DNA of 64,000 bases, from contig NZ_LVWJ02000014.1 of NCBI RefSeq assembly GCF_001625015.1, forward strand, positions 2,666,001 through 2,730,000. The letters are read 5' to 3'. This stretch comes from Lewinella sp. 4G2 (GTDB lineage: Bacteria > Bacteroidota > Bacteroidia > Chitinophagales > Saprospiraceae). Shown here piece after piece: positions 1 to 64,000 of this stretch. Below the pieces are notes generated by a model, which did no database searches, was not told the origin of the DNA, and worked only from the letters and a program-made list of their open reading frames with translations. Position numbers and translations under genes: made by a program. Numbering within the stretch: position 1 is the stretch's first letter; every line of letters starts with the position of its first letter.

Positions 1-66
1 ATGGAATTGCCGCAGGGACAGTCGGTATACCGAGCCGGAGAGGTGTACGAAGTCCGCTACCTTTAA
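1..66 (+). CDS. C-terminal end of a probable molybdopterin molybdotransferase (partial)
   Basis: The window opens inside a reading frame that ends at TAA 64-66; only 21 codons are visible, and the ATG at position 1 is probably internal. The tail (LPQG, then AGEVYEVRYL) resembles the usual MoeA C-terminus, where a Pro-Glu-Gly turn is followed by a strand with Gly-x-x-Val-x-Val. The next gene starts 3 bases after the stop and is MobA-like, which fits a molybdenum-cofactor operon. The identification is inference from a very short tail plus context; MoeA would insert molybdate into adenylated molybdopterin. Confidence 0.45.
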   Translation: MELPQGQSVYRAGEVYEVRYL

Positions 67-69
67 ACT

Positions 70-1161
70 ATGAAACACCACAAACACCCACCCATCAAGC
101 GCCCCGTTTTGGGTAAGTACGGAAGAGTAGAATTTTCCTTAGTTGGTACTAATTGCGCTACCATTGATGGCCTAATGGAAAGGTGGCAACGGGAATACGG
201 ATCGACCATCAATACGCTGGTAGTGACCGGCGACCACGGCCAGCAGCCGGAGTACTTCACCGTACAGCCCGGCGCGAAGAAAATGATGAACGGGGTAGGG
301 TGGAATGAGTACGATGATAAGTTGTACGGTAGCCTCCACGATCTGGTACTCGTTAATGGCAATCACTACCCGGCTGATCGGCAGATCGTCTTCATTGATC
401 CGAAAAAAGCCGGCACATTAGCGCGGCGACGGGAACAATTGACGAACGTCGCCGCGGTAATCCTTTGTCAGGAGGCAACGGATCTCCCCCAGTGGTTGAG
501 CGATGTCATTGTTGCCGAGACTCCCGTCTGGAATCTGGCAGACGCGGAAGGACACTTATTTAAGCTATTTGAAAGTAGCGCGCAAGCCGCTCAAGCTCCG
601 CTAAAAGCCTTGATATTAACCGGAGGCAAGAGTACCAGAATGGGCGAGGACAAGGCTGGGCTGATCTACCGCAACGGACAATCAGAGGCGGACAGGTTAG
701 CGCAGTTGTGTGAAGAGCGCGGTCTTGAGACTTACTTCAGCGTAAGCGAACCGAGTGGACTGGATAACGAACTGCCGGATCGCTTCGTCGGGCTGGGCCC
801 ACTTGGCGCCATTGCAACGGCCTTTCTTTATAACCCGGATGCCGCCTGGCTGGTCCTGGCCTGTGATCTTCCTTTGGTTGATGGACCGGTAATTGATCAA
901 TTGATGAATACCCGTGACTCGAGCCAATTAGCTACAGCAATCAGAGGAGGTTCAAAACCATTCCCTGAACCGCTGATCGCCATTTACGAACCACGGGCCT
1001 ACGCCCGACTGCTGCAATTTCTGAGCATCGGCTACGCCTGCCCCCGCAAGGTGCTCATCAATAGTGATGTCGCCGAAGTAGTGCTGGAGGACGAGACTCC
1101 GCTTACGAACGCTAATACGCCCAATGAGCGCCGAGCGGTGCTGGAACGACTAAGTAAGTAG
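70..1161 (+). CDS. mobA: MobA-like molybdenum cofactor guanylyltransferase with extended N-terminal domain
   Basis: The C-terminal half is a nucleotidyltransferase: residues 181-197 carry the LILTGGKSTRMGEDKAG signature, with a later acidic motif (LACDLPLVD) expected to bind metal, as in MobA, which attaches GMP to molybdopterin. The family is usually about 200 residues; this protein has 363. The extra first 175 residues begin like MobB (a strand followed by VGTN and a helix) but lack a proper GxxGxGKT P-loop, so I read them as a degenerate MobB-like domain. The start lies 3 bases after the preceding stop, suggesting translational coupling. The MobA call is good; the N-terminal role is unknown. 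Confidence 0.8.
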   Translation: MKHHKHPPIKRPVLGKYGRVEFSLVGTNCATIDGLMERWQREYGSTINTLVVTGDHGQQPEYFTVQPGAKKMMNGVGWNEYDDKLYGSLHDLVLVNGNHYPADRQIVFIDPKKAGTLARRREQLTNVAAVILCQEATDLPQWLSDVIVAETPVWNLADAEGHLFKLFESSAQAAQAPLKALILTGGKSTRMGEDKAGLIYRNGQSEADRLAQLCEERGLETYFSVSEPSGLDNELPDRFVGLGPLGAIATAFLYNPDAAWLVLACDLPLVDGPVIDQLMNTRDSSQLATAIRGGSKPFPEPLIAIYEPRAYARLLQFLSIGYACPRKVLINSDVAEVVLEDETPLTNANTPNERRAVLERLSK

Positions 1162-1165
1162 TGCT

Positions 1166-1765
1166 CTAGAGTTGTGTCCGCGAAACGATGGATCTACCCA
1201 ACGTCACCTCATCAGCATACTCCAACTCCCCACCAAAGGAAACTCCACGGGCAATGCTACTCACTGCGATGTCAACCGATTCTAATTGTCGGTTGATGTA
1301 AAAGATGGTCGTATCCCCTTCAATCGTAGGGCTGATGGCCATAATGATCTCTTTAGCGTCTGGCTCCCGGGCCCGCTGAATTAACGTATCGATGTTGAGA
1401 TCACTGGGCCCAACCCCTTCGATGGGCGCAATTACCCCACCGAGCACATGGTAAAGCCCCCGATACTGCTGCGTTTCTTCGATGGCCATTACGTCACGGA
1501 TACTCTCCACCACGCAGATCATGGACCGGTCGCGTCGCTGATCCCGACAGATGGAGCAAACGTGCTGGTCCGAGAGGTTACCACACACCGTACAGTGCTG
1601 AATGTTGACCCGCATGGTCGCAATCGCCCGGGAGAAGTCAGTACTATCTTCCGGTGGGCGCTGCACCAGATGAAGGACCAACCGCAACGCCGTTTTCTTA
1701 CCAATGCCGGGCAGGGATGCGAAAGCATTGACGGCATCTTCGATGAGTTTGGAAGAGAATTGCAT
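1166..1765 (-). CDS. recR: Recombination mediator protein RecR
   Basis: RecR works with RecO (and RecF) to load RecA on gapped DNA. The 199-residue length is typical. Visible elements in order are a helix-hairpin-helix (SLPGIGKKTA, near 17-26), a four-cysteine zinc motif (Cys58, 61, 70, 73) and a Toprim domain starting with ICVVES near residue 83 and containing the conserved acidic residue. It is convergent with the MobA-like gene, with 4 bases between the two stops, and divergent from pdhC. Confidence 0.95.
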   Translation of the reverse strand: MQFSSKLIEDAVNAFASLPGIGKKTALRLVLHLVQRPPEDSTDFSRAIATMRVNIQHCTVCGNLSDQHVCSICRDQRRDRSMICVVESIRDVMAIEETQQYRGLYHVLGGVIAPIEGVGPSDLNIDTLIQRAREPDAKEIIMAISPTIEGDTTIFYINRQLESVDIAVSSIARGVSFGGELEYADEVTLGRSIVSRTQL

Positions 1766-2039
1766 GGTGGTAAGTTGGATCGTAAGAACAGGAGAAAAGT
1801 AAACAACTCAAGACTAAAAAAGTCGAGTAAATTCAAGGGTATTCTCAAATTAAATGCTGCTTTAATCTGCCGGATTTTAGTGCGTGTGGACGGGTATTTA
1901 CGCCAATCATTCCACATTTCTGCCTTATCCGGGAACCACGGGCGGCAAGTTTGTTTATTACCTAAATAAAGGGCAAATTTGCCCCCCGAAACCACGAAGC
2001 AAAACCCCGCCCACCTCCGGGCCGAAAAGTACCAAACAC

Positions 2040-3350
2040 ATGGCAGAAATTATCCGCATGCCCCGCATGAGCGACACGATGGAAGAAGGCAACATTGTCG
2101 ACTGGCTCGTAGAAGAAGGCGAGGCCGTAGAACCCGGACAGACCCTGGCCGAAGTCGAAACCGACAAAGCCACCATGGAATTGGATTCTTACTTTGAAGG
2201 TGTACTTCTCCACATCGCCGTGAAGGAAGGTGCCGTTCCCATCGACGGAATCATCGCCGTGATCGGTGAGGAGGGAGAAGACTGGAAAGCCGCCATCGAA
2301 AGCGCCGGCGATGCCGGTGGGTCGGGAGGCTCCGAAAAGAAAGAAGAAGCGAAGGAAGAGAAGGCGGAGACATCCGCACCCGCCGCCACGAGTGGCTCCG
2401 CTTCCGGCGGAAGCGACGACCGCGTCAAGGCCAGCCCGCTTGCTAAAGCCATGGCGAAGGACGCTGGTATCGACCTGTCCACCATCTCCGGAAGCGGAGA
2501 GAATGGTCGTATCGTAAAGCGTGACGTTGAGGAAGCCACTTCCTCCAAGCCCGCTCCAGCACCGGCTCCGGCACCCGTGCAGGCAGCCCCAACCGGTTCC
2601 GCCGCACCCGCTGCTGCGGCGCCTACACCGGCGGCTAACGTTCCTTCCTTTGCATTTAACGCTGGAGGCGACAACTTCGTGGATACGCCCGTCAGCCAGA
2701 TGCGGAAGGCCGTTTCTCGTTTGGTCACGAACAGCAAATTCACCGCGCCCCACTTCTACGTAACCGTAGAGATTGCGATGGACAAAGCCTGGGAGTTCCG
2801 CAAAAAGATCAACGAAGTAGCACCGGTGAAAATTAGCTTCAACGACCTCGTCGTGAAGGCGTGTGCTACTAATCTACTTAAGCACCCCGTCATCAACTCC
2901 AGCTGGCGGGAAGATGCCATTCGGGAAAATAAGGATGTCCACATCTCCGTCGCCGTCGCCATTCCCGATGGCCTCATGATGCCAGTTGTGCGCTACGCCA
3001 ATATGAAGTCCCTTAGCCAGGTGAATGTAGAGGTGAAGGAACTCGTCGGTCTCGCGAAAGCCCGAAAGCTGGGCAACGACCAGATGACTGGCTCCACCTT
3101 CTCTATCTCTAACCTGGGTATGTTCGGCATTGAAGAGTTTACCGCTATCCTCAACCCACCGAACGCCGCCATCATGGCCGTTGGTGGTATCCAGGACAAA
3201 GCCGTGGTCCGCGACGGACAGGTCGTCCCCGGTAAAGTCATGAAAGTGACCCTCAGCTGTGACCACCGCGTGGTGGACGGTGCCTCCGCCGCCGCCTTTC
3301 TGAACGACGTAAAGGCCAGCCTCGAAAACCCCATCCGCTTGATGGTCTGA
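2040..3350 (+). CDS. pdhC: Pyruvate dehydrogenase complex E2, dihydrolipoamide acetyltransferase
   Basis: E2 core of the pyruvate dehydrogenase complex, moving acetyl groups from lipoate to CoA. The 436 residues hold one lipoyl domain with the lipoylated lysine in ETDKA (K43), an acidic/Ala-Pro linker, an E3-binding domain (about 129-163), a second Ala-Pro-rich linker (about 168-200) and the catalytic acyltransferase domain ending with the DHRVVDG motif (His near 409). I start at the ATG at 2040 because the lipoyl domain begins there; an open upstream extension to 1884 has no homology I recognise. E1 and E3 genes are not in the window. Branched-chain or 2-oxoglutarate E2 are alternatives, but MAEIIRMPRMSDTMEEG is typical of pyruvate dehydrogenase. 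Confidence 0.92.
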   Translation: MAEIIRMPRMSDTMEEGNIVDWLVEEGEAVEPGQTLAEVETDKATMELDSYFEGVLLHIAVKEGAVPIDGIIAVIGEEGEDWKAAIESAGDAGGSGGSEKKEEAKEEKAETSAPAATSGSASGGSDDRVKASPLAKAMAKDAGIDLSTISGSGENGRIVKRDVEEATSSKPAPAPAPAPVQAAPTGSAAPAAAAPTPAANVPSFAFNAGGDNFVDTPVSQMRKAVSRLVTNSKFTAPHFYVTVEIAMDKAWEFRKKINEVAPVKISFNDLVVKACATNLLKHPVINSSWREDAIRENKDVHISVAVAIPDGLMMPVVRYANMKSLSQVNVEVKELVGLAKARKLGNDQMTGSTFSISNLGMFGIEEFTAILNPPNAAIMAVGGIQDKAVVRDGQVVPGKVMKVTLSCDHRVVDGASAAAFLNDVKASLENPIRLMV

Positions 3351-3392
3351 GTCTACCCTCAGCTTGATTGATGGACGGGAGTAAGTCCAATC

Positions 3393-3431
3393 AAAAATCC
3401 CCTGACCAATGATCTGGTCAGGGGATTTTTT
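3393..3431. terminator. Bidirectional rho-independent terminator
   Basis: A perfect 16-bp stem (3393-3408 with 3416-3431, within one base) closes a loop of about 6 nt. It is GC-rich at the centre and flanked by A5 on one side and T6 on the other, so it can stop transcription from pdhC and from the convergent amylase gene. Confidence 0.88.
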
Positions 3432-3495
3432 GTGCCCGTACGGAATGAAGCGGAAACCCGCCAGACATAGCACGCTGACGGCCCACTTCGTATCC

Positions 3496-6400
3496 TTACT
3501 GAATGATCACCTTTCGCACGGCGGCGCCTACGCCATCCGTCACCCGGAGGAAGTACATACCGGAGGGGACATCATTTGCCATTAGCCGGAGGGAACGTTC
3601 TCCCGCAGCAGAGCGGCCGGAGAACAGTTGCTGAATCGTCCGCCCGTTCAGGTCAACCAACTCCACGGTAAGGTGGCTCGGTTGTGCCAGGCTGAAGGAT
3701 ATGGCCATTTCACCGGCCGTTGGGTTCGGGCTGACCTCCAGCTTAAGGCGGGCGATCGATTGATCATTCACCGAGGTTTCCAGTTCCTGACCTCCGGGGG
3801 TAATCTCCCGATCGAGGAAAAGGTGGTACTCACCGGGAGCCAGGGTAATGCTGGTGGAGGGGCCGCTGGCCGCTACAAATGCATCCTTACCGTAGTCGTA
3901 CCAATCGCCGGCACTGGGGAACACATTATTCACCGTAACCTCGGTTACGCCAAAGTTACCTAGGAGGACCACCTCGCCGTCGTTACCCCTTAGATTGGCG
4001 CTCTTCACGTCGCCGCGGAAGTTGCTGGTCACGATTTCCCCGTGGAAGAAGTCGAAATTGTTCCGCAGGTAATTGAGGTCAGCAATCCAATTGTAAACGT
4101 CCTGGCGGTCGGGCTCTTCGCGGTACTCCCATAGGATGGGTTTGTTGTCGAGTTTACAGTCTTCGCTGTCCTGGCCATTGGGGCATTCCCTGAGGCCAAA
4201 GTCGTAGCCCAGTTCGCCGAATTGCCACAGCATCTTCGGGCCGGGGAGGGTGTAGAAGAAGGTACTCGCTAGTTCGATGCGGTCGAGGCCGGTAGCCAGC
4301 TCGCGTACGTCATAGTCGCCCATCCGGTTGCCGAAGCGCTCGTTCTTGGTCTGCATCCGTTCTTCGTCGTGAGACTCCATGTAGCCCACCAGGTTGAGGC
4401 CGCTAAAACCGCGGTTACGGGCCAGGACGGAACCGAGGTCACTTTTCCCGCCTTCATTATAGCCCATTGAGCCTTCCAGGTAATTGTTGTGGGTGCCGGC
4501 GCCGGCCCAGAAGTACATGCTGTTGCCGTACTGGCCGAGTTCTTCCTCTTCGCGCTGAGCGGCGAAGTGCTCCATGATCATGATAGCCTGCGGGTCGACG
4601 TCCCAAACGTGGTCGGCGTAATCTTTAAGGATAGCGATGCGGCCGGGGTCGTAGGCTGCCCACGCGTCGAAGCTGGTTGTTTCGCGCTGAGTGAACCCTT
4701 TGGATAGATCCCACCGGAATCCGTCCAGACGAAATTCCCGCAGCCAGTACTCAGTGGTCACTTTTACGTATTCCTTCGTTAGCGGGCTTTCGTGGTTGAA
4801 GTCACTACCGAACGAGAGCGGGTCCTTTGGCGTCACGTTGAAGTAAGGGTTGTCCGCGGCGGGGCGGTTCATGCTCGGGTCCCACCACATCCGCTCGAAG
4901 GGGTTTTGGCCGAAGGCGTGGTTGTACACGATGTCGGCGACCACCGCAATGCCGCGTTGGTGGCAGGCATCCACGAAAGCTTTAAGGTCTTCAGGGCTAC
5001 CGTAGTACTTATCCAGCGCACCGTGGAAACTTGGGTTGTAGCCCCAACTCAGGTTGCCTTCAAATTCATTGATGGGCATCAGTTCGATGACGTTGATACC
5101 CAGGCGCTCAAGGTAGTCCAGCGTATCCGTGAGGCTGGTATAGCTGTGGTCTTCCAGGAAATCGCGGATAAGGATCTCGTAGACCACCATGCGGTCCGGA
5201 TCGGGGCGCTCATAGTCGGCGCTGCTCTGCCACTCGTAATCAGGGCGCTGCCGCCGGTGCCAGGTAAGGATCCCGGACGTCGCCGCCGTGGGGTAGGGAG
5301 GGATACCGGCAAAGGTCTCCTCACTGATGAAGGGATCATTGAATGGGTCCAGAATCAATTTACTGAAGGGGTCCGGTTGAAGGATATCGCCGTCAATCAG
5401 GAATTGGTACAACAGGTCACCTTCCTCGGGAAGATCGTCTAATTCCACCCAGAACGTGCCACCGTCAATGGACTTGGTCATCCGCGTCGTTGCCGTCGGG
5501 GCAAAATTGTTGAAGTTGTGCTGGATGAATACATCGTTCTTGCCAGGAGCGCGCAGCAGGATCATGATGCTACCGTCATCCATTGTGGTAAGACCGGGCT
5601 GGAGGCCAGCGGGTGGGTCCGCCACGGTTTGGTCACCCAGTACGAAGGTGACGTAATCGGTAGCGGTATCGCCTTGATAGGTCGTCTCCAAACGGAAAGT
5701 GTAAACGTCCAGGCCAGCGGGGATCATAGCGTTGATGTCAAAGCTTGGTTCCGTAGAGATACCCAGGGAGCTGGAGGTGCCGTCGATGAAAACCTGGTGG
5801 CGCGCTTCAATGAAGGAGGTGCCCTTAAGGTTAACGATGTCTCCACCTTGCGCACTTACGAGAGCAGAAGACGGTTCGGTAAACATCGTTTCCAAACGCG
5901 CCGTAACGGTGAATTCATCCTCCTGAACCTGCCCGTCTGAAGTCGTAGCCACAAAGCGAATGGTATGGTCTCCAGCGGAAGTGAGGATGACGTCGGTACT
6001 GAGGGAAGTTCCCGTCGTAGTCTGGACCAGCATCCCGTTATCAAAGACTTCGAGGGTTGCCGCCACGGTGGAACCTAGCTGTACGGGGAGCGGTTTGCCA
6101 AGGGCCCACAACTGCTGCTCAGGGTCACCCGTAGCCGTGATACCGAGGACATTACCTCCCTGACTGACGTCGACAAAGATGTCCTGATTGCCGGAGGCCT
6201 TCCCCTCCATGCTACCGTCCGCGTTGCGGAAGACGAGGGAGATCTGCTCGATGGCTTCACTAGACGGGACGCCGTAATACTCCCGGATGGTCGGAGAGTA
6301 GGTGTAGGTATACTTATTGGGCTCACCGGCGACGGGCGTCATCCGCCAATCTGGATTAGCGACTCCCCACTCGGTGGCCACGTAACGCCAACCTTCCCCC

Positions 6401-6591
6401 GCATCGGTGATGACCCCGGTATGAACGTAGACGTCACAGTTGCAGTCGGCCAGGCCACCGGTACCCTGAGTTGCATCGAAGGTGATGGTGACGGATTGGT
6501 CGTCCGTCGGCGCTGCCGGGTCAGTCGTAACAATTTGTGCCCCAAGGGGAAGGGTGCACAGGAAACAGAAGAGAAGTAAGAGTTTTTGCAT
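3496..6591 (-). CDS. Secreted GH13 alpha-amylase family protein with T9SS sorting domain
   Basis: A 1031-residue exported glycosidase. It has a signal peptide (LLLLFCFLCTLPLGAQ), then several beta-sandwich domains: an N-terminal SusE/starch-binding-like region, Ig-like domains and a CBM-like segment around residues 330-410. The GH13 barrel follows, with conserved regions DIVYNH, GFRWD (nucleophile Asp), IMIMEH (acid/base Glu) and ESHDEER. The end carries a type IX sorting domain starting LEVSPNPTAGEMAISF. It probably cleaves alpha-glucans at the cell surface or outside. I cannot tell amylase from pullulanase or branching-type specificity. It stands alone; a sugar-type MFS transporter lies 32 kb away. 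Confidence 0.88.
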   Translation of the reverse strand: MQKLLLLFCFLCTLPLGAQIVTTDPAAPTDDQSVTITFDATQGTGGLADCNCDVYVHTGVITDAGEGWRYVATEWGVANPDWRMTPVAGEPNKYTYTYSPTIREYYGVPSSEAIEQISLVFRNADGSMEGKASGNQDIFVDVSQGGNVLGITATGDPEQQLWALGKPLPVQLGSTVAATLEVFDNGMLVQTTTGTSLSTDVILTSAGDHTIRFVATTSDGQVQEDEFTVTARLETMFTEPSSALVSAQGGDIVNLKGTSFIEARHQVFIDGTSSSLGISTEPSFDINAMIPAGLDVYTFRLETTYQGDTATDYVTFVLGDQTVADPPAGLQPGLTTMDDGSIMILLRAPGKNDVFIQHNFNNFAPTATTRMTKSIDGGTFWVELDDLPEEGDLLYQFLIDGDILQPDPFSKLILDPFNDPFISEETFAGIPPYPTAATSGILTWHRRQRPDYEWQSSADYERPDPDRMVVYEILIRDFLEDHSYTSLTDTLDYLERLGINVIELMPINEFEGNLSWGYNPSFHGALDKYYGSPEDLKAFVDACHQRGIAVVADIVYNHAFGQNPFERMWWDPSMNRPAADNPYFNVTPKDPLSFGSDFNHESPLTKEYVKVTTEYWLREFRLDGFRWDLSKGFTQRETTSFDAWAAYDPGRIAILKDYADHVWDVDPQAIMIMEHFAAQREEEELGQYGNSMYFWAGAGTHNNYLEGSMGYNEGGKSDLGSVLARNRGFSGLNLVGYMESHDEERMQTKNERFGNRMGDYDVRELATGLDRIELASTFFYTLPGPKMLWQFGELGYDFGLRECPNGQDSEDCKLDNKPILWEYREEPDRQDVYNWIADLNYLRNNFDFFHGEIVTSNFRGDVKSANLRGNDGEVVLLGNFGVTEVTVNNVFPSAGDWYDYGKDAFVAASGPSTSITLAPGEYHLFLDREITPGGQELETSVNDQSIARLKLEVSPNPTAGEMAISFSLAQPSHLTVELVDLNGRTIQQLFSGRSAAGERSLRLMANDVPSGMYFLRVTDGVGAAVRKVIIQ

Positions 6592-6936
6592 GATGGGTTA
6601 TTGTAATTAGGTGGATCGCCACTCAACGATTTTCAGTCCGGCAGTCATTGAGTGAGCATGAATGGTAAATATAAGGTAGGCCAATGGCTGTCCATAAGTA
6701 GGCAGGGCGATTTTCGACACTTAGAAAGCCTACTGACGTATTATGTTCCCATCCAGGTATTAGCGCAGTATGGTATAATGCAGCATCATTCAAAGTTCGA
6801 ACAATAAATGATAGCAGTACGCCGTCCGGGCTTGGCGTAGTACGATTACGCAACCTACGAAAAGAGAAAGCGCCCACGGCCAGAGGCCGGGGCGCTTTCC
6901 CTGATTCAAGATGAGCTGGCGCAAAGGCCGGCTATC
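6592..6936. other. Intergenic region between RRM gene and amylase
   Basis: This 345-base stretch contains the RRM gene terminator at its distal end and presumably the amylase promoter and leader. A minus-strand frame at 6623-6877 has no recognisable domain or convincing ribosome site, so I leave it uncalled. Confidence 0.5.
6866..6899 (-). terminator. Rho-independent terminator of the RRM gene
   Basis: A 10-bp stem (6866-6875 with 6890-6899, GAAAGCGCCC/GGGCGCTTTC) contains an inner GGCC/GGCC pairing. On the minus strand it is followed by TCTTTT. It sits about 40 bases past the stop of the RRM gene. Confidence 0.75.
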
Positions 6937-7704
6937 TTAAAAGTTGTCGTTGTTACGGCTGATGCGTGGACGACGGCTGGGGCCGTAGTTGTTGTCGTAG
7001 CTGCTGCCACCACGCTCGAAGTCGTCTCCGCTGGAACGGTCGTAGCGGTTGCCACGGTCGTAACGGCTGCCGCCTTCGTTGTCATCAAAACCGCCGCGTC
7101 CGCCGCGATCGTAACGGCTGCCGCCGCCACCGCCGCCGCCGCGGTCGTAACGTCCGCCACCACCGGAGCCGCCACGGTCGTAACCGCCGCCGCCGCCGCG
7201 TCCGCCGCGATCGTAGCCACCGCCGCCACCGGAGCCGCCACGGTCGTAACCGCCGCCGCCGCGTCCGCCGCGATCGTAGCCACCGCCACCACCGCCGCCG
7301 TAGCCGCCACCGCCGCGTCCACCGCGATCGTAGCCGCCACCGCCGCCGCCGCCACGGTAACCGCCGCCGCCACCGCCGCCGCGGTAGCCACCGCCACCAC
7401 CGCCGCCGTAGCCGCCGCCGCCACCACCGTAGCCGCCACGGCCACCGCCGCCGCCACCACCGCCTTGGCGATCGTTTTCTTTTACAACAATTGTCCGACC
7501 GTCGAGGTCAGATTGGTCAAGGGCTTCAATGGCCGCTTTTGCTTCCTCGTCGTTGGGCATTTCTACGAAGCCGAAACCGCGTGAACGTCCGGTTTCCCGA
7601 TCGAGGATGATTTTTACTGATTCTACCTCACCGTACGCGCTGAACGTGTTTTGCAGGGTGTCTTCATCAGTATCCCAGCTCAGCCGGGCGACAAATAAAT
7701 TCAT
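6937..7704 (-). CDS. Glycine-rich RRM RNA-binding protein
   Basis: One N-terminal RNA-recognition motif (residues 1-80) with RNP2 LFVARL and RNP1 RGFGFVEM, followed by about 170 residues of Gly-Tyr-Arg repeats (GGGGYGG, YDRGGRGG) typical of disordered RGG tails. Bacterial RRM proteins of this type are often cold-induced RNA chaperones; that role is inferred here. I start at the ATG ending at 7704, where the RRM fold begins (MNLFVARL), not at the longer open frame. The A-rich leader of over 100 bases fits post-transcriptional control. The repeat tract makes both strands open, producing false frames. At 255 residues it is longer than common bacterial RRM proteins (about 90-150). Confidence 0.9.
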   Translation of the reverse strand: MNLFVARLSWDTDEDTLQNTFSAYGEVESVKIILDRETGRSRGFGFVEMPNDEEAKAAIEALDQSDLDGRTIVVKENDRQGGGGGGGGRGGYGGGGGGYGGGGGGGYRGGGGGGGYRGGGGGGGYDRGGRGGGGYGGGGGGGYDRGGRGGGGYDRGGSGGGGGYDRGGRGGGGGYDRGGSGGGGRYDRGGGGGGGSRYDRGGRGGFDDNEGGSRYDRGNRYDRSSGDDFERGGSSYDNNYGPSRRPRISRNNDNF

Positions 7705-8053
7705 AACTAAAAATGAAAAGGGATAAGAAAAAAGGATGATGATTGTACAAAGCGGAAAAGTCAACAAAGCGACTACAGTCGGAAACCAAAAGATGAAAAA
7801 TTCAATCTCAAGACGAAAACCTTCTAAACTCCGCAAATACTATTAATGTGATAACAAAATTGAACCAACAAGTTTGAAATACAACGGCGAAAATAGACTA
7901 ATCCTGCTGAAATCGCCGGATTGTTTCGGATTCTCACGTTTTTCTCTTATGTCTTAGTGATTCCTTAACGCTTTATCCACCAATTTCGGATAGCAACCAA
8001 TCGCTGCTTTTCCGTCCTAAGGCGGTGGATTTATCCCAACCGATCCTCCGCTG

Positions 8054-8070
8054 GCACCTGCGGCAGCGCC
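8054..8070 (+). repeat. 17-bp dispersed repeat copy (GCACCTGCGGCAGCGCC)
   Basis: Exact T-form copy on the plus strand, intergenic, 35 bases before the NlpC/P60 lipoprotein start and followed by C. Part of the family described in the findings. Confidence 0.9.
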
Positions 8071-8104
8071 CAAATCTATTGCTGTGCTGACTACCTTGGC
8101 GACT

Positions 8105-9265
8105 ATGCGAAATCTCCTGTACTTGCTACTAATGGTAGTTGCCACTGCCTGCGCAGAATATGTGAATACTGAACCAGCCACCCTGCCACCGGCTATCCTC
8201 CAACTGCAACAAGAATTTGCCCCGGATAAACGCACGGATCGAGTCGCCATTTCTCTTGAGAACGATACGCTCACCGGGTATACGACCAGGCGCGATGCGG
8301 CCGCTAACTTGCGAGAAGTTGCGGCCGAAAATGGCTATCACTACGCCGTAAGGACGCTGCCAGCTGAAGAACTAGCCGACACAACTTTTGGCGTGGTCCG
8401 AGTAGCCACCGCCAACCTCCGCAGCCAGCCAGGCCACAGCCAGGAACTGGCTACCCAGGCACTGTACGGTACGCCACTACAAGTGCTGGATAAACAGGAT
8501 GATTGGTACCTCGTCCGCACCCCCGATCGCTACCTCGCGTGGCTGGAAGAGGGGGCCTTCCGGCGAATGACCAAACCGAAATTCAAGGACTACCTTAATA
8601 CGCTAGACCTGATCTATACCGGAAAGTCAAGCGCCGCCGTAGACGCCGAAGGAAACACGCTGGCGGTAATTCGCCCGGGCGCCGTGCTGCCCAATCTCAA
8701 CCGCATTCAACAGCAGCAGTATTTTGTGGATATGAATGGTCAGAAGGCTACGTTAACCGCCGAACGAGTAGCCGGAAGAAGTCTTCCTTCGGCGGAAATG
8801 CCAAACGTCGAAGACCTCCTCAAAACCGCCACCACCTTCAACGGCCAGCCCTACCTCTGGGGAGGGACGAGCGAGAGCGGCTTGGACTGCAGCGGATTCA
8901 CCAAACTCACCTACCAATTGAATGGCTACGTCATACCGCGCGACGCCAGCCAACAGGTACACGCGGGAATCGCCGTGACGGAAGACGACGACGAGCTACA
9001 ACGCGGCGATCTGCTCTTCTTCGGGAAACTACGCGAGGACGGCAGCGAACGCATTACCCACGTCGGTTTCTACCTGGGCGACGGACGGTTTCTCCACGCC
9101 GGCGCGGACAACGGGCAAATCCAGGAAAACAGCCTGATTGAAGGCGCACCCAATTTTAGTAGGCACCGGCTTAATTCTCTGCTGCGCGCCAGGAGGTTGA
9201 CGCCAGGGTCGCCCGGTGTCGTTCCCCTACGCAAGGCTTTTGAAAATTTGTTAAACGAAGGGTAG
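8105..9265 (+). CDS. NlpC/P60 family cell-wall peptidase lipoprotein with SH3 domain
   Basis: A probable gamma-D-glutamyl-diamino-acid endopeptidase acting on peptidoglycan stems. The ATG at 8105 gives a lipoprotein signal with lipid-site Cys16 (LLYLLLMVVATAC); the upstream GTG at 8084 adds seven residues without purpose. SH3-like segments lie around residues 95-155. The NlpC/P60 domain spans about 235-350 with Cys262 (LDCSGF), His319 (ITHVGFYLG) and His331 (HAGAD), all expected catalytic residues. It follows a 17-bp repeat copy and is convergent with the 2TM gene. Confidence 0.9.
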   Translation: MRNLLYLLLMVVATACAEYVNTEPATLPPAILQLQQEFAPDKRTDRVAISLENDTLTGYTTRRDAAANLREVAAENGYHYAVRTLPAEELADTTFGVVRVATANLRSQPGHSQELATQALYGTPLQVLDKQDDWYLVRTPDRYLAWLEEGAFRRMTKPKFKDYLNTLDLIYTGKSSAAVDAEGNTLAVIRPGAVLPNLNRIQQQQYFVDMNGQKATLTAERVAGRSLPSAEMPNVEDLLKTATTFNGQPYLWGGTSESGLDCSGFTKLTYQLNGYVIPRDASQQVHAGIAVTEDDDELQRGDLLFFGKLREDGSERITHVGFYLGDGRFLHAGADNGQIQENSLIEGAPNFSRHRLNSLLRARRLTPGSPGVVPLRKAFENLLNEG

Positions 9266-9312
9266 GGCAGGTTTGGCCCGAAAGGATGCACGTGTCTTCG
9301 TGGGAGATTCCG

Positions 9313-9675
9313 CTAAACCAGATCCTCTTCGCTGTAGCCCCGACCAAGTGGTTCAGGGTTCCGTTGCGGGCGCCCAAATTTCCGATCGTCGTAATTATCT
9401 CTGAGGTCGGGTAGGGGCTCCAAATGATCTTCTTCGCGGGGGTGGGAATCTTCCGGGTCCGCTAGTGGCCCGTAGATGCTCAGGCCCTGCATGGCGACGC
9501 CAATGCCCCAGCCCAGTGCGGGCCAGATCCACCATCCGCCGCCGGTAAGAAAGGTGCTGATCACAAAAAACATGAAGACCATCACGAGGTAGGTCCTCAG
9601 ATGGCGGCGGAATTCCAGCTTCTTTTCTGGTAAGGTCTTGTCTTCAAACTTCTTGCGGTGGTCGCGGCGGGACAT
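9313..9675 (-). CDS. 2TM domain membrane protein
   Basis: A 120-residue protein with a basic N-terminus (MSRRDHRKKFEDK), a conserved helix (KLEFRRHLRTYLVM) and two closely spaced membrane segments around residues 27-45 and 48-70 separated by GGGWWIWP. The tail is acidic and Pro/Arg-rich. This matches the 2TM domain family found in Bacteroidota, sometimes fused to LytTR or histidine-kinase partners; stand-alone members have no known function. It lies 72 bases downstream of psd on the same strand. Confidence 0.75.
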   Translation of the reverse strand: MSRRDHRKKFEDKTLPEKKLEFRRHLRTYLVMVFMFFVISTFLTGGGWWIWPALGWGIGVAMQGLSIYGPLADPEDSHPREEDHLEPLPDLRDNYDDRKFGRPQRNPEPLGRGYSEEDLV

Positions 9676-9747
9676 AGGCTGCAGGTGTTCTGGTAGCTAG
9701 ATGCAATTTAAGGGGAAACTGTTCTTGCCGCCAGCCAAAAAATTGGG

Positions 9748-10407
9748 TTACAACCGGGCAATGACCGTCTTGTTGCCCTTCACCTTCTGGTTGAGATCAA
9801 CTTCCAACTGCGTTCCCAGTGGCAGAAAGATATCCACTCGGCTACCGAATTTGATGAAACCAAAGTCTTCTCCCTGCCGTACAGTTTGGCCAACTTCCAG
9901 GTAATTTTTAATGCGTTTGGCGAGCGCACCGGCGATCTGCCGTAGCAAAATTTGCGTCGTTCCGTTATCAATTACTACGGTCGTCCGTTCGTTTTCGGTA
10001 CTACTTTTTGGGTGCCAGGCCACGAGGTATTTACCGGGGTGGTAGGCGTTGTAAACCACCTCGCCACCGATGGGATTCCGGTTAACGTGCACATTCACGG
10101 GAGACATGAAAATGCTGACCTGTAGACGCCGTTCCTTAAAGTATTCAGGTTCTTCAGCTTCCTCGATTACCACCACTTTGCCGTCGGCCGGGGCGTAAAT
10201 AATATTATCATCTTCCACGGGGACGAGCCGCCGCGGGTTCCGGAAAAACTGCAGGATGATCAGGAAGAAAACGAAGAGTACGCCAGCTACAATCCAACCT
10301 ACGTGCGGGATAAAGTAGAAAGCGATGGCCGTCAGTGCGGTCAGGATCGCGAGCGTCACCGTCAACATGCGGCGTCCCTCTTTGTGGATGCGGAAAGGTA
10401 GTTTCAA
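9748..10407 (-). CDS. psd: Phosphatidylserine decarboxylase family protein
   Basis: Makes phosphatidylethanolamine from phosphatidylserine at the inner membrane. The 219-residue length and architecture are those of the short PSD group: two N-terminal membrane segments (about 13-33 and 36-55), RNPRR, APADGKV, the VNVHVNR strand and the self-cleavage site FGS (Gly188-Ser189), where the Ser becomes the pyruvoyl group. The family usually sits near pssA, which is not seen here. A TATATTTG box lies 23 bases upstream of the start. Confidence 0.92.
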   Translation of the reverse strand: MKLPFRIHKEGRRMLTVTLAILTALTAIAFYFIPHVGWIVAGVLFVFFLIILQFFRNPRRLVPVEDDNIIYAPADGKVVVIEEAEEPEYFKERRLQVSIFMSPVNVHVNRNPIGGEVVYNAYHPGKYLVAWHPKSSTENERTTVVIDNGTTQILLRQIAGALAKRIKNYLEVGQTVRQGEDFGFIKFGSRVDIFLPLGTQLEVDLNQKVKGNKTVIARL

Positions 10408-10429
10408 AATGTTTGCTGGTTAGGAAGCG

Positions 10430-10437
10430 CAAATATA
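10430..10437 (-). promoter_or_regulatory. Bacteroidota -7 box (TATATTTG) of psd
   Basis: On the minus strand the sequence reads TATATTTG, an exact match to TAnnTTTG, 23 bases before the psd ATG. No clear -33 TTTG was seen. Confidence 0.5.
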
Positions 10438-10550
10438 ACGCGAGAAGCAGGCGAACGTTCTAGGTAGGGGAGCTAGATTTCGTCTGGCGCATTATATGTC
10501 TGGTTATGGTCCAAGTCCAAGAGTGAAAATTCATTAGGTAGTCTGTTTTT

Positions 10551-10567
10551 GGCGCTGCCGCGGGTGC
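10551..10567 (-). repeat. 17-bp dispersed repeat copy (C form)
   Basis: The plus strand reads GGCGCTGCCGCGGGTGC, so the copy points to the minus strand. It is intergenic between psd and the antirepressor-like gene, flanked by T5 and a G-run. Confidence 0.88.
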
Positions 10568-10924
10568 GGGGGAGGTGGGGCCTGCGGCGCAAAACCTGGG
10601 GGTTAAGAAGAACGCTGGTGCCTCCGGCGATTGCAGCGGAGAACTGGAGTCGGTGGAGGTCTTCAGGATATCGGTGGGCCCAATTTACCCCTACCTACAT
10701 GGTAACGCTTGTTTCGCAGGAGTAAAGGAGCAAGGGAGAACCAGAGAATAGAAGGATAAACCCGTAAGAGAGATGATCTGCGAATCTGAACTTACGTATC
10801 ATGATCAAGCACACGCCTTTTCTGAAAGTGACACTATTAAGATGACAAAAGACTATAATCCGCTGTAAAATGTTTTGTTATCCGCGTTCATTAGCGAAAT
10901 AATGAAATATATTTTGTTTGAAAC

Positions 10925-10955
10925 TTGATTTACGTGTTTGAAAGTGTTAGATTTG
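10925..10955 (+). promoter_or_regulatory. Bacteroidota-type promoter of the antirepressor-like gene
   Basis: TTG at 10925-10927 and TAGATTTG at 10948-10955, separated by 20 bases, match the -33/-7 layout of the Bacteroidota primary sigma factor. The ATG is 25 bases downstream. The surroundings are AT-rich compared with the window. Confidence 0.55.
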
Positions 10956-10979
10956 TTGTGTCAACAGCGGTAATCAAAC

Positions 10980-11762
10980 ATGGAGTTAGAAATCTTAACG
11001 AGCAAGCGGGGCACCAGAGTTATTCGAGCCACCCAACTTCACCGGGCTCTCGGTCTGAACGATAGCCATTATCAGGCCAATGTAAAGCAATGGCTGAAGG
11101 ACGTCTACGAATTCACTGACGGGATCCGTCGACCCGAAGGGCTGAAGGACTACGCCCGCTCCCAGAAAACGAAGGGTCAGCTTTTTCAGGAGTACTACCT
11201 CCAGGTAGAATTGGGTAAGCTCATCGCCTTAAGTACGCGTAGCAAGGTGAAGCAAGCCCTTGCCAACAAGTTGAGTAAAGAGCAAACGGTCTACCCAGAC
11301 CAGGTTACGCTTAGTACTACGGAAACCCTCGCCCTACTGGAGGAAACCAAAGCCATGGCCCGCATCAGCTGCCAACAGGCAGCCGAAAAGCGCCACGCCG
11401 CCCATTTTGCTTCCCGCCGGGGTTCGCAGGATTACTGGCAACACTTCCGCTGCGAACAAGTCGTAAAGACCACCATGGCCAGCCTACGAGATAAATTGAG
11501 TGCAAAGAAGATCAAAACCACCACGGGCCAACAACTCCGCGATCTGCTGTTGAGGCTGGACCCACTGGAAACCATCCGAATCGGTATCGTCGATCACTAC
11601 GCCGCCAAGGGTAATAGCATGCCCTACGCACAGCAAATGGGCGAACTGGCCAAAAGCTTCGCCCAGGAGCTCCACCTTGAAGTAGTAGACGACCGCCGCG
11701 GTGACCTACTTTTCGCCCCCGCCGTGGATGCGCAGATCATCAGTAAAATGCAGCGGGCTTAA
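10980..11762 (+). CDS. Phage antirepressor (AntA/KilA-N)-like protein, function unknown
   Basis: 260 residues. The first 110 or so resemble phage antirepressor N-terminal domains: a short strand pair (LEILTSKRGTRVI), RATQLHRALGL, a WLKDVYEF helix and then a YYLQVELGKLIALST helix, the order seen in AntA/BRO-type proteins. The rest is helical, Lys/Arg-rich and not recognised. There are no phage genes around it. It has its own AT-rich promoter, and its composition matches its neighbours, so it looks like a resident gene, possibly a DNA-binding regulator. I am confident that it is a gene but only moderately so about the domain. Confidence 0.6.
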   Translation: MELEILTSKRGTRVIRATQLHRALGLNDSHYQANVKQWLKDVYEFTDGIRRPEGLKDYARSQKTKGQLFQEYYLQVELGKLIALSTRSKVKQALANKLSKEQTVYPDQVTLSTTETLALLEETKAMARISCQQAAEKRHAAHFASRRGSQDYWQHFRCEQVVKTTMASLRDKLSAKKIKTTTGQQLRDLLLRLDPLETIRIGIVDHYAAKGNSMPYAQQMGELAKSFAQELHLEVVDDRRGDLLFAPAVDAQIISKMQRA

Positions 11763-11878
11763 GCATCAAATAGGCAGCGTAGCGGCGTGGCACATCAACG
11801 TAAATCAGCGGGTAAAGACAACCTCGTCGACGGTTCAGGACTTTAGCAATCAGTTTTGCTTGCTATCACCCCCCGTCC

Positions 11879-12445
11879 ATGAAACTCATTCTCGCTTCCA
11901 AATCTCCCCGCCGCTCCGAATTGCTTACGAAGGCGGGCATCCCTTTCACCATCCGTACGGCCGACACCGAAGAGATCTATCCCGACACGTTAGACGTGCT
12001 GGAAGTAGCCCCCTACCTCGCCAAGCTAAAGGCTGACGGCGCTAAGCACCTGCTCCAAAACGAGGACGAACTTCTGCTCACCGCCGATAGCGTCGTTATC
12101 CTCAACGGAAAGATCTACGGCAAACCTAAGGACCGCGCCGACGCCATCGCTACCCTCCACCAACTCTCGGGCCAACAACACACCGTTGTGACCGGCTGCT
12201 GCCTGATGGATGGCACCCGCCACGAAGTATTCAGTGGCGTATCCGAAGTCTACCTCAATGAAATGACCGATCGCGAAATCGAGAAATATGTCGACGTCTA
12301 CGAACCTTACGACAAAGCTGGTTCCTACGCCATCCAGGAGTGGGTGGGCCTGGCCAAGATTCACCGCATTGAGGGGACCTACCCCAACATCATGGGCCTA
12401 CCGGTAGACCTTGTCTACGAACGCTGGATCAACTGGGACAGATAG
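11879..12445 (+). CDS. maf: Maf family nucleoside triphosphate pyrophosphatase
   Basis: A house-cleaning enzyme that hydrolyses modified or non-canonical nucleotides (dTTP/UTP-type). It has 188 residues, the usual size. The N-terminal ASKSPRRSELL signature, the LLTADSVV acidic motif, the GKPKDRADA segment and the YEPYDKAGSYAIQEW motif are all present, the last carrying the catalytic Lys/Gln region. Only 116 bases separate it from the preceding gene; it is convergent with the M1 peptidase. Confidence 0.93.
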   Translation: MKLILASKSPRRSELLTKAGIPFTIRTADTEEIYPDTLDVLEVAPYLAKLKADGAKHLLQNEDELLLTADSVVILNGKIYGKPKDRADAIATLHQLSGQQHTVVTGCCLMDGTRHEVFSGVSEVYLNEMTDREIEKYVDVYEPYDKAGSYAIQEWVGLAKIHRIEGTYPNIMGLPVDLVYERWINWDR

Positions 12446-12537
12446 AGTAAAGAAGGGGATCGAATCAGCCAGCCTATCTCATCCGGACGGTTCGTTTGTC
12501 CGCTCAACGGCCGGTACCTTCTTAGGGAAACAGGAGT

Positions 12538-14223
12538 TTAGTCCTCCTCCGAATAAAGCTCAAGGTCGACCAGAAAGCGTTCGTCGTCGATGCGCAGCTC
12601 CTTCACCTTGTTCTTGCCAGGCAGTTTCTGCCAGTCTGGGGTCGCCTCCACGCGAAGGGAACGGTTCCCGGAAATAAGTTGGACGGGCATCGTCAGGGCC
12701 GCATCATCGGCCACCAAACGGTACTCAGCCGTATTTCCATTTTGCCGCACCTCCACGACGGGAACGTTAGGATGGCGGAGATACTGATTGAAAAATGGTC
12801 TCAGATCTCGCTTGGTGTACTGAGAGAAGTAGTCCACTACCTGTTCGGTACTGACGATACTCCGGATATTATCCTGATAGAAGCTACGGAGCATCCCGAA
12901 GAAGAGCGCATCATCGTTGATCACCCCCCGCAGTGTATGGAGCATCCAGGCACCTTTGTAGTAGTGGTCTGATCCAGCGAAATCCTGAAAGTTGACGCCG
13001 AGTGGTCCCAGCATCGGCCCTTCGTTTTTAATGAACGGGCGTTGCGTCATCAGGTAGCGGCGGGCGTCGGCTTCTCCGTAACGGTACTCCACATAAAGGG
13101 CCTCCATGTAGGTGGTGAAGCTTTCGTGGATCCACATCTCCGCGTGGTCCGCTACGCTGATGGAATTACCGAAGTACTCGTGGCCGGTTTCGTGGATGAT
13201 GATATAGTCCCAGTCCATATCCCGGGGGATGAGCCCGCCGAGGTAGCCCCGCATGTACCGGTTTCCGTAGGCGATGCCGCTCTGGTGCTCCATTCCGAGG
13301 TATGGGGTCTCGATGAGGGCGTAGCCATCTTCCCAGAAGGGATACTTCCCGAAGTAGTGTTCGTAGGCAGCCAGCATCTTATCAACCTGCTTGAATTGCT
13401 CGCGGGCAATCTCTTCGTTGTAATCCAGCACGTAGTAATCCAGTGCCAACTCCTCACCATCGAAGCTTTTGTAGGTGTCCGAGAAGTGTACGTAGGAGCC
13501 GATGTTCAGGCTGATGTTGTAATTGTTGATGGGGTAGGAGACGAACCAATCGTACCGCTTCTGGTAACGGTTGTCCAACTCCACCTCTTCCCGCAGGTTC
13601 CCGTTGCTGGCCACGTACAAACGCTTGGGAACCGTAACGCTGACGAGCATCGAATCCGGTTCATCACTCAAGTGATCTTTATTAGGCCACCAGAGGCTCG
13701 CTCCGGCCCCTTCGCAGGCGACGCCGATCCAGGTGCGGTCCTTTTTATCGAGCTTCCAGACGAAGCCACCATCCCAGGGGGCGTTCTTTGCTTCCGTAGG
13801 TCGGCCACCGTAATAAATGGTCATTCTACGGAGGACGCCATCGCTTTGTTGGCGGTTAGGGAGATCAACGAAGATCGCGTCCTCCACCCGGTCGTAGGCT
13901 AACATCCTACCGCCCTGCATGATGCTGTCCACCTGCATGTTGCGGTAGAGATCCAGTTGAATCCGGCTGGTGGGTTCCAGTACGAGGTAATCCATCTCTA
14001 CCCGTCCTTCGATCGAGCGTTCATTGGTGTTTACCTCCAGGTGTAGTTCGTAGTAGGTGACGTCGAAGCTCGTCCGCTCGGGGCGCAGGGCACCGCGTAG
14101 GGTATCCGCCAAACTAAAGTGGTGGTGGTTGAAATAATCCTGGTGATCTTGACCACTCAGGGTCACGGCCAGGAAAAGCAAGAGACCAGTAACGTAGAAT
14201 CGCAAGTTTAGGAAGCCGGGCAT
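12538..14223 (-). CDS. Secreted M1 family metalloaminopeptidase
   Basis: A zinc aminopeptidase of 561 residues with an export signal (residues 8-25, ending near LSGQ). The N-terminal beta-saddle is followed by the GMEH substrate motif at 310-313 and the zinc site HETGH (His344, Glu345, His348) with Glu367 in WIHESFTTY. It lacks the long C-terminal helical domain of PepN, like many periplasmic M1 enzymes of Bacteroidota. It likely trims peptides in the periplasm or outside for nutrition. It follows the SurA-type genes on the same strand with a 78-base gap. Confidence 0.9.
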   Translation of the reverse strand: MPGFLNLRFYVTGLLLFLAVTLSGQDHQDYFNHHHFSLADTLRGALRPERTSFDVTYYELHLEVNTNERSIEGRVEMDYLVLEPTSRIQLDLYRNMQVDSIMQGGRMLAYDRVEDAIFVDLPNRQQSDGVLRRMTIYYGGRPTEAKNAPWDGGFVWKLDKKDRTWIGVACEGAGASLWWPNKDHLSDEPDSMLVSVTVPKRLYVASNGNLREEVELDNRYQKRYDWFVSYPINNYNISLNIGSYVHFSDTYKSFDGEELALDYYVLDYNEEIAREQFKQVDKMLAAYEHYFGKYPFWEDGYALIETPYLGMEHQSGIAYGNRYMRGYLGGLIPRDMDWDYIIIHETGHEYFGNSISVADHAEMWIHESFTTYMEALYVEYRYGEADARRYLMTQRPFIKNEGPMLGPLGVNFQDFAGSDHYYKGAWMLHTLRGVINDDALFFGMLRSFYQDNIRSIVSTEQVVDYFSQYTKRDLRPFFNQYLRHPNVPVVEVRQNGNTAEYRLVADDAALTMPVQLISGNRSLRVEATPDWQKLPGKNKVKELRIDDERFLVDLELYSEED

Positions 14224-14301
14224 ATCAATCAGTTGTAGCGGTTACTGAGCGAAGGGCCGCGGGCTGGCTACCGCTCGATCGGGAGAGGGTTACGGCAAAA
14301 T

Positions 14302-15684
14302 TTACGGGCGAATGCTCTTCGCTTGGCGGCTATCATTCAGCCAGTTCTGAACGGCCGGGCACGCCTCGTACCGTTCGTCAATACTCACGAAGGTAGAATT
14401 AATGCGTTCTTCGATCCAGTCACTCAAGTAGGATTGTTGTTTGGCCTGGATGGTCGCCTGCTGAATCTTGGAATAATCCTGCTTCAGCGTCGCCCGGTGG
14501 GGAGAGGTTTGGCTCTGTAGTTGAACGATGCGTAGCAGCTTGTCGCCGGTCGGGCTTCTGAATTCGAGTACGTCGCTCACGTCACCAATCTTCATGTCGT
14601 CAATGGCAAAGTATACATCCGGGTCGAGGTCACCAATTTCGAAGAAGGTGTTGCCACTCTTGTTGTTGGTCATCCGGCCATCGTTGTTGTAGCTCTGTAC
14701 TTTGTCGAACCCGAAGCGTTTTACACCGTAACTGAAGTTGATCGTATCTACCCGAATGAGTTCGGCGATGCTATCGAGGCGGGAGCGGGCTGCTTCCACG
14801 TCGCTATCCTTCACTTCTGGTCGGATCAGGATGTGGCTTACGCGGATGGTATTACCGCGCCGTTCCTTTAGCTTAATAAGGTGGTAGCCAAATTCGGACT
14901 CCACAACCCCGCTCATTTCGCCGGGGTTCAGGTTGTAAGCAGCCGCTTCAAATTCGGGAACGAACTTGCCACGCTTCGTCCAACCCAAATCGCCACCGCC
15001 CTGGGCGGAACCGTCCTGGCTGTAGCGCTTGGCGGCATCTTCAAAAGTGGTGGCACCAGTATTGATGTCTTTGGCAATCTCTTCCAGTTTAGCGACGGTC
15101 GCCGCTCGCGTTTCCTCGTTGGCTTCCGGCTTGATGGCAATCTCGCCAACTTCCACTTCCGCGTTGAAGTAGGGCAGACTATCCTGCGGGATCTCGGCGA
15201 AGAACTTCTTCACTTCCGACGGCGTCACGGTTACCTCCCGCACTACGGAACCACGGATGCGCTCAACGGCTAGCTGTTCTCGTAAGTCTTCCCGGAATTG
15301 TTCCTTCGTCGCCGTGATGGACTGCCCGTAGTAGTCCTCAAACTGATTGATGTCACCACCCATGTAGGAAAGGATACGGTCGATACGTGCATTCAATTGG
15401 TTCTCCACCTCAGAGTCGGATACTTCGATACTGTCCAATTTGCTCTGGTTGTACAGGAGCTTGCCGACCAATATCTGATCCAGGATATTGCACCGCGCCT
15501 CGGCGGGCAAATCGTTGTTCGACTGGCTGGCGGCCAACGCAAACTGCTCTTCGACGTCAGAAAGAAGTACGTATTCACCCCCGACGCGCGCAATGACCTG
15601 ATCGATCACCGTAGACTGTGCCGTCAGACCAGCGCTCATTAAGGTTGCCAGCAGGAGGGAGAGAACGAGAGAAATAGCTTTCAT
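14302..15684 (-). CDS. SurA-like periplasmic peptidyl-prolyl isomerase/chaperone
   Basis: 460 residues with a signal peptide (to about residue 23, LTAQ). A SurA N-terminal chaperone region follows (VIDQVIARVGGEYVLLSDVE), then parvulin domains around 175-275 (GGGDLGW, FGYHLIKLKERR) and a second, more diverged one from VSHILI. It should escort outer-membrane proteins through the periplasm. It is the third of three adjacent SurA-type genes on this strand; a TACCTTTG box 23 bases upstream suggests it can also be transcribed by itself. Confidence 0.9.
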   Translation of the reverse strand: MKAISLVLSLLLATLMSAGLTAQSTVIDQVIARVGGEYVLLSDVEEQFALAASQSNNDLPAEARCNILDQILVGKLLYNQSKLDSIEVSDSEVENQLNARIDRILSYMGGDINQFEDYYGQSITATKEQFREDLREQLAVERIRGSVVREVTVTPSEVKKFFAEIPQDSLPYFNAEVEVGEIAIKPEANEETRAATVAKLEEIAKDINTGATTFEDAAKRYSQDGSAQGGGDLGWTKRGKFVPEFEAAAYNLNPGEMSGVVESEFGYHLIKLKERRGNTIRVSHILIRPEVKDSDVEAARSRLDSIAELIRVDTINFSYGVKRFGFDKVQSYNNDGRMTNNKSGNTFFEIGDLDPDVYFAIDDMKIGDVSDVLEFRSPTGDKLLRIVQLQSQTSPHRATLKQDYSKIQQATIQAKQQSYLSDWIEERINSTFVSIDERYEACPAVQNWLNDSRQAKSIRP

Positions 15685-15706
15685 AAAGGCGGGTTCTAAT
15701 CGGGCG

Positions 15707-15714
15707 CAAAGGTA
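15707..15714 (-). promoter_or_regulatory. Bacteroidota -7 box (TACCTTTG) before the SurA-like gene
   Basis: The minus strand reads TACCTTTGCGCC, matching TAnnTTTG, 23 bases before the ATG at 15684. The -33 element is not clear. Confidence 0.45.
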
Positions 15715-15797
15715 GCCCGCACGAAAGTATTCGGGAGCGGGCCTACAGGGTAGACACTACCGATGGCGGTACGGTTGGTCAGTTACCCGTCCACACC

Positions 15798-16655
15798 TTA
15801 CTTGAGGGGAAAGGTTTCAATGTTTTTCTTGCGCAATTCACGCTGGTAGATATCCTCGCGGGCGGCTTCCAGTACGTCCAGTTTACGGTTTTGCAGGATC
15901 ATCGCTCTGGCCTGATCCTCTACGTAGCTGAGGGGAGCAACCTCTAGCCGGGGCTTCACCTCGAGGAGACGGAAGTAAAAGCGGAAACCGCCCTCCTGCA
16001 GAGAGAATTCCTGCTTGTTGTTGATGTTGCTCGCCGTGAGCTCCCCCGGGGGAAGTTGGGCGGCGATCTCATCCAAACTGTACCACGCATCCTGATCAAG
16101 TAAAGAAACCTCTGCGAAGCGTTCTGAGTAGTTCTTGAGCGCTAGCGTATCGGTGATTTTCCCGTTGTTCCACAGCGCCTGGAGTTCCTCTTCCTCCTGA
16201 ATGGGGTAGGGTACGCGCAGCAGCAAACAGCGCACAATCGGTCGTTCCAATAGGTAGCGTTGCTTATTGGCCTCGTAGTAGTCGTTCAATTCCCCGTAGG
16301 ACACGTTGCTGTCAATCCGACTCTCGATCAGGAACTCCTCGTAGTGGCTGCTCACGAGGCTGGCCCGGTAGTCGCGCACCAGACGGTCGATGTTTAGATC
16401 CGGCGGCAGGTTGCGTTCGGCTTCCCATTCCAGCGAAGCGGTCTTCGTCCAGCGGGAGGTAAACGATTGCACGATCACCATACTATCCTCGCGGGTGGCT
16501 CCGGCGGGGAACATCCCGTCCAAATCCGATAAGCGTAGCTCCTTTTGGTGTACGCGCGCCAGCAGGCGGTCGTCATTCGTTTCGTCGGCGCTGCCGCAGG
16601 ATGCCAGGCAAAGGGTGGTAATCAGGACCCAACCAAGCGCTAAAGACCGGCCCAT
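15798..16655 (-). CDS. Lipoprotein related to SurA/PpiC-type chaperones
   Basis: 285 residues with a lipoprotein signal ending in LASCGS (Cys20), so it is membrane anchored. The SurA-like pattern is visible: LLARVHQKELRLSDLDGMFP near the start, a long helical linker and a C-terminal helix (LSYVEDQARAMILQNRK). I cannot find a complete parvulin active site; it may be a chaperone-only member. Its ATG overlaps the TAA of the upstream foldase gene (shared base at 16655), so the two are translationally coupled. Function is inferred from context. Confidence 0.7.
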   Translation of the reverse strand: MGRSLALGWVLITTLCLASCGSADETNDDRLLARVHQKELRLSDLDGMFPAGATREDSMVIVQSFTSRWTKTASLEWEAERNLPPDLNIDRLVRDYRASLVSSHYEEFLIESRIDSNVSYGELNDYYEANKQRYLLERPIVRCLLLRVPYPIQEEEELQALWNNGKITDTLALKNYSERFAEVSLLDQDAWYSLDEIAAQLPPGELTASNINNKQEFSLQEGGFRFYFRLLEVKPRLEVAPLSYVEDQARAMILQNRKLDVLEAAREDIYQRELRKKNIETFPLK

Positions 16656-18625
16656 TAGCGGATGATCTTGTTCAGCACTTTCTTATTGATCTTCACCGGG
16701 TAGGCGTCCCGCAACTCGGCCACCCAGCGGCGCTCGAGTTCGTCCTGGTAATCGGCGATCACGTAGCCACGGGCTTCGTCCAATTTCTTTGGAGCAGTCG
16801 GCAGAAGCTTTTCTACCTTATAGAAAGTGGCTACGCCTTCGCGCAGGTCGTTCTTCATGACGCTCACGCTGCCGACCTCCGGCTTGAGGTTTTCCATTTG
16901 GTCGAGGCGGTCGTATTCGTACCGGTCCGTTTCAGTGGTCACCTTGTCCTTACCGAAGCGGTACTGCACCTTGGCCGGTGCACTGTTCTTGGCCATCGTC
17001 ATTACTTCGTTGACGTCCACCCCTGATTTGGTGTCGACCGTATAGCGAGTGACTTCCGCGCGCGGCTTCCAGTTGTAGTCACCACGGTTCGCTTCGTAGA
17101 AGGCCAGCAGGCCGACGGTGTCTTCACTAGCCTTGTCCCAAACTTCCATTTTGGTAGCTTCGAAGAGCAGTATGCCTTCCCGGTACTCCCGCATGAGGGC
17201 AGCAAACTCCGGGTAATCCAATTCCAGTCGGCTTTCGGCGTAGCGGACGAGTTCTTCGTCGATCCAGTCGTTGTACAGTTTTGTCGCTACGGTGGTCGGC
17301 GTAGCTCCCTGATTCCGTGCCAGGCTGATGCGTTGGCGGTTGTTGCGGAGCAGGTACTGCTGGAAGTCCGCTACGGTTGCCGTTTGGCCACCCTGCATCT
17401 TGTAGAGTACGGCGTTGTTCGTCACCTCCTCCGGCTGCCAACGGGCGCTGGCAAATTTGACAGGGTCAAGCGAAGTCGTGAATGCCCGGAAGGCGGCGGC
17501 GTCTTCCTCCAATTTAGCTTCGGCGCGGGTACGTTTCAGTAATGTGCGTTTGGCCTGGGTGAAACGTGGGTCAGCTTTGACCTTGGCTTCCAGCGTGGGG
17601 CGCACCTCATCGAGGCTGAGTTGTGGCTTCCGGCTGATCCGGCGAATGAGGTGGTAGCCGGCCTTGGTTTCCACGACGTCGCTTACCTGTCCGTCACGGC
17701 TCAGGGAGAAGGCGGCGGCTTCGAAAGCAGGGTCGTAAAAGTTGATGCCGAAGTACCCGAGGTAGCCGGCGTTGTCCTTGCTCTGGCTGTCTTCGGAGTA
17801 GTCCTTGGCCACCTTGCCAAAATCCTCGCCGGCTTTCAGTTTAGCCTGGGCTTCGGTGATCTTCGCCGGAACACCAGTGTTCGTTGCTCCTTCCTGTTTG
17901 CGGACGAGGATGTGGCCAACTTCCATTTCCCCGTAGGCCTTACGCTCGGAGTGTTTGATGGCCAGGTGGTAGCCACCCTGAGTTTGAACTGGGCCTATTA
18001 CCTGACCGGTCTTCGCACCGTATAGGGCCCGCTCCAGTGCGTAGAGCCCCCGGGGGAGGGGAGCGCTTACGAAACCGATGCGGCCGCCCTTGTCTTTACT
18101 GTACTTATCGTCGCTGTATTCCTTGGCCATGACGCCAAAGTTGCCGGCGGTGACGGAAGGTTTCAGGTCCGCCACTTTCCGGTACAGGGCCAGAGTATCC
18201 TCCGGGGTAGGATTTCCTTTGAAGGCGAAGAAGATGTGGGAGAATTCCACGTCCTTCTTTTGGTGCTCGTAGAGCTCCTCAACGAGCTTGTCGGTTACCT
18301 GACGGTCCACGATGTAGTTGTCGGCCAGTTGGCGGCGGTAGCCTTCGAGCTCGCGTTGGAGGTCAGCGACCGTATCAAGGCCCATGTCGTGGGCGCGGGC
18401 CACCTTGAGCTTGAAGCGCTCGTAGAGGTCCAGGTATTCCATGACGCTGGCCTTGCTGAAATCAGCCTCTTCTTGGTTGCTCTTAGCGTAGATGTACTTG
18501 AACTCGCCGGCCGTAACTTCCTTTCCGTCAACGGTAAAGAGAATGTCAGTGTCGGCTTGGGCAAATAGGGGAGTGGCCACCGCTGCGACGAGCAGGGTGA
18601 AAAGTAATTGAGTAAGGGGCTTCAT
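16655..18625 (-). CDS. Periplasmic peptidyl-prolyl isomerase with two parvulin domains
   Basis: About 656 residues from the ATG at 18625, where a clean signal peptide begins (MKPLTQLLFTLLVAAVATPLFAQA); the longer frame from 18643 adds six residues. An N-terminal SurA-like helical region follows, then two PpiC/parvulin domains (about 130-225, with VEFSHIFFAF and GRIGFVSAPLPRG; about 240-345, with EVGHILVRK and GYLGYFGINFYDP), then a long C-terminal helical part. It is probably a foldase for outer-membrane and secreted proteins. It is first in the three-gene SurA-type cluster, with a TAGTTTTG box 66 bases upstream. Confidence 0.9.
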   Translation of the reverse strand: MKPLTQLLFTLLVAAVATPLFAQADTDILFTVDGKEVTAGEFKYIYAKSNQEEADFSKASVMEYLDLYERFKLKVARAHDMGLDTVADLQRELEGYRRQLADNYIVDRQVTDKLVEELYEHQKKDVEFSHIFFAFKGNPTPEDTLALYRKVADLKPSVTAGNFGVMAKEYSDDKYSKDKGGRIGFVSAPLPRGLYALERALYGAKTGQVIGPVQTQGGYHLAIKHSERKAYGEMEVGHILVRKQEGATNTGVPAKITEAQAKLKAGEDFGKVAKDYSEDSQSKDNAGYLGYFGINFYDPAFEAAAFSLSRDGQVSDVVETKAGYHLIRRISRKPQLSLDEVRPTLEAKVKADPRFTQAKRTLLKRTRAEAKLEEDAAAFRAFTTSLDPVKFASARWQPEEVTNNAVLYKMQGGQTATVADFQQYLLRNNRQRISLARNQGATPTTVATKLYNDWIDEELVRYAESRLELDYPEFAALMREYREGILLFEATKMEVWDKASEDTVGLLAFYEANRGDYNWKPRAEVTRYTVDTKSGVDVNEVMTMAKNSAPAKVQYRFGKDKVTTETDRYEYDRLDQMENLKPEVGSVSVMKNDLREGVATFYKVEKLLPTAPKKLDEARGYVIADYQDELERRWVAELRDAYPVKINKKVLNKIIR

Positions 18626-18690
18626 ACGGAGCGAAAAGTTCATTCAGGGGGCTAGTCCGGCAGCGTAGCCGGGCGATAGTCAATTATGCG

Positions 18691-18698
18691 CAAAACTA
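18691..18698 (-). promoter_or_regulatory. Bacteroidota -7 box (TAGTTTTG) of the foldase operon
   Basis: The minus strand reads TAGTTTTGCGC, an exact TAnnTTTG match, 66 bases upstream of the chosen start at 18625. Confidence 0.45.
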
Positions 18699-18876
18699 AC
18701 ACTTTCGGGGGGCTTGATATTGTTTTCGGGCAGCACTGGTTTGGCTGTTACCCCACGGTAGAGTGGGAGATGGGCCATCTATTGATGGGGTATCGTCGTC
18801 CTAGCGTTCCATCTTTTATTTGGCGCGATCCATGGGGCTAGATGTATCCTCCGTGCTGCACACTGTCCTTTCCCTG

Positions 18877-18893
18877 GCACCCGCGGCAGCGCC
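18877..18893 (+). repeat. 17-bp dispersed repeat copy (GCACCCGCGGCAGCGCC)
   Basis: C-form copy on the plus strand in the intergenic region, followed by CC. Part of the dispersed family. Confidence 0.9.
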
Positions 18894-19046
18894 CCGTAAA
18901 AAGTCTCGCACGTAAGGAAGATTGCCAAGATTTCTTAAGGATCTCAAAAAGGCCACGTGGGGGAGGTTAAACTGATTTTAAACGGCGGCTAATGCTGGGT
19001 GGCCCGCGGTAAAGGACGGAAATTAGGGAGACTTAAATACCTAGCC

Positions 19047-19484
19047 ATGCAACGATTACCCCTATTTCTCCTGCCCCTCATTTTACTGCTTACGGGATGT
19101 TCCATTCAGGACCAGGTCGCCAACCGCGAAGAGCGACTCGTCGGTACCTGGATTATCGACAAAGCTGTATTCGATGAGGACGGCGCCCTTTTTAACGACA
19201 ACATCACGGACGAATTCATTGGCGACGAGATGACCTTTTACCCCGATGGCACCGTCGAATACGTGACCAACAGCGGCCGCTATTTCTCCGGCCCCTGGTT
19301 CATCGACGCGGCCCGCGATCTGGACGATGACCTGGAATTCTGGATCGATATCGATTTCTTCCTCGACAGCGGCGTGCTCGCCTTCCGCTGGTCCGGCACC
19401 ATCGCGCGGCTGAACAACAACAATTTCAACCTGAACGTCTCGGAAGTGGATGGAACGCTGCGGATGAAGTGGGATAAGATTTAG
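19047..19484 (+). CDS. Small lipocalin-like lipoprotein of unknown function
   Basis: 145 residues from the ATG at 19047, chosen because it begins a lipoprotein signal (LPLILLLTGCSI, Cys near 16). The mature part has EERLVGTWIIDKAVFDEDG, then FYPDGTVEYV and alternating strands ending in MKWDKI, the pattern of lipocalin-like lipoproteins common in Bacteroidota. It is rich in Asp. The stop TAG is also the first triplet of the large hairpin that follows. Confidence 0.7.
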   Translation: MQRLPLFLLPLILLLTGCSIQDQVANREERLVGTWIIDKAVFDEDGALFNDNITDEFIGDEMTFYPDGTVEYVTNSGRYFSGPWFIDAARDLDDDLEFWIDIDFFLDSGVLAFRWSGTIARLNNNNFNLNVSEVDGTLRMKWDKI

Positions 19485-19525
19485 TCGGGTAGTCGGGTAG
19501 TACGCACTACCCGACTACCCGACTA
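19482..19525. repeat. Perfect 20-bp hairpin built from TAGTCGGG units
   Basis: The arms 19482-19501 and 19506-19525 are perfect reverse complements around a 4-base loop. The arm is two units of TAGTCGGG followed by TAGT. The hairpin overlaps the stop codon of the lipoprotein gene and ends 32 bases before trpS. It is related to the TAGTCTR hairpins near exb and mre. No U-run follows, so it is not a classical terminator. Confidence 0.85.
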
Positions 19526-19557
19526 CGCTACTACAATACTATCCGTACCTTCGCGCC

Positions 19558-20574
19558 ATGAGTAAAAACAACACGATTCTTTCCGGTATCCAGCCCACGG
19601 GCAAGCTTCATTTTGGTCGCTATTTTGGAGCCGTTGAGAATTGGAAGCGCCTGCAGGAAGACTACGATTGCCTCTACATGGTCGTGAACTACCACGCCAT
19701 GACGATGCCCTTTACCGGTAAGAAATTGGCCGAGGAGAGCTGGAATCTTTGTTTCAACCTGATGGCCTGCGGCATCAAGCCGGAGAACATATTTATTCAG
19801 AGCCTCGTGCCCGAGCACACCGAACTGAACTGGATCCTGAACTGCTTCACGAGTTACGGGCAACTCACCCGCATGACCCAGTTCAAGGACAAGAGCTCGC
19901 GGAACGAGGAGCTAGGCGACCAGGGATTTATTTCCGGCGGGCTATTCACTTATCCCGTATTGCAAGCTGCGGATATTCTTATTTACAAGGCGGGGATCGT
20001 GCCGGTTGGAAAGGACCAGGAGCAGCACCTGGAGCTGAGCCGTAACATCGCCCAACGCTTCAATAATTTTGCTGGCAAGGAATTCTTCCCCATCCCCGAG
20101 GGGCTCTACACCAAGGTCAAAAAGGTCATGAGCACCGCGGACCCCAACCGCAAAATGAGCGCCAGCCTTGGCGACAAGCACAACATCGACGTGTTTGCCG
20201 ACGAGAAGCGCATTCGCAAGCAGATCGGTTCCGCCGTCACGGATAGTGGTACGGGCGCTGACGCGGGTGCGATGTCCGTAGGGGTAGCCAACCTGTTCAG
20301 CCTCCTCGAAGCCAGTGGCCGGGCGGATGCCCACGCTTCCCTCCTGCTCGACTACGAAGCGGGTAGCCTGAAGTACGCCGACCTCAAGCACGAGGTTGCC
20401 AACGGACTGGTAGCGATTTCCAGCGAGATCCGCGAAAACCTGGAGGAACTGAAGAAGGACCGCAAAGCCGTCAAGAACCAGATCAAGCAATCCTCGTTTG
20501 AGATCCGCAAGCGGGCCCAGGCCACGCTCAAGGAAGTGAAGGACATTTGTGGTTTGATGAACGTCCGTATGTAG
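19558..20574 (+). CDS. trpS: Tryptophan--tRNA ligase
   Basis: A class I synthetase charging tRNA-Trp; 338 residues, the normal size. The HIGH-equivalent is HFGR (18-21) in GIQPTGKLHFGRYFGA and the KMSKS-equivalent is KMSAS near residue 199. A TACCTTCG box, one mismatch from TAnnTTTG, ends 5 bases before the ATG, so the transcript may be nearly leaderless. In the C-terminal part a Gly-Ala-Asp-Ala-Gly-Ala stretch (20254-20270) coincides with a near-copy of the dispersed 17-bp repeat. Confidence 0.95.
   Translation: MSKNNTILSGIQPTGKLHFGRYFGAVENWKRLQEDYDCLYMVVNYHAMTMPFTGKKLAEESWNLCFNLMACGIKPENIFIQSLVPEHTELNWILNCFTSYGQLTRMTQFKDKSSRNEELGDQGFISGGLFTYPVLQAADILIYKAGIVPVGKDQEQHLELSRNIAQRFNNFAGKEFFPIPEGLYTKVKKVMSTADPNRKMSASLGDKHNIDVFADEKRIRKQIGSAVTDSGTGADAGAMSVGVANLFSLLEASGRADAHASLLLDYEAGSLKYADLKHEVANGLVAISSEIRENLEELKKDRKAVKNQIKQSSFEIRKRAQATLKEVKDICGLMNVRM
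20254..20270 (-). repeat. Near-copy of the 17-bp repeat inside trpS
   Basis: The plus strand reads GGCGCTGACGCGGGTGC, one mismatch (A for C at position 8) from the family consensus. It encodes GADAGA in a surface-type loop of TrpRS. It could be a diverged copy or a chance alanine/glycine run. Confidence 0.5.
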
Positions 20575-20610
20575 GAAGGCCAATCCTAAGCTCCCGAAAA
20601 CCCAGTACAA

Positions 20611-20796
20611 ATGACCTACCAGGAAGCCGTCACCGAACTCGAGCAGATACTGGCTCAACTGCAAGAGGTGCCCTCCGACATTGACCAACTCCACGCGCGC
20701 ATTGCCCGGGCGGAATCCCTCCTTGCCGCCTGCCGCGGAAAACTACGCGGAGTCGAGGAACAACTCTCCGACCTCCAGCGTACCGCCGAAGAGTAG
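20611..20796 (+). CDS. xseB: Exodeoxyribonuclease VII small subunit
   Basis: A 61-residue helical protein: MTYQEAVTELEQILAQLQ followed by IDQLHARIARAESLLAACRGKL, the standard XseB hairpin. It assembles with XseA, the large subunit of the single-strand exonuclease, which is not in the window. It lies 36 bases after trpS and 51 before the SDR gene, so it may share their transcript. Confidence 0.88.
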   Translation: MTYQEAVTELEQILAQLQEVPSDIDQLHARIARAESLLAACRGKLRGVEEQLSDLQRTAEE

Positions 20797-20847
20797 TTAA
20801 GGCTGACAGCTTTTGCCAATCTATCTACGTCCCAGAACGTATAACAC

Positions 20848-21720
20848 ATGAAGATCGTCCTCGTCACCGGTGCCACCGCCGGAATTGGTTTTGCGACTGC
20901 TGCCAACCTGGCGGGGCGGGGCTACACCGTGATCCTTCACGGTCGGACGGTGGCGAAAGTGAACGCCGCCTGCCAACGACTGCTAGAGGAGCAACCCACC
21001 GCCAAGTTGGGAAGCGTCTACGGTGACCTGGCGGTACTGGCGGACATCGACCGGATGGCCCGGGAAGTCATAGCCGAGTACCCCCGCCTGGATGTCCTCA
21101 TCAATAATGCCGGAGTCTGGAACTCCGCTTTTGAGCTCAATAAGGAAGGGCACGAAGTCACCTTTGCCGTGAACCACCTCGCCCACGTTTACCTCAGCCA
21201 TAAACTGATGCCCCTGCTTTTAGCCTCCGCCGAACCCCGCATCATTTGTGTAGGGTCGGATAGCCACAAGCAGGTGAAGGGAATGGCCTTCGACGACCTG
21301 AACCTGACGGGGAATTACCACGGTCTGCGGTCCTACGCCCAGAGTAAGTTGGCCAACGTGCTGTTCTGCTACGAATACGAACGGCGGCGGCCCGACCCGA
21401 CTTACCCGGCCATCTTCAACGTCCAGCCCGGACTGGTGCAGACGGATATTGGTTTGAAGGGAAATACTTGGCTCCACCGCCTCGCCTGGCGCGTCCGCCG
21501 GCAAATGAGTGGCCACAAGACGCCGGAGGAAGGGGCGGCCACCAGTATCTACCTCGCCACCGAACCGGGCGTACAGGAGCAGTCCGGCCTTTACTGGGAC
21601 GATTGTTCGCCAAAGAAATCCTACAGCAGTTCTTACAGCCGGGATGAGGCGCGCATCCTCTGGCAGGTGACGGAGGAAATGCTGGGGATTGACTTCTTTT
21701 CGGTGCCTCCAGCAAATTAG
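20848..21720 (+). CDS. Short-chain dehydrogenase/reductase (retinol-dehydrogenase-like)
   Basis: An NAD(P)-dependent oxidoreductase of 290 residues. The cofactor loop TGATAGIG lies near residues 7-14, with NNAG near 90, a catalytic Ser in VGSDSHK and YAQSK as the YxxxK pair. The overall layout matches the retinol dehydrogenase/WW-oxidoreductase subgroup. The substrate is unknown. It is followed at 44 bases by an SH3 lipoprotein on the same strand. Confidence 0.85.
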   Translation: MKIVLVTGATAGIGFATAANLAGRGYTVILHGRTVAKVNAACQRLLEEQPTAKLGSVYGDLAVLADIDRMAREVIAEYPRLDVLINNAGVWNSAFELNKEGHEVTFAVNHLAHVYLSHKLMPLLLASAEPRIICVGSDSHKQVKGMAFDDLNLTGNYHGLRSYAQSKLANVLFCYEYERRRPDPTYPAIFNVQPGLVQTDIGLKGNTWLHRLAWRVRRQMSGHKTPEEGAATSIYLATEPGVQEQSGLYWDDCSPKKSYSSSYSRDEARILWQVTEEMLGIDFFSVPPAN

Positions 21721-21764
21721 CCTCCGAGTTCCAACGTTAGTGTTCCCTGACTAAACTGATCGCC

Positions 21765-22592
21765 ATGAAATCCCTTTCCCCATTCTTATTTCTCTTCGGT
21801 TTTGTCCTCCTGCTTTCCGCCTGCGGTGGGAATGAAGAGGTGGCTACGGTCGATCCGGCCCCGGTTCAACCTACGGACTCGGCACCCGCGGCGGCGCCCG
21901 CATCCAAAGGAAGGATCGTTTGGGTAGACGGACTCAGCCTGCGCGAATCCCCCTCACTGACGGCCAAGCGCGTCGCCAAAATGAAGAACGGCGAAGTAGT
22001 AAAACTGACCGGACAGAAAAGTGACGAAAACGAAAATGCCGTCCTCCGCGGCGTACTTTACAGCGAACCCTGGTACGAACTGACAACCGAGGACGGCAAA
22101 CAGGGCTGGGCCCACGGCGGCGGCCTTAAAGGAAACCGCGAGGTAAAGGGCAACCGGCCGCTGACGGACACTAAATTCAACTTCCCCTACTTCGGAGAAT
22201 TTGACCTGAGCGGCTGGAAAAAGACCGGCCCCACGTCGACCTCGGCGGGTGACTTCGATTATACCACGACTACCTACGTCGGTGACGGGCAACGACTTAG
22301 CATCACTACCACGGGAACCGAGAGCGGGAGCGAGTACGGGTACAATTTTGACTACCTTCTGCAGAATTCCCGGGGTGACACCCTGAAAACCCGCTACTTC
22401 AGCTACAATAATGACATCCGCGAAATTGAAGAAGTGGTGGTGGATTACATGGGCGCCGAACCCACCCAACACCGCCGGACGCAGTCGGTATCGACGGCGT
22501 ACCAGCAACTGAAAGGCTACCCGCTGATGGCCCGTGGGGAATGGAAAAGCCAGCCCCTCAGCGAAGTCGGAAAGGAAGACTTTGAGATTTAA
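21765..22592 (+). CDS. SH3-domain lipoprotein
   Basis: 275 residues with a lipoprotein signal (FVLLLSACGG, Cys near 20) and a Pro/Ala linker. A bacterial SH3 domain follows at about 48-125 (GRIVWVDGLSLRESPS, then KNGEVVKLTGQ and GWAHGGGLKGN). The C-terminal half is beta-rich, with conserved LSGWKKTG, and unassigned. The linker contains a copy of the dispersed repeat, read as APAAAP. It may bind cell wall or sense the envelope; its role is not known. Confidence 0.72.
   Translation: MKSLSPFLFLFGFVLLLSACGGNEEVATVDPAPVQPTDSAPAAAPASKGRIVWVDGLSLRESPSLTAKRVAKMKNGEVVKLTGQKSDENENAVLRGVLYSEPWYELTTEDGKQGWAHGGGLKGNREVKGNRPLTDTKFNFPYFGEFDLSGWKKTGPTSTSAGDFDYTTTTYVGDGQRLSITTTGTESGSEYGYNFDYLLQNSRGDTLKTRYFSYNNDIREIEEVVVDYMGAEPTQHRRTQSVSTAYQQLKGYPLMARGEWKSQPLSEVGKEDFEI
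21882..21898 (+). repeat. 17-bp dispersed repeat copy in a lipoprotein linker
   Basis: GCACCCGCGGCGGCGCC, one base different from the C form (G for A). It codes for APAAAP in the linker after the lipobox of the SH3 lipoprotein. Confidence 0.75.
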
Positions 22593-22630
22593 GGTTCAAC
22601 CTTTTACGGCGGCCAACCGTAATTGCTGGC

Positions 22631-23005
22631 ATGTCTGATTACTCCAATTACCAACTGCTGACCGCGGTGAAAAACCGTGATGCACGGCTCGTTGCCACCA
22701 TTTTGCAGCAGACCCCCAGCCTCGCCGACCAACCGGATGAACGAGGTTTTCTCCCGATTGTCCTGGCGAGTTATGCGGGGGATTTACCCACCACCAAAGC
22801 ACTGATAGATGGCGGGGCGGACGTCAACGCCAACCTTGGGACGGGCACCGCGCTCATGGGTGTAGCCTTCAAAGGGAACGAAGAGCTCGTCCGGTTTTTG
22901 CTGGAAAATGGAGCGGATAAAACGGCTACTAATCAGGCCGGGCAAACGGCGGCTGCGTTTGCGGCGATGGGCGGTCACCATGCTCTGGCGGATTTGCTGA
23001 GTTGA
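22631..23005 (+). CDS. Ankyrin repeat protein
   Basis: 124 residues forming about three ankyrin repeats: an N-terminal capping helix (YQLLTAVKNRDARLVATIL), then DERGFLPIVLASYAGDLPTTKALIDGGADVN and GTALMGVAFKGNEELVRFLLENGADK, and a last repeat ending LADLLS. No signal peptide, so cytoplasmic. It is a protein-interaction module with no identified partner. It is last in a same-strand run from trpS and is followed by a strong terminator. Confidence 0.85.
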   Translation: MSDYSNYQLLTAVKNRDARLVATILQQTPSLADQPDERGFLPIVLASYAGDLPTTKALIDGGADVNANLGTGTALMGVAFKGNEELVRFLLENGADKTATNQAGQTAAAFAAMGGHHALADLLS

Positions 23006-23022
23006 GCGTAGAAACGTTTACT

Positions 23023-23080
23023 AAAAAAAATAGCCCGCGATCTGCCCTAATCTAAGACTAGGATTGATCACGGGCTATTA
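23023..23080. terminator. Bidirectional terminator after the ankyrin gene
   Basis: AATAGCCCG (23029-23037) pairs with CGGGCTATT (23071-23079), with an additional internal GATC pairing. An A8 tract precedes it, so it also serves the convergent ThuA gene. The loop is long, about 20 bases. Confidence 0.7.
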
Positions 23081-23152
23081 CGTTTGTACACTGCGCGTTG
23101 CGGCTACAATGCTTGATTAGGACGGTAGCTTATTGAGGCTTAAAGTAAGGGT

Positions 23153-23917
23153 CTACTTCATCCCCTTCGCCGCCCAGAAGATGCCGCCGTAGAGGTGCTC
23201 CAGGAAGTCGGTGTCCTCAAATACCGCGGGGACGTGGCCGAGGTTGGTATACCAGCTGCGGCCGCCGTCGTATTCGCGGTACCAGCTGATGGGGTGGAAG
23301 TCGCCGTGGCCCTTGGCTACTTTGCCGGGGCCCCAATTGGCGTTGATGTCGTAGGTCGATTCATCCACCGTGAGCAGGTAGTTGAAGCCTGGCTTCTTGC
23401 TGCCGTCGAGGTATTCGTAGTATTCATCCGTCCACATTTTGCGTTCGGGCCAGCCGGAAAGGCCGGGGAAGTCGTTGTCGTGCACGTCGAGCATGGCCGT
23501 TTGTACGTGGGGGTGGATGTAAAACATGTGGCCCACCATATCGGTGTACCATTTCCAGTCGTACTCCGTATCTGCCGCGGCGTGAACGCCCACCCAACCC
23601 TTGCCGGACTGAATGAATTTTTCGATGGCCGCTTGCTCGGAATCCTCGAACACGTCGCCGGTCGTATTGACCATGATGAGCACGTCGAAGCCGGAGAGTT
23701 GGTCCTCGGTGATCGGCATCGCCTTTTGCTTCAGGGTGAGCTGGAAGTCGTGACGAGTCGCCAATTTTTCGAGGGCCGGGACGGCGTTGAAGGTGGACTC
23801 GTGTTGCCAACCGTTGGTCTGTACGACGAGGAGGGCCTTAAACTGTTGGGCGCTCAGGGAGCCGGACAGGAGCATTACGCTCAGGCAAGTGAGGAAGGGA
23901 AGGGTAAGAAAACGCAT
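23153..23917 (-). CDS. Secreted ThuA domain protein
   Basis: 254 residues: a signal peptide (residues 1-23, ending LSAQ) and a ThuA-like, glutamine-amidotransferase-fold domain (KALLVVQTNGWQHEST, LIMVNTTGD, GKGWVGVHAAADTEY, then IHPHVQT and PISWYREYDGGRSWYTNLGH). ThuA-type proteins are linked to trehalose and related sugar use; exported Bacteroidota members are often paired with Gfo/Idh enzymes, as here. It is downstream of the Gfo/Idh gene with about 100 bases between. Confidence 0.88.
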   Translation of the reverse strand: MRFLTLPFLTCLSVMLLSGSLSAQQFKALLVVQTNGWQHESTFNAVPALEKLATRHDFQLTLKQKAMPITEDQLSGFDVLIMVNTTGDVFEDSEQAAIEKFIQSGKGWVGVHAAADTEYDWKWYTDMVGHMFYIHPHVQTAMLDVHDNDFPGLSGWPERKMWTDEYYEYLDGSKKPGFNYLLTVDESTYDINANWGPGKVAKGHGDFHPISWYREYDGGRSWYTNLGHVPAVFEDTDFLEHLYGGIFWAAKGMK

Positions 23918-24017
23918 GATCGATTTTTGTGGGGTAGGATAGGAGGCGGGCTTTCATTGCCCGTAAAATAAAGCGGAGCACCCGACGCCAGGCCGGATGC
24001 TCCGCCATAGAAGTGCT

Positions 24018-25169
24018 TTAGAGCTTCGTCCACTTCTCGTTACCGCGGGAGTTTTCGACGACCTTTTCGACGAAGATCATTCCACGGAGGCCATCCTCGA
24101 TGGATGGGAAGTCTTTGCTCAGTTCGTCGGGCTCGGTGCCTTCGAGGCGGGCGCGGACGCAGGTGGCGAAGTTCTTGTAGATATTGGCGAAGGCTTCCAG
24201 GTAGCCTTCCGGGTGGCCGGCGGGTACGCGTTGGGCGGCCGTGGCGGCGTCGGAGAGGGAGCCCACACCGGTTCGGTAGTGAACGGTGGGCCCTTCCAGT
24301 GATTTTACCTGGAGGGTATTGGGCTCCTGCTGGTGCCATTCCAACCCGCCGGTCTCTCCCCAGATGCGGATGTTGAGGCCATTTTCTTCACCGACAGCAA
24401 TCTGGGAGCAGTGGAGAACGCCCTTTGCGCCACCTTCCAAGCGGAGGAGGATGTTGGCGTCGTCGTCCAAACGCCGACCTTCCACGAAGGAAGTGAGTTC
24501 GGCGCAGACCTCGGTGATCTTGAGGCCGGTGATGTATTCGGCCAGGTTTTCGGCGTGGGTACCGATGTCTCCCATGGCGCCGCCCATGCCAGATTTGGCG
24601 GGGTCCACGCGCCAGGAGGCTTGTTTTTGGTCGGTGTCCTCCACCTTCGTGGCGAGCCAACCCTGGGGGTATTCAACGACGACCTTACGGACCTTGCCGA
24701 TATCACCGTTCTCTACCATCACCCGGGCCTGTTTTACCATTGGGTAGCCCGTGTAGTTGTGGGTGAGGGCAAAGATGAGGCCGGTCTCTTCCACCAATTT
24801 CTTCAGGATCTGGGCCTCCTCCACGTTGAAGGTGACGGGCTTGTCGCAAACCACGTGGAAGCCGTTCTCAAGGGCCATCTTGGCGGGGCCGAAGTGGACG
24901 TGGTTGGGGGTGACGATGGAAACGAAATCCATCCGTTCGCCTTCAGGAAGTTCTTTTTCTTTCGTGATCATTTCCTCGTAGCTGCCGTACACACGGTCGG
25001 CTGGGAGGAAAAAATCTTCGCCGGAAAGCCGGCTCTTTTCGGGATTGGAGCTGAAGGCGCCACAGACTAATTCGATCTGCTGGTCAATGGCTGCAGCAAT
25101 GCGATGGACACCACCGATAAAGGCACCGCGGCCGCCTCCGACCATGCCCATTCTTATCTTACGAGACAT
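24018..25169 (-). CDS. Gfo/Idh/MocA family oxidoreductase
   Basis: 383 residues with an N-terminal Rossmann fold (RMGMVGGGRGAFIGGVHR) and the family motif around VVCDKPVTFN, where the Lys is catalytic. The C-terminal alpha/beta domain contains GGAMGDIGTHAENLAEY. It probably oxidises or reduces a sugar or inositol derivative with NAD(P). No export signal. It pairs with the ThuA gene downstream on the same strand, suggesting joint sugar catabolism; the substrate cannot be read from sequence. Confidence 0.9.
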   Translation of the reverse strand: MSRKIRMGMVGGGRGAFIGGVHRIAAAIDQQIELVCGAFSSNPEKSRLSGEDFFLPADRVYGSYEEMITKEKELPEGERMDFVSIVTPNHVHFGPAKMALENGFHVVCDKPVTFNVEEAQILKKLVEETGLIFALTHNYTGYPMVKQARVMVENGDIGKVRKVVVEYPQGWLATKVEDTDQKQASWRVDPAKSGMGGAMGDIGTHAENLAEYITGLKITEVCAELTSFVEGRRLDDDANILLRLEGGAKGVLHCSQIAVGEENGLNIRIWGETGGLEWHQQEPNTLQVKSLEGPTVHYRTGVGSLSDAATAAQRVPAGHPEGYLEAFANIYKNFATCVRARLEGTEPDELSKDFPSIEDGLRGMIFVEKVVENSRGNEKWTKL

Positions 25170-25420
25170 ATAATTTGGGTTGAACTTTAAGTCCGCTATG
25201 ATACGAATACTTGGTCAGTATCGCCCATTTTAAGTGTCAGGATGTGAGGTGGCAGAATCAAACACCGGCCAACACAACGGCGCGAGCAGCACAACGAATC
25301 TCGCTGCATAACGAACATCTACTTAACCTTTTACGCTCTATTAGTACAGGTTGAATGATTAAAACCTGCCGGTTGCACTCGTTTGCAGCCTATTCCGAAT
25401 TATTTAAATTTCAAGATAAA

Positions 25421-25867
25421 ATGAGTAACCAAAGTAACCAAGTAAGTCTCCTTAACAAACTGATCACCACCCTCTACGACGGAGAAAACGGCTACAAGGA
25501 AGCCGCCGAAGAAGTAAGCAATACCGCACTTAAGACGCGCTTCCTGAATCTATCCCAGCAGCGTTATGATTTCGGTCACGATATCAAGCCTTTCATCAAG
25601 TCGCTCGGCGGTGAAGTCGATAAAGGTGGCAGTGTCGCCGCCAGCCTCCACCGCGTGTGGATGGACCTGAAAACAGCCGTATCCAGCCAGGATGAAGAAT
25701 CGATCCTCAACGAAATTATCCGTGGCGAAGAGAGCGCCGTGGATACTTACCGTGAAGTACTCGCAGACGCCGATTTCCCGGTAACGGCACGTACTACGGT
25801 AAGCACGCAGCTCTCGAAAATTGAAAGCGTGCTCGCTGACATGCGAAAGCTCGAGTCCGTAGCCTAA
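25421..25867 (+). CDS. PA2169-type (DUF2383) four-helix-bundle protein
   Basis: 148 residues from the ATG at 25421; the longer frame from 25355 adds 22 unrelated residues. A helix pair (VSLLNKLITTLYDGENGYKEAAEEV) is followed by a ferritin-like arrangement (RYDFGHDIKPFIKSLGG, EESAVDTYREVLAD). The family is a DUF2383/PA2169 helical bundle found in stress-related loci; its biochemical role is unknown. It is monocistronic, with its own terminator directly after it. Confidence 0.82.
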   Translation: MSNQSNQVSLLNKLITTLYDGENGYKEAAEEVSNTALKTRFLNLSQQRYDFGHDIKPFIKSLGGEVDKGGSVAASLHRVWMDLKTAVSSQDEESILNEIIRGEESAVDTYREVLADADFPVTARTTVSTQLSKIESVLADMRKLESVA

Positions 25868-25888
25868 GGCCAATTATCCCACGATACG

Positions 25889-25922
25889 GAAAGCCATTCA
25901 CCCCCCAGTGAATGGCTTTCTT
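25889..25922 (+). terminator. Rho-independent terminator
   Basis: A perfect 13-bp stem (GAAAGCCATTCAC with GTGAATGGCTTTC, 25889-25901 and 25908-25920) with a 6-base loop, 22 bases after the DUF2383 stop. The U-run is short. Confidence 0.82.
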
Positions 25923-26013
25923 AGTTTATGGAGCCACCGGATAACTTGAATTCGTAGAGATCAAATTATCAAATTGCCCACGTTATCTTCGTGGCCCACC
26001 AGTCATCTTTCCC

Positions 26014-26871
26014 GTGTCCGACCGCGCCATATTGTTAATCCACTGCCCCGACCGGCCAGGTCTGGTGGCACTCGTCACTGAGTTCGTCCATCAAAACCAG
26101 GGGAATATCCTGAATCTGGACCAGCACGTGGACCGCGATCTGGCCCATTTCTTCATGCGGATCGAATGGGAATTGGAAGGCTTCACCATCCCCCGCGATA
26201 AGATCGATGAGTTCTTCGCTACCCTGATCGGAACCCAGCACGGCATGACCTGGCAATTGCACTTTACGGATCGAAAACCACGCATGGCGCTGTTCGTCAG
26301 TAAGGCCAGCCACTGCCTCTACGATATCCTACAACGCTACGCCATCGGCGAATTCGAGTGCGAAATTCCGGTTATCGTCAGCAACCACACGAGTTTAAAG
26401 GAAATTTCGGATCGCTTCGATATCCCCTTCGTGCACCTCCCCATCACTAAGGATACCAAGGCGGCGCAGGAAGCCACCACGAAGGAGCTGATGACGGAGC
26501 ACGGCGTCGACTTCATCGTGCTGGCCCGTTACATGCAAATTCTCTCCGACGACTTCTGCCGCACCTACGAACATCGGATCATCAACATCCACCACTCTTT
26601 TCTCCCCGCTTTCAAGGGCGCGCGCCCTTACCACAATGCTTTTAGCCGCGGCGTAAAGTTGATCGGCGCCACCTCCCACTACGTGACGGCGGACCTCGAC
26701 GAAGGCCCCATCATCGCCCAGGACGTAGCGCGGGTGAGCCACCGCGATGGTATCAACGACCTCAAGCGCATGGGTAGGGACGTGGAAAAGCGGGTGCTGT
26801 CCACGGCTATTTACCTGCAACTGCAGCACCGTATTTTACCTTTTGGAAATCGGACGGTGGTTTTCAACTAA
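26014..26871 (+). CDS. purU: Formyltetrahydrofolate deformylase
   Basis: Hydrolyses 10-formyl-THF to formate and THF, balancing one-carbon pools. 285 residues: an N-terminal ACT domain (LLIHCPDRPGLVALV) and a C-terminal formyltransferase-fold domain with the IINIHHSFLPAFKGARPYHNAF and GATSHYVTADLDEGPIIAQD motifs. It starts with GTG at 26014; the ACT domain begins immediately, so there is no room for a later start. A TATCTTCG-like box precedes it. The lolD gene follows after 42 bases. Confidence 0.95.
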   Translation: MSDRAILLIHCPDRPGLVALVTEFVHQNQGNILNLDQHVDRDLAHFFMRIEWELEGFTIPRDKIDEFFATLIGTQHGMTWQLHFTDRKPRMALFVSKASHCLYDILQRYAIGEFECEIPVIVSNHTSLKEISDRFDIPFVHLPITKDTKAAQEATTKELMTEHGVDFIVLARYMQILSDDFCRTYEHRIINIHHSFLPAFKGARPYHNAFSRGVKLIGATSHYVTADLDEGPIIAQDVARVSHRDGINDLKRMGRDVEKRVLSTAIYLQLQHRILPFGNRTVVFN

Positions 26872-26913
26872 CCACTGCTACCTTGCGCCCTCGCTACCTT
26901 CAAGATCCACTGT

Positions 26914-27567
26914 ATGTTACAAGCCGCCGCGATTTCAAAAGCCTACGGAAAACTTCAGGTCCTGAAAGGAGTGGATCTATCCGTCGGGAAGGGCGAGATT
27001 GTCAGCATCGTAGGTAAATCAGGCGCGGGGAAATCTACCCTGCTTCATATTTTAGGTACGCTCGATCGCCCCGATAGTGGTACCCTTACCATTGGTGATC
27101 AGGAAGTATTCGGATTATCCGAAAAGGACCTGGCAACCTTTCGCAATCGGCAAATTGGCTTCGTTTTTCAGTTTCACCACTTATTGCCGGAATTCACGGC
27201 CCTGGAAAACGTCTGCCTACCCGCCTACATCGCAAAGACGGACGAAGCCGCTGCCCGCAAAAAAGGGCTAGAATTGCTCGACTACCTCGGCCTGAGTGAT
27301 CGCGCGGACCACAAGCCCAACCAAATGAGCGGAGGTGAGCAACAGCGCGTAGCAGTCGCCCGCGCCCTCATCAATTCTCCCGCCATCGTGTACGCGGACG
27401 AGCCCAGCGGTAATCTCGATTCCGAATCATCGCAGGAACTACACGCCCTACTCTTCAAATTGCGCGACGACTTCGGTCAGTCTTTCATCATCGTTACCCA
27501 CAACGAAGAACTGGCCGGCATCAGCGACCGCCGCCTCGAAATGAAGGATGGTTTGCTCGTGGGATAA
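26914..27567 (+). CDS. lolD: LolD-like ABC transporter ATP-binding protein
   Basis: 217 residues, a complete ABC ATPase: Walker [11 protein letters not shown]-loop in [13 protein letters not shown], signature MSGGEQQR, Walker [13 protein letters not shown] and the switch His in IIVTHNE. The FHHLLPEF motif and length match LolD, which powers lipoprotein release from the inner membrane with LolC/E permeases. The FtsX-like permease at 35537-36859 is a possible partner 8 kb away. MacB-type function cannot be excluded. Confidence 0.87.
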
Positions 27568-27596
27568 CTCCGCATTGCATTTCGCTCGACAGCATC

Positions 27597-27621
27597 TACT
27601 AGGTGGCGCTGCCGCAGGTGC
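27597..27621 (-). repeat. Left arm of 25-bp inverted repeat containing a 17-bp repeat copy
   Basis: 27597-27621 is the exact reverse complement of 28798-28822. The 17-bp core is 27605-27621 (T form, minus-strand orientation), extended by TACTAGGT. It lies between the convergent ends of lolD and the FAD oxidase gene. Confidence 0.92.
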
Positions 27622-27658
27622 CCAAAAATAGGAAACGCACAATGGACCACACTTGAGT

Positions 27659-28720
27659 CTAGGACAGGATCTCCCGTGCTAAAGCCTTCGCGCTACGTGC
27701 CGCCCCGTCCATATAGCCCGGATATTGATTAGCCGTTTCACTACCGCCGATCAGCAGCCGACCATCCCACTGCGGTTGGCGAAAAATGGCCACACCATTA
27801 TTCTGGTGGGGAGCTACGTAGTCGGAGTAGAGGAGGAAAGTGAAGGGCTCCTCCCGCCACACGGTATCGTGGTATTCGGTATAGGTATCCACTACCGGCC
27901 CGTAGTAAGACCGAAGTTGGTCCAGGACTAAACTTTTTCGTTCAGCCTGAGGGAGCGCGTGGTAGCGCCCGTCAATGAAACCCTTCAGCGCGTACCCCGA
28001 CTGTGGGTGGGCGGAGTGATCGTAAAGTTCCGTCACCGGTCCTGCGTTACTGAAAACAGTACCGCCGGGCTGGCCTTCCGCCAACCAAAAGGGAGTAGCG
28101 TACCGAATACCTACTTTGATGGACTCCCCCATCCAGGTGTGCGTCCGGTTGGCTGTTGTGAGGAGATCATCACTTAGCGCGGGATTGAATTTAATGCTGT
28201 TGATCAGCAGGTAGGGTGGGAGGGTGGTCACTACCCATTGGGCGAGGTACGTCCCTTGGTTGGTAACTACACTCACACCGTTTGCTTGCTTCTCAATACT
28301 CCTGACGGGTTCGCCGTAGCGCACACTGGAACTCACCCGTTTTGCAAGGGTATCAATTAGGTGCCCCGAACCGCCTCCGATGCGGTAGCTGGGATCATCG
28401 TTTGCGGGTAGCCTTACGATTTGCGCCGGTGCCTGAGCATCGAGTTGGTAGATGGCGGTGGGGCCGGTACGTTGTTCAAAGCTTTGGATGTCTAGCTCCT
28501 GTAGTAGCTGAACCAGCCCACTGTGTTTCTTTCCAAACCAGGTGGCGCCCATTTCCAAGCCAGCTCCGTTCTCGTCCCGGAGGGTGCGGATCCGGCCACC
28601 GGGCGCGGGCCTTGCTTCGAGGGTTAGTACGGATTTTCCTGCCTCAATCAATAGTTTGGTCAGGTAGAGGCCGGTCAGTCCAGCACCGACGACGATCACG
28701 TCAAAACTTGGTTGCTTCAT
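27659..28720 (-). CDS. Flavin-containing amine oxidase family protein
   Basis: 353 residues with the FAD dinucleotide fold at the start (VIVVGAGLTGLYLTKLL), the GGRIRTL motif, GATWFG and a C-terminal FAD-contact region (GRLLIGGSETANQYPGYMDGA). It fits the monoamine oxidase superfamily, shorter than typical members (about 450), so some substrate-domain segments are reduced. The substrate is unknown. The gene lies exactly between the two arms of a 25-bp inverted repeat and separates lolD from hemC, which invites the idea that it moved in as a cassette. Confidence 0.85.
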   Translation of the reverse strand: MKQPSFDVIVVGAGLTGLYLTKLLIEAGKSVLTLEARPAPGGRIRTLRDENGAGLEMGATWFGKKHSGLVQLLQELDIQSFEQRTGPTAIYQLDAQAPAQIVRLPANDDPSYRIGGGSGHLIDTLAKRVSSSVRYGEPVRSIEKQANGVSVVTNQGTYLAQWVVTTLPPYLLINSIKFNPALSDDLLTTANRTHTWMGESIKVGIRYATPFWLAEGQPGGTVFSNAGPVTELYDHSAHPQSGYALKGFIDGRYHALPQAERKSLVLDQLRSYYGPVVDTYTEYHDTVWREEPFTFLLYSDYVAPHQNNGVAIFRQPQWDGRLLIGGSETANQYPGYMDGAARSAKALAREILS

Positions 28721-28797
28721 TAGCGTGAGGACAAGTCGACCGGGCGTAAAGATTTGTTAGAAGCGGACGCTTCGTCCCCTTTATTCCCAATTTATTC

Positions 28798-28822
28798 GCA
28801 CCTGCGGCAGCGCCACCTAGTA
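28798..28822 (+). repeat. Right arm of 25-bp inverted repeat containing a 17-bp repeat copy
   Basis: A perfect match to the left arm at 27597-27621. The core 28798-28814 is the T form on the plus strand, extended by ACCTAGTA. It lies upstream of the FAD oxidase gene and downstream of hemC. Confidence 0.92.
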
Positions 28823-28856
28823 AGGATAACAATGAGTTAGAGTGTACTGGTTAGAT

Positions 28857-29753
28857 TCAATCTGCACGCAGCATCTCTACGACCTCTTCCGCGAGGCCCG
28901 CGCGGGTGCTGCGGCTGATTTGGACGCGTTTAACCGGCGCATCGGCGGCCTTGGCGAAAGCGGCCCACACGTGGTAGTTGCCGAGTTGGTCTTGCTCGCA
29001 ATAGACGCCGAGTGGGAGGGAGCAGCCACCCTCCAACATGTTGAGGACGGAGCGCTCAACGTTGGTACATTCTCCAACCGTGACGTGGTGGAGCGGGGCC
29101 AGGAGTTTTCTGGTTTTCAGGTCTTCCTTGCGGGTCTGGATGGCCATGACACCCTGCCCGGGGGCAGGGACGAACTCCCGCGGATTTGGGCGGATGACGA
29201 CCATATCGGAAAGGTCCAATTCGAGGCGTTCCAGACCCGCAGCGGCGAGCATGACGGCGTCGAGTTCGCCGGTGCGCGCCTTCTCGAGACGGGTGGGTAC
29301 GTTGCCCCGAATATCAACCGGAACGAGACCGGGGTGGAGATCAATCAACTGGGCTTTGCGACGATTGGAACTGGTACCGATTGTAGCGCCATCGGCAAGT
29401 TGAAAGGGTTTGCCCGGCACGGCCTTGGCCTTGTTGACGATGATGACGTCATTAACGCTGGCCCGGTAGGAAAGGGCCGCAAAAGTGAGGCCTTCCACAT
29501 GGTCCGTCGGCATATCCTTCAGGCTGTGGACAGCCAGGTCCACGGTTCCGTCGAGTAACTTGTCTTCGATCTCTTTGGTGAAAAAGCCTTTGCCCTCCAA
29601 CTTGTCGAAACCGAGGTGTTGGACCCGATCTCCCTGAGTTTTGATGATGTTCAACTCGGATTCAATGCCCAATTCCTTGAGTTGGTCCTGGACGAAATGG
29701 GCCTGCCAGAGGGCAAGGCGGGAGCCGCGGGTTCCGATGATCATAGTATGCAC
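28857..29753 (-). CDS. hemC: Porphobilinogen deaminase (hydroxymethylbilane synthase)
   Basis: Condenses four porphobilinogens into hydroxymethylbilane in heme synthesis. 298 residues with IGTRGSRLALWQ, the DLAVHSLKDMP motif with its catalytic Asp region, GTSSNRRKAQL and the dipyrromethane-carrying Cys in EGGCSLPLG near residue 243. The start may be the second Met (MIIGTRGS, three codons in). It follows asnS on the same strand with a 54-base gap. Other heme genes are not in the window. Confidence 0.95.
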   Translation of the reverse strand: MHTMIIGTRGSRLALWQAHFVQDQLKELGIESELNIIKTQGDRVQHLGFDKLEGKGFFTKEIEDKLLDGTVDLAVHSLKDMPTDHVEGLTFAALSYRASVNDVIIVNKAKAVPGKPFQLADGATIGTSSNRRKAQLIDLHPGLVPVDIRGNVPTRLEKARTGELDAVMLAAAGLERLELDLSDMVVIRPNPREFVPAPGQGVMAIQTRKEDLKTRKLLAPLHHVTVGECTNVERSVLNMLEGGCSLPLGVYCEQDQLGNYHVWAAFAKAADAPVKRVQISRSTRAGLAEEVVEMLRAD

Positions 29754-29807
29754 TGCTGTAAGGGTAAAGAATGGGAGGGCCGCCCGGGTAGGGCCGGGTA
29801 AGAACGG

Positions 29808-31241
29808 CTAAAATTCGGCCGTCTTCGGGGCGCGTGGGAAAGGAATCACGTCGCGAATGTTGCCCATACCCGTGATGTACAGAACCATTCGTTCGAAGCC
29901 GAGGCCGAAACCGGCGTGGGGGCAACCGCCGAAGGTGCGCAATTGCAGGTACCAGCTTAACTCATCTTCGTGGACGTCCATTTCCTTCATCCGGCGGCGG
30001 AGCACGTCTTCGCGCTCTTCCCGCTGGGAGCCACCGACGACCTCGCCGATGTAGGGGAAGAGAATGTCCATGGCGGCGACGGTTTTCTCGTCGTCGTTGA
30101 GGCGCATGTAGAAAGCCTTGAAGCCCTTCGGGTAATCGCGGACGATGACCGGCTTTTTGAAGTGCTTTTCCACGAGCCAGCGTTCGTGTTCGGCCTGGAG
30201 ATCGGTACCCCATTCGACGGGGAACTCAAACTTCTTTTTCTTGTACGGCTTACTGCGCTGGATGAGGTTGATCGCCTCCGTGTAGGTGATGCGAGCGAAG
30301 TCGTCCTTGACGGTGAACTCCAGCATTTCGATGAGGCCCATTGGGCGGCGGAGCTCGGCCTTCATGTTCTTCTCGGCCTGCTTGATGCGGGCGTCAAGGA
30401 ATTCAAGGTCGGCCCGGTAGTGCTCCAGGCAGTAGTTGATGAGGTACTTAAGGAAGTCCTCGGCCAGGTCCATGTCGTTATCGATATCGGCGAAGGCGAT
30501 CTCTGGCTCGATCATCCAAAATTCCGAGAGGTGGCGCGTGGTGTGGCTATTCTCCGCCCGGAAGGTGGGGCCGAAGGTGTAGACTTTACCCATGGCCAGT
30601 GCACCGATCTCCGCCTGAAGCTGGCCGGAAACGGTGAGGTGGGTACCCTTGCCGAAGAAGTCCTGGCTGTAGTCCACGGCGCCTTCTTCCGTCCGTGGAG
30701 GATCGTTCGGGTCCAGGGTGGTTACGCGAAACATTTCTCCCGCTCCTTCGGCGTCGTTGCCTGTAATAATGGGAGTGTGGAGGTAGTAAAAGTTCCGGTC
30801 GTTGAAGTACTTGTTGACGGCAAATGCGACGGCGTGGCGCAGCCGAAAGACGGCACTCATCGTGTTCGTCCGCATCCGGAACTGGGCGTTCTCCCGGAGG
30901 AATTCCATCGTCTGGCTCTTCGCCTGGAGGGGGTAGGTGCTGAGGTCGGTCTTGCCGAAGATCTCAATCTTTTCCGCGGACACCTCTACGGATTGGCCGC
31001 TGCCCTGGCTCTCCACCAAGGTGCCGGTGACGCCCACGCAGGCGTGAAAACCGATGGCGCGTACCGTCTCTTCGTCAAACTTTTCACCGTCCACAACGAC
31101 CTGCAAGGTCTCCGGCCCGGACCCGTCGCCGAGGACCATAAACCGGTTCCCCCGCCACGCCCGTACCCACCCCATTACGGTGACGGTTTCTCCAATCGTA
31201 GGGGCTGCGAGCAAGGTTTTGATTTCTTGGCGGTGGATCAT
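29808..31241 (-). CDS. asnS: Asparagine--tRNA ligase
   Basis: A class II synthetase of 477 residues. An N-terminal OB-fold anticodon domain (about 1-115, VTVMGWVRAWRGNRFM) is followed by the catalytic core with motif 2 (TFRAENSHTTRHLSEFWMIEPE) and motif 3 (GFGLGFERMVLYITG). It ends IPFPRAP as usual. The short insertion after TTLDPNDP, before YSQDFFGKGTHLTVSGQ, is typical of Bacteroidota AsnRS. The gene borders the REP/transposase locus upstream. Confidence 0.96.
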   Translation of the reverse strand: MIHRQEIKTLLAAPTIGETVTVMGWVRAWRGNRFMVLGDGSGPETLQVVVDGEKFDEETVRAIGFHACVGVTGTLVESQGSGQSVEVSAEKIEIFGKTDLSTYPLQAKSQTMEFLRENAQFRMRTNTMSAVFRLRHAVAFAVNKYFNDRNFYYLHTPIITGNDAEGAGEMFRVTTLDPNDPPRTEEGAVDYSQDFFGKGTHLTVSGQLQAEIGALAMGKVYTFGPTFRAENSHTTRHLSEFWMIEPEIAFADIDNDMDLAEDFLKYLINYCLEHYRADLEFLDARIKQAEKNMKAELRRPMGLIEMLEFTVKDDFARITYTEAINLIQRSKPYKKKKFEFPVEWGTDLQAEHERWLVEKHFKKPVIVRDYPKGFKAFYMRLNDDEKTVAAMDILFPYIGEVVGGSQREEREDVLRRRMKEMDVHEDELSWYLQLRTFGGCPHAGFGLGFERMVLYITGMGNIRDVIPFPRAPKTAEF

Positions 31242-31250
31242 TTTGGGGGA

Positions 31251-31510
31251 GATTAACGATTAGTTTGGGTCGTTAGGCGTCTCGCGAGATATAACGGATT
31301 TCTAGGGTAATTCGCCGATCGATGAGGTGAACGAATAGGTAGGGTCGTTCGGCGTGCGGCAAGATTAACGAATAGTTAGGGTCGTTCGGCGTCTCGCGAG
31401 ATATAACGGATTTCTAGGGTAATTCGCCGATCGATGAGTTGAACGAATAGGTAGGGTCGTTCGGCGTGCGGCAAGATTAACGAATAGTTAGGGTCGTTCG
31501 ACGTGTGGAA
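31251..31510. repeat. 112-bp tandem repeat array left of the transposase
   Basis: Two units of 112 bp (about 31251-31362 and 31363-31474) and a partial third. The landmark CTCGCGAGAT occurs at 31281 and 31393. Each unit contains two versions of a shorter motif, roughly AACGAATAGKTAGGGTCG followed by TTCGGCG. The array begins 10 bases past the asnS start codon and runs into the left hairpin end of the transposase element. Confidence 0.9.
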
Positions 31511-31515
31511 AGATT

Positions 31516-31585
31516 AACGAAAACCTAGGGTCGTTCGGCCTGCGGCCTCCTTGACCCTAGGCTAACTTGCTTCTCCCTCCGGGAG
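31516..31585 (+). mobile_element. Left structured end of the REP-transposase element
   Basis: A 70-bp segment about 84% identical to the reverse complement of 32176-32247. It has three stems: CCTAGGGTC/GACCCTAGG (31524-31532, 31553-31561) enclosing GGCC-TGC-GGCC (31537-31547), then CTCCC-TCC-GGGAG (31573-31585). The differences from the right end are largely compensatory. Confidence 0.88.
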
Positions 31586-31610
31586 AATGAGGCTTTGAAA
31601 AGTTGTAATT

Positions 31611-31642
31611 TTGTAAAATGTCATACTTTTTGTTTATTTTTG
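31611..31642 (+). promoter_or_regulatory. Promoter of the REP-associated transposase
   Basis: TTG at 31611-31613 and TATTTTTG at 31635-31642 with a 21-base spacer match the Bacteroidota -33/-7 pattern. The ATG is at 31683, about 40 bases downstream. The segment is AT-rich. Confidence 0.55.
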
Positions 31643-31682
31643 TGGTGATACAGCAGCATAGAGATTTTATAACATACTTTCA

Positions 31683-32162
31683 ATGGCCCAGTCATTTGCA
31701 CGCGTAGTGCTACACACGACCTTTTCAACTAAGTACCGAGAGAAATCAATTTCACCACTCGTGGAAGAGAGACTTTTAAAATACATGCGTAAAACGTTGA
31801 TGAATCTGGGATCCGACGTCATCGAAATCAATTCGGCGTTAGACCACGTGCATATTGTTCATACGTTGCCTCGGACAATTTCAATCTCGGATCTTCTTAG
31901 ACAATTGAAAGGGCATTCGAGCGCCTTTCTCTCTAAAGAATTTCCGGATACACACGAAGAGTTTGCTTGGCAAACGGGCTTTGCTACCTTTTCGGCGGAT
32001 TACCGTTTCTTGGACGATTTGATTGCCTACGTACGCAATCAAAAAAGCCATCATCGGGTACGAACTTTCATCGAAGAGTACGGTAAACTGCTAACTAATT
32101 GGGGGTTCACTTTTAATCCTAAGTATGTTTTTCCATCCCGTCGAACTGACCACCGCGCCTGA
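31683..32162 (+). CDS. REP-associated tyrosine transposase (IS200-like TnpA/RAYT)
   Basis: A 159-residue Y1 HUH single-strand transposase. The metal-binding pair is in DHVHIVHTLP (His-x-His) and the nucleophile is in LIAYVRNQKSHH (Tyr). The pattern TGFATFSADYRFLDDL before the Tyr and LLTNWGFTFNPKYVF near the end are standard for the family. It is intact. No tnpB partner is present. It sits between two matching hairpin ends and two tandem arrays, the arrangement of RAYT genes with their REP/BIME sequences, which they are thought to spread as single-stranded hairpins. Codon use looks somewhat more AT-rich than neighbouring genes. Confidence 0.9.
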   Translation: MAQSFARVVLHTTFSTKYREKSISPLVEERLLKYMRKTLMNLGSDVIEINSALDHVHIVHTLPRTISISDLLRQLKGHSSAFLSKEFPDTHEEFAWQTGFATFSADYRFLDDLIAYVRNQKSHHRVRTFIEEYGKLLTNWGFTFNPKYVFPSRRTDHRA

Positions 32163-32175
32163 TCTGTCAGAATAA

Positions 32176-32247
32176 CTGTCCCGGAGGGACAGGCAGGTTA
32201 GCCCGGGGTCAAGGAGACCGAAGGTCGAACGACCCCGGGTTTTCGTT
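32176..32247 (-). mobile_element. Right structured end of the REP-transposase element
   Basis: The inverted counterpart of the left end. Its stems are GTCCC-GGA-GGGAC (32178-32190), CCCGGGGTC/GACCCCGGG (32202-32210, 32231-32239) and an inner GACC-GAA-GGTC (32216-32226). It continues directly into the 57-bp array, sharing the AACGACCCCGGGTTTTCGTT block. Confidence 0.88.
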
Positions 32248-32490
32248 GATTACCCCGGGAATTTGATCCATTCATCAAATTCCAAACGACCCCGGGTTTT
32301 CGTTAATTACCCCGAGAATTTGATCCATTCACCAAATTCCAAACGACCCCGGGTTTTCGTTAATTACCACGGGAATTTGATCCATTCACCAAATTCCAAA
32401 CGACCCCGGGTTTTCGTTAATTACCCCGGGAATTTGATCCATTCACCAAATTTGTAAACGCCCCCGAGTTTTCGTTGATTACCCCGAATG
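32227..32490. repeat. 57-bp tandem repeat array right of the transposase
   Basis: About 4.5 units with exact 57-base spacing: GACCCCGGG at 32231, 32288, 32345, 32402, and a diverged fifth at 32460. Each unit has a palindromic block AACGACCCCGGGTTTTCGTT and a small hairpin AATTTG/CAAATT. All units are almost identical, so there are no spacers and it is not a CRISPR. It fills most of the gap between the transposase and the nuclease gene. Confidence 0.93.
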
Positions 32491-32515
32491 CTCATTAACT
32501 ACCTCAAAGAATTAC

Positions 32516-33931
32516 CTAAACCAACCCCTTCCGCCGCCCCGAAGCCAAATCCACCATCCGGCCACCATTACGCGAAACGTGGTATTGAATGATCCGCGCC
32601 GTATCCGGGTGGGTGGGGAAGCACTTCACACTATCCACGATGGAGTCGATGTTGTGGGCCTCGTCCTTGCTCACGTAGGTGAAGCCCTGGTATTTACCAT
32701 CCTTCACCAGGATGGCGGCCTCTTCGTCGTGGGTACGGCCGCGGTCGAACAATAGGAAGTCGTAGTCAAATACGTTGCGGAGGTGAAGGCGGGCGGCTTC
32801 GGCCCGTTCGTTGTAGGCCGCTGAATCTTCCTGGCCGACGCAGGCACCTTTACACTGCTTGAGGTGGAAGTAAAAACAGGCGGATGTCCCCGTACTCAGT
32901 TTGGTGTGGATGCCGCAGAGGTCCAAATGTTTGCGGACAAAGTTCAGCCGGCCTTTCGCGCGGGAGAGGGTGGGGAACTCACTGATGACGTCTTCCTCTT
33001 TACGGACCTGAGCGGTATTCTTCACGATGTCGAAACAGCGGTATCCATCCTTACTCACTTTGGAGATGATGGCGTAAGGGAATTTCGTCCGCCGGGCAGC
33101 CCTATTGATGGTAGGCTGGAGCCGTTTGATCTCCTCGCTTTCGTGGAGGAGGGCCACGAGTTCGGAGCCCGTCAGTTCGTAGGTGATGTCCGCCACCTGC
33201 TTGGCGATCATCTTGCCTTTCGCCGTCCGGTCGTTGAAGTGCTGGGCGGCCCGGCTACGGATATTTTTACTTTTACCCACGTAGATCACCCGCCCCGTCG
33301 TGTCGTGGAAGTAGTAGACGCCACACTGGTCCGGCAGCTCGGTGATCTGCTCCAGTTTGATGTTGTCGGGCAGCTTCGTCGCGCTGATGCCGTGGTTGAC
33401 GATCGACTTGATCTCCGCATCGGAGTTTGGCCCGATCAAGTTCATTTTCAGCAACTCCGTCGTGGCCATCGCGTCGGCGAAGGCCCGGTGGTGATTGTCG
33501 AGGCGGATGCCGAAGTGTTTGGTCAGATTACCCAGGCTGTAGCTGCGGAGGCCTGGGTAGGTCTTCCGCGTCAGCCGCACGGTGCAGAGTTGCTTGCGCA
33601 TGTAGGTGAAGCCCAGCCGCCGGAACTCCTCCCGGATGAAGTCGTAATCAAACCGGCTATTATGGGCCACGAAGATTCGGCCCTCGGTAATTTCGACGAT
33701 CTTTTTAGCGACCTCACAAAATTTTGGGGCACTGGCTACCATTTCCATGGTGATGCCCGTTAGCTCAGTAATGCCCGCCGGAATACGCCGCTCCGGGTTC
33801 ACCAGCGTTTGGTAGGTATCAATTACCTTTTCACCGTCAAATATGACGATGCCTACCTCGGTCACGCGGTCGCGGCTGGCACGGCCGCCCGTCGTTTCCA
33901 CGTCGATAATGGCGTATTCCTTCTTTTTCAT
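32516..33931 (-). CDS. DnaQ-like 3'-5' exonuclease fused to GIY-YIG nuclease domain
   Basis: 471 residues from the ATG at 33931 (MKKKEYAIIDVETTGG), chosen because the exonuclease fold begins there. Residues 1-165 form a DEDDh exonuclease: DVETTGG, HNSRFDYDF and HRAFADA supply the acidic residues and His. Residues from about 205 form a UvrC-type GIY-YIG domain (CGVYYFHDTTGRVIYVGKSKNIRSR), followed by a Cys-containing C-terminal region. DnaQ/UvrC-N fusions (Cho-like) are known in several phyla and act in excision repair or as DNA polymerase III epsilon-like proteins; the exact role is unclear. Confidence 0.88.
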   Translation of the reverse strand: MKKKEYAIIDVETTGGRASRDRVTEVGIVIFDGEKVIDTYQTLVNPERRIPAGITELTGITMEMVASAPKFCEVAKKIVEITEGRIFVAHNSRFDYDFIREEFRRLGFTYMRKQLCTVRLTRKTYPGLRSYSLGNLTKHFGIRLDNHHRAFADAMATTELLKMNLIGPNSDAEIKSIVNHGISATKLPDNIKLEQITELPDQCGVYYFHDTTGRVIYVGKSKNIRSRAAQHFNDRTAKGKMIAKQVADITYELTGSELVALLHESEEIKRLQPTINRAARRTKFPYAIISKVSKDGYRCFDIVKNTAQVRKEEDVISEFPTLSRAKGRLNFVRKHLDLCGIHTKLSTGTSACFYFHLKQCKGACVGQEDSAAYNERAEAARLHLRNVFDYDFLLFDRGRTHDEEAAILVKDGKYQGFTYVSKDEAHNIDSIVDSVKCFPTHPDTARIIQYHVSRNGGRMVDLASGRRKGLV

Positions 33932-34008
33932 ACCTCTTTGAGCGAAAGCACTGAGCGGGGACAAAACTACCTTCCCGACGGCGCTGAATAATGCACTAAT
34001 CTATATCC

Positions 34009-35274
34009 ATGGGCAAAGTAACAATAATTTTGTGTCTATTCTTATCGTTTGCCGCAAATTGTAGCAATACCGTGCCGGCGTCAAAAGATACCGGGGCGCT
34101 GCCGCAGGTGCAAGGTAATGGACCGAGTACGCAAATTGGTAACAATGAGCTTCCGGACCCAACTCCCGTCGCCCACCCGTCAGCATTAGACTTTGATCGC
34201 TATCTGCCCCTCCTGACGGGTAAGCGCGTCGGCCTCGTCGTCAACCAAACCTCGACGGTGGGCAACGACCACCTCGTCGACGCCCTCCTGGCCCGGGAAG
34301 TGGACGTCAACATCATCTTCGCCCCCGAACACGGATTCCGGGGCGAAGCGGATGCCGGGGCCACCATCAAGGACGGGCTGGACGTGGCCACCAACCTACC
34401 CATCCGCTCTCTCTACGGCAAAAACAAGAAACCCTCCGCCGCGGACCTGGCAAACGTGGACGTGATCGTCTTTGATATTCAGGACGTCGGCGCCCGCTTC
34501 TATACCTATATATCTACGTTACTCTACGTGATGGAATCGGCCGCCCGCTACGGGAAGGAGGTGATCGTACTCGACCGGCCCAATCCCAATGGTCTACTGG
34601 TGGACGGGCCCATCCTCGATCCCGAATTTTCTTCCTTCGTTGGCGTGGCACCCATCCCCGTAGCCCACGGGCTGACGGTGGGGGAGTTCGCGCTGATGGC
34701 TAACGGCGAAGGCTGGATGGGGGAGGGCCTGCGGGCATCTCTGACGGTTATTCCCATGCTGAATTACGACCACGCCCAGACCTACGAACTCCCCATTGCG
34801 CCCAGCCCCAATCTGCCGAATCAGCGTAGCATTTACCTCTATCCCCACCTCTGCTTTTTTGAGGGGACGGCCCTCAGCGTTGGCCGGGGAACGTTGAAGC
34901 AATTCCAGGTCTACGGCCACCCCAACCTGACTTACGGAGACATCCGCTTCACGCCGACGCCAGGACCGGGCAGCAGCAATCCTAAATTGAAGGGTCAACT
35001 CAGCCGGGGGGAGGACCTGAGCACAATCCCTACCGAGCAACTGGCGGGGCTGACCCAGCTTAACCTTAATTACCTCATCCGCGCCCACGCCGACCTGGAA
35101 TCCCAGGGTATCACCTTTTTCACCCGTCCGGATTTCTTTGATTTACTGGCCGGTACGGATCAATTGAGGTTGGCGATCAGCAACGGACAGACGGAACAAC
35201 AAATCCGCTCGGCTTGGTCCGATGATTTGAGGGCGTTCCGGGAGCTGCGGAGCCGGTACCTTTTGTACCCTTAA
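34009..35274 (+). CDS. DUF1343/NamZ-type exo-N-acetylmuramidase lipoprotein
   Basis: 421 residues with a lipoprotein-like signal (IILCLFLSFAANCSN). The DUF1343 core follows: GKRVGLVVNQTS, FAPEHGFRGEADAG, VDVIVFDIQDVGARFYTYISTL, LDRPNPNG and an FFEGT motif. Members were shown to be exo-beta-N-acetylmuramidases (NamZ, GH171) releasing MurNAc from peptidoglycan fragments, so this protein likely recycles cell-wall sugars in the periplasm. Codons about 28-34 are a copy of the 17-bp repeat, read in an unusual frame (ALPQV). A second, oppositely oriented copy lies 4 bases after the stop. Confidence 0.88.
   Translation: MGKVTIILCLFLSFAANCSNTVPASKDTGALPQVQGNGPSTQIGNNELPDPTPVAHPSALDFDRYLPLLTGKRVGLVVNQTSTVGNDHLVDALLAREVDVNIIFAPEHGFRGEADAGATIKDGLDVATNLPIRSLYGKNKKPSAADLANVDVIVFDIQDVGARFYTYISTLLYVMESAARYGKEVIVLDRPNPNGLLVDGPILDPEFSSFVGVAPIPVAHGLTVGEFALMANGEGWMGEGLRASLTVIPMLNYDHAQTYELPIAPSPNLPNQRSIYLYPHLCFFEGTALSVGRGTLKQFQVYGHPNLTYGDIRFTPTPGPGSSNPKLKGQLSRGEDLSTIPTEQLAGLTQLNLNYLIRAHADLESQGITFFTRPDFFDLLAGTDQLRLAISNGQTEQQIRSAWSDDLRAFRELRSRYLLYP
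34095..34111 (-). repeat. 17-bp dispersed repeat copy inside the NamZ-like gene
   Basis: The plus strand is GGCGCTGCCGCAGGTGC (T form in minus orientation). It is translated in the third frame as part of G-ALPQV-Q, in the low-complexity linker after the signal peptide. Confidence 0.9.
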
Positions 35275-35278
35275 TATG

Positions 35279-35295
35279 GCACCTGCGGCAGCGCC
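35279..35295 (+). repeat. 17-bp dispersed repeat copy after the NamZ-like gene
   Basis: GCACCTGCGGCAGCGCC, T form on the plus strand, starting 4 bases past the stop. With 34095-34111 it makes an inverted pair spanning the gene, though without further flank identity. Confidence 0.9.
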
Positions 35296-35536
35296 GAATT
35301 GGGAGCGTTGATACCACTATGTTGGCTAATCACCGAAGTTGTTTTCGGGAAGAAGGCAAGGAAGGCAAAGAGGAATAGGAAGCGCGGCTGCTACGCGTCT
35401 TTCTATGTGACACTTATTTGTTTCGCAAAGAAGTTTAGGACGGAAGAGAAGGATAAGAAGGACGCCGCTTATCTGTCTACCTCCACCCTGTATATTTCAT
35501 GTTTTTACGCTTTCGCATCACAGCTAGAGTAATGCT

Positions 35537-36859
35537 TCACTTGAAGCGGATGGCTTTTACCGGGTCGACCTTTGTTACTAAGTAGGAGGGAATGACGAGG
35601 AAGAGCAGGGTGATGACGAAAGTGCCCACATTTAGGCCGATGATCATCAGCCAATCGATTTTGATGGGGGCGATGGAGAGGTAGTAGCTCTCTTCGTCGA
35701 GGTGGACGATGCCGAACGTGTCCTGCAACCAGCACAGTAGCAGGCCGAAGCCGTTGCCGAACAGCAGCCCAGCGCCGATGATGAAGCCGGCGTAATAGAG
35801 GAAGATCTGGCGGATACTCCAGTTGGTCTGGCCGAGCGCCTTGAGGGTGCCAATCATGTTGGTGCGCTCGAGAATCAGAATGAGCAGGGCCGTGACCATG
35901 TTGATGATCGCTACGAAAACCATCAGGATGAGGATCATCGCCATGGTGTAATCCTGTACCTCCAGCCAATTGAAAAGCTCACTTAGTTTGTTGCGAATAT
36001 TGTCCGCGTATAGCTCCTGCGGGAGGATGTTGTAGTGGATGTAATCGTTAAAAATATCCATGTCCTCGATGTTGTCGAGGATGACTTCGAAGCCACCGAT
36101 CTCTCCCTCCTTCCAACCGAGGAGGGCGCGGGGGTGGCGGATATCCACGAGGGCAAACTGGCGGTCAAATTCCTCGAGGCCCGTTTTGTAGATGCCCGTA
36201 ACCTTGAAGGCGCGGGGGCGCTCTTCCCCTCCGCTGCCGATGAAGGCGAAATCCATCCGGTCACCCAGGCCTACCCGCAGGCGCTCGGCCGTGATGCTGC
36301 TGATGACGATGCCCCGGTTGATGGAGTCCGGCTCCGCGATGAGGGGTTCCCCCTCCACGAGGTACTGGCCGAAGGTGGGCCAATCGTAATCGCCGGCGAT
36401 ACCCTTCAGCACAAGGGCCTCCTGCGTGGCGTACCGCTCCCCTTCGGGGTAGACGGACACGATGCCGGGCAGGACGATGAATTGCTGAATGTGCTTTACG
36501 CCCCCCTGTGAAACCTGGGGCTCACTGTCGTTCAGGCCCAGGCCGGTGCCAAATCCAGCGAGGGTGACCTGTCCGATCGTATCCAGCGAAGGGTAGAAAT
36601 CCTGGTCCGCCGAAATGGGGTAGTTATAGCTGTCGAAAATACCGTAGCTGGCCATGTCGTCCGTAATGTGGACGTGGCCCCAGAAGCCGAAGATCTTGTC
36701 GGAGATCTCGTACTTGAACCCCGCGATGAGTGCGCTGGCGATCACCATGGTGGCCATCGAAATGGCAACGGCCGCCACCGCAATCCCGATGATGGTTCGG
36801 CTGACGGATTTGGTGCCACCTTTCGCGACTCCGCGGGCGAGGTAGAGGGGTAAATTCAT
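35537..36859 (-). CDS. FtsX/LolE-like ABC transporter permease
   Basis: 440 residues from the ATG at 36859 (MNLPLYLARGVAKGG), chosen over a ten-residue longer frame because the N-terminal amphipathic segment starts here. One membrane segment (about 25-50), a large periplasmic domain and three C-terminal segments (about 305-335, 355-385, 405-430) give the LolC/E-MacB topology. It ends KVDPVKAIRFK, the usual FtsX-domain tail. It could pair with the LolD-like ATPase at 26914 to release lipoproteins; that pairing is inference. Confidence 0.85.
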   Translation of the reverse strand: MNLPLYLARGVAKGGTKSVSRTIIGIAVAAVAISMATMVIASALIAGFKYEISDKIFGFWGHVHITDDMASYGIFDSYNYPISADQDFYPSLDTIGQVTLAGFGTGLGLNDSEPQVSQGGVKHIQQFIVLPGIVSVYPEGERYATQEALVLKGIAGDYDWPTFGQYLVEGEPLIAEPDSINRGIVISSITAERLRVGLGDRMDFAFIGSGGEERPRAFKVTGIYKTGLEEFDRQFALVDIRHPRALLGWKEGEIGGFEVILDNIEDMDIFNDYIHYNILPQELYADNIRNKLSELFNWLEVQDYTMAMILILMVFVAIINMVTALLILILERTNMIGTLKALGQTNWSIRQIFLYYAGFIIGAGLLFGNGFGLLLCWLQDTFGIVHLDEESYYLSIAPIKIDWLMIIGLNVGTFVITLLFLVIPSYLVTKVDPVKAIRFK

Positions 36860-36920
36860 TGGGGTAAAGGTAACGCGATCACCCGGCAACTAATTACGCC
36901 AGCAAGCGCGTTCCCAGGCA

Positions 36921-36928
36921 TATATTTG
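36921..36928 (+). promoter_or_regulatory. Bacteroidota -7 box (TATATTTG) of tyrS
   Basis: TATATTTGCGCC at 36921 matches TAnnTTTG exactly, 35 bases before the tyrS ATG. The -33 box is weak. Confidence 0.5.
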
Positions 36929-36962
36929 CGCCCCCCCCTCACAAACCAAAAGCGGCACTGAC

Positions 36963-38297
36963 ATGGATTTTATCGAAGAACTCGAATGGCGCGGCATGCT
37001 GCACCAACTTACCCCCGGCATCCGTGAGCACCTCGCCGAAGCCCCACGCAAAGCCTACATCGGTTTCGACCCAACGGCCCCTTCGCTCACGATCGGTAAC
37101 TACGTGCAGATCATGATCCTGACGCTCTGGGCCCGCTCCGGCCACCACCCGGTCATCCTCTTCGGCGGGGCAACCGGCCGCATCGGCGACCCTTCCGGTA
37201 AGGACAAGGAGCGCCAACTCAAATCCTACGAAGAGCTCGACGCGAACCTGGAAAGCCAGAAAGCACAGATGCTGGAACTCATCGCCGCCGGTCTCCGGGG
37301 CGCTGCCGCAGGTGCCAAGGAAGTTGGGGAGGAACACGCCTTTAGCGTGGTGAACAACTACGAGTTCTACGAAAACATGAACGTGCTGGACTTCCTCCGC
37401 AACGTAGGAAAGACGCTTACGATCAGCTACATGATGACGAAGGACTCCGTCCAGAACCGCCTGGAATCTGGGATGTCCTTCACCGAATTCTCCTATCAAT
37501 TGCTGCAGGGCTACGACTTCCAGAAGTTGTACCAGGACCACGGCGTGACCGTCCAGATGGGCGGCTCCGACCAGTGGGGGAACATTACGGCGGGTACCGA
37601 ATTCGTCCGCCGCAACGCGGAAGGCAAAGCCTACGCCGTCACCACTCCCTTACTAACGAAGGCCGACGGCTCGAAATTCGGTAAGTCAGAAAAAGGCAAC
37701 CTCTGGTTGGATGCCGAACTCACCGGCCCCTACGATTTCTACCAATTCTGGGTCCGCTCCAACGATGCGGATATCCCTACCTACCTAAAGACCTTCTCCC
37801 TGCGTAGCAAAGAAGAGATCCTGGCCGACGTCGCCACCGTCGAAGCCCACGGGCCGGACAACAACCTCTTCCGCGAGGTAAACGCCATCAAGCACGCGCT
37901 GGCCACGGAGCTAACGGAACGCGTCCACGGAGCCGAAGGCGTCGCCACCGCCAAGCGGGTAACGGATATCTTCTACGGCCGCGGCACCACCCCGGAAGAC
38001 CTGGCCGGCCTCAACGCGAAAACCATCGAAGGGCTGCGCGGTGAGATCGCGGATTTTGTCGTCCCCGCCTCCGCCCTGGCGGCTTCCCCCAGCTTAATCG
38101 ACGTACTGGCTGACTTGACCTCCATTCTTTCCAGCAAATCGGAGGCACGGCGGGCCATCCAGGCGAATGCCATCGCCATCAACAAGGTAAAAGTCAGCGA
38201 CGTAGATGCCGAGCTCAATTCGGGAGATTTATTGCACGACCGCTTCATCCTGATTGAGAACGGGAAGAAGAAGCGGTACTTGCTCGTGGTCGAGTAG
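36963..38297 (+). CDS. tyrS: Tyrosine--tRNA ligase
   Basis: A class I synthetase of 444 residues. The HIGH-equivalent region is PSLTIGNYV (about 40-48), followed by FGGATGRIGDPSGK, the tyrosine pocket FSYQLLQGYDF, GGSDQWGNI and the KMSKS-equivalent KFGKS near residue 239. A C-terminal S4 domain runs from about 375. Between MLELIAAG and VNNYEF the loop is about ten residues longer than in E. coli TyrRS, and that loop holds a copy of the 17-bp dispersed repeat translated as GAAAGA. All catalytic motifs remain, so the enzyme should be active. Confidence 0.96.
   Translation: MDFIEELEWRGMLHQLTPGIREHLAEAPRKAYIGFDPTAPSLTIGNYVQIMILTLWARSGHHPVILFGGATGRIGDPSGKDKERQLKSYEELDANLESQKAQMLELIAAGLRGAAAGAKEVGEEHAFSVVNNYEFYENMNVLDFLRNVGKTLTISYMMTKDSVQNRLESGMSFTEFSYQLLQGYDFQKLYQDHGVTVQMGGSDQWGNITAGTEFVRRNAEGKAYAVTTPLLTKADGSKFGKSEKGNLWLDAELTGPYDFYQFWVRSNDADIPTYLKTFSLRSKEEILADVATVEAHGPDNNLFREVNAIKHALATELTERVHGAEGVATAKRVTDIFYGRGTTPEDLAGLNAKTIEGLRGEIADFVVPASALAASPSLIDVLADLTSILSSKSEARRAIQANAIAINKVKVSDVDAELNSGDLLHDRFILIENGKKKRYLLVVE
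37299..37315 (-). repeat. 17-bp dispersed repeat copy inside tyrS
   Basis: The plus strand is GGCGCTGCCGCAGGTGC, in frame as G-A-A-A-G-A in a loop that is longer than usual for TyrRS. Confidence 0.9.
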
Positions 38298-38343
38298 GGG
38301 AGCCTGTTGGATCGTTTTCCGAGAGAAGGAAAGGGAGATAAAG

Positions 38344-38392
38344 GGGGAAAAGGAGGTGCGGCTGCGCCGTGGAGCGCCTCCTTTTCCTCTTA
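38344..38392 (+). terminator. Probable terminator after tyrS
   Basis: GGAAAAGGAGGTGC (38346-38359) pairs with GCGCCTCCTTTTCC (38374-38387) with one G-T pair, followed by a T/C-rich tract. It lies about 50 bases after the tyrS stop. Confidence 0.65.
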
Positions 38393-38562
38393 TCCTTCTT
38401 TTACGTCTTGTAGAAAATTACCCACGACTAATTGCTTCAGAAATTCTGTTTCGCAAAGAAGAATAAGCTGTCAGAGAAGATAGAGAAGTGTGTCACCCTG
38501 CTGCGCGCAGCGCCCCCTTAACCCTCCTTTCCTCCCTTTACCTCTTGTCGAAAACGACCCAC
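38374..38562. repeat. Imperfect direct repeat between tyrS and the MFS gene
   Basis: Two diverged copies of a segment of about 50 bases, near 38374-38430 and 38513-38562. Both read, with changes, CTCCTTTYCTC, then CTTTTACNTCTTGTNGAAAA and ACCCACNACTA. The function is unknown; it may be a decayed intergenic element. It fills the gap of about 270 bases between the convergent genes. Confidence 0.55.
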
Positions 38563-38568
38563 TAGCTC

Positions 38569-39924
38569 CTAGTGCCCGCCACCACCACCAGCCACCACCT
38601 CACCCTCCGAAACCGGCTCCTTCACCAGCAACCACAGTACCGCCGAAGCCGCCAACATCCCCCCGGCAATGTAGAAGATCGCCGCTTTATCATCCGCCGC
38701 ATTGATCGTTCCCCCAAGTAAGGAGGCCACGATTTGCGGCAGCACTACGGACAGGTTAAACAGCCCCATCATCAAACCCATCTTGCGGGAATCGACCACT
38801 TCGGACATGATCGCAAAGGGCAAACTCACCACGGCCGCCCACCCGACGCCAACGATGGCCATCAGTAGAAAGAAGGCCGTCATTGAAGTGCCGAACACGA
38901 CGATCAAACCGTAGCCCACCGCACTGATGGCGATGGCCGCTGCGTGTGTTTTGACGCGGCCGATCTTCGTGGCAATCGGAGCAAGCACGAAGGCGGGCAA
39001 AAGGAATCCGACGGTATTCAAAATGGCAAAGGCAATCCCGATGGCGAAGCCGATGTCATTGTTCTGTGGATCCGTTAGTACCTGCTCCACCTCAAATCCC
39101 ATGATGTTGCTCTTGATGTAGCCAAAGGTGTAGATGAACATCGTCTGTACACCCACCCAGGTGAAAGCGTGGGCGACGCAGATCTTGAGGAACTCCGTCC
39201 AATCAGTCGTGTTCCCAACGGCTGTGGTTGCCGTTTGGCGCGGGCCATCGGCATCCAGGATGTCTTCGACCAAACCGTCGTGGACCTCCACTACGCCGTC
39301 AGTTTCGACGTCCTCTAGATTCCGCGGTTCCTTGATGAGGAAGGCGGGGAAAACGCTGAAAAGAAATACAATGATCGCCCCCGCGTAGATCAGAAAGTAA
39401 TTACTGATGAATGCCCCGATCAGGTAGGCGAGCACGCCAAAGAAGCCGGAGACCGTCTGCATGAAGGTGAACCCGTCCGTGCGCATCTTCCCCTTCGGGG
39501 TGACGTCCGCAATAATGGAACGGGCCGGATTAAAACTCACGTTGATGGCTAAGTCCAAGGTAAGCGCCACGGTGAGCGCAATACCGATCAGACTCTCCAC
39601 GCCGAGGGCCGACTGGATCAGTCCGAGGTTAGGCAGGGCGAGGATCATCAGGGCGGCGAGGGTGCCACCAATCACGATGAAGGGCCGCCGCCGGCCTCCC
39701 CAGAACCAAACGTTGTCACTCAGCGCTCCAATCAGCACCTGACCCAGGATGCCTGCCACCGGACCGGCCAACCATACCAGGCCAATCTCCTCCAGGTTGA
39801 GGCCGTACTGGGTATTCAGGATCCAACTCAGTGCGGCAATCTGTACGCAAAGGGCAAAACCCATGGCCGTAGCGGGGAGAGATAAGAGACCGTAGTTGGC
39901 TTTGGTCGGCTGAAAACTGGGCAT
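38569..39924 (-). CDS. MFS transporter, SUT/GPH-like sugar carrier
   Basis: 451 residues with about 12 membrane segments. The loop after segment 2 has LIGALSDNVWFWGGRRRPFIVIGG, matching the D-x-x-x-x-RxGRRRP signature of the sucrose/maltose (SUT, SLC45-like) group. A central acidic cytoplasmic loop (about 215-245) separates the halves. It most likely imports an oligosaccharide with protons. It ends with an odd Gly-rich AGGGGGH tail. It lies directly downstream of the M4 peptidase gene's promoter-proximal flank and is convergent with tyrS. Confidence 0.83.
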   Translation of the reverse strand: MPSFQPTKANYGLLSLPATAMGFALCVQIAALSWILNTQYGLNLEEIGLVWLAGPVAGILGQVLIGALSDNVWFWGGRRRPFIVIGGTLAALMILALPNLGLIQSALGVESLIGIALTVALTLDLAINVSFNPARSIIADVTPKGKMRTDGFTFMQTVSGFFGVLAYLIGAFISNYFLIYAGAIIVFLFSVFPAFLIKEPRNLEDVETDGVVEVHDGLVEDILDADGPRQTATTAVGNTTDWTEFLKICVAHAFTWVGVQTMFIYTFGYIKSNIMGFEVEQVLTDPQNNDIGFAIGIAFAILNTVGFLLPAFVLAPIATKIGRVKTHAAAIAISAVGYGLIVVFGTSMTAFFLLMAIVGVGWAAVVSLPFAIMSEVVDSRKMGLMMGLFNLSVVLPQIVASLLGGTINAADDKAAIFYIAGGMLAASAVLWLLVKEPVSEGEVVAGGGGGH

Positions 39925-39961
39925 GTCACTTTATTTGAGCCAACAAGATGCAGTATTTGTC

Positions 39962-42754
39962 CTAATTCCCGATAACTACCTTCAAGCTTTCGGACCCCTG
40001 ACGTAGGAAATAGACGCCCGCCGGTAAATCAGCCACTTGAAGGCTAGCGCTACCTCCCTTAATGATTGTTTTGCTAATCAGACGCCCGTCACTTCCCAGT
40101 AGATAAACAGGTAAGCCATCCGCGGCTTTGATCGTCAACCGGTCGGTCGCGGGGTTCGGGAAGGCGGCAATGCCCTCAACTTTCCCGGAGAGCACAGCCG
40201 AAACCAGTGGGGAGTAACTGATGGATCCATCGAAGTCACGCTGGGCGATCCGGTAAGTGTAGTTCGTTCCCGGTACCAGCGCTTCGTCGACGAAGCCGTA
40301 CTCACCGGTGGTCTCAGTTGTCGGGGCTACGGTCCCAATGGCGGTGAACGGTTTACCATTATCCGTACGCTCGACCGTGAAGCCGACGTTGTCTGTTTCC
40401 TCCGTCGTTGTCCATTTTACCAGGATGTCGTCCTTCTTCGCCTCGGCCGAAACTTCACTCCAGATAACGGGTAAGGCAGCGGCGACGCAAGAGCTTACGG
40501 TGACTTCGTCCAAATACCAACCCAGGGTGCCGTTGCAACCGTCAAAAGTCATCGTCCACCGGAGGCGGAGGTCGTCGCCGGGGTTGGCGAAGTAGTCCAG
40601 GTCCACCACCGAAGTACCCCAGGTGCCGGTATTGCGCCCGCTATCCGAGCCGTGGAAGGCCTGGCGCCCAGCAAAAGGGTTGTCGTTACTTCCCGGCCCA
40701 ATCAGTGCGCCGTCGTAACCATTATAGATGAAGGCTTGGATGGGGACCAATTGGAAGGAACTGTTGTTGCGGGAATACTGTAGCACGCCGCCGTCATAGT
40801 TCCGCTCCGTAGCATAGTAGTGGTTGAAGCGAAGTTCCATCAGCGCAGCGTCCGCCGGTAGCTCAATGATGGGGCTGGTGATTGCGGTGGAGCCGTTCTC
40901 GAGGTCGTCAACGCAGTCGCCAATGGCGGGGTCGGCGGCGTAAACTCCGGTACCGGCGCGACCGTCGGGGAGGTTGTCCAGGATCACCCAGGGTTGGTCC
41001 GTCCACGTGGCGGGATTACTTGGGTTTTGGTTCAGCGTCCAGGGGCCGAGCCCATTTTCCCAGTCTTCGTTGAGGTGGATGCGTTCCTGGTTTTCCGGAT
41101 TGCTACCGCAACTGGCGGGAGGGTTCTGGGCGAGGGTAGGGGTGGAGGGGCAGGCGTTGGGCGTCAGCATCCCGGTAGCCGTGAGGGCGTTCTCCACTTC
41201 GGCCCGGTCAGCTGCGGTGAGGATCAGTCCGGAGGGCGCGGCGGGCAGATCAATCAACGTAAGGCTTGGCAGATCCGTACCGTAGAGGTCTTCGGTACTC
41301 TGCAGCAGCATATCCGCGAAGGCGCGAAAGTCGGTCACTCGGCCAAGGTAGTTTTCGTTGGCATGGAAGTAGATGTGCAGGGCCTTGGTCAGGCCGATTC
41401 CATTCACCGTCGTGCCATTCAAAGTGCCGCCATCCACCAATAGGGAGAAAGACCGGTTCACGACACCGCTGTTGATATGGACGCCACCATTGTCGATAAA
41501 GGGGTCACAGGAAAAGCTGCTGCTACTCCGGCTGCTCGGGTCGCCTTCACACTCGGGGTTGTACATGTCGCGGAGGGCACCGCCGAATACGGCCGCGTCT
41601 TCCCCCAGCCGCCAGCGTTGGCTGTTATTGTCGCAGCGGGTCCGCATCCGGTCATCGTTGAAGTCGTTGCCGCGGTCATTTAGGAGGTCAATGGCTTCAC
41701 CGAAGATGTCGGCAAGTCCCTCGTCGATCGCCCCAGTTTCGTACTGATAGATGGGATTGCCCATGGCACCGGTGTAGTTATGCGTCCACTCGTGGGCTAC
41801 GATGTCATCGGTCACTGTTCCGGGGCAGTGGCGGATCAGGTCGCCGCTCGCAGAAGCATTCGGGCAGGCGTCCTGGCGGTCGGTGAGGGTGCGCATCACG
41901 CCGTCCGCGTCGTCGTAACTATTGCGGCCGAAGGTGCGGTGGTAGAGGTGGTAGACTTCGCCGGTGGCGGTCAGCATTTCCTGGCCTTCAGCATTGAGGT
42001 TGCCGGGAAAGGCCTGGCCCTCTTCCCAGATTAAATTAGTCGGGTCGGTGGTCGTTGAGTACAATTGCCGGTCCAGGTCGCAGTGCAGTTGGTGGTCGAA
42101 AATGGGTTTGCCCGTGAGCACGTCAACGTACACCATCGTGCCACGGAAACCTCCGGGCTCGGTAAATTCGATGGCCTGCGTCCGGTGCCTTTTTTCTGTC
42201 TTTGACCAAGGGTTGGCGGAGATCCAAACCACGTCTTTGGGTTCAACCTGCCAATCAGCGATGGTGGGGTACTGCGTGGTTAAGTGTGCTCGTCCAGCAT
42301 CAATTAATGCAGCTTCGGAGAATACGGGCGCTGCCGCGGGTGCAGAGAAAAGGGCAAGTGAGGAAAAGGCGTCCGCCGGTGCGAGGTACCCGCTGATTGT
42401 TCTGGGGAATCCCCGACCGTCCAGCCGCAGGCTCACCTCCCCGCCAATGACATCCGCATTGTTGAGGCGCTGTCCGAAACGGATGTACCGGGCCCCATCC
42501 ACGGCGCGCGTTCCCGTTCCCGGTACAAACTTTGTACCTGCGGCAGCGCCCAAAATGGTGACGTGCGTACGCAGAAACTCAGCGGGGGGGACCGCAATGG
42601 CGGCTAATTCTAAAGTAAAGTAACGCTCCGTATTCACCTTGACGGTGTAGCCACGAGCCTGTAGCTCAGCCACACTTTCGGGCGTCAGGGCGGACGTTTG
42701 AGCCACGGCTGCGAAGCTCAGCAGCAGGCAGAGCGCGGAAAGGCCTAATTTCAT
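39962..42754 (-). CDS. Secreted M4 (thermolysin-like) metalloprotease with T9SS sorting domain
   Basis: About 930 residues from the ATG at 42754, which opens a signal peptide (LGLSALCLLLSFAAVAQ). A propeptide region (about 20-210) precedes the peptidase domain with HEWTH zinc motif and the downstream Glu in GAIDEGLADIFGE; VHINSGVVNRSF carries the C-terminal catalytic His. A jelly-roll-type region, a fibronectin-like domain (ILVKWTTTEETDNVGFTVER) and a T9SS sorting tail (IAAFPNPATDRLTI) follow. It is an extracellular protease. The propeptide holds two copies of the 17-bp repeat, read as APAAAP and GAAAGT. Confidence 0.9.
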   Translation of the reverse strand: MKLGLSALCLLLSFAAVAQTSALTPESVAELQARGYTVKVNTERYFTLELAAIAVPPAEFLRTHVTILGAAAGTKFVPGTGTRAVDGARYIRFGQRLNNADVIGGEVSLRLDGRGFPRTISGYLAPADAFSSLALFSAPAAAPVFSEAALIDAGRAHLTTQYPTIADWQVEPKDVVWISANPWSKTEKRHRTQAIEFTEPGGFRGTMVYVDVLTGKPIFDHQLHCDLDRQLYSTTTDPTNLIWEEGQAFPGNLNAEGQEMLTATGEVYHLYHRTFGRNSYDDADGVMRTLTDRQDACPNASASGDLIRHCPGTVTDDIVAHEWTHNYTGAMGNPIYQYETGAIDEGLADIFGEAIDLLNDRGNDFNDDRMRTRCDNNSQRWRLGEDAAVFGGALRDMYNPECEGDPSSRSSSSFSCDPFIDNGGVHINSGVVNRSFSLLVDGGTLNGTTVNGIGLTKALHIYFHANENYLGRVTDFRAFADMLLQSTEDLYGTDLPSLTLIDLPAAPSGLILTAADRAEVENALTATGMLTPNACPSTPTLAQNPPASCGSNPENQERIHLNEDWENGLGPWTLNQNPSNPATWTDQPWVILDNLPDGRAGTGVYAADPAIGDCVDDLENGSTAITSPIIELPADAALMELRFNHYYATERNYDGGVLQYSRNNSSFQLVPIQAFIYNGYDGALIGPGSNDNPFAGRQAFHGSDSGRNTGTWGTSVVDLDYFANPGDDLRLRWTMTFDGCNGTLGWYLDEVTVSSCVAAALPVIWSEVSAEAKKDDILVKWTTTEETDNVGFTVERTDNGKPFTAIGTVAPTTETTGEYGFVDEALVPGTNYTYRIAQRDFDGSISYSPLVSAVLSGKVEGIAAFPNPATDRLTIKAADGLPVYLLGSDGRLISKTIIKGGSASLQVADLPAGVYFLRQGSESLKVVIGN
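42327..42343 (-). repeat. 17-bp dispersed repeat copy in the M4 protease propeptide (first)
   Basis: The minus strand is GCACCCGCGGCAGCGCC, coding APAAAP within the propeptide (FSAPAAAPVF). C form. Confidence 0.9.
42534..42550 (+). repeat. 17-bp dispersed repeat copy in the M4 protease propeptide (second)
   Basis: GTACCTGCGGCAGCGCC, one base from the T form. The gene is on the minus strand, so it is translated as GAAAGT (ILGAAAGTKF). It is opposite in orientation to the copy 191 bases away. Confidence 0.85.
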
Positions 42755-42939
42755 GGAAAGACACATTTGGAAAAATCAACACATAAAGGTACTGTTATTA
42801 GGTTTATTTATAATGTGATGGGTTGAATGACAGTAGCTTAGGGAAGGTGGCGGACGCAGTGGCGGGCAATAGATCGTGTTGCATATACACTGGTCAGCAC
42901 GGAGGGAGTGACTACGTTCGTTTTTCACCCGCCCTTACT

Positions 42940-42947
42940 TACCTTTG
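42940..42947 (+). promoter_or_regulatory. Bacteroidota -7 box (TACCTTTG) of exbB
   Basis: TACCTTTG at 42940-42947 is an exact TAnnTTTG match, with a leader of about 75 bases before the exbB ATG. Only a weak TTCG lies at the -33 position. Confidence 0.42.
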
Positions 42948-43029
42948 GCAGACTTAGAGAGTCGCTGCGCCCACCCGACATACGAAAGACGGCGCACCGA
43001 CGTTTTGCTGATGCTAAATACACACCCCA

Positions 43030-43731
43030 ATGTTTTCCAACCTTCGCTATCTCCTGCTGCAGGCAGAACCCACCCTGACCAGCACGGAAGAACCAATCGT
43101 CGAAAGCCAGAATCTGTTTTCCGTATTGCTGGACTCCGGCATCCTGACGATGATCATCGTTGGTATTCTGCTGTTGTTGTTCGTGATAGCCTGTTACATC
43201 TTTCTGGAACGCGTTGCGGTGATTAAATCCGCCGGTGCTGAAGACGAAGGATTCATGGAGCGCATCCGCCTGGAAATGTCGGCCGGAAACATGGCCAACG
43301 CCCGCGCCCTTTGCGCCACGACGGACAGCCCCGTTGCGCGGATGGTGGACAAAGGCCTGAGCCGCGTCGGCCGCCCACTACGGGATATCGATGCTTCCAT
43401 TGAGAACGTTGGTAACCTGGAGATCTTCCGCCTTGAAAAAGGACTGAGCACGCTGGCCAGTATCGCCGGTGCCGCCCCCATGATTGGCTTCTTTGGTACC
43501 GTGACCGGTATGATTGCGGCATTCTACGAAATGAGTACGGCGGAGAACATTACGCCGGACGTCCTCGCCGGTGGCATCTATTCCGCCCTGCTGACGACGG
43601 CTGCGGGCCTCTTCATCGGTATCCTCGCTTTCGTTGGCTATAACTACCTCGTCGCCTCCGTGGAGCGAGTCGTTTACAAGATGGAGCGGAGTACTACGGA
43701 GTTTATGGATCTATTGCAGGAACCGGGGTAA
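43030..43731 (+). CDS. exbB: ExbB/TolQ/MotA-type proton channel protein
   Basis: 233 residues with a periplasmic N-terminus, a first membrane segment (about 38-60, LTMIIVGILLLLFVIACYIF), a cytoplasmic helical domain and two C-terminal segments around 140-165 and 180-205, with the conserved SIAGAAPMIGFFGTVTGMI pore motif. It harvests proton-motive force for TonB-dependent uptake or envelope tension. Two ExbD-like genes follow on the same strand, separated by TAGTCTR hairpins, so the three probably work as one complex. Confidence 0.92.
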   Translation: MFSNLRYLLLQAEPTLTSTEEPIVESQNLFSVLLDSGILTMIIVGILLLLFVIACYIFLERVAVIKSAGAEDEGFMERIRLEMSAGNMANARALCATTDSPVARMVDKGLSRVGRPLRDIDASIENVGNLEIFRLEKGLSTLASIAGAAPMIGFFGTVTGMIAAFYEMSTAENITPDVLAGGIYSALLTTAAGLFIGILAFVGYNYLVASVERVVYKMERSTTEFMDLLQEPG

Positions 43732-43733
43732 GT

Positions 43734-43824
43734 AGTCTACAGTCTGTAGTCAATAGTCTATAGTGTCACCACGTAGCTATTGGGTTACGGACAGCGGACT
43801 ACAGACTACAGACTATAGACTAAA
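43734..43824. repeat. TAGTCTR-type inverted repeat between exbB and exbD
   Basis: The left arm is a chain of TAGTCTR-like heptamers (43734-43766); the right arm holds their complements (about 43797-43824). They are separated by about 30 bases of non-repeat sequence. It starts just after the exbB stop and ends one base before the exbD ATG. Confidence 0.85.
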
Positions 43825-43825
43825 T

Positions 43826-44221
43826 ATGCCCTTAAAACGCTCCAATAAGCCCAACGCGGAATTCAACATGTCCTCCCTCACGGACATCATTTTTCTGTTG
43901 TTGATCTTCTTCATGCTGACGTCCAACTTCGTGCAGATCAAGCCCTTTGAACTGCCGCGCTCGGATAGCCAGACGGTGGCCCCGACGAACATCGTCGTCC
44001 AGTTAGAGAAGGACGGCAAGGTGAGCGTCAACAGCCAGGAAGTGCGGGGAGCCGCCATCGCCGCCGCGGTAAACGACGCCATCGCCCAATCCGACGACGA
44101 AGAAAACACCACCGTGACCATCGTAGCCGAAACCGGCGTACCCTTCAAAAACATCACTCCCATCATGACCCTCGCCGCGCAGAACCGCGCCCGGGCGATC
44201 ATCGCTACTCAACCTAAGTAG
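43826..44221 (+). CDS. exbD: ExbD/TolR family protein (first copy)
   Basis: 131 residues from the ATG at 43826; the longer frame from 43763 would translate the repeat. MPLKRSNKPNAEFNMSSLTDIIFLLLIFFMLTS contains the single membrane segment with the essential Asp (LTDIIF). A TolR-like periplasmic domain follows. It partners ExbB in the proton channel. Bacteroidota often carry two different ExbDs, as here. Confidence 0.92.
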   Translation: MPLKRSNKPNAEFNMSSLTDIIFLLLIFFMLTSNFVQIKPFELPRSDSQTVAPTNIVVQLEKDGKVSVNSQEVRGAAIAAAVNDAIAQSDDEENTTVTIVAETGVPFKNITPIMTLAAQNRARAIIATQPK

Positions 44222-44279
44222 TAGGGTAGTCGAGTAGTGCTAGCACTATAGACTACAGACTAAAGACTACAGACTAAAA
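44221..44279. repeat. TAGTCTR-type repeat between the two exbD genes
   Basis: It contains TAGTGCTAGCACTA (a palindrome) followed by GACTACAGACTAAAGACTAC heptamer units. It runs from the last base of the first exbD stop to one base before the ATG of the second. Confidence 0.78.
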
Positions 44280-44280
44280 A

Positions 44281-44673
44281 ATGGCTTTACGCAAACGCAG
44301 CAAGGTTACCGCCGAATTCAGCATGTCCTCCCTGACGGATATCATCTTCCTATTGCTGATCTTCTTCATGCTGACGTCCACCGTAGTAGCCCCCCACGCG
44401 CTGAATCTGAAGATGCCCGGCCGTTCGGACACCCCCACGAGCCCCAGCACCCGGAACATTGACGACGTGACCATCAACAACCAGGGCACCTTCCTGCTAA
44501 ACGGTAACAGCATCAGCCCCGAAGCTTTGGAAACTTACCTGACGGGTAAAGCAGATCGCGACCAGTCCATCCTCATCAGCCCCACTCGCAACGCACCGGT
44601 GGAAGGCGTCGTCACCGTGATGGATATGGCAATGCGGCTGAATATTAATGGGGTATTGGCGGCGGAGGAGTGA
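44281..44673 (+). CDS. exbD: ExbD/TolR family protein (second copy)
   Basis: 130 residues: MALRKRSKVTAEFSMSSLTDIIFLLLIFFMLTS, with the membrane segment and its Asp nearly identical to the first ExbD. The periplasmic domain is different (HALNLKMPGRSDT, ILISPTRNAPVEGVVTVMDMAMRL). It belongs to the same ExbB-ExbD-ExbD complex. No tonB gene follows; instead the convergent mre/mrd cluster ends 73 bases away. Confidence 0.92.
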   Translation: MALRKRSKVTAEFSMSSLTDIIFLLLIFFMLTSTVVAPHALNLKMPGRSDTPTSPSTRNIDDVTINNQGTFLLNGNSISPEALETYLTGKADRDQSILISPTRNAPVEGVVTVMDMAMRLNINGVLAAEE

Positions 44674-44679
44674 TTAGTA

Positions 44680-44745
44680 TGTAGTCTATAGTCTGTAGTC
44701 TATAGTTGGGGCCACTGTAGACTCTAGACTACAGACTACAGACTA
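44680..44745. repeat. TAGTCTR-type inverted repeat between exbD and mrdA
   Basis: Heptamers reading TAGTCTATAGTCTGTAGTCT (left) face their complements ending 44745, with a GGGGCCAC-containing middle. It occupies the whole gap between two convergent genes, so it could act as a shared transcript end. Confidence 0.82.
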
Positions 44746-46635
44746 TTATTCTATCTCCCGAATAGAAGTCTCCCCCCGGCTGGTCATATCCGTCTCAAAC
44801 ATCCTGGTTTCCAGGTACTGGCGGTTTTTGGCGATTTCGCCGTTGAGGTACTTCTCGATCATCAGGCTGGCGATGGGTGCGGCGATGGTGCCGCCGTAGC
44901 CCCCGTTTTCGATGTAGACCAGGATGGCGATTTGCGGATCGTTCCGTGGCGCAAAGGCGGTGAAAACGCTGTGGTCACCGAAGCGATTTTGTACGGTACC
45001 GGTCTTGCCACATACGTCCAGGCCGGGGACGTCAGCGCGGCGGGCGGTACCACTCAGGACGGTCTGGCGCATGCCTTCCACGACGGTTTCGAAGTGGCGT
45101 TCGTCAATGTCAATATTGTGGCGTTCCACCCGGAGTGGGCGGGTCACGGATTCGTTGCCTTCCTGTAACTGTTTGACGAGGTGAGGCGTGTACCAGAAAC
45201 CCCGGTTGGCGATGGCCGCCGTGAAGTTGGCGATCTGGAGGCTGGTCATTTCGTATTCTCCCTGTCCGATGGCCAGTGATCTATACCAAATAGCGCGCCA
45301 GAAATCATCGCCTTTTCTTTCGGAGTTAGCCATCATCCAATCACTCGTAGGTAGGAAGCCATTGATCTCGCCGGGGAAATCTATTCCTAGCTTTTTACCC
45401 AGACCGAACTGCCCTAGGTAGTCATTGAACTCATCCATTTTTTCCTTGGGGGAAACCGACCCATCCCGATTAATGGTTTCCAGCCAGGCGGTGACGAAGT
45501 AATTATTACAACTCTGGGCAATCGCCTGTGGAACGTTGTTGATGAAGGGGTGGGCGTGGCAACCCAACAGTAACCGGCCACCGCTTCGGAAACCTCCGTT
45601 GCAGGACATACTGCGGTTGGCCTCCAGCGTCCCGGTCTGCATTCCGATGAGGGCGACGAGGGATTTGAAGGGTGACCCCGGCGCGTACTTCCCGTTGACG
45701 GCCCGGTTGAGAAGTGGCTTCAACGTATCCTGTTGCAGCATCGTGAAAGCCCGGCCACGTTGCCGACCGATCCTGAGTAAGTTGGGGTTGTAGGTAGGCG
45801 CGGAGATCATGGAGAGGATCTCCCCGGTAGCCGGCTCGATGGCGATGACCGCCCCTACCTTATTGACCATCAGACTCTCCCCGTATCGTTGCAATTTGAG
45901 GTCCAAGGTGGTGATGAGGTTGGAACCGACTACGGCATCCTCCTCTGCCTTAACGTTGCCGACATCACGGCCGAGGCGGTCCAGGTACTGCCAGCGCTTG
46001 CCCTTCTTACCGCGGAGGTGGCTTTCGTATTCGTACTCAATACCGGAAATCCCGTGGTAATCTCCCCGGTTATAGGCCCCGTCGCCGCGGTCAATGGCTT
46101 TTTGGTTGACCTCACCCATGTAACCCAGTAAGTGAGCCGCAACCCCCGGCGGGTAGTTGCGGGAACTCCGCAGGCTCGCCGAAATGCCAGGAAAGCGGAA
46201 CAGATTTTCCTGCAGCGTAGCGTACTTAGTAGGCGAGACGTTGGGCAGGAAAATGAAAGGCTTGCTCTTGCTGTACTTCGGTGCCCACTGTTTGGGAATT
46301 GCGTTCTCAAAATAGTCTCGGCTGATGTTAAGCAGGCGGCAGAACTCCAGTGTATCGAACGCAGCGGCGTGCTTGGCGAACTTGTTGTACGTCATCTCGA
46401 TCTGGTAGACCGGGGCATTATTAGTGAGTAAGTAGCCGTTCCGATCCGTGACCAATCCTCGTGCTGGATAGAGCTGCTCCTTGCTGAACCCCACCCGGTC
46501 CGCCCGCTGCTGCCAGTAGGAACTGGCCACCTGCAAATGGATGGCCTTCCCCACCAGGAACAGGGTGATCAACACGAAGATGATCCTGATCGTGATGGCG
46601 CGTGGATGTTGAGCCGCTGGGGCGCTCCCCTGCAT
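44746..46635 (-). CDS. mrdA: Penicillin-binding protein 2 (elongation transpeptidase)
   Basis: 629 residues: a short cytoplasmic start, one membrane anchor (about 17-38), a dimerisation domain (RGLVTDRNGYLLTNN) and a transpeptidase with the active-site motif SPFK (in YAPGSPFKSL), SCN and KTGT. It cross-links peptidoglycan of the lateral wall with the Mre/Rod complex. It is fourth in the mreB-mreC-mreD-mrdA order. rodA, often next, is absent here. The spacing to mreD is about 120 bases. Confidence 0.94.
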   Translation of the reverse strand: MQGSAPAAQHPRAITIRIIFVLITLFLVGKAIHLQVASSYWQQRADRVGFSKEQLYPARGLVTDRNGYLLTNNAPVYQIEMTYNKFAKHAAAFDTLEFCRLLNISRDYFENAIPKQWAPKYSKSKPFIFLPNVSPTKYATLQENLFRFPGISASLRSSRNYPPGVAAHLLGYMGEVNQKAIDRGDGAYNRGDYHGISGIEYEYESHLRGKKGKRWQYLDRLGRDVGNVKAEEDAVVGSNLITTLDLKLQRYGESLMVNKVGAVIAIEPATGEILSMISAPTYNPNLLRIGRQRGRAFTMLQQDTLKPLLNRAVNGKYAPGSPFKSLVALIGMQTGTLEANRSMSCNGGFRSGGRLLLGCHAHPFINNVPQAIAQSCNNYFVTAWLETINRDGSVSPKEKMDEFNDYLGQFGLGKKLGIDFPGEINGFLPTSDWMMANSERKGDDFWRAIWYRSLAIGQGEYEMTSLQIANFTAAIANRGFWYTPHLVKQLQEGNESVTRPLRVERHNIDIDERHFETVVEGMRQTVLSGTARRADVPGLDVCGKTGTVQNRFGDHSVFTAFAPRNDPQIAILVYIENGGYGGTIAAPIASLMIEKYLNGEIAKNRQYLETRMFETDMTSRGETSIREIE

Positions 46636-46756
46636 AGATTATTGATTTGAGATGGTGAAGATCGGTTACTCGTGATTGGTAAACGCTAAAACAATACCGT
46701 CCATTTTGCTGGATGCGCGACACCACGTTGGTCCAGAAGTACTCTTGGACAAGAGC

Positions 46757-47281
46757 TTAAATCTTTGGCCGAATGAAGATGACGAGCACCAGTGAAACCA
46801 ACCAGGATACCGGAAGGGAACAAGCCACCTTCAGCGTAATATCCTTCCAAAATACGGGAGAGAAAGCTTCCATGCTGAAGTACCAAACCAGGTAGGCGGT
46901 CAGCATAAGGGCCAGGTATTTCATCCACCAGCTGAAACCTAAATCCCGTCCTTCGGGGCTCGCCTTTACTTTAAAACCATCCTTCGGCTCGAGGGAGCGC
47001 AAGATGAATTGGCGCATGTAACCGGTGAAGCAGGCCGCCGCCATGTGCACCCCCAGTGATTCGTAGAAGAGGTCCGTACCAAAGCCCAGTAGGAAGGCAA
47101 AAAGCACCACGAGCGGCCGTGGCGTCCGGAGCGGGAGTAAAGCGATGAAGAGCGGACTGACGATGATGGACAGGTAGGCCGTCCCCCCAAACGAAATACT
47201 CACCTGCCTGAACAGGAAAACCTGCAGGAAGAGAAAAACGACAAACCGTATTCCATTACTGATGGGGTCGGAACCGCGCAT
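46757..47281 (-). CDS. mreD: Rod shape-determining protein MreD
   Basis: 174 residues with five or six hydrophobic segments (FVVFLFLQVFLFRQVSI, YLSIIVSPLFIALLPL, LVVLFAFLLGFGTDLFYESLG and later ones), matching the small membrane protein MreD. GTDLFYESLGVHMAA is a characteristic stretch. It supports the MreC/PBP2/RodA elongasome. It lies 23 bases downstream of mreC. Confidence 0.9.
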   Translation of the reverse strand: MRGSDPISNGIRFVVFLFLQVFLFRQVSISFGGTAYLSIIVSPLFIALLPLRTPRPLVVLFAFLLGFGTDLFYESLGVHMAAACFTGYMRQFILRSLEPKDGFKVKASPEGRDLGFSWWMKYLALMLTAYLVWYFSMEAFSPVFWKDITLKVACSLPVSWLVSLVLVIFIRPKI

Positions 47282-47304
47282 ATTAGGTTAGTCGTTAGCG
47301 TTGA

Positions 47305-48132
47305 TTAGTTAGTCTCTCCCTCGTCGGCAAGGCCAGACAATTCATCTTTGAATAGGTCTTGCACGACGAATACGTCAGTCTCAATCAAGGGGTCATTGGA
47401 TAGCGCTACGCGCAGGTTCTGGCTTCCCGTGCCCGGCTGTACCTCCGCCGACTCAACCGTCCCAATCACCTGGTTGGTTGGATAGACGTTGGAGTAACCC
47501 GTACTGAAGATCGTATCCCCGGGAGCGACTTTGATGTAATCCGCCAAATCGGTTACGGTGACGTAACGCGGATCCTGGCCATCCCAACGCAGGGTGCCAA
47601 AATCGCCGGAGCGCAAACCCGCACTGATGCGAATACTCTGGTGCAGGACGGAGAGCACCCGCGCGTGGTTCTCCGTAACCCGGTCTACGATACCCACCAA
47701 CCCGGTGGCTCCCACTACGCCCTGGCCGGGCCGGACGCCAAGAGTACGTCCACGGTCGATGATCAGCGTATTGTTGGGCCGGTACGGCGAGCGGTTGACG
47801 ACGTGGGCAGTCAGGTAGTTGTAACGCTGGATGAGTTGGCGGTCTTCCATCGAATCCACCACCACCTTGGCGTCATAACTGCTTTCGGGGAGGAGCTGTC
47901 GCAGCCGGGCCGTTTCCTGGCGTAAAGCTTCGTTCTCCGCCTCCAGGTCCAGGTAATCCCGCGCGCTCTCCGTCACGCTACGGACGGCCCCCGCCCGGAT
48001 GCTCCAGGTTTCGGCGGCGATGGAAGCCTGGGGGCTGTTGAAGCTGATGATGCAGTACATACTTACCAGCTGCAGCGCCACGAAGGTGAAGAAGCTGCCG
48101 TTGCTGAAAAATATGCGGAGTAGTTGCTGCAC
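47305..48132 (-). CDS. mreC: Rod shape-determining protein MreC
   Basis: 275 residues: a membrane anchor (about 12-32), a coiled coil (about 55-85, DYLDLEAENEALRQETARLRQLL) and the two beta domains (VVNRSPYRPNNTLIIDRG, GVRPGQGVVGATGLVGIV, GDTIFSTGYSNVYPTNQVIG). It is a periplasmic scaffold that activates PBP2. Its ATG is followed upstream by a TAGTCTR hairpin that separates it from mreB. Confidence 0.94.
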   Translation of the reverse strand: MQQLLRIFFSNGSFFTFVALQLVSMYCIISFNSPQASIAAETWSIRAGAVRSVTESARDYLDLEAENEALRQETARLRQLLPESSYDAKVVVDSMEDRQLIQRYNYLTAHVVNRSPYRPNNTLIIDRGRTLGVRPGQGVVGATGLVGIVDRVTENHARVLSVLHQSIRISAGLRSGDFGTLRWDGQDPRYVTVTDLADYIKVAPGDTIFSTGYSNVYPTNQVIGTVESAEVQPGTGSQNLRVALSNDPLIETDVFVVQDLFKDELSGLADEGETN

Positions 48133-48136
48133 GGGG

Positions 48137-48213
48137 TAGTCTGTAGTCTATAGTCTGTAGTCTTTAGTCTTGAGTAGATGCACTATAGACTAAAGACTAC
48201 AGACTATAGACTG
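48137..48213. repeat. TAGTCTR-type hairpin between mreB and mreC
   Basis: A perfect 26-bp stem: 48145-48170 pairs with 48187-48212 around a 16-base loop. The arm is made of TAGTCTR heptamers, with one TAGTCTT unit mirrored in both arms. It lies in the 85-base gap inside the mre operon. Confidence 0.92.
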
Positions 48214-48217
48214 ATAA

Positions 48218-49255
48218 TTAACTTACGCTGGAGCTCGGTACCAAAATACTCTTGTACCGCCGCGTATCCGCCAAAGCCTTGCTGGTGCCACGGACAACCG
48301 CAGTCAGGGGGTCTTCGGCAACGTGGACGGGTAGTTGGGTTTTGGCACTGAGACGCTTGTCCAAACCACGGAGGAGGGCACCACCTCCGGTGAGGTATAG
48401 GCCGGTCTTGTATATGTCGCTGGCGAGTTCCGGAGGCGTCGTCTCCAGGGCACGGATGACGGCTTCTTCGATAGCCTGAATGGATTCATCGAGCGCCGCG
48501 GCAATCTCCTGGTAATTGACCGTGATCTGGCGGGGGATACCGTTGAGCAAGTCCCGGCCATTGACGGCGTAATCTTCCGGTGGGTTATCCAGTTGGCCGA
48601 GGGCGGAACCTACGTGGAATTTGATCTGCTCTGCCGTCCGCTCCCCAATCAGGATGTTGTGGCTTCGGCGCATGTAGTTGACGATGTTCTCGGTGAACTC
48701 ATCCCCCGCCGTGCGGATGGACTGGTCGCAAACAATTCCCGACAGGGCGATGACGGCAATTTCCGTCGTGCCACCCCCAATGTCGATGATCATGTTGCCA
48801 ATGGGTTCCTCTACGTCGAGGCCGATACCGAGGGCGGCGGCCATGGGTTCGTAGATGAGGTAGGTCTCTTTGGAGTCTACCCGGGCGGCGCTTTCAAATA
48901 CGGCGCGCTTTTCTACTTCGGTGATGCCGGAAGGGATGCAGATCACCATTTTGAGGTGGGTGAGGAATGACTTGCGGGTCCCGATCATTTCGATCATCCC
49001 CTTGATCATGTGTTCGGCGGCGCGGAAGTCGGCAATCACCCCGTCCTTCAGTGGGCGGACAGTCTGAATGTTTTCGTGAGTCTTCTCGTGCATTTGCATG
49101 GCGCGGTAACCGACGGCGATGGTCTCCTCCGTTTTACGGTTGATGGCTACGATGGAAGGCTCGTCAATCACCACCTCTCCATTCTGAATGATCAGGGTAT
49201 TGGCGGTCCCCAAATCAATGGCCAGGTTTTGCTGAAAAAGACTGAATAACCTCAT
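48218..49255 (-). CDS. mreB: Rod shape-determining protein MreB
   Basis: 345 residues, an actin-like ATPase: LAIDLGTANTLI (phosphate 1), IDIGGGTTEIAVIALSG (phosphate 2) and YLTGGGALLRGLDKRL (adenosine motif). It polymerises under the membrane and directs wall synthesis with MreC/D and PBP2 encoded downstream. It is first in the cluster, followed by a TAGTCTR hairpin before mreC. The upstream region to 49558 presumably holds the promoter. Confidence 0.96.
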   Translation of the reverse strand: MRLFSLFQQNLAIDLGTANTLIIQNGEVVIDEPSIVAINRKTEETIAVGYRAMQMHEKTHENIQTVRPLKDGVIADFRAAEHMIKGMIEMIGTRKSFLTHLKMVICIPSGITEVEKRAVFESAARVDSKETYLIYEPMAAALGIGLDVEEPIGNMIIDIGGGTTEIAVIALSGIVCDQSIRTAGDEFTENIVNYMRRSHNILIGERTAEQIKFHVGSALGQLDNPPEDYAVNGRDLLNGIPRQITVNYQEIAAALDESIQAIEEAVIRALETTPPELASDIYKTGLYLTGGGALLRGLDKRLSAKTQLPVHVAEDPLTAVVRGTSKALADTRRYKSILVPSSSVS

Positions 49256-49558
49256 GTATTCCGGTGGTTAGCGTAGCGCGATGCTGTTTCGGCCGTGGGT
49301 CGGTTTGAAGTAGGTTCTTGACCGCAGAGTCAAAGTGTTTACCCCGGCACTTAGTATTGAGTTGGTGTAAAGTAAGGGCAACAATTAGTCGCCCTACTTA
49401 CAAAGTGCAAAAGTCGCAAAAATTGCCCGTAAGTGATTGATGTTTACGGGATTTATTAGTGCAAGCAGTAGTTAAAAAGAGAAAGCCCGTACATCCATCC
49501 GCTCACTCTAGTAAGCGGATGGAATGCACGAGCCTCAGGAATTGATTTCGGGACGGAA
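49256..49558. other. Region upstream of mreB
   Basis: About 300 bases containing the mreB leader/promoter region on the minus strand and the terminator of the upstream BNR gene. AT-rich runs (CAAAAGTCGCAAAAATTG) lie near 49410. No gene is supported. Confidence 0.45.
49472..49535 (-). terminator. Rho-independent terminator of the BNR-repeat gene
   Basis: On the minus strand a stem of about 20 bp (49514-49535 with 49483-49502, with mismatches) is followed by CTTTCTCTTTTT. It lies about 25 bases past the stop of the BNR gene. Confidence 0.78.
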
Positions 49559-52447
49559 CTACTTCACTTCGAAGGAATGCTCGACCACGTTGCTGCCGGC
49601 CGCCACCGTCAGGGTATAATTGCCTTTGCGGAGGTAGAAATTACCGTCCTTAGCAGCTTCCACTTTAGCGGCGGGGCGGCTGCTGTCTTCCTGTATATTG
49701 GTCAAGGCAACGCTGACCATTTCGGCAAAACGCCCATCGAAGGTCTGGTCGTAGGTGAACTGGTTGATGCCCGGCATCAATTTCAGATCCCGCTGGTAGA
49801 GGGTTGTTCCGTCGTCGCTCTTGATCCTTAACTCCGCACCCGCGGCAGCGCCCGGATTATAAACGGCGAACTTCATTTCTGGCTTACGGGTCTGAAGGTC
49901 AAAATCCAGGGTGCCGTAGCGGCTGGAGTAACGGACAACCTCGGGAGCATCAATGGCCATGGCACCGGATTCCCGCGCGGCGGCCTGCAGGAGTTTGACG
50001 TTGGCCTTGTAAAGTGACCGCCCGTGGGTGCCGACGATCAGGTCGCCGCTGGGCTCGTGAATGACAAGATCGTGGACCGCCACGGCCGGCAAGCCATTGT
50101 TTACGGTATTGAACTTCTTACCGCCATCGATACTCACGTAGAGGGCGTGGTCGGAACCGACGAAGAGTAGGTTGGGGGAGGAATAGTCTTCCAGGATCAC
50201 GTTAGCGGGCTCCGTGGGTAGGAACTGACCGATTCGGTCCCAGCTGGCCCCTTGGTCGGTACTCCTGTAAACGTGGCTCGTGAAATCATCATTTCGGTAA
50301 CCATTGAGGGTGAGGTAGACGGTGGAAGCATCGTGCTTGCCCGCGGCGATTCGGCTGACCCACAGATTCCGCGGCAGCCCGTTGTTGATGTTCGTCCAGG
50401 TCTCGCCACCATCATCGCTGCGGTGGATCAAGCCATCGTCGCTACCAACGTAAAGCAGCCCTTTGGTGATGGGACTTTCGGAGATGGAGGTAAGTGTCGC
50501 GTAGGCAACGTCGCCCGGCTTGCCACCCTGCGTCAGATCCTCACTCGTAATGGCCCAGTTGGCACCCCGGTCGCTGCTGCGGTGGAAGCGGTTGGACCCC
50601 ATGTAGACTACGTCGGGATCGTGGGGGCTGAGCAGGATCGGGCTCTGCCAGTTCCAGCGGTAGGGGCGCTCACCGAGCTTGTGTTTCGGGGTGATGTAGG
50701 TGGAGGTGTCAGCGGCCATGTCCATCCGGTAGTAGTTGCCGTACTGGTAGCCGAGGTAGGCGGTATTGTTATCCCGGGGGTCAACCTCCACCTGCATTCC
50801 GTCACCGCCGAAGAGCATTTTGTAGGGATACTCACCGCGTTGCATCCAGCCGGGGCTGGCGGAGTAATTATTGGGCCCGCGCCAGGTACCGTTGTCCTGC
50901 AAACCACCGTAAACGCGGTAGCCATCGGGGTGGTCATCGACCGCAATGGAGTAAAATTGGCCGAGGGGCGGGTTATTGGCCTTGCGCCAATTTTTGCCGC
51001 CGTCGTAGCTGATGTTGATGCCGCCGTCGTTGCCGTTAATCAGGTGGTCGGGGCGCTCAGGATTGATCCACAATGCGTGGTGATCGGCGTGAACGTTGTC
51101 GCCGTTGATGCCGGCCCAGGTCGCACCACCGTCGGTTGATTTGATGATCGGTACGCCGAGCGCGTAGACCGTCATCGGGTCGTCCGGCAGGGTGCGAATG
51201 ACGCCGAAATAGTACCCATAGCTGTTGTAAAGCCCGTCAATGAACTCAGCGTGGGTACGCTCCCACTTCTCGCCGTTGGTCTTGGATACGTACAGTTCAA
51301 AGCCTTTCACTGGCGTGTCGAAGAGCAGGGAGTTGGCGTCTTCGAGGTATTCCACGAGGTCGAGGGGGGAGATCGCTTCGTCGGTTGTATCCGCCAAAAG
51401 CGTCGCCGCGTCGAGATCGGCGGGGAAGCCGTTGCCCTTCAGGAAATCGTCAAGCTGGTAGGTCTGGAGGCGGCGGAAGTCGGCCTGCGGCATGCTCCGC
51501 AGTAGATCTTTGGTAAGGGTTTTATCGAGCGTATCCCGGGGTTCCGCGTCGCGGCGGAAGTAGTTGTCGATGCTTGCGTAAAGGTAGCGATCACCGTTCG
51601 TATCGTAGCTGATGCTCAAGCCAATACGCCCCGCGCCTTCACCGAGTGGAAAACCACCCGAGCGATTACTGATCTGCGACCAGTTTGTGCCGCCGTCGGT
51701 GCTGTGGTAAACGCCACTGCCCTTGCCGGACTCCTTGAAATTCCAGGCTTTGCGGCTGCGTTCCCAGCTGGCGGCGTACAATTCCTGGGGGTTGCGTGGG
51801 TCGCGGATGAGGTCCACTACACCGGTGCTGTCGTTAACGAATAGCGTCTTCGTCCAGGTGCCACCGCCGTTGGTGGTCTTAAACACACCGCGTTCTGGGT
51901 TATCGCTGTAGAGGTGGCCCATGGCGGCGACCCAGACGGTGCTGACGTCGCGCTGGTCCACGATCACCCGGCCGATGTGGTGGGATTCGGGGAGGCCTAC
52001 GTGCGTCCAACTATTCCCGCCGTCGGTGCTTCGGTACACGCCATTGCCGGCGTAGGAGGAGCGGCTGGAGTTCACTTCGCCGGTGCCCACGTAGATCGTT
52101 TTGGTGATCCAGTGCACGTCGATGGCGCCGATCGTCATTACGGGCAGGTCGTCAAAAAGAGGCTCAAAAGTGATGCCGTCATCCTTCGTCTCCCAGAGGC
52201 CACCGCTGGCGTAGGCAACGTAGAAATGCCGGGGGTCGGCGGGGTCCACGGCGACGTCCGTCACCCGCCCGCTCATGATACTCGGGCCGATGTTTTCAAA
52301 TTTCAGTCCCGCCGCCGGGCTGTTCTGCTGCAGGAAAAGGCGTTGTTGGTAACCCTGGTCCCGCACCGCCGCCACCGTAGGGCTCTGGGCGCTGACGCAG
52401 GTGCAGTGCAATAGGACGAGGAGCAGTGAAAAAAAGAAAGTACGCAT
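49559..52447 (-). CDS. Large exported BNR/sortilin-type beta-propeller protein
   Basis: 962 residues from the ATG at 52447, which begins a signal peptide (FFFSLLLVLLHCTCVSAQ); a longer frame to 52588 has no merit. Repeated BNR/Asp-box motifs (YRSTDGGNSWTH, KTTNGGGTWTK, YHSTDGGTNWSQ, HRSSDRGANW, YRSTDQGASWD) form two beta-propellers, as in VPS10/sortilin-like glycosidase-type proteins of Bacteroidota. The C-terminal 150 residues are beta-rich without a clear T9SS tail. Substrate and role are unknown. Two 17-bp repeat sequences lie in it: a true copy at 49836 (read GAAAGA) and a near-copy at 52388. Confidence 0.85.
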   Translation of the reverse strand: MRTFFFSLLLVLLHCTCVSAQSPTVAAVRDQGYQQRLFLQQNSPAAGLKFENIGPSIMSGRVTDVAVDPADPRHFYVAYASGGLWETKDDGITFEPLFDDLPVMTIGAIDVHWITKTIYVGTGEVNSSRSSYAGNGVYRSTDGGNSWTHVGLPESHHIGRVIVDQRDVSTVWVAAMGHLYSDNPERGVFKTTNGGGTWTKTLFVNDSTGVVDLIRDPRNPQELYAASWERSRKAWNFKESGKGSGVYHSTDGGTNWSQISNRSGGFPLGEGAGRIGLSISYDTNGDRYLYASIDNYFRRDAEPRDTLDKTLTKDLLRSMPQADFRRLQTYQLDDFLKGNGFPADLDAATLLADTTDEAISPLDLVEYLEDANSLLFDTPVKGFELYVSKTNGEKWERTHAEFIDGLYNSYGYYFGVIRTLPDDPMTVYALGVPIIKSTDGGATWAGINGDNVHADHHALWINPERPDHLINGNDGGINISYDGGKNWRKANNPPLGQFYSIAVDDHPDGYRVYGGLQDNGTWRGPNNYSASPGWMQRGEYPYKMLFGGDGMQVEVDPRDNNTAYLGYQYGNYYRMDMAADTSTYITPKHKLGERPYRWNWQSPILLSPHDPDVVYMGSNRFHRSSDRGANWAITSEDLTQGGKPGDVAYATLTSISESPITKGLLYVGSDDGLIHRSDDGGETWTNINNGLPRNLWVSRIAAGKHDASTVYLTLNGYRNDDFTSHVYRSTDQGASWDRIGQFLPTEPANVILEDYSSPNLLFVGSDHALYVSIDGGKKFNTVNNGLPAVAVHDLVIHEPSGDLIVGTHGRSLYKANVKLLQAAARESGAMAIDAPEVVRYSSRYGTLDFDLQTRKPEMKFAVYNPGAAAGAELRIKSDDGTTLYQRDLKLMPGINQFTYDQTFDGRFAEMVSVALTNIQEDSSRPAAKVEAAKDGNFYLRKGNYTLTVAAGSNVVEHSFEVK
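49836..49852 (+). repeat. 17-bp dispersed repeat copy inside the BNR gene
   Basis: GCACCCGCGGCAGCGCC, C form. The gene is on the other strand and translates it as GAAAGA (NPGAAAGAEL), in a turn near the C-terminus. Confidence 0.9.
52388..52404 (-). repeat. Near-copy of the 17-bp repeat
   Basis: The plus strand is GGCGCTGACGCAGGTGC, one mismatch from the T form, at the signal-peptide cleavage region of the BNR protein. It shares the A variant with the trpS near-copy. Confidence 0.5.
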
Positions 52448-52591
52448 TGGCGGTTGATTAGCTCGGAAGTGAAGGGGCGCAAGGTACGAAGCCAAAAAAG
52501 ACCGGACGGTGAATACGGCGTATTGACCGAAGGGGTGGGGTGGAAGTGTCCGGTATAGCCTACCTTGGCCTCCGCATTTAAACCCCATAAC

Positions 52592-53344
52592 ATGTTCAAA
52601 TATCTATTCAGCCTGGCGCTCTGCCTGGGCTGCTGCTGGTCGCTGACCGCGCAGAATGCCGTCACCTTCAACGTCCTGCCGGGCAATGCCTTCATCCGGG
52701 TGGACGGGCAGGTGCTCGACCTCTCGGAAACGAAACTGTACGAGTTCTCTCCCGGCGTCTATTCCGCCAAGATTTGGGCGCCGCAGTTCGAGATCATCAC
52801 CAAAGAATTCACCGTGGAGGCGGGCAAGCCACTGGTCGTCAACGCTGCCCTGAAAACGGTTTCGGCGGAGTACGAATCCTTCCGCGAGGCTTCCTTCGAG
52901 CGGGACCTCGAACGCTTCAAACGCACCTTTGTGGACGTGACCGCCCTGGCCATGGCCGGCGCCGGAACTTACGCTGCCCTCACGGGTGGGGGAGCGGACG
53001 TGGACGGTGCGGAGTCCTTCGTCACCAATTCCCGGCTGGCCTACCGCGCCGCCGTGACGCCCAGTGAGATCGTAGATACGCGAGATGATTTTGACGCTGC
53101 CTTGGCGGACTTTGAAGACGAACAGGACAGCTATAATCGTAACGTCGTCATCGGCTCGGTCGTCGCCGCTGCCGGCGTGGGCCTCGTTGTCTACCGATTT
53201 CTGATTCGCAAAAGGGATCCACAACCCCGGCTGAAGTACGCGCCGGCAAATCCTTTCCTGGAGCAACGGCAAACCTTGCGTGATGCCGTACGTCTCCGCC
53301 CCGGAACTACCCAAACACCTTTTGGCCTCACCCTCAACTTTTAA
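52592..53344 (+). CDS. PEGA-like membrane protein, paralogue of 56128-56874
   Basis: 250 residues from the ATG at 52592. A signal peptide (to CWSLTAQ) is followed by a PEGA-type beta domain (VTFNVLPGNAFIRVDGQVLDLSE, LYEFSPGVYSAKIWAPQFEI, FTVEAGKPLVVNAAL). A helical segment, a second hydrophobic segment (about 190-210, VVIGSVVAAAGVGLVVYRFL) and a short tail ending TPFGLTLNF come next. PEGA domains are usually surface or S-layer-associated. It pairs with the lipoprotein gene 3 bases downstream; the pair recurs at 56.1-57.3 kb. Confidence 0.75.
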   Translation: MFKYLFSLALCLGCCWSLTAQNAVTFNVLPGNAFIRVDGQVLDLSETKLYEFSPGVYSAKIWAPQFEIITKEFTVEAGKPLVVNAALKTVSAEYESFREASFERDLERFKRTFVDVTALAMAGAGTYAALTGGGADVDGAESFVTNSRLAYRAAVTPSEIVDTRDDFDAALADFEDEQDSYNRNVVIGSVVAAAGVGLVVYRFLIRKRDPQPRLKYAPANPFLEQRQTLRDAVRLRPGTTQTPFGLTLNF

Positions 53345-53347
53345 GTG

Positions 53348-53746
53348 ATGAAAACCCTACAACTACTCCTCCTTCCCTTGCTGCTACTCACCATCACGGC
53401 TTGCGAAGACGAAGTCCTGGCTGGCCTGGATGAAACGGAGAACAATATCCTGGAGGAGGGTGGCCCCGACCTCTTTTCTCTCGTCAGCGTCAGCGCACCC
53501 AGCCCAAGGGGATTTGATACCCGGGCCGTGCGGGTGACCATTGACGCGGACCGATCCAGCCTCTCCGACCTGCAATTGGACCGCATCATCGGCGTGAAGG
53601 TTAACCTCGGCCCGGAGATCGAATTTGACCGTCTGAGTTTTGTCGTGGAGTACGCCGTTGGCGTCCAACAGATTTGCTTCAATGCGGCTTTCTTACTGGA
53701 CAATGGCCTCACCAGCCGGGGGAACGAGATCTGTTTCATGCCGTAA
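53348..53746 (+). CDS. Small lipoprotein paired with the PEGA protein (first copy)
   Basis: 132 residues with a lipoprotein signal (LLLLTITACEDE, Cys near 19), then an acidic, beta-rich domain of about 110 residues (FSLVSVSAPSPRGFDTRAVRVTIDADRSSLSD) with two late Cys residues (QQICFN, NEICFMP). No known family recognised. It starts 3 bases after the PEGA gene, so the two are translated together. The second copy at 56878 shares size, position and the late Cys pair. Confidence 0.72.
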   Translation: MKTLQLLLLPLLLLTITACEDEVLAGLDETENNILEEGGPDLFSLVSVSAPSPRGFDTRAVRVTIDADRSSLSDLQLDRIIGVKVNLGPEIEFDRLSFVVEYAVGVQQICFNAAFLLDNGLTSRGNEICFMP

Positions 53747-53845
53747 GTGTGGCCTAGCTCCGCAACCTGCTGAGGATGGAAACTTTTCCGTGCAACCTTC
53801 GTGCTCGGCTTGCATTAGGGAGAGCAAACACCAAGCCTCGACAAT

Positions 53846-54748
53846 ATGAAGATCTTCCTATTCGGTGGCACCGGATTCATCGGCAGCAGTTTCGCGGACC
53901 ATTTGGCGGAGCGGGGTCACCTACCCGTCCAGATTGCGCGGAACCGACCCACGCAGTCCCGCCACCAATTTCTGGAGTGGGACGGGCGGACGTTAGGCCC
54001 CTGGGCGGAAGAATTAGTCACCGCCGATGCCATCGTTAACCTGGCGGGGAGGTCCGTGGACTGCATCAAAACGCCGGACAATATCGACGTCATCCTACGC
54101 AGCCGGGTAGACTCCTGCCGCGTGATTGGGGAGGCACTGGCACGGCTGGAAACCAAGCCACCGGTGTGGGTGCAAATGTCGACGGGGCACATTTACGGAG
54201 ACTCGGAACTACTCCTCACGGAGGATGACCATTTCGGCCACGGCCTCGCGCCCTTCGTAGGGCGAGCCTGGGAGAAATCACTTTTGGACCACCTCCCAAA
54301 TGGTATGCGCGAGGTCCGCCTACGTACCAGTTTCGTCGTCGGAAAGGGTGGGGGAGCCCTCGCCAGTTTATCCCAAATCGTGAAGCTGGGCCTGGGCGGT
54401 ACCGTCGGGAACGGTCGGCAGGGAATGAGCTGGATCCACGAGGACGATATGAACGAGTTGATGCTGCGCAGCATCACCGACGAAACGATGGAGGGGGCGT
54501 ACATCGCTACGGCACCCAATCCAGTTACCAATAAGGAATTTATGGGACTGCTGCGCCGGGCACTAAAGGTTCCCATCGGTTTGCCGGCACCGGCGTTTGC
54601 GGTCCGGATTGGCGCCAAATTGCTCTTCCGGACGGATCCGGATTTGGCTCTTTACGGTCGCTACCTCCGTAGCCGGCGTTTAGCGGAGGAGGGTTTTGAG
54701 TTTAAGTTTCCCCAATTGCGGGAGGCGTTAGCGGACCTTTGCGATTAG
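53846..54748 (+). CDS. TIGR01777-type NAD-dependent epimerase
   Basis: 300 residues with an N-terminal Rossmann motif (MKIFLFGGTGFIGSSF), NLAGRSVDC, the active-site region QMSTGHIYGD and a C-terminal domain (MGLLRRALKVPIGLPAPAFAVRIG) of the DUF1731 type. This matches the SulA/YfcH-like epimerase family found in most bacteria; its substrate is unknown. It stands alone between the two PEGA/lipoprotein cassettes. Confidence 0.88.
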   Translation: MKIFLFGGTGFIGSSFADHLAERGHLPVQIARNRPTQSRHQFLEWDGRTLGPWAEELVTADAIVNLAGRSVDCIKTPDNIDVILRSRVDSCRVIGEALARLETKPPVWVQMSTGHIYGDSELLLTEDDHFGHGLAPFVGRAWEKSLLDHLPNGMREVRLRTSFVVGKGGGALASLSQIVKLGLGGTVGNGRQGMSWIHEDDMNELMLRSITDETMEGAYIATAPNPVTNKEFMGLLRRALKVPIGLPAPAFAVRIGAKLLFRTDPDLALYGRYLRSRRLAEEGFEFKFPQLREALADLCD

Positions 54749-54773
54749 TCCTATTTACTTGCCCACTTACGTT

Positions 54774-54790
54774 GCACCTGCGGCAGCGCC
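54774..54790 (+). repeat. 17-bp dispersed repeat copy (T form)
   Basis: GCACCTGCGGCAGCGCC, intergenic, about 26 bases after the epimerase stop and followed by CGC. Confidence 0.9.
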
Positions 54791-54929
54791 CGCATTGCAT
54801 TATTCAGGGCGTTTACCATGTAGATCGAAGTTTCGCAGGTAGCGGACAGAAGTTGGATAGCTAAGAATACAGTTGGAGTTTGATTTGTTCCTCATTGCAA
54901 TTATGTAAAACAAATCGTATTTTTACCGA

Positions 54930-55976
54930 ATGCCTCAACCTCCAATTCGCGCGGGCCGCGGTGCGCAGATCAATACCGCTAATCCGTACCACAATCTGCG
55001 TTACGATGAGTTGCCGGACCCGGAGGATGAGCTGCGTACCCAGCTGATCCCGACCCACCCCAAGACGATCTTGAATAAGATCACCAGCCCGGATCTGGGG
55101 AATGGCTACGGGCTGAATTGCTACCAGGGTTGTGAGCACGGCTGTGTCTACTGTTTTGCGCGGACGACTCACCAGTACTGGGGCTACTCTGCGGGGATCG
55201 ACTTCGAGCAGAAGATCCTTTATAAGGCCGAGGCACCGGCATTACTGCGTTCGACCCTGTTGAAGAAGAATTATCAGCCTATGCCGGTAATGATGTCCGG
55301 CAACACGGATAGCTACCAGCCTGCGGAGAAGAAGTTGCGGCTTACGCGGCAGTGCCTCGAAGTCCTAAGCGAATTGCAACATCCCTTCGGACTGATCACG
55401 AAAAACTCGTTGATTTTGCGCGATCTCGATCTGATCGCCGCAGCCGCGCAGGATGACCTGGTACACGTAGCGCTGAGCATCACTACCCTCAATGAAGACG
55501 TGCGTCGCATGCTGGAACCCCGCACGTCCAGCATCGCCCAACGCTTCCGCGCGGTAGAAGAACTGAGCAAGGCCGGCGTGCCGGTCACTGTCAATATCGC
55601 GCCCATCATTCCCGGCCTCACCGAACACGAAGTCCTCGGCATCGCCAAACGTGCCGCTGACGCAGGTGCCCGGCGGATTGGGTACGCGATCGTCCGCCTC
55701 AACGATGAGATCGGCACCATTTTTACGGACTGGGCCCACAAGATGATTCCCGACCGGGCGGAAAAGGTGCTGAGCAAGATCCGGGAGTGCCGTGGCGGGA
55801 ATTTGGAAGAACGGCGCTTCGGTTTCCGCCACCGCGGGGAAGGCGAAGTAGCCCGGATGATCGGCCAGCACTACCAATTGGCGAAGCGGAAGTACTTCCC
55901 CGGAGAGCCGGATTGGCCGGCCTATAACTTTGATCTGTTTGAGGCGCGGCGGCGGCCGCAATTGTCGCTGTTTTAG
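54930..55976 (+). CDS. PA0069-type radical SAM protein
   Basis: 348 residues with the CxxxCxxC cluster motif in CYQGCEHGCVYCFAR, followed by radical SAM core segments (MPVMMSGNTDSYQPAEKKLRLTR, LITKNS, HVALSITTLNEDVRRMLEPR). A family C-terminus runs from GGNLEERRFGFRHRG. The group is related to spore photoproduct lyase-like and PA0069-like proteins whose reaction is not established; a DNA-repair role has been suggested. The start at 54930 gives a typical family N-terminus (RAGRGAQINTANPYH). Confidence 0.88.
   Translation: MPQPPIRAGRGAQINTANPYHNLRYDELPDPEDELRTQLIPTHPKTILNKITSPDLGNGYGLNCYQGCEHGCVYCFARTTHQYWGYSAGIDFEQKILYKAEAPALLRSTLLKKNYQPMPVMMSGNTDSYQPAEKKLRLTRQCLEVLSELQHPFGLITKNSLILRDLDLIAAAAQDDLVHVALSITTLNEDVRRMLEPRTSSIAQRFRAVEELSKAGVPVTVNIAPIIPGLTEHEVLGIAKRAADAGARRIGYAIVRLNDEIGTIFTDWAHKMIPDRAEKVLSKIRECRGGNLEERRFGFRHRGEGEVARMIGQHYQLAKRKYFPGEPDWPAYNFDLFEARRRPQLSLF
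55653..55669 (-). repeat. Weak near-copy of the 17-bp repeat
   Basis: The plus strand is GCCGCTGACGCAGGTGC with two mismatches. It codes AADAGAR in the radical SAM protein. It may be coincidence. Confidence 0.3.
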
Positions 55977-56127
55977 GGCAGATCCTAGCATAAATTGATT
56001 GGGTTCCTACTATGTTAACAGGAAAGGCTAACAATATTTTTCCACGAAACGCCGAACACGGTCCCGCATCAGGTTTTATAGGGTAGTTTATTGATTTCTC
56101 TTTACCACAGAACTAAACCCTATCTGA

Positions 56128-56874
56128 ATGTATCGCCTATTAACCGCCTTGCTGCTATTGGTAGTTTGTGCATCCGCACTACGTGGGCAAGAGAACGTTA
56201 CCTTTTACGTACAACCAGCCGAAAGCTTCCTAAGGGTGGATGGGCGCGTATTTGAGCTTAAAAAAAGCAATACAATTCGACTGGCGCCCGGAACTTACAA
56301 CGTCGAATTATGGGCACCAAAATTTGACGTACGGGAGGTTCCAATAACCGTGGAAGCCGGCAAACCTACGGTCGTTCGGGAAGGACTGAGAACGGTCACC
56401 GCGGAATACAACTCCTATCGCGCTGAGCTATCAACCTACAACACCAATCGGCTTAAGCGAGTGCTTGGGGAGGGCTCAATCGCGGCCCTTTCAGTGGGCC
56501 TGGCCGCAGTAGCTGCGACCGGAAGGAACAATAAGTTGGATGAGCTTAGGGATTATACCGAACGCCAACGGACGCTTTACGACGATGGCGTATTTGACGG
56601 CGCGGAGCAGTTCCTTAAAAATTATAACGATGGCAGAGCCGAGTTTGATGACGTGCGGCGGGAACACAACACCATCGTTGTTGGCACCTCCATTCTCGCC
56701 GCGCTTGGTGTTGCGGTCCTGGTTAAACGGTTTATGAGTAAAAACCGCAAACGCTACGTACGTCCGACGTATAATCCGGTGAATCCATTTCAGTCGGGGA
56801 CTACGCATTTCGAACGCCCACGAGTAAAGTTGGGAGGTTCCACAAATCCAATAGGCCTAACCCTACAATTCTGA
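56128..56874 (+). CDS. PEGA-like membrane protein, paralogue of 52592-53344
   Basis: 248 residues with a signal peptide (LLLLVVCASALRGQ). The PEGA-like domain (VTFYVQPAESFLRVDGRVFELKK, TIRLAPGTYNVELWAPKFDV, PITVEAGKPTVVREGL) aligns segment by segment with the first copy. A helical section, a hydrophobic segment (about 190-208) and the tail PIGLTLQF follow. It is again followed 3 bases later by a small lipoprotein gene. It is less GC-rich than copy one. Confidence 0.75.
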   Translation: MYRLLTALLLLVVCASALRGQENVTFYVQPAESFLRVDGRVFELKKSNTIRLAPGTYNVELWAPKFDVREVPITVEAGKPTVVREGLRTVTAEYNSYRAELSTYNTNRLKRVLGEGSIAALSVGLAAVAATGRNNKLDELRDYTERQRTLYDDGVFDGAEQFLKNYNDGRAEFDDVRREHNTIVVGTSILAALGVAVLVKRFMSKNRKRYVRPTYNPVNPFQSGTTHFERPRVKLGGSTNPIGLTLQF

Positions 56875-56877
56875 TCG

Positions 56878-57282
56878 ATGAAAATCTTTTGTGCCCTGGC
56901 CTGTTGTCTGCTTCTATTTTCTTGCAATGATGAAATATTCGAACCCATCGAACCGGTGCCGCAGGACATTTTCGACCCTGAGTTAAAACCGCTTTTCATT
57001 TTCAACCGGGCAACCCACCCCAACCGAGCCGGTGGGTTCAAAGTCGTAATCCTGGACTTCAGTGTTTACGAGCTACGCATCCCCGTTGAACAGGAAGACC
57101 TACTCCGGCGCATCCAGGTCATGGACGGCGAGCGAGAAATTGGCAACTATAATTTGTCCACCCGGAGCTTTATCGACGAAACCAGGCGGAGGTCCGGAAG
57201 TAACGTCTGCTACACTATGAGCTTTCTGACTACCGACGGCAGAGAATCACGGGCCTCCGAACTCTGTCTTACGATCAATTAA
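56878..57282 (+). CDS. Small lipoprotein paired with the PEGA protein (second copy)
   Basis: 134 residues with a lipoprotein signal (ALACCLLLFSCNDE, Cys near 16) and a beta-rich domain with two late Cys (SNVCYTMSF, SELCLTIN). The spacing and pair of Cys match the first copy although the rest has diverged strongly. The context suggests a cell-surface module with the PEGA partner. Confidence 0.72.
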   Translation: MKIFCALACCLLLFSCNDEIFEPIEPVPQDIFDPELKPLFIFNRATHPNRAGGFKVVILDFSVYELRIPVEQEDLLRRIQVMDGEREIGNYNLSTRSFIDETRRRSGSNVCYTMSFLTTDGRESRASELCLTIN

Positions 57283-57371
57283 GCTCAGTCAGGAATCAAT
57301 CCGGATAAGATCAAACACCAGTGACGAAAGAGACGTAGTAGAAGCGAGACAAATTTTAATACTACCCCAAC

Positions 57372-57782
57372 ATGAAACGCACCGCAATCGCCGAATGGAA
57401 CGGCACCGTAAAAGAAGGCAAAGGCACCCTGACCACGAAGTCCAAAACGCTTGACAAACAGAACTACAGTTTCCACAGCCGTTTTGAGGACGGCGCGGGC
57501 ACCAACCCGGAAGAACTGATCGCCGCGGCCCATGCCGGTTGCTTTACGATGGCGCTGAGCCACGGATTAACCGAAGCCGGCTACACCCCGGGCGATCTCA
57601 AGACGGACTGCGCTGTTGACTTTCAGGACCAAAAAGTCGTCGGTTCGCACCTGACGACTACTGCTTCCGTGCCGGGCATCGACAAGGATGAATTCGATAA
57701 GATCATTCAAGACGCTAAGGTGAACTGCCCAATTTCCAAAGTGCTGGATACGGAGATCACTTTGGAGTATACGCTCAAGTAA
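57372..57782 (+). CDS. OsmC family peroxiredoxin
   Basis: 136 residues, an OsmC-type hydroperoxide reductase: a resolving/active Cys in AAAHAGCFTMALSH and the second Cys in AKVNCPISKVL, both required by the family. It removes organic peroxides. Monocistronic. It resembles the OsmC rather than the Ohr subgroup by its motif layout. Confidence 0.92.
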   Translation: MKRTAIAEWNGTVKEGKGTLTTKSKTLDKQNYSFHSRFEDGAGTNPEELIAAAHAGCFTMALSHGLTEAGYTPGDLKTDCAVDFQDQKVVGSHLTTTASVPGIDKDEFDKIIQDAKVNCPISKVLDTEITLEYTLK

Positions 57783-57809
57783 TTTTGTTCCGCTGGGGTA
57801 GGGCGGTCG

Positions 57810-58235
57810 CTAGTCCATATCCACGAGACTCTCCGTACCCCGGCGGCGGCGGTCCAGCTCCTGTTGGATGATGTGGCGCAACCGCTTCTGCTGCCGCACG
57901 CAGGCGTAGTTCCTACTGACGTGTACCTGCGTCAACGCTAATACGAGCACGCAGACCGGCATGGCGATCAGGCAGGTGCCGACCATCGAGCGCAAACCGA
58001 TCAATGACAGCGCCGTGGCCGCGAACATCAAAAATGGGATGGCCAAGCCGACTCGGAACATGAAGTCGCGCAGTTTATCTAATCGGGTACTATTCACCTT
58101 GAGTCGCCGCAGCAATTGATGCAGCTCGTGGGTAGCAAAAGCCTCCGCCCCACCCGTCAGGATGAGGGTGAAGTCATCGTTAGCAGCCCGTTCGAGCCGC
58201 TTGATCTGCCTTTTGATTTTGCCACGCAAAGCCAT
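57810..58235 (-). CDS. Two-TM protein of unknown function
   Basis: 141 residues with a basic N-terminal helix (MALRGKIKRQIKRLERAAND), about 50 soluble residues and two membrane segments (about 68-88 and 92-112), then a basic tail. No family recognised. It is convergent with osmC. Its codon use resembles its neighbours, which supports it as a real gene. Confidence 0.6.
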   Translation of the reverse strand: MALRGKIKRQIKRLERAANDDFTLILTGGAEAFATHELHQLLRRLKVNSTRLDKLRDFMFRVGLAIPFLMFAATALSLIGLRSMVGTCLIAMPVCVLVLALTQVHVSRNYACVRQQKRLRHIIQQELDRRRRGTESLVDMD

Positions 58236-58427
58236 ATCCCAAAACTACGGGAAGTTTACGAACGGTGAAATCTGATCCTTGGCTAAATGCGTCTGCAGCT
58301 GACTTTTAACTTGGAATAGTAGAGTGATCCGAAGGCACCGCGTTGGAAATTTGAAAAACGTAAAACATTCCGTAGTTTTTTGCGCTAATTTTAGCATATT
58401 TGTGCTTTAGCAGCAGAACTACGTTTT

Positions 58428-60734
58428 ATGACACCCGAACTCGCCAGAACCGCCCTCAAGAAATATTTTGGATACGATGGTTTCCGGCCCTTGCAGTTGG
58501 ACATCATCAACAAGGTGTACCAAGGTGAGGACGGGATCGTCCTCATGCCAACGGGTGGAGGGAAGTCGATCTGCTTCCAGATCCCCGCCGTTACGATGAA
58601 CGGTACGGTAGTGGTCGTCAGTCCGCTCATCTCCTTGATGAAGGACCAGGTGGATGGCCTTACGGCCGTTGGCATTCGCGCCGCTTACCTCAACTCCAGC
58701 CAATCGAGCGCCGACGCCCACGGGGTGGAAGTCGCCTACGAAAACGGGGAATTGCACCTGCTTTACGTCAGCCCGGAGAAATTGCTGTCCCCCGGCTTTT
58801 TCCAGTTCCTCAAGCGGCGCAAGGTTTGTCTGTTTGCCATTGACGAAGCCCACTGTATTTCCGCCTGGGGCCACGATTTTCGGCCAGAGTACACCCAACT
58901 GAAAAGTATCAAGGCCTCCTTCCCCGAAGTGCCGATCCTGGCCCTTACGGCGACAGCGGATCGCCTAACGCGACGGGACATGGCCGAGCAATTAGGCATC
59001 CCTAACGCTGAGCAGCACATCGCCAGCTTTAACCGGCCTAACCTCTCGCTGGCCGTCCGACCGGGGAAGCAGCGGCGGCAACAGATCGTTCAATTTCTTC
59101 GCCACCGCCCGGATACGGCGGGAATCGTCTACTGCCTCAGCCGCAAACAAACGGAGAATCTCGCCGAGAAGCTACGGGAAGCCGGCTACAACGCAGAAGC
59201 CTACCACGCCGGGCTGAGCCCCCAAAAGCGGGCGGACGTACAGTCGGATTTTATCAACGACCGCACCCTCATAATCTGTGCCACCGTTGCCTTTGGAATG
59301 GGGATCGATAAGTCGAACGTCCGGTGGGTAATCCACTATTCGCTGCCCAAGAATTTGGAAAATTACTACCAGGAAATCGGCCGCGCGGGCCGCGACGGAG
59401 CTCCGGCCGATACGCTACTATTCTATTCCTACAACGACTACATGACGCTGAAGGACATGCTGGGCGGCAACCAGAATAGTGAACTCCAGTTGGCCAAACT
59501 GGACCGCATGAAGGAGTACGCCGACAGCCTCGCCTGCCGCCGGCGGATCCTGCTGAACTATTTCAGCGAAGACCACTCCGAAGACTGTGGCAACTGTGAC
59601 ATCTGTGCCAACCCACCCGAGCGATTCGACGGAACGGTCCTCGCCCAAAAGGCGCTCTCCGCAGTGACGCGCCTGCGGGAGAACGTGGGGATCAATATGA
59701 CCATCGACGTCCTTCGTGGCTCCAACCGGTCCGACCTGAAGCACAATGGCTACGACCGGATCAAGACTTACGGCGCCGGTCGGGACGTCACCTCCTTCGA
59801 CTGGGCGCAGTATTTCAACCAACTCATTAGCCTGGGTTACCTGTACGTTGCCCACGAGGATTACAATAAGGTGAAACTGGCCCCCGGCGCCAAGCGCGTC
59901 CTCTACGAAGGGGAGGCGGTGGAACTCGTCAAGATGACAACCATTAAGGAACGGCGGGCCAAGGAGGCTGCCAACGCACCCAAACGCCAGCGCGGAGGTG
60001 TCATCACCGCCGAGAACGCTGATCTCTTCGAAAGGCTCCGCACCTTGCGCAAGGAGATTGCTCGCGAAAAAGGATTGCCACCGTACGTCATCTTCCACGA
60101 TTCCACGCTGCAGGAAATGGCTACTTTCCTCCCGGCCAGCCGTATGGAGATGAGCCGCATCAGTGGGGTAGGGGAAGCTAAGATGACCAACTACGGACAG
60201 GCATTTATCGACGCCATCGCCGGCTCTCCCGAATACGCGAAGGCCAAAGCGGAGGGTACCCTCCGGCCGCAGTCTCAGGCAACGATGGATTTTTCGGGAA
60301 AGTCCGCTTCCACTTCAAGCAGTTCTACAAAACCAACGGACGACACCCCCGAAGACCCCGCCAAAGCCGCGAAGCGCGCCGCTCGTTTGCGGGATAAGGA
60401 GCGTATCGGTAGCACGCCTTCCCACATCTACAGCCTTCAAGCTTTTCGTAGCGGGGAGACGCCCGCGGACATCGCCGCCCGCCGGGAAATGACGAAGGGT
60501 ACGATCGTGACCCACCTGGTCCGTTGTTACCTGGCCGGGGAGGAAGTGGACATCGAATCCTTGCTGCCCCCCTTCGCCGAAGACCGTATCCGCGAGGCGC
60601 GCACCGCCAATCCTGAAGCCGAAGGAACCGGTCCTATCGTGGCGTGGCTGAATGATAAATACGGCAACGGAACGATCGGTTACGACGCCGTACGCATTGT
60701 AGATGCACTGGCCGAGCGGGCCACCCAAAATTGA
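58428..60734 (+). CDS. recQ: ATP-dependent DNA helicase RecQ
   Basis: 768 residues: a helicase core with Walker A (PTGGGKS, 41-47), DEAH near 139 and GFGMGIDKSNVRW. A zinc-binding Cys set follows (CRRRILLNYFSEDHSEDCGNCDIC), with the RQC winged helix, an HRDC domain (near 530-600) and a C-terminal helix-turn-helix region (HTH_40-like, ETPADIAARREMTKGTIVTHLVRC) that most RecQ lack outside Bacteroidota. It unwinds DNA in recombination repair. Its stop lies within 10 bases of the following gene. Confidence 0.95.
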   Translation: MTPELARTALKKYFGYDGFRPLQLDIINKVYQGEDGIVLMPTGGGKSICFQIPAVTMNGTVVVVSPLISLMKDQVDGLTAVGIRAAYLNSSQSSADAHGVEVAYENGELHLLYVSPEKLLSPGFFQFLKRRKVCLFAIDEAHCISAWGHDFRPEYTQLKSIKASFPEVPILALTATADRLTRRDMAEQLGIPNAEQHIASFNRPNLSLAVRPGKQRRQQIVQFLRHRPDTAGIVYCLSRKQTENLAEKLREAGYNAEAYHAGLSPQKRADVQSDFINDRTLIICATVAFGMGIDKSNVRWVIHYSLPKNLENYYQEIGRAGRDGAPADTLLFYSYNDYMTLKDMLGGNQNSELQLAKLDRMKEYADSLACRRRILLNYFSEDHSEDCGNCDICANPPERFDGTVLAQKALSAVTRLRENVGINMTIDVLRGSNRSDLKHNGYDRIKTYGAGRDVTSFDWAQYFNQLISLGYLYVAHEDYNKVKLAPGAKRVLYEGEAVELVKMTTIKERRAKEAANAPKRQRGGVITAENADLFERLRTLRKEIAREKGLPPYVIFHDSTLQEMATFLPASRMEMSRISGVGEAKMTNYGQAFIDAIAGSPEYAKAKAEGTLRPQSQATMDFSGKSASTSSSSTKPTDDTPEDPAKAAKRAARLRDKERIGSTPSHIYSLQAFRSGETPADIAARREMTKGTIVTHLVRCYLAGEEVDIESLLPPFAEDRIREARTANPEAEGTGPIVAWLNDKYGNGTIGYDAVRIVDALAERATQN

Positions 60735-60739
60735 CCATC

Positions 60740-61162
60740 ATGTACCTCTTCGTTTACGGCACCCTGCTGTCTTCCGTCCCCTCTTCCATGAGTAAATTCT
60801 TGCGCCGGCGGGCGACGTTGGTTGGTGAGGCCACCGTCAGTGGCCGCCTGTACGATTTGGGGAGGTACCCTGGCTTTCAAATTGGGGGAGGCAAGGTTAC
60901 CGGAGAACTATACCTGCTGGAAGAAAAACGCCAGCAACAGACCATCGAAATGCTCGATGCCTACGAAGGAGTAGCCGGAGAGGCGGAGGATGAATACGTT
61001 CGGACCGGAGTGAAGTGCACCTTGGCCAACGGAACAACTGTTGAAGCGGACACCTACGTTTCACGATCTCTTCCTTCCCAGGCAGCAAGGATCGTGTCGG
61101 GCGATTACGCTAAATTTTACGTTAGCAGTATAGCCCACCAAGAGTTCGTGAACGGGGTTTAA
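60740..61162 (+). CDS. Gamma-glutamylcyclotransferase-like protein
   Basis: 140 residues beginning MYLFVYGTLLSS, the hallmark YGTL motif of the AIG2/GGCT fold, with EMLDAYEGV containing the catalytic-type Glu. I use the ATG at 60740; the TTG at 60731 would overlap the recQ stop. It likely acts on gamma-glutamyl or related amide bonds. It is 5 bases downstream of recQ, so probably cotranscribed. Confidence 0.85.
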   Translation: MYLFVYGTLLSSVPSSMSKFLRRRATLVGEATVSGRLYDLGRYPGFQIGGGKVTGELYLLEEKRQQQTIEMLDAYEGVAGEAEDEYVRTGVKCTLANGTTVEADTYVSRSLPSQAARIVSGDYAKFYVSSIAHQEFVNGV

Positions 61163-61231
61163 CTACCAAATTTAACTTTTAACAAGCATTAGACGTAGGA
61201 ACATACATTTCCAGGCCCGCGTTGCTTGAGT

Positions 61232-61849
61232 ATGTTTGAGTTCCTGCGTCCTGATATCCAAAATATGGTTCAGGTACTGATTACCGTACCAATTTTATAC
61301 ACCGTCGTTGTTGCCGCTATCCGTTTCACGGGTAACCGGTCGACATCTTCGATGAATAATTTTGACTGGATAATCACGGTAGCTATCGGTAGTGTTTTTG
61401 CTTCCACCGTAGTTTTGAACCGGACGAATTTTCTGGAGGGCGCATTTGCAATTGTCCTGCTCCTACTCTTGCAGTACCTGATTACGCTGGCAATTCAACG
61501 GTCTAAGGCCGTCAAAAAAGTGCTAAAAGCATCCCCGCAACTATTACTTTTCGAAGGAGAATTTTTGAACGACGTTATGCGGGAGCAACGCATCGTTCGG
61601 GGCGAAGTCTACGCAGCCGTACGTGACAAAGGCTATAAAAGTGTTAAGTCAATCTACGCCGTCGTCCTAGAGACCAATGCTAAGATGAGCATCATTCCCA
61701 TGTCTAAAGGTGATGACTACGAAGGTTTTTCTTTGTCTGACGTAGACGGATTACCCGAGGGGCTGAGGGAGGACCTTGAGCAGCGAGGTGAGGAAGATGA
61801 TATGTCGTCCAAAGAAGAGGAAGAAAAAAGGACGCAATTTGCAGATTAG
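61232..61849 (+). CDS. DUF421 (YetF-like) membrane protein
   Basis: 205 residues: three membrane segments (about 10-30, 42-62, 65-85) followed by the DUF421 cytoplasmic domain (LLFEGEFLNDVMREQRIVRGEVYAAVRDKGYKS), with an acidic tail (SSKEEEEKRTQ). The start is taken at the ATG 61232 (MFEFLRPDI); the TTG at 61226 adds two residues. Its function is unknown; some homologues are membrane proteins induced during sporulation or stress. Confidence 0.82.
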   Translation: MFEFLRPDIQNMVQVLITVPILYTVVVAAIRFTGNRSTSSMNNFDWIITVAIGSVFASTVVLNRTNFLEGAFAIVLLLLLQYLITLAIQRSKAVKKVLKASPQLLLFEGEFLNDVMREQRIVRGEVYAAVRDKGYKSVKSIYAVVLETNAKMSIIPMSKGDDYEGFSLSDVDGLPEGLREDLEQRGEEDDMSSKEEEEKRTQFAD

Positions 61850-61916
61850 TCTTGGTGGACGCTAGTGTTTTTCGCATCTTGCTAACGCATTAGTAGCCAC
61901 CAATCAATCCTCCCCT

Positions 61917-63191
61917 TTGCGCATTTTACACACCGCCGACTGGCACCTCGGCCACCGGCTGTACAACCACGACCGGACGCCCGAGCACGCCGCCGCTCTT
62001 CAGTGGTTGGAAGGCCTCATCGAACGGGAAGCAATCGACGTCGTGATTGTTGCGGGAGATGTCTTCGACGTCTCCAACCCTTCCAACCAAGCCCGCCAAC
62101 TTTATTACCAGTTTCTTTCGCGCCTGCTCGCTACCGACGTAGCCGCGGCCATCGTCGTTGGCGGAAACCACGACTCTCCCAGTATGCTGGATGCTCCCCG
62201 CGAAGTATTGCAGGAGCTCAATCTTCACGTGGTCGGTGCGGCGCGGTCGCAGGTGCAAAGTCAGGTGGTAACCATCAGGACCAACCGCGAGGGTGAGGAG
62301 GAAGAGCTCATCGTGGCCGCCGTCCCCTTCCTCCGGGAACGCGACGTCCGGTCCGCCAAATTCGGGGAATCCCCCGACGAGCGGATGACCGGCATCAAAC
62401 AGGGAATTCAGGACCACTTTACGGAAATTGGGGCTGCCGCCGTCGCCACCCGTTCAGCCAATACGGTACCCATCCTGGCTACCGGCCACCTGTTCGTCGG
62501 GGGGGCGACGGATTCCGAAGACAAGAAAAGCCACATCTATCAGGCCGATGAGAACAACATCGACGCGGGTAATTTTCCGAACTGTTTTGACTACGTCGCC
62601 CTAGGCCACGTCCACCGTGCTCAGAGCGTGAACGGGCAGGATAACATCCGGTACTGCGGCAGCCTCGTCCCCCTCACTTTCGTGGAGGGAATGAGCGACC
62701 GTAGCGTCCGCATCGTTGATATAGGGAAGGCCGGCGAGCCGGTGTCCAGCCGCAAGATCCCCGTCCCCACCGCCAGAAAGTTGTACCGGCTCCACGGTAC
62801 GCTCGACGTTGTGAAGGCCAAACTGCGCGCTGCGGTAGCGGAACACCTCAATCGGGAGGGAGAGGATATCCTGACACCCTGGGCGGAGGTTCGCGTCCTG
62901 ACCGATGACCGGATCCACGACCTCCCCGAGCAGTTAGCGGCTACCGTTCTGGAGGTAGCCGCTCCGGAACCCGTACGGGAACCGATCAAGTTTTTACGCC
63001 GGTCCCAGGAACGTCTTTCCCCCGCACCCGCGGCAGCGCCCCAACAAACCAAGCAATTGGACGAGCTTTCACCGGTGGACGTATTCCAACTCCTCTGCGC
63101 CGCCGAAGAACTCAGCGAAGAAGTGGCGACGGAGGTCCTTACGGACTTCCGTGACCTCATCAACTGGAAACAGGACCAAGACAACGATTAA
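61917..63191 (+). CDS. sbcD: Exonuclease SbcCD subunit D
   Basis: 424 residues, a Mre11-type nuclease: ADWHLGH, VAGDVFD, VGGNHDSP, GHLFVGG and LGHVHRAQ carry the metal ligands. It starts with TTG at 61917; there is no ATG alternative before the first motif. With SbcC, whose ATG follows 3 bases after this stop, it cleaves hairpins and protein-blocked DNA ends. Near the C-terminus (63024-63040) the dispersed repeat is read as APAAAP between the capping domain and the last helix. Confidence 0.95.
   Translation: MRILHTADWHLGHRLYNHDRTPEHAAALQWLEGLIEREAIDVVIVAGDVFDVSNPSNQARQLYYQFLSRLLATDVAAAIVVGGNHDSPSMLDAPREVLQELNLHVVGAARSQVQSQVVTIRTNREGEEEELIVAAVPFLRERDVRSAKFGESPDERMTGIKQGIQDHFTEIGAAAVATRSANTVPILATGHLFVGGATDSEDKKSHIYQADENNIDAGNFPNCFDYVALGHVHRAQSVNGQDNIRYCGSLVPLTFVEGMSDRSVRIVDIGKAGEPVSSRKIPVPTARKLYRLHGTLDVVKAKLRAAVAEHLNREGEDILTPWAEVRVLTDDRIHDLPEQLAATVLEVAAPEPVREPIKFLRRSQERLSPAPAAAPQQTKQLDELSPVDVFQLLCAAEELSEEVATEVLTDFRDLINWKQDQDND
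62240..62256 (-). repeat. Weak near-copy of the 17-bp repeat in sbcD
   Basis: The plus strand is GGCGCGGTCGCAGGTGC with two mismatches, coding AARSQVQ. It is possibly a decayed copy or chance. Confidence 0.25.
63024..63040 (+). repeat. 17-bp dispersed repeat copy inside sbcD
   Basis: GCACCCGCGGCAGCGCC, C form, translated APAAAP in a linker near the C-terminus. Confidence 0.9.
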
Positions 63192-63193
63192 GT

Positions 63194-64000
63194 ATGAGAA
63201 TCCTCCGCGTCCGCATCCTGAACCTGAACTCGCTCATTGGCGAGCACGTGATTGATTTCACGAAGGCCCCGCTAGCGAACCACCAACTGTACGCCATCGT
63301 CGGTCCCACTGGCGCTGGCAAGACAACCATTCTGGATGCCATCACGCTGGCGCTGTACGGACAGACCGAACGCAACTTAAAGGACCGTGATACCAACCCG
63401 GAAAACACCACGGTGATGAGTTACGGGACGGCCGAATGCGAAGCCTCCATCGAATACGAAACCGCCACCGGCCGCTACCGCAGTACTTGGACGCAGGCGC
63501 GCGCCCACAAAAAACCGACCGGTAAACTGCAGGGCAACAAACGACGAATTGACCAACTATCACCCGACGGGGTGGGGGAGGACAAGATCATCGCCGAAGG
63601 CATCAGGGCCGTTAAGGACAAGACCGAAGAAATTGTGGGCCTGGACTACGACCGCTTCGTCCGCTCGGCCATGCTGACACAGGGAGAATTCGCTCGATTC
63701 CTGAAGTCTTCCGCCACGGAAAAGGGAGAGATCCTGGAAAAAATCACCGGGACGGATATCTACAAAGAACTCAGTATTGCGGCCTTCGAACGCCACAAAC
63801 AGGCCCGACTGGCTTACGAAGACCAGGAGAAAAGCCTAAGTGCCAACCCACCTCTGCCGGCCGAGGAAAGAAAGGCCCTCGAGAGCCACCACGAAGAATT
63901 GCAACTCGAGCTCGGCCGCTTGAGTAAGCAGGTGGCAGACCTGGATGCTCAGCTGTTGCTCTACCGAGAATTGGAACGCCTCCAGCGAGAAGCCAACGAC
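63194..64000 (+). CDS. sbcC: Exonuclease SbcCD subunit C, N-terminal part (cut by window end)
   Basis: 269 codons are visible. The SMC-like ATPase start MRILRVRILNLNSLIGEHVIDF is followed by Walker A IVGPTGAGKTT near residues 36-46, the Q-loop region and FVRSAMLTQGEFARFL, all typical of SbcC/Rad50. The coiled coil begins near residue 210 and the frame runs off the window without a stop. Its ATG follows the sbcD stop by 2 bases. Confidence 0.95.
   Translation, partial: MRILRVRILNLNSLIGEHVIDFTKAPLANHQLYAIVGPTGAGKTTILDAITLALYGQTERNLKDRDTNPENTTVMSYGTAECEASIEYETATGRYRSTWTQARAHKKPTGKLQGNKRRIDQLSPDGVGEDKIIAEGIRAVKDKTEEIVGLDYDRFVRSAMLTQGEFARFLKSSATEKGEILEKITGTDIYKELSIAAFERHKQARLAYEDQEKSLSANPPLPAEERKALESHHEELQLELGRLSKQVADLDAQLLLYRELERLQREAND

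What the first reader, a model, noticed from the sequence alone, without database searches (positions are those of the whole stretch)
8054..63040. A dispersed, directional 17-bp word (GCACCYGCGGCAGCGCC) occurs at least 14 times in 64 kb
Copies start at 8054, 10551, 18877, 21882, 27605, 28798, 34095, 35279, 37299, 42327, 42534, 49836, 54774 and 63024, in both orientations. Twelve match the consensus exactly, with C or T at position 6; the other two differ by one base. A 17-mer is not expected even once by chance in 64 kb. About half are intergenic and half inside unrelated proteins. The intragenic ones are read in three different frames (APAAAP, GAAAGA, ALPQV), so selection or copying acts on the DNA, not on a peptide. 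The word is not a full palindrome (only CTGCGGCAG is), so it has a direction, as expected for an uptake signal, Chi-like or segregation motif, or the footprint of a very small mobile element. I know of no such element described for this group.
Basis: partly seen in the sequence, partly recalled or inferred. Interest (0 to 1): 0.88.

Follow-up and report, generated by a model that had tools for sequence, protein, structure and literature searches.

The report
Strand-spaced genome-wide self-DNA tag
A 17-30 letter DNA word is scattered about a thousand times through this bacterial genome, copies on the same strand rarely lie within about 3 kb of each other while copies on opposite strands ignore each other, and several sister species spell it differently, which looks like a tag by which cells recognise their own kind's DNA, read one strand at a time.

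Summary
The exact word occurs 12 times in the window and 614 times in the 5.2-Mb genome (309+/305-; reversed control 0). It is the core of a ~30-bp, ~35-bit motif, about 240 sites per Mb where sampled. It occurs in 5 of 6 reading frames and is enriched between genes. It was not found in 39 sampled genomes outside the genus. Several species of the genus have their own dialect, and shared sites have often changed dialect in place. In well-aligned DNA, sites present in only one species show no inserted word, so substitution fits better than transposition.

New finding: same-strand copies exclude each other within ~2.5-3 kb (32 pairs against 132 expected in seven species); opposite-strand copies do not (145 against 138). 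None of 647 control words, nor E. coli Chi, shows this.

Best reading: a self-DNA transfer signal that works like the uptake sequences (DUS/USS) of Neisseria and Haemophilus and spreads by molecular drive, but acts per single strand. ComEC and DprA are present; a credible type IV pilus ATPase was not found, so it is not filed as a DUS/USS member. No reader protein was found and nothing was tested at the bench.

The parts
8054..8070 (+). exact core word
10551..10567 (-). exact core word
18877..18893 (+). exact core word
27605..27621 (-). exact core word, between two convergent predicted genes
28798..28814 (+). exact core word
34095..34111 (-). exact core word near the start of a NamZ-like gene; the matching place in sister genome G019 carries another spelling
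35279..35295 (+). exact core word just after the stop of the NamZ-like gene; another spelling at the matching place in G019
37299..37315 (-). exact core word in a variable loop of a gene taken to be tyrosyl-tRNA synthetase (36963-38297; named by eye); 8 of 17 orthologues carry a form of the word there
42327..42343 (-). exact core word in an M4 peptidase gene
49836..49852 (+). exact core word inside a Sortilin/BNR-repeat gene
54774..54790 (+). exact core word, between predicted genes
63024..63040 (+). exact core word inside an SbcD-like gene
21882..21898 (+). one-mismatch copy, in an SH3-domain gene
42534..42550 (+). one-mismatch copy in the M4 peptidase gene
55653..55669 (-). two-mismatch copy, in a radical SAM gene
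62240..62256 (-). two-mismatch copy, in the SbcD-like gene
24150..24166 (-). three-mismatch site, the lowest-scoring site kept by the PWM; may be chance

Best explanation
The word is the core of a ~30-bp self-DNA transfer signal that works like the DNA uptake sequences of Neisseria and Haemophilus. SHOWN: hundreds to more than a thousand copies in most genomes of the genus; different spellings in several species; dialect change at shared places; no clear link to gene orientation; same-strand copies depleted within ~2.5-3 kb; opposite-strand copies not depleted. INFERRED: during natural transformation a strand that carries the word is preferentially moved into the cell or handed to recombination, so versions of a region that carry it spread (molecular drive). 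A second copy on the same strand within the usual length of transferred single strand (about 3 kb) adds nothing and decays. A copy on the other strand belongs to a different single-stranded unit and is not redundant. The reader protein and the outer-membrane machine are unknown; a credible type IV pilus ATPase was not found.
For: Abundance: 614 exact copies against 0 control. Generalised form GCACCYGCGN{2,5}GCGCC: 1022 against 8 control in own genome; 1295/0, 1191/3, 1120/1 in G006, G002, G014. Dialects: middle GCAG in own, GCCG in G006, mostly ACCG/TCCG/GCCG in G019; clearly different words in G001 and G011. Places kept but re-spelled: window 34095 and 35279 against G019, the 37299 loop, C14 142788 against G006. 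One-species sites: 14 of 16 have no gap in the core (limits in the full report). Spacing: same-strand pairs under 3 kb own 5 against 35.9, G019 12/42.0, G006 11/26.3, G002 1/10.5, G020 0/5.4, G015 1/3.8, G011 2/7.8; opposite-strand 145 against 138 in all. Control words: 0 of 647 as low, minimum ratio 0.70 against 0.14. A toy drive model gives 0.16/0.99/1.06 (same/divergent/convergent, under 2.5 kb) under a strand-specific rule, and clear depletion of some opposite-strand pairs under the two other rules tried. ComEC in 21 of 21 genomes, DprA in 20 of 21, HHH_3 proteins in 20 of 21.
Against: The known DUS/USS machine was not found: T2SSE/PilT family PF00437 gives only partial hits of at most 24.9 bits in 20 of 21 genomes (11 of 21 just reach the curated cut-off, mostly in ~950-aa frames). 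Pilins and secretin were not searched. ComEC, DprA and HHH_3 also ring in control genomes such as E. coli, so they prove little. I found no transformation paper on this group. Competent Bacteroidota are known (Riemerella, PMC7965970, passages) but no uptake word was established there. Selection for some other per-strand function could give the same spacing. The toy model had one parameter set. G015 alone is not significant (P 0.084 against uniform positions, 0.509 with orientations permuted); three of four G019 pieces and one of two G006 pieces show no significant alternation alone.
Confidence: 0.55

Rival explanations
1. A per-strand chromosomal function kept by ordinary selection, for instance a single-strand initiation or re-priming site or a strand-read recombination (Chi-like) signal that is needed about once every few kb on each strand.
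For: Would also make a second same-strand copy nearby dispensable. Density of one per ~4 kb resembles Chi, 81 in 300 kb. Both strands are served equally.
Against: Chi in 300 kb of E. coli K-12 shows no exclusion (51 same-strand pairs against 37.2) and is strand-biased there (57 of 81 on one strand); ours is 309/305. A ~35-bit motif spelled differently in several species at hundreds of sites is hard to explain by site-by-site selection (inference).
Confidence: 0.2
2. REP/REPIN-like repeats spread by a Y1 (RAYT) transposase.
For: High copy number, species-specific forms, close divergent pairs in G006 and G002, Y1_Tnp genes in 20 of 21 genomes, one of them in the window. In the six of 34 Y1 loci that have sites on both sides of the Y1 match, the upstream one is always - and a downstream one + (L076, L291, L293, L299, L304, L307), at varying distances.
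Against: Sites are no denser at Y1 loci than elsewhere: 32 in 34 loci of mostly ~3.3 kb, 12 loci with none; the nearest lie ~80-250 bp from the match (L293, L299, L301). G018 has 777 motif copies and no Y1 hit; G008 has 619 copies and one weak hit. In well-aligned DNA no inserted word is seen. 43-59% of sites are in genes. DNA folding is no better than shuffled (mean z about 0).
Confidence: 0.08
3. A binding site of a nucleoid or segregation protein (KOPS, matS, Noc or SlmA type).
For: Dispersed in coding and intergenic DNA, no clear tie to transcription.
Against: No strand bias, and neither strand dominates in 400 kb; a protein bound to double-stranded DNA gives no obvious reason for strand-specific exclusion; dialects.
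Confidence: 0.08
4. A directional transfer or packaging start (gene-transfer-agent or headful type) with ~3 kb reach.
For: Same-direction exclusion; a mild excess of divergent over convergent pairs (82 to 63).
Against: The toy model with a directional rule depletes convergent pairs to 0.13 of expectation; observed convergent pairs are 63 against 69.3.
Confidence: 0.06

Closest known systems
Neisserial DNA uptake sequence (DUS) and its dialects
   Same: Very many copies, dialects between related species (PMC3630211, abstract and outline), and spacing tied to conversion-fragment length (PMC2397512, abstract and passages).
   Different: 10-12 nt word read by ComP, a type IV minor pilin (PMC12061091, start of abstract's listing); one DUS is enough, and close inverted pairs act as terminators (PMC2397512 passage). 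Here ~30 bp, variable spacer in G002, no credible pilus ATPase, strand-autonomous spacing.
Pasteurellaceae uptake signal sequence (USS)
   Same: Core plus flank, ~30 bp: PMC7811141 passages give a 31-bp full-length USS, ~1 kb average spacing and AT-tracts.
   Different: AT-tract flanks there, pyrimidine tract upstream here; type IV pilus uptake there; the passages I read report no strand-specific exclusion.
REP/REPIN with RAYT
   Same: Abundant, species-specific, close inverted pairs in some species.
   Different: No enrichment at Y1 genes, no insertion signature in well-aligned DNA, no stable hairpin, about half of the sites in genes.
Chi
   Same: Frequent oriented word, similar density.
   Different: 8 bp and strand-biased in the E. 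coli stretch examined, no exclusion.

Membership tests
DUS/USS uptake sequence | Strong genome-wide excess of one word in both orientations | tested here: met
   614 exact against 0 control; 309/305
DUS/USS uptake sequence | Related species carry dialects | tested here: met
   own, G006, G019, G002, G001, G011 and G017 sampled; the rest of the genus mostly only counted
DUS/USS uptake sequence | Sites sit in permissive positions | tested here: met
   39 of 70 exact sites intergenic in DNA that is 85-89% coding
DUS/USS uptake sequence | Cytoplasmic steps of transformation present (ComEC, DprA) | tested here: met
   ComEC 21 of 21, DprA 20 of 21; the one miss is a 55%-complete genome
DUS/USS uptake sequence | Type IV pilus machine with its ATPase (the word is read by a minor pilin in Neisseria) | tested here: not met
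   PF00437 gives only partial hits of at most 24.9 bits in 20 of 21 genomes, 11 of them just over the cut-off, mostly in ~950-aa frames. Pilins and secretin not searched
DUS/USS uptake sequence | Word acts irrespective of strand | tested here: inconclusive
   only same-strand neighbours are depleted, which speaks against it; action itself was not tested, nor the spacing of real DUS/USS
DUS/USS uptake sequence | Word raises DNA uptake in competent cells | not testable with these tools
   needs an assay
REP/REPIN-RAYT | REPs flank the RAYT gene | tested here: not met
   34 Y1 loci hold 32 sites, about background density; 12 have none; six have a - site upstream and a + site downstream at varying distances
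REP/REPIN-RAYT | Hairpin-forming repeat | tested here: not met
   mean z about 0, best pair probability 0.17-0.32 in six species sets
REP/REPIN-RAYT | Spread by insertion | tested here: not met
   four of five well-aligned one-species sites are gap-free, and in the fifth the species without the word is the longer one; three weak sites have gaps in or near them
Chi | Oriented with replication | tested here: not met
   309/305 genome-wide and 45+/50- in one 400-kb stretch
KOPS/matS segregation motif | Skewed or domain-limited distribution | tested here: inconclusive
   no bias in 400 kb of one contig; whole-chromosome map not available

The most novel reading that the evidence does not exclude
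A self-DNA signal that is read on single strands, in a phylum for which I found no established uptake sequence and in cells where no credible type IV pilus ATPase was found: each DNA strand carries its own ruler of tags with a ~3-kb refractory length, a footprint left in the genome by strand-by-strand gene transfer. The refractory length would be a direct genomic estimate of the usual transferred strand length.
Probability: 0.4. Interest if true: 0.92.

Novelty: new variant of a known kind. Interest (0 to 1): 0.8.

Why it matters
Dispersed uptake words are described for Pasteurellaceae and Neisseriaceae (PMC7811141, abstract in listing), and whether they are selfish drive elements or serve the cell has been argued (PMC2397512, abstract and passages). 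A third, unrelated case with dialects gives an independent test. The strand-autonomous spacing is a new kind of evidence: it suggests from sequence alone that the process behind the word works on single strands over ~3 kb. If the word biases DNA entry, it also points to an unknown outer-membrane route for DNA in Bacteroidota and offers a tag for transforming these bacteria.

Tried and rejected
Hairpin idea: in G002 the core has a spacer of variable length (GCACCTGCG-N4..6-CGC), which suggested a mini-hairpin with a variable loop, and in G011 the halves look like TTTG/CAAA. DNA folding gave no support, so I call it a bipartite core only.

RAYT/REP idea: suggested by close divergent pairs in G006 and G002 and by Y1 genes; disfavoured. 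On checking again I saw the -/+ flanking in six of 34 loci, which I had overlooked; I raised this rival from 0.06 to 0.08 for it.

Chi: tested with E. coli as a control, not supported. Rfam and tRNA scans of the window were empty.

The first control-word set (8-mers) gave only 4 words, 3 of them pieces of the motif, and was replaced by 647 7-mers with motif pieces left out. Rows dropped: 2 of 18 unmatched rows (own 120205 is not a motif; own 160877 has a counterpart missed by the stricter pattern). One search's pattern also left out weak sites with A or G at position 6, three of which (own 69456 and 174065, G019 C4 248061) have gaps in or near the core. From the pair test I left out G001, G004 and G017 (few sites) and G007 (12 sites; alternation 6 of 11). 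Alternation is not significant in G019_C4 (40 of 68, P 0.091), G019_C1 (11 of 23), G019_C3 (7 of 16) and G006_b (14 of 25) taken alone.
Full report
WHAT IS THERE. The 17-mer is present as described: 12 exact copies, with more near copies than listed. The whole genome (5.21 Mb, 21 contigs; the window is C14:2666001-2730000) holds 614 exact copies, 309 forward and 305 reverse, and none of the reversed control word. An iterated weight matrix on 464 kb finds 111 sites and 0-1 in Markov sequence, about 35 bits over a ~30-bp motif: CC at -10/-9, TT at -6/-5, C at -3, YY at -2/-1, then GCACCYGCGGCAGCGCC and mostly C. Position 10 tolerates T or A and position 6 is C or T.

NOT A PROTEIN OR TRANSCRIPTION FEATURE. 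Of 106 sites with up to two mismatches, 59 are in genes called by a simple dicodon caller, in five of six frames. Of 70 exact sites, 39 are intergenic, 30 genic and 1 partial, in DNA that is 85-89% coding. The 45 classed intergenic sites (co-directional gaps 28, divergent 12, convergent 5) are spread roughly as the gap lengths predict; in co-directional gaps 18 point with the genes and 10 against. Inside genes the word lies on the coding strand 29 times and on the other 30 times. Promoter and terminator roles are therefore unlikely.

DISTRIBUTION AND DIALECTS. The exact word was not found in 39 genomes outside the genus and is present in 0 to 52 copies in 20 genus mates. GCACCYGCGNCNGCGCC gives 946 in own, 718 in G002, 30 in G017, 3 in G021 and 0-1 in the rest of 120 family genomes. 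GCACCYGCGN{2,5}GCGCC finds 146 to 1295 copies in 17 of 21 genus genomes, with at most 8 control matches; the other four have 39, 29, 5 and 3. Of those four, two clearly use other words: G011 has YTGCTACTTTG...AG, 31 copies of GCTACTTTG in 102 kb, and G001 has TACCTGCG-CTCCG[CT]-CGCC. G017, and perhaps G004 on five sites, mostly have CCGCC where own has GCGCC. G006 has mostly GCCG, and G019 ACCG/TCCG/GCCG, where own has GCAG. No such word stood out in 31-134 kb of each of three other genera of the family.

IN-PLACE EVOLUTION. Against G019 (71% mean identity over 93 kb in 47 aligned blocks), six positions are shared within blocks by the strict pattern and a seventh (own 160877) by the looser one. 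Three more lie in syntenic gaps and were matched by place, not base by base: about C14 83590, and window 34095 and 35279. At these ten, own always has A at position 12, while G019 has C in 6, A in 3 and T in 1. Against G006, 142788 is aligned and 142462 sits at a matching place; both differ A to C. The 37299 site is in a variable loop of a gene I take for tyrosyl-tRNA synthetase (named by eye; not searched against Pfam). Of 17 orthologues, 8 (G002, G005, G006, G008, G012, G014, G015, G020) carry a form GCACC[CT]GCG-N4-CGCC there and G018 is one base off; none of them is the own word, and G019 has none.

Of 16 true one-species sites in aligned blocks, 14 have no gap in the core and 8 have a net length difference of at most 1 base over ~100 columns. 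Limits: many of these stretches align poorly (identity 0.34-0.58), and two own/G019 pairs (own 123903 with G019 13721; own 112880 with G019 230659) may be shared sites that the aligner set apart. Five are in well-aligned DNA (identity 0.6 or more): four are gap-free with no length difference, and at the fifth (37299) G019 is longer by 12 bases. Three weak sites have gaps in or near the core. In one intergenic region G006 and G019 carry a close inverted pair where own is ~135-165 bp shorter; as both sister genomes have it, loss in own is likelier.

THE SPACING RULE. Adjacent sites in own alternate orientation: only 30 of 105 neighbours are the same, while lags 2-4 are near half. Own neighbours closer than 3 kb alternate in 43 of 46 cases; beyond 4 kb there is no clear preference. 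All-pairs counts under 3 kb in seven species sets: same strand 32 observed against 131.7 expected; divergent 82 against 69.0; convergent 63 against 69.3. Per species, none of 2000 uniform simulations was as low in own, G019, G006 and G002; G020 0.001, G011 0.0055, G015 0.084. With positions fixed and orientations permuted the P values are 0, 0, 0.0135, 0.0005, 0.039, 0.0375 and 0.509 (own, G019, G006, G002, G020, G011, G015). The pooled same-strand ratio is 0.09-0.23 up to 2.5 kb, 0.60 at 2.5-3 kb, 0.65-0.83 at 3-4 kb, and about 1 beyond. Position lists for the + strand of own C11 and C14 and of G019 C1 agree: 0, 1 and 1 gaps under 3 kb against 7.1, 7.5 and 8.4 expected; the first 400 kb of the C14 list and the first 120 kb of the G019 list overlap stretches already used. 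Controls: 647 other 7-mers of similar count in the same DNA have ratios of 0.70 or more (motif 0.14); E. coli Chi has 51 against 37.2. Overall site spacing is only slightly more even than random, as expected if the two strands are independent.

HOW IT MOST LIKELY WORKS. A toy gain-and-loss model in which a site decays when another within 3 kb makes it redundant gives same/divergent/convergent ratios (under 2.5 kb) of 0.25/0.21/0.16 if either strand counts, 0.16/0.99/1.06 if only the same strand counts, and 0.27/1.56/0.13 if reach is directional (one parameter set). Of these the strand-specific rule fits best. Uptake words in Neisseria have spacing that matches conversion-fragment length (PMC2397512, abstract and passages), and in transformation only one strand passes ComEC (PMC7811141, passage). 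The natural reading is a transfer signal whose unit is a single strand of about 3 kb. ComEC is found in 21 of 21 genomes, DprA in 20 of 21 and HHH_3 proteins in 20 of 21. PF00437 gives only partial hits of at most 24.9 bits, so the pilus route of DUS/USS is not supported. In the same phylum, Riemerella columbina is reported as competent and preferring its own DNA, and short k-mers were examined there without establishing a DUS (PMC7965970, passages and section 14).

LIMITS. No paper on such a word in this group appeared in the searches 'Lewinella' + 'natural transformation', 'Lewinella' + 'uptake sequence', 'Lewinella' + overrepresented + motif + intergenic, Saprospiraceae + competence + ComEC, all with 0 papers, or 'DNA uptake sequence' + Bacteroidetes + natural transformation (three papers, none on this by title and start of abstract). 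The library holds open-licence papers only.

Noticed in passing
window 31254-31540: Imperfect tandem repeats (unit roughly 110-115 bp, by eye) just upstream of a solo IS200-like Y1 transposase gene (31683-32162).
   Followed up: no
L031-L050, L051-L057, L058-L064, L065-L070: Heptamer-based repeats with a different unit in each species (own ACTATAGACTACAG, G006 GAACTAT, G002 GCAACCT, G019 TACCGCC).
   Followed up: no
L051-L057 (G006): Several sites of the word directly follow a G-rich word like ccccttcgggggtcggggggga, as if two dispersed repeats were fused.
   Followed up: no
L065-L070 (G019) and L089 (G013): Palindrome CCCGATAGCTATCGGG recurs in G019 (6 copies of the 17-mer in 120 kb), and a similar word sits in the TyrRS loop of G013 where other species have the motif.
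   Followed up: no
G000:C14:91608-112879: The longest motif-free gap (21 kb) of the 400-kb stretch largely coincides with one 19.1-kb open frame.
   Followed up: partly
G000:C11:263021-263434: A copy of the word (263021-263037) lies about 38 bases before the HHH_3 (ComEA-like) match of a 452-aa frame.
   Followed up: no
L076, L291, L293, L299, L304, L307: In the six Y1 transposase loci with sites on both sides of the Y1 match, the upstream site is - and a downstream site is + every time; unexplained.
   Followed up: partly
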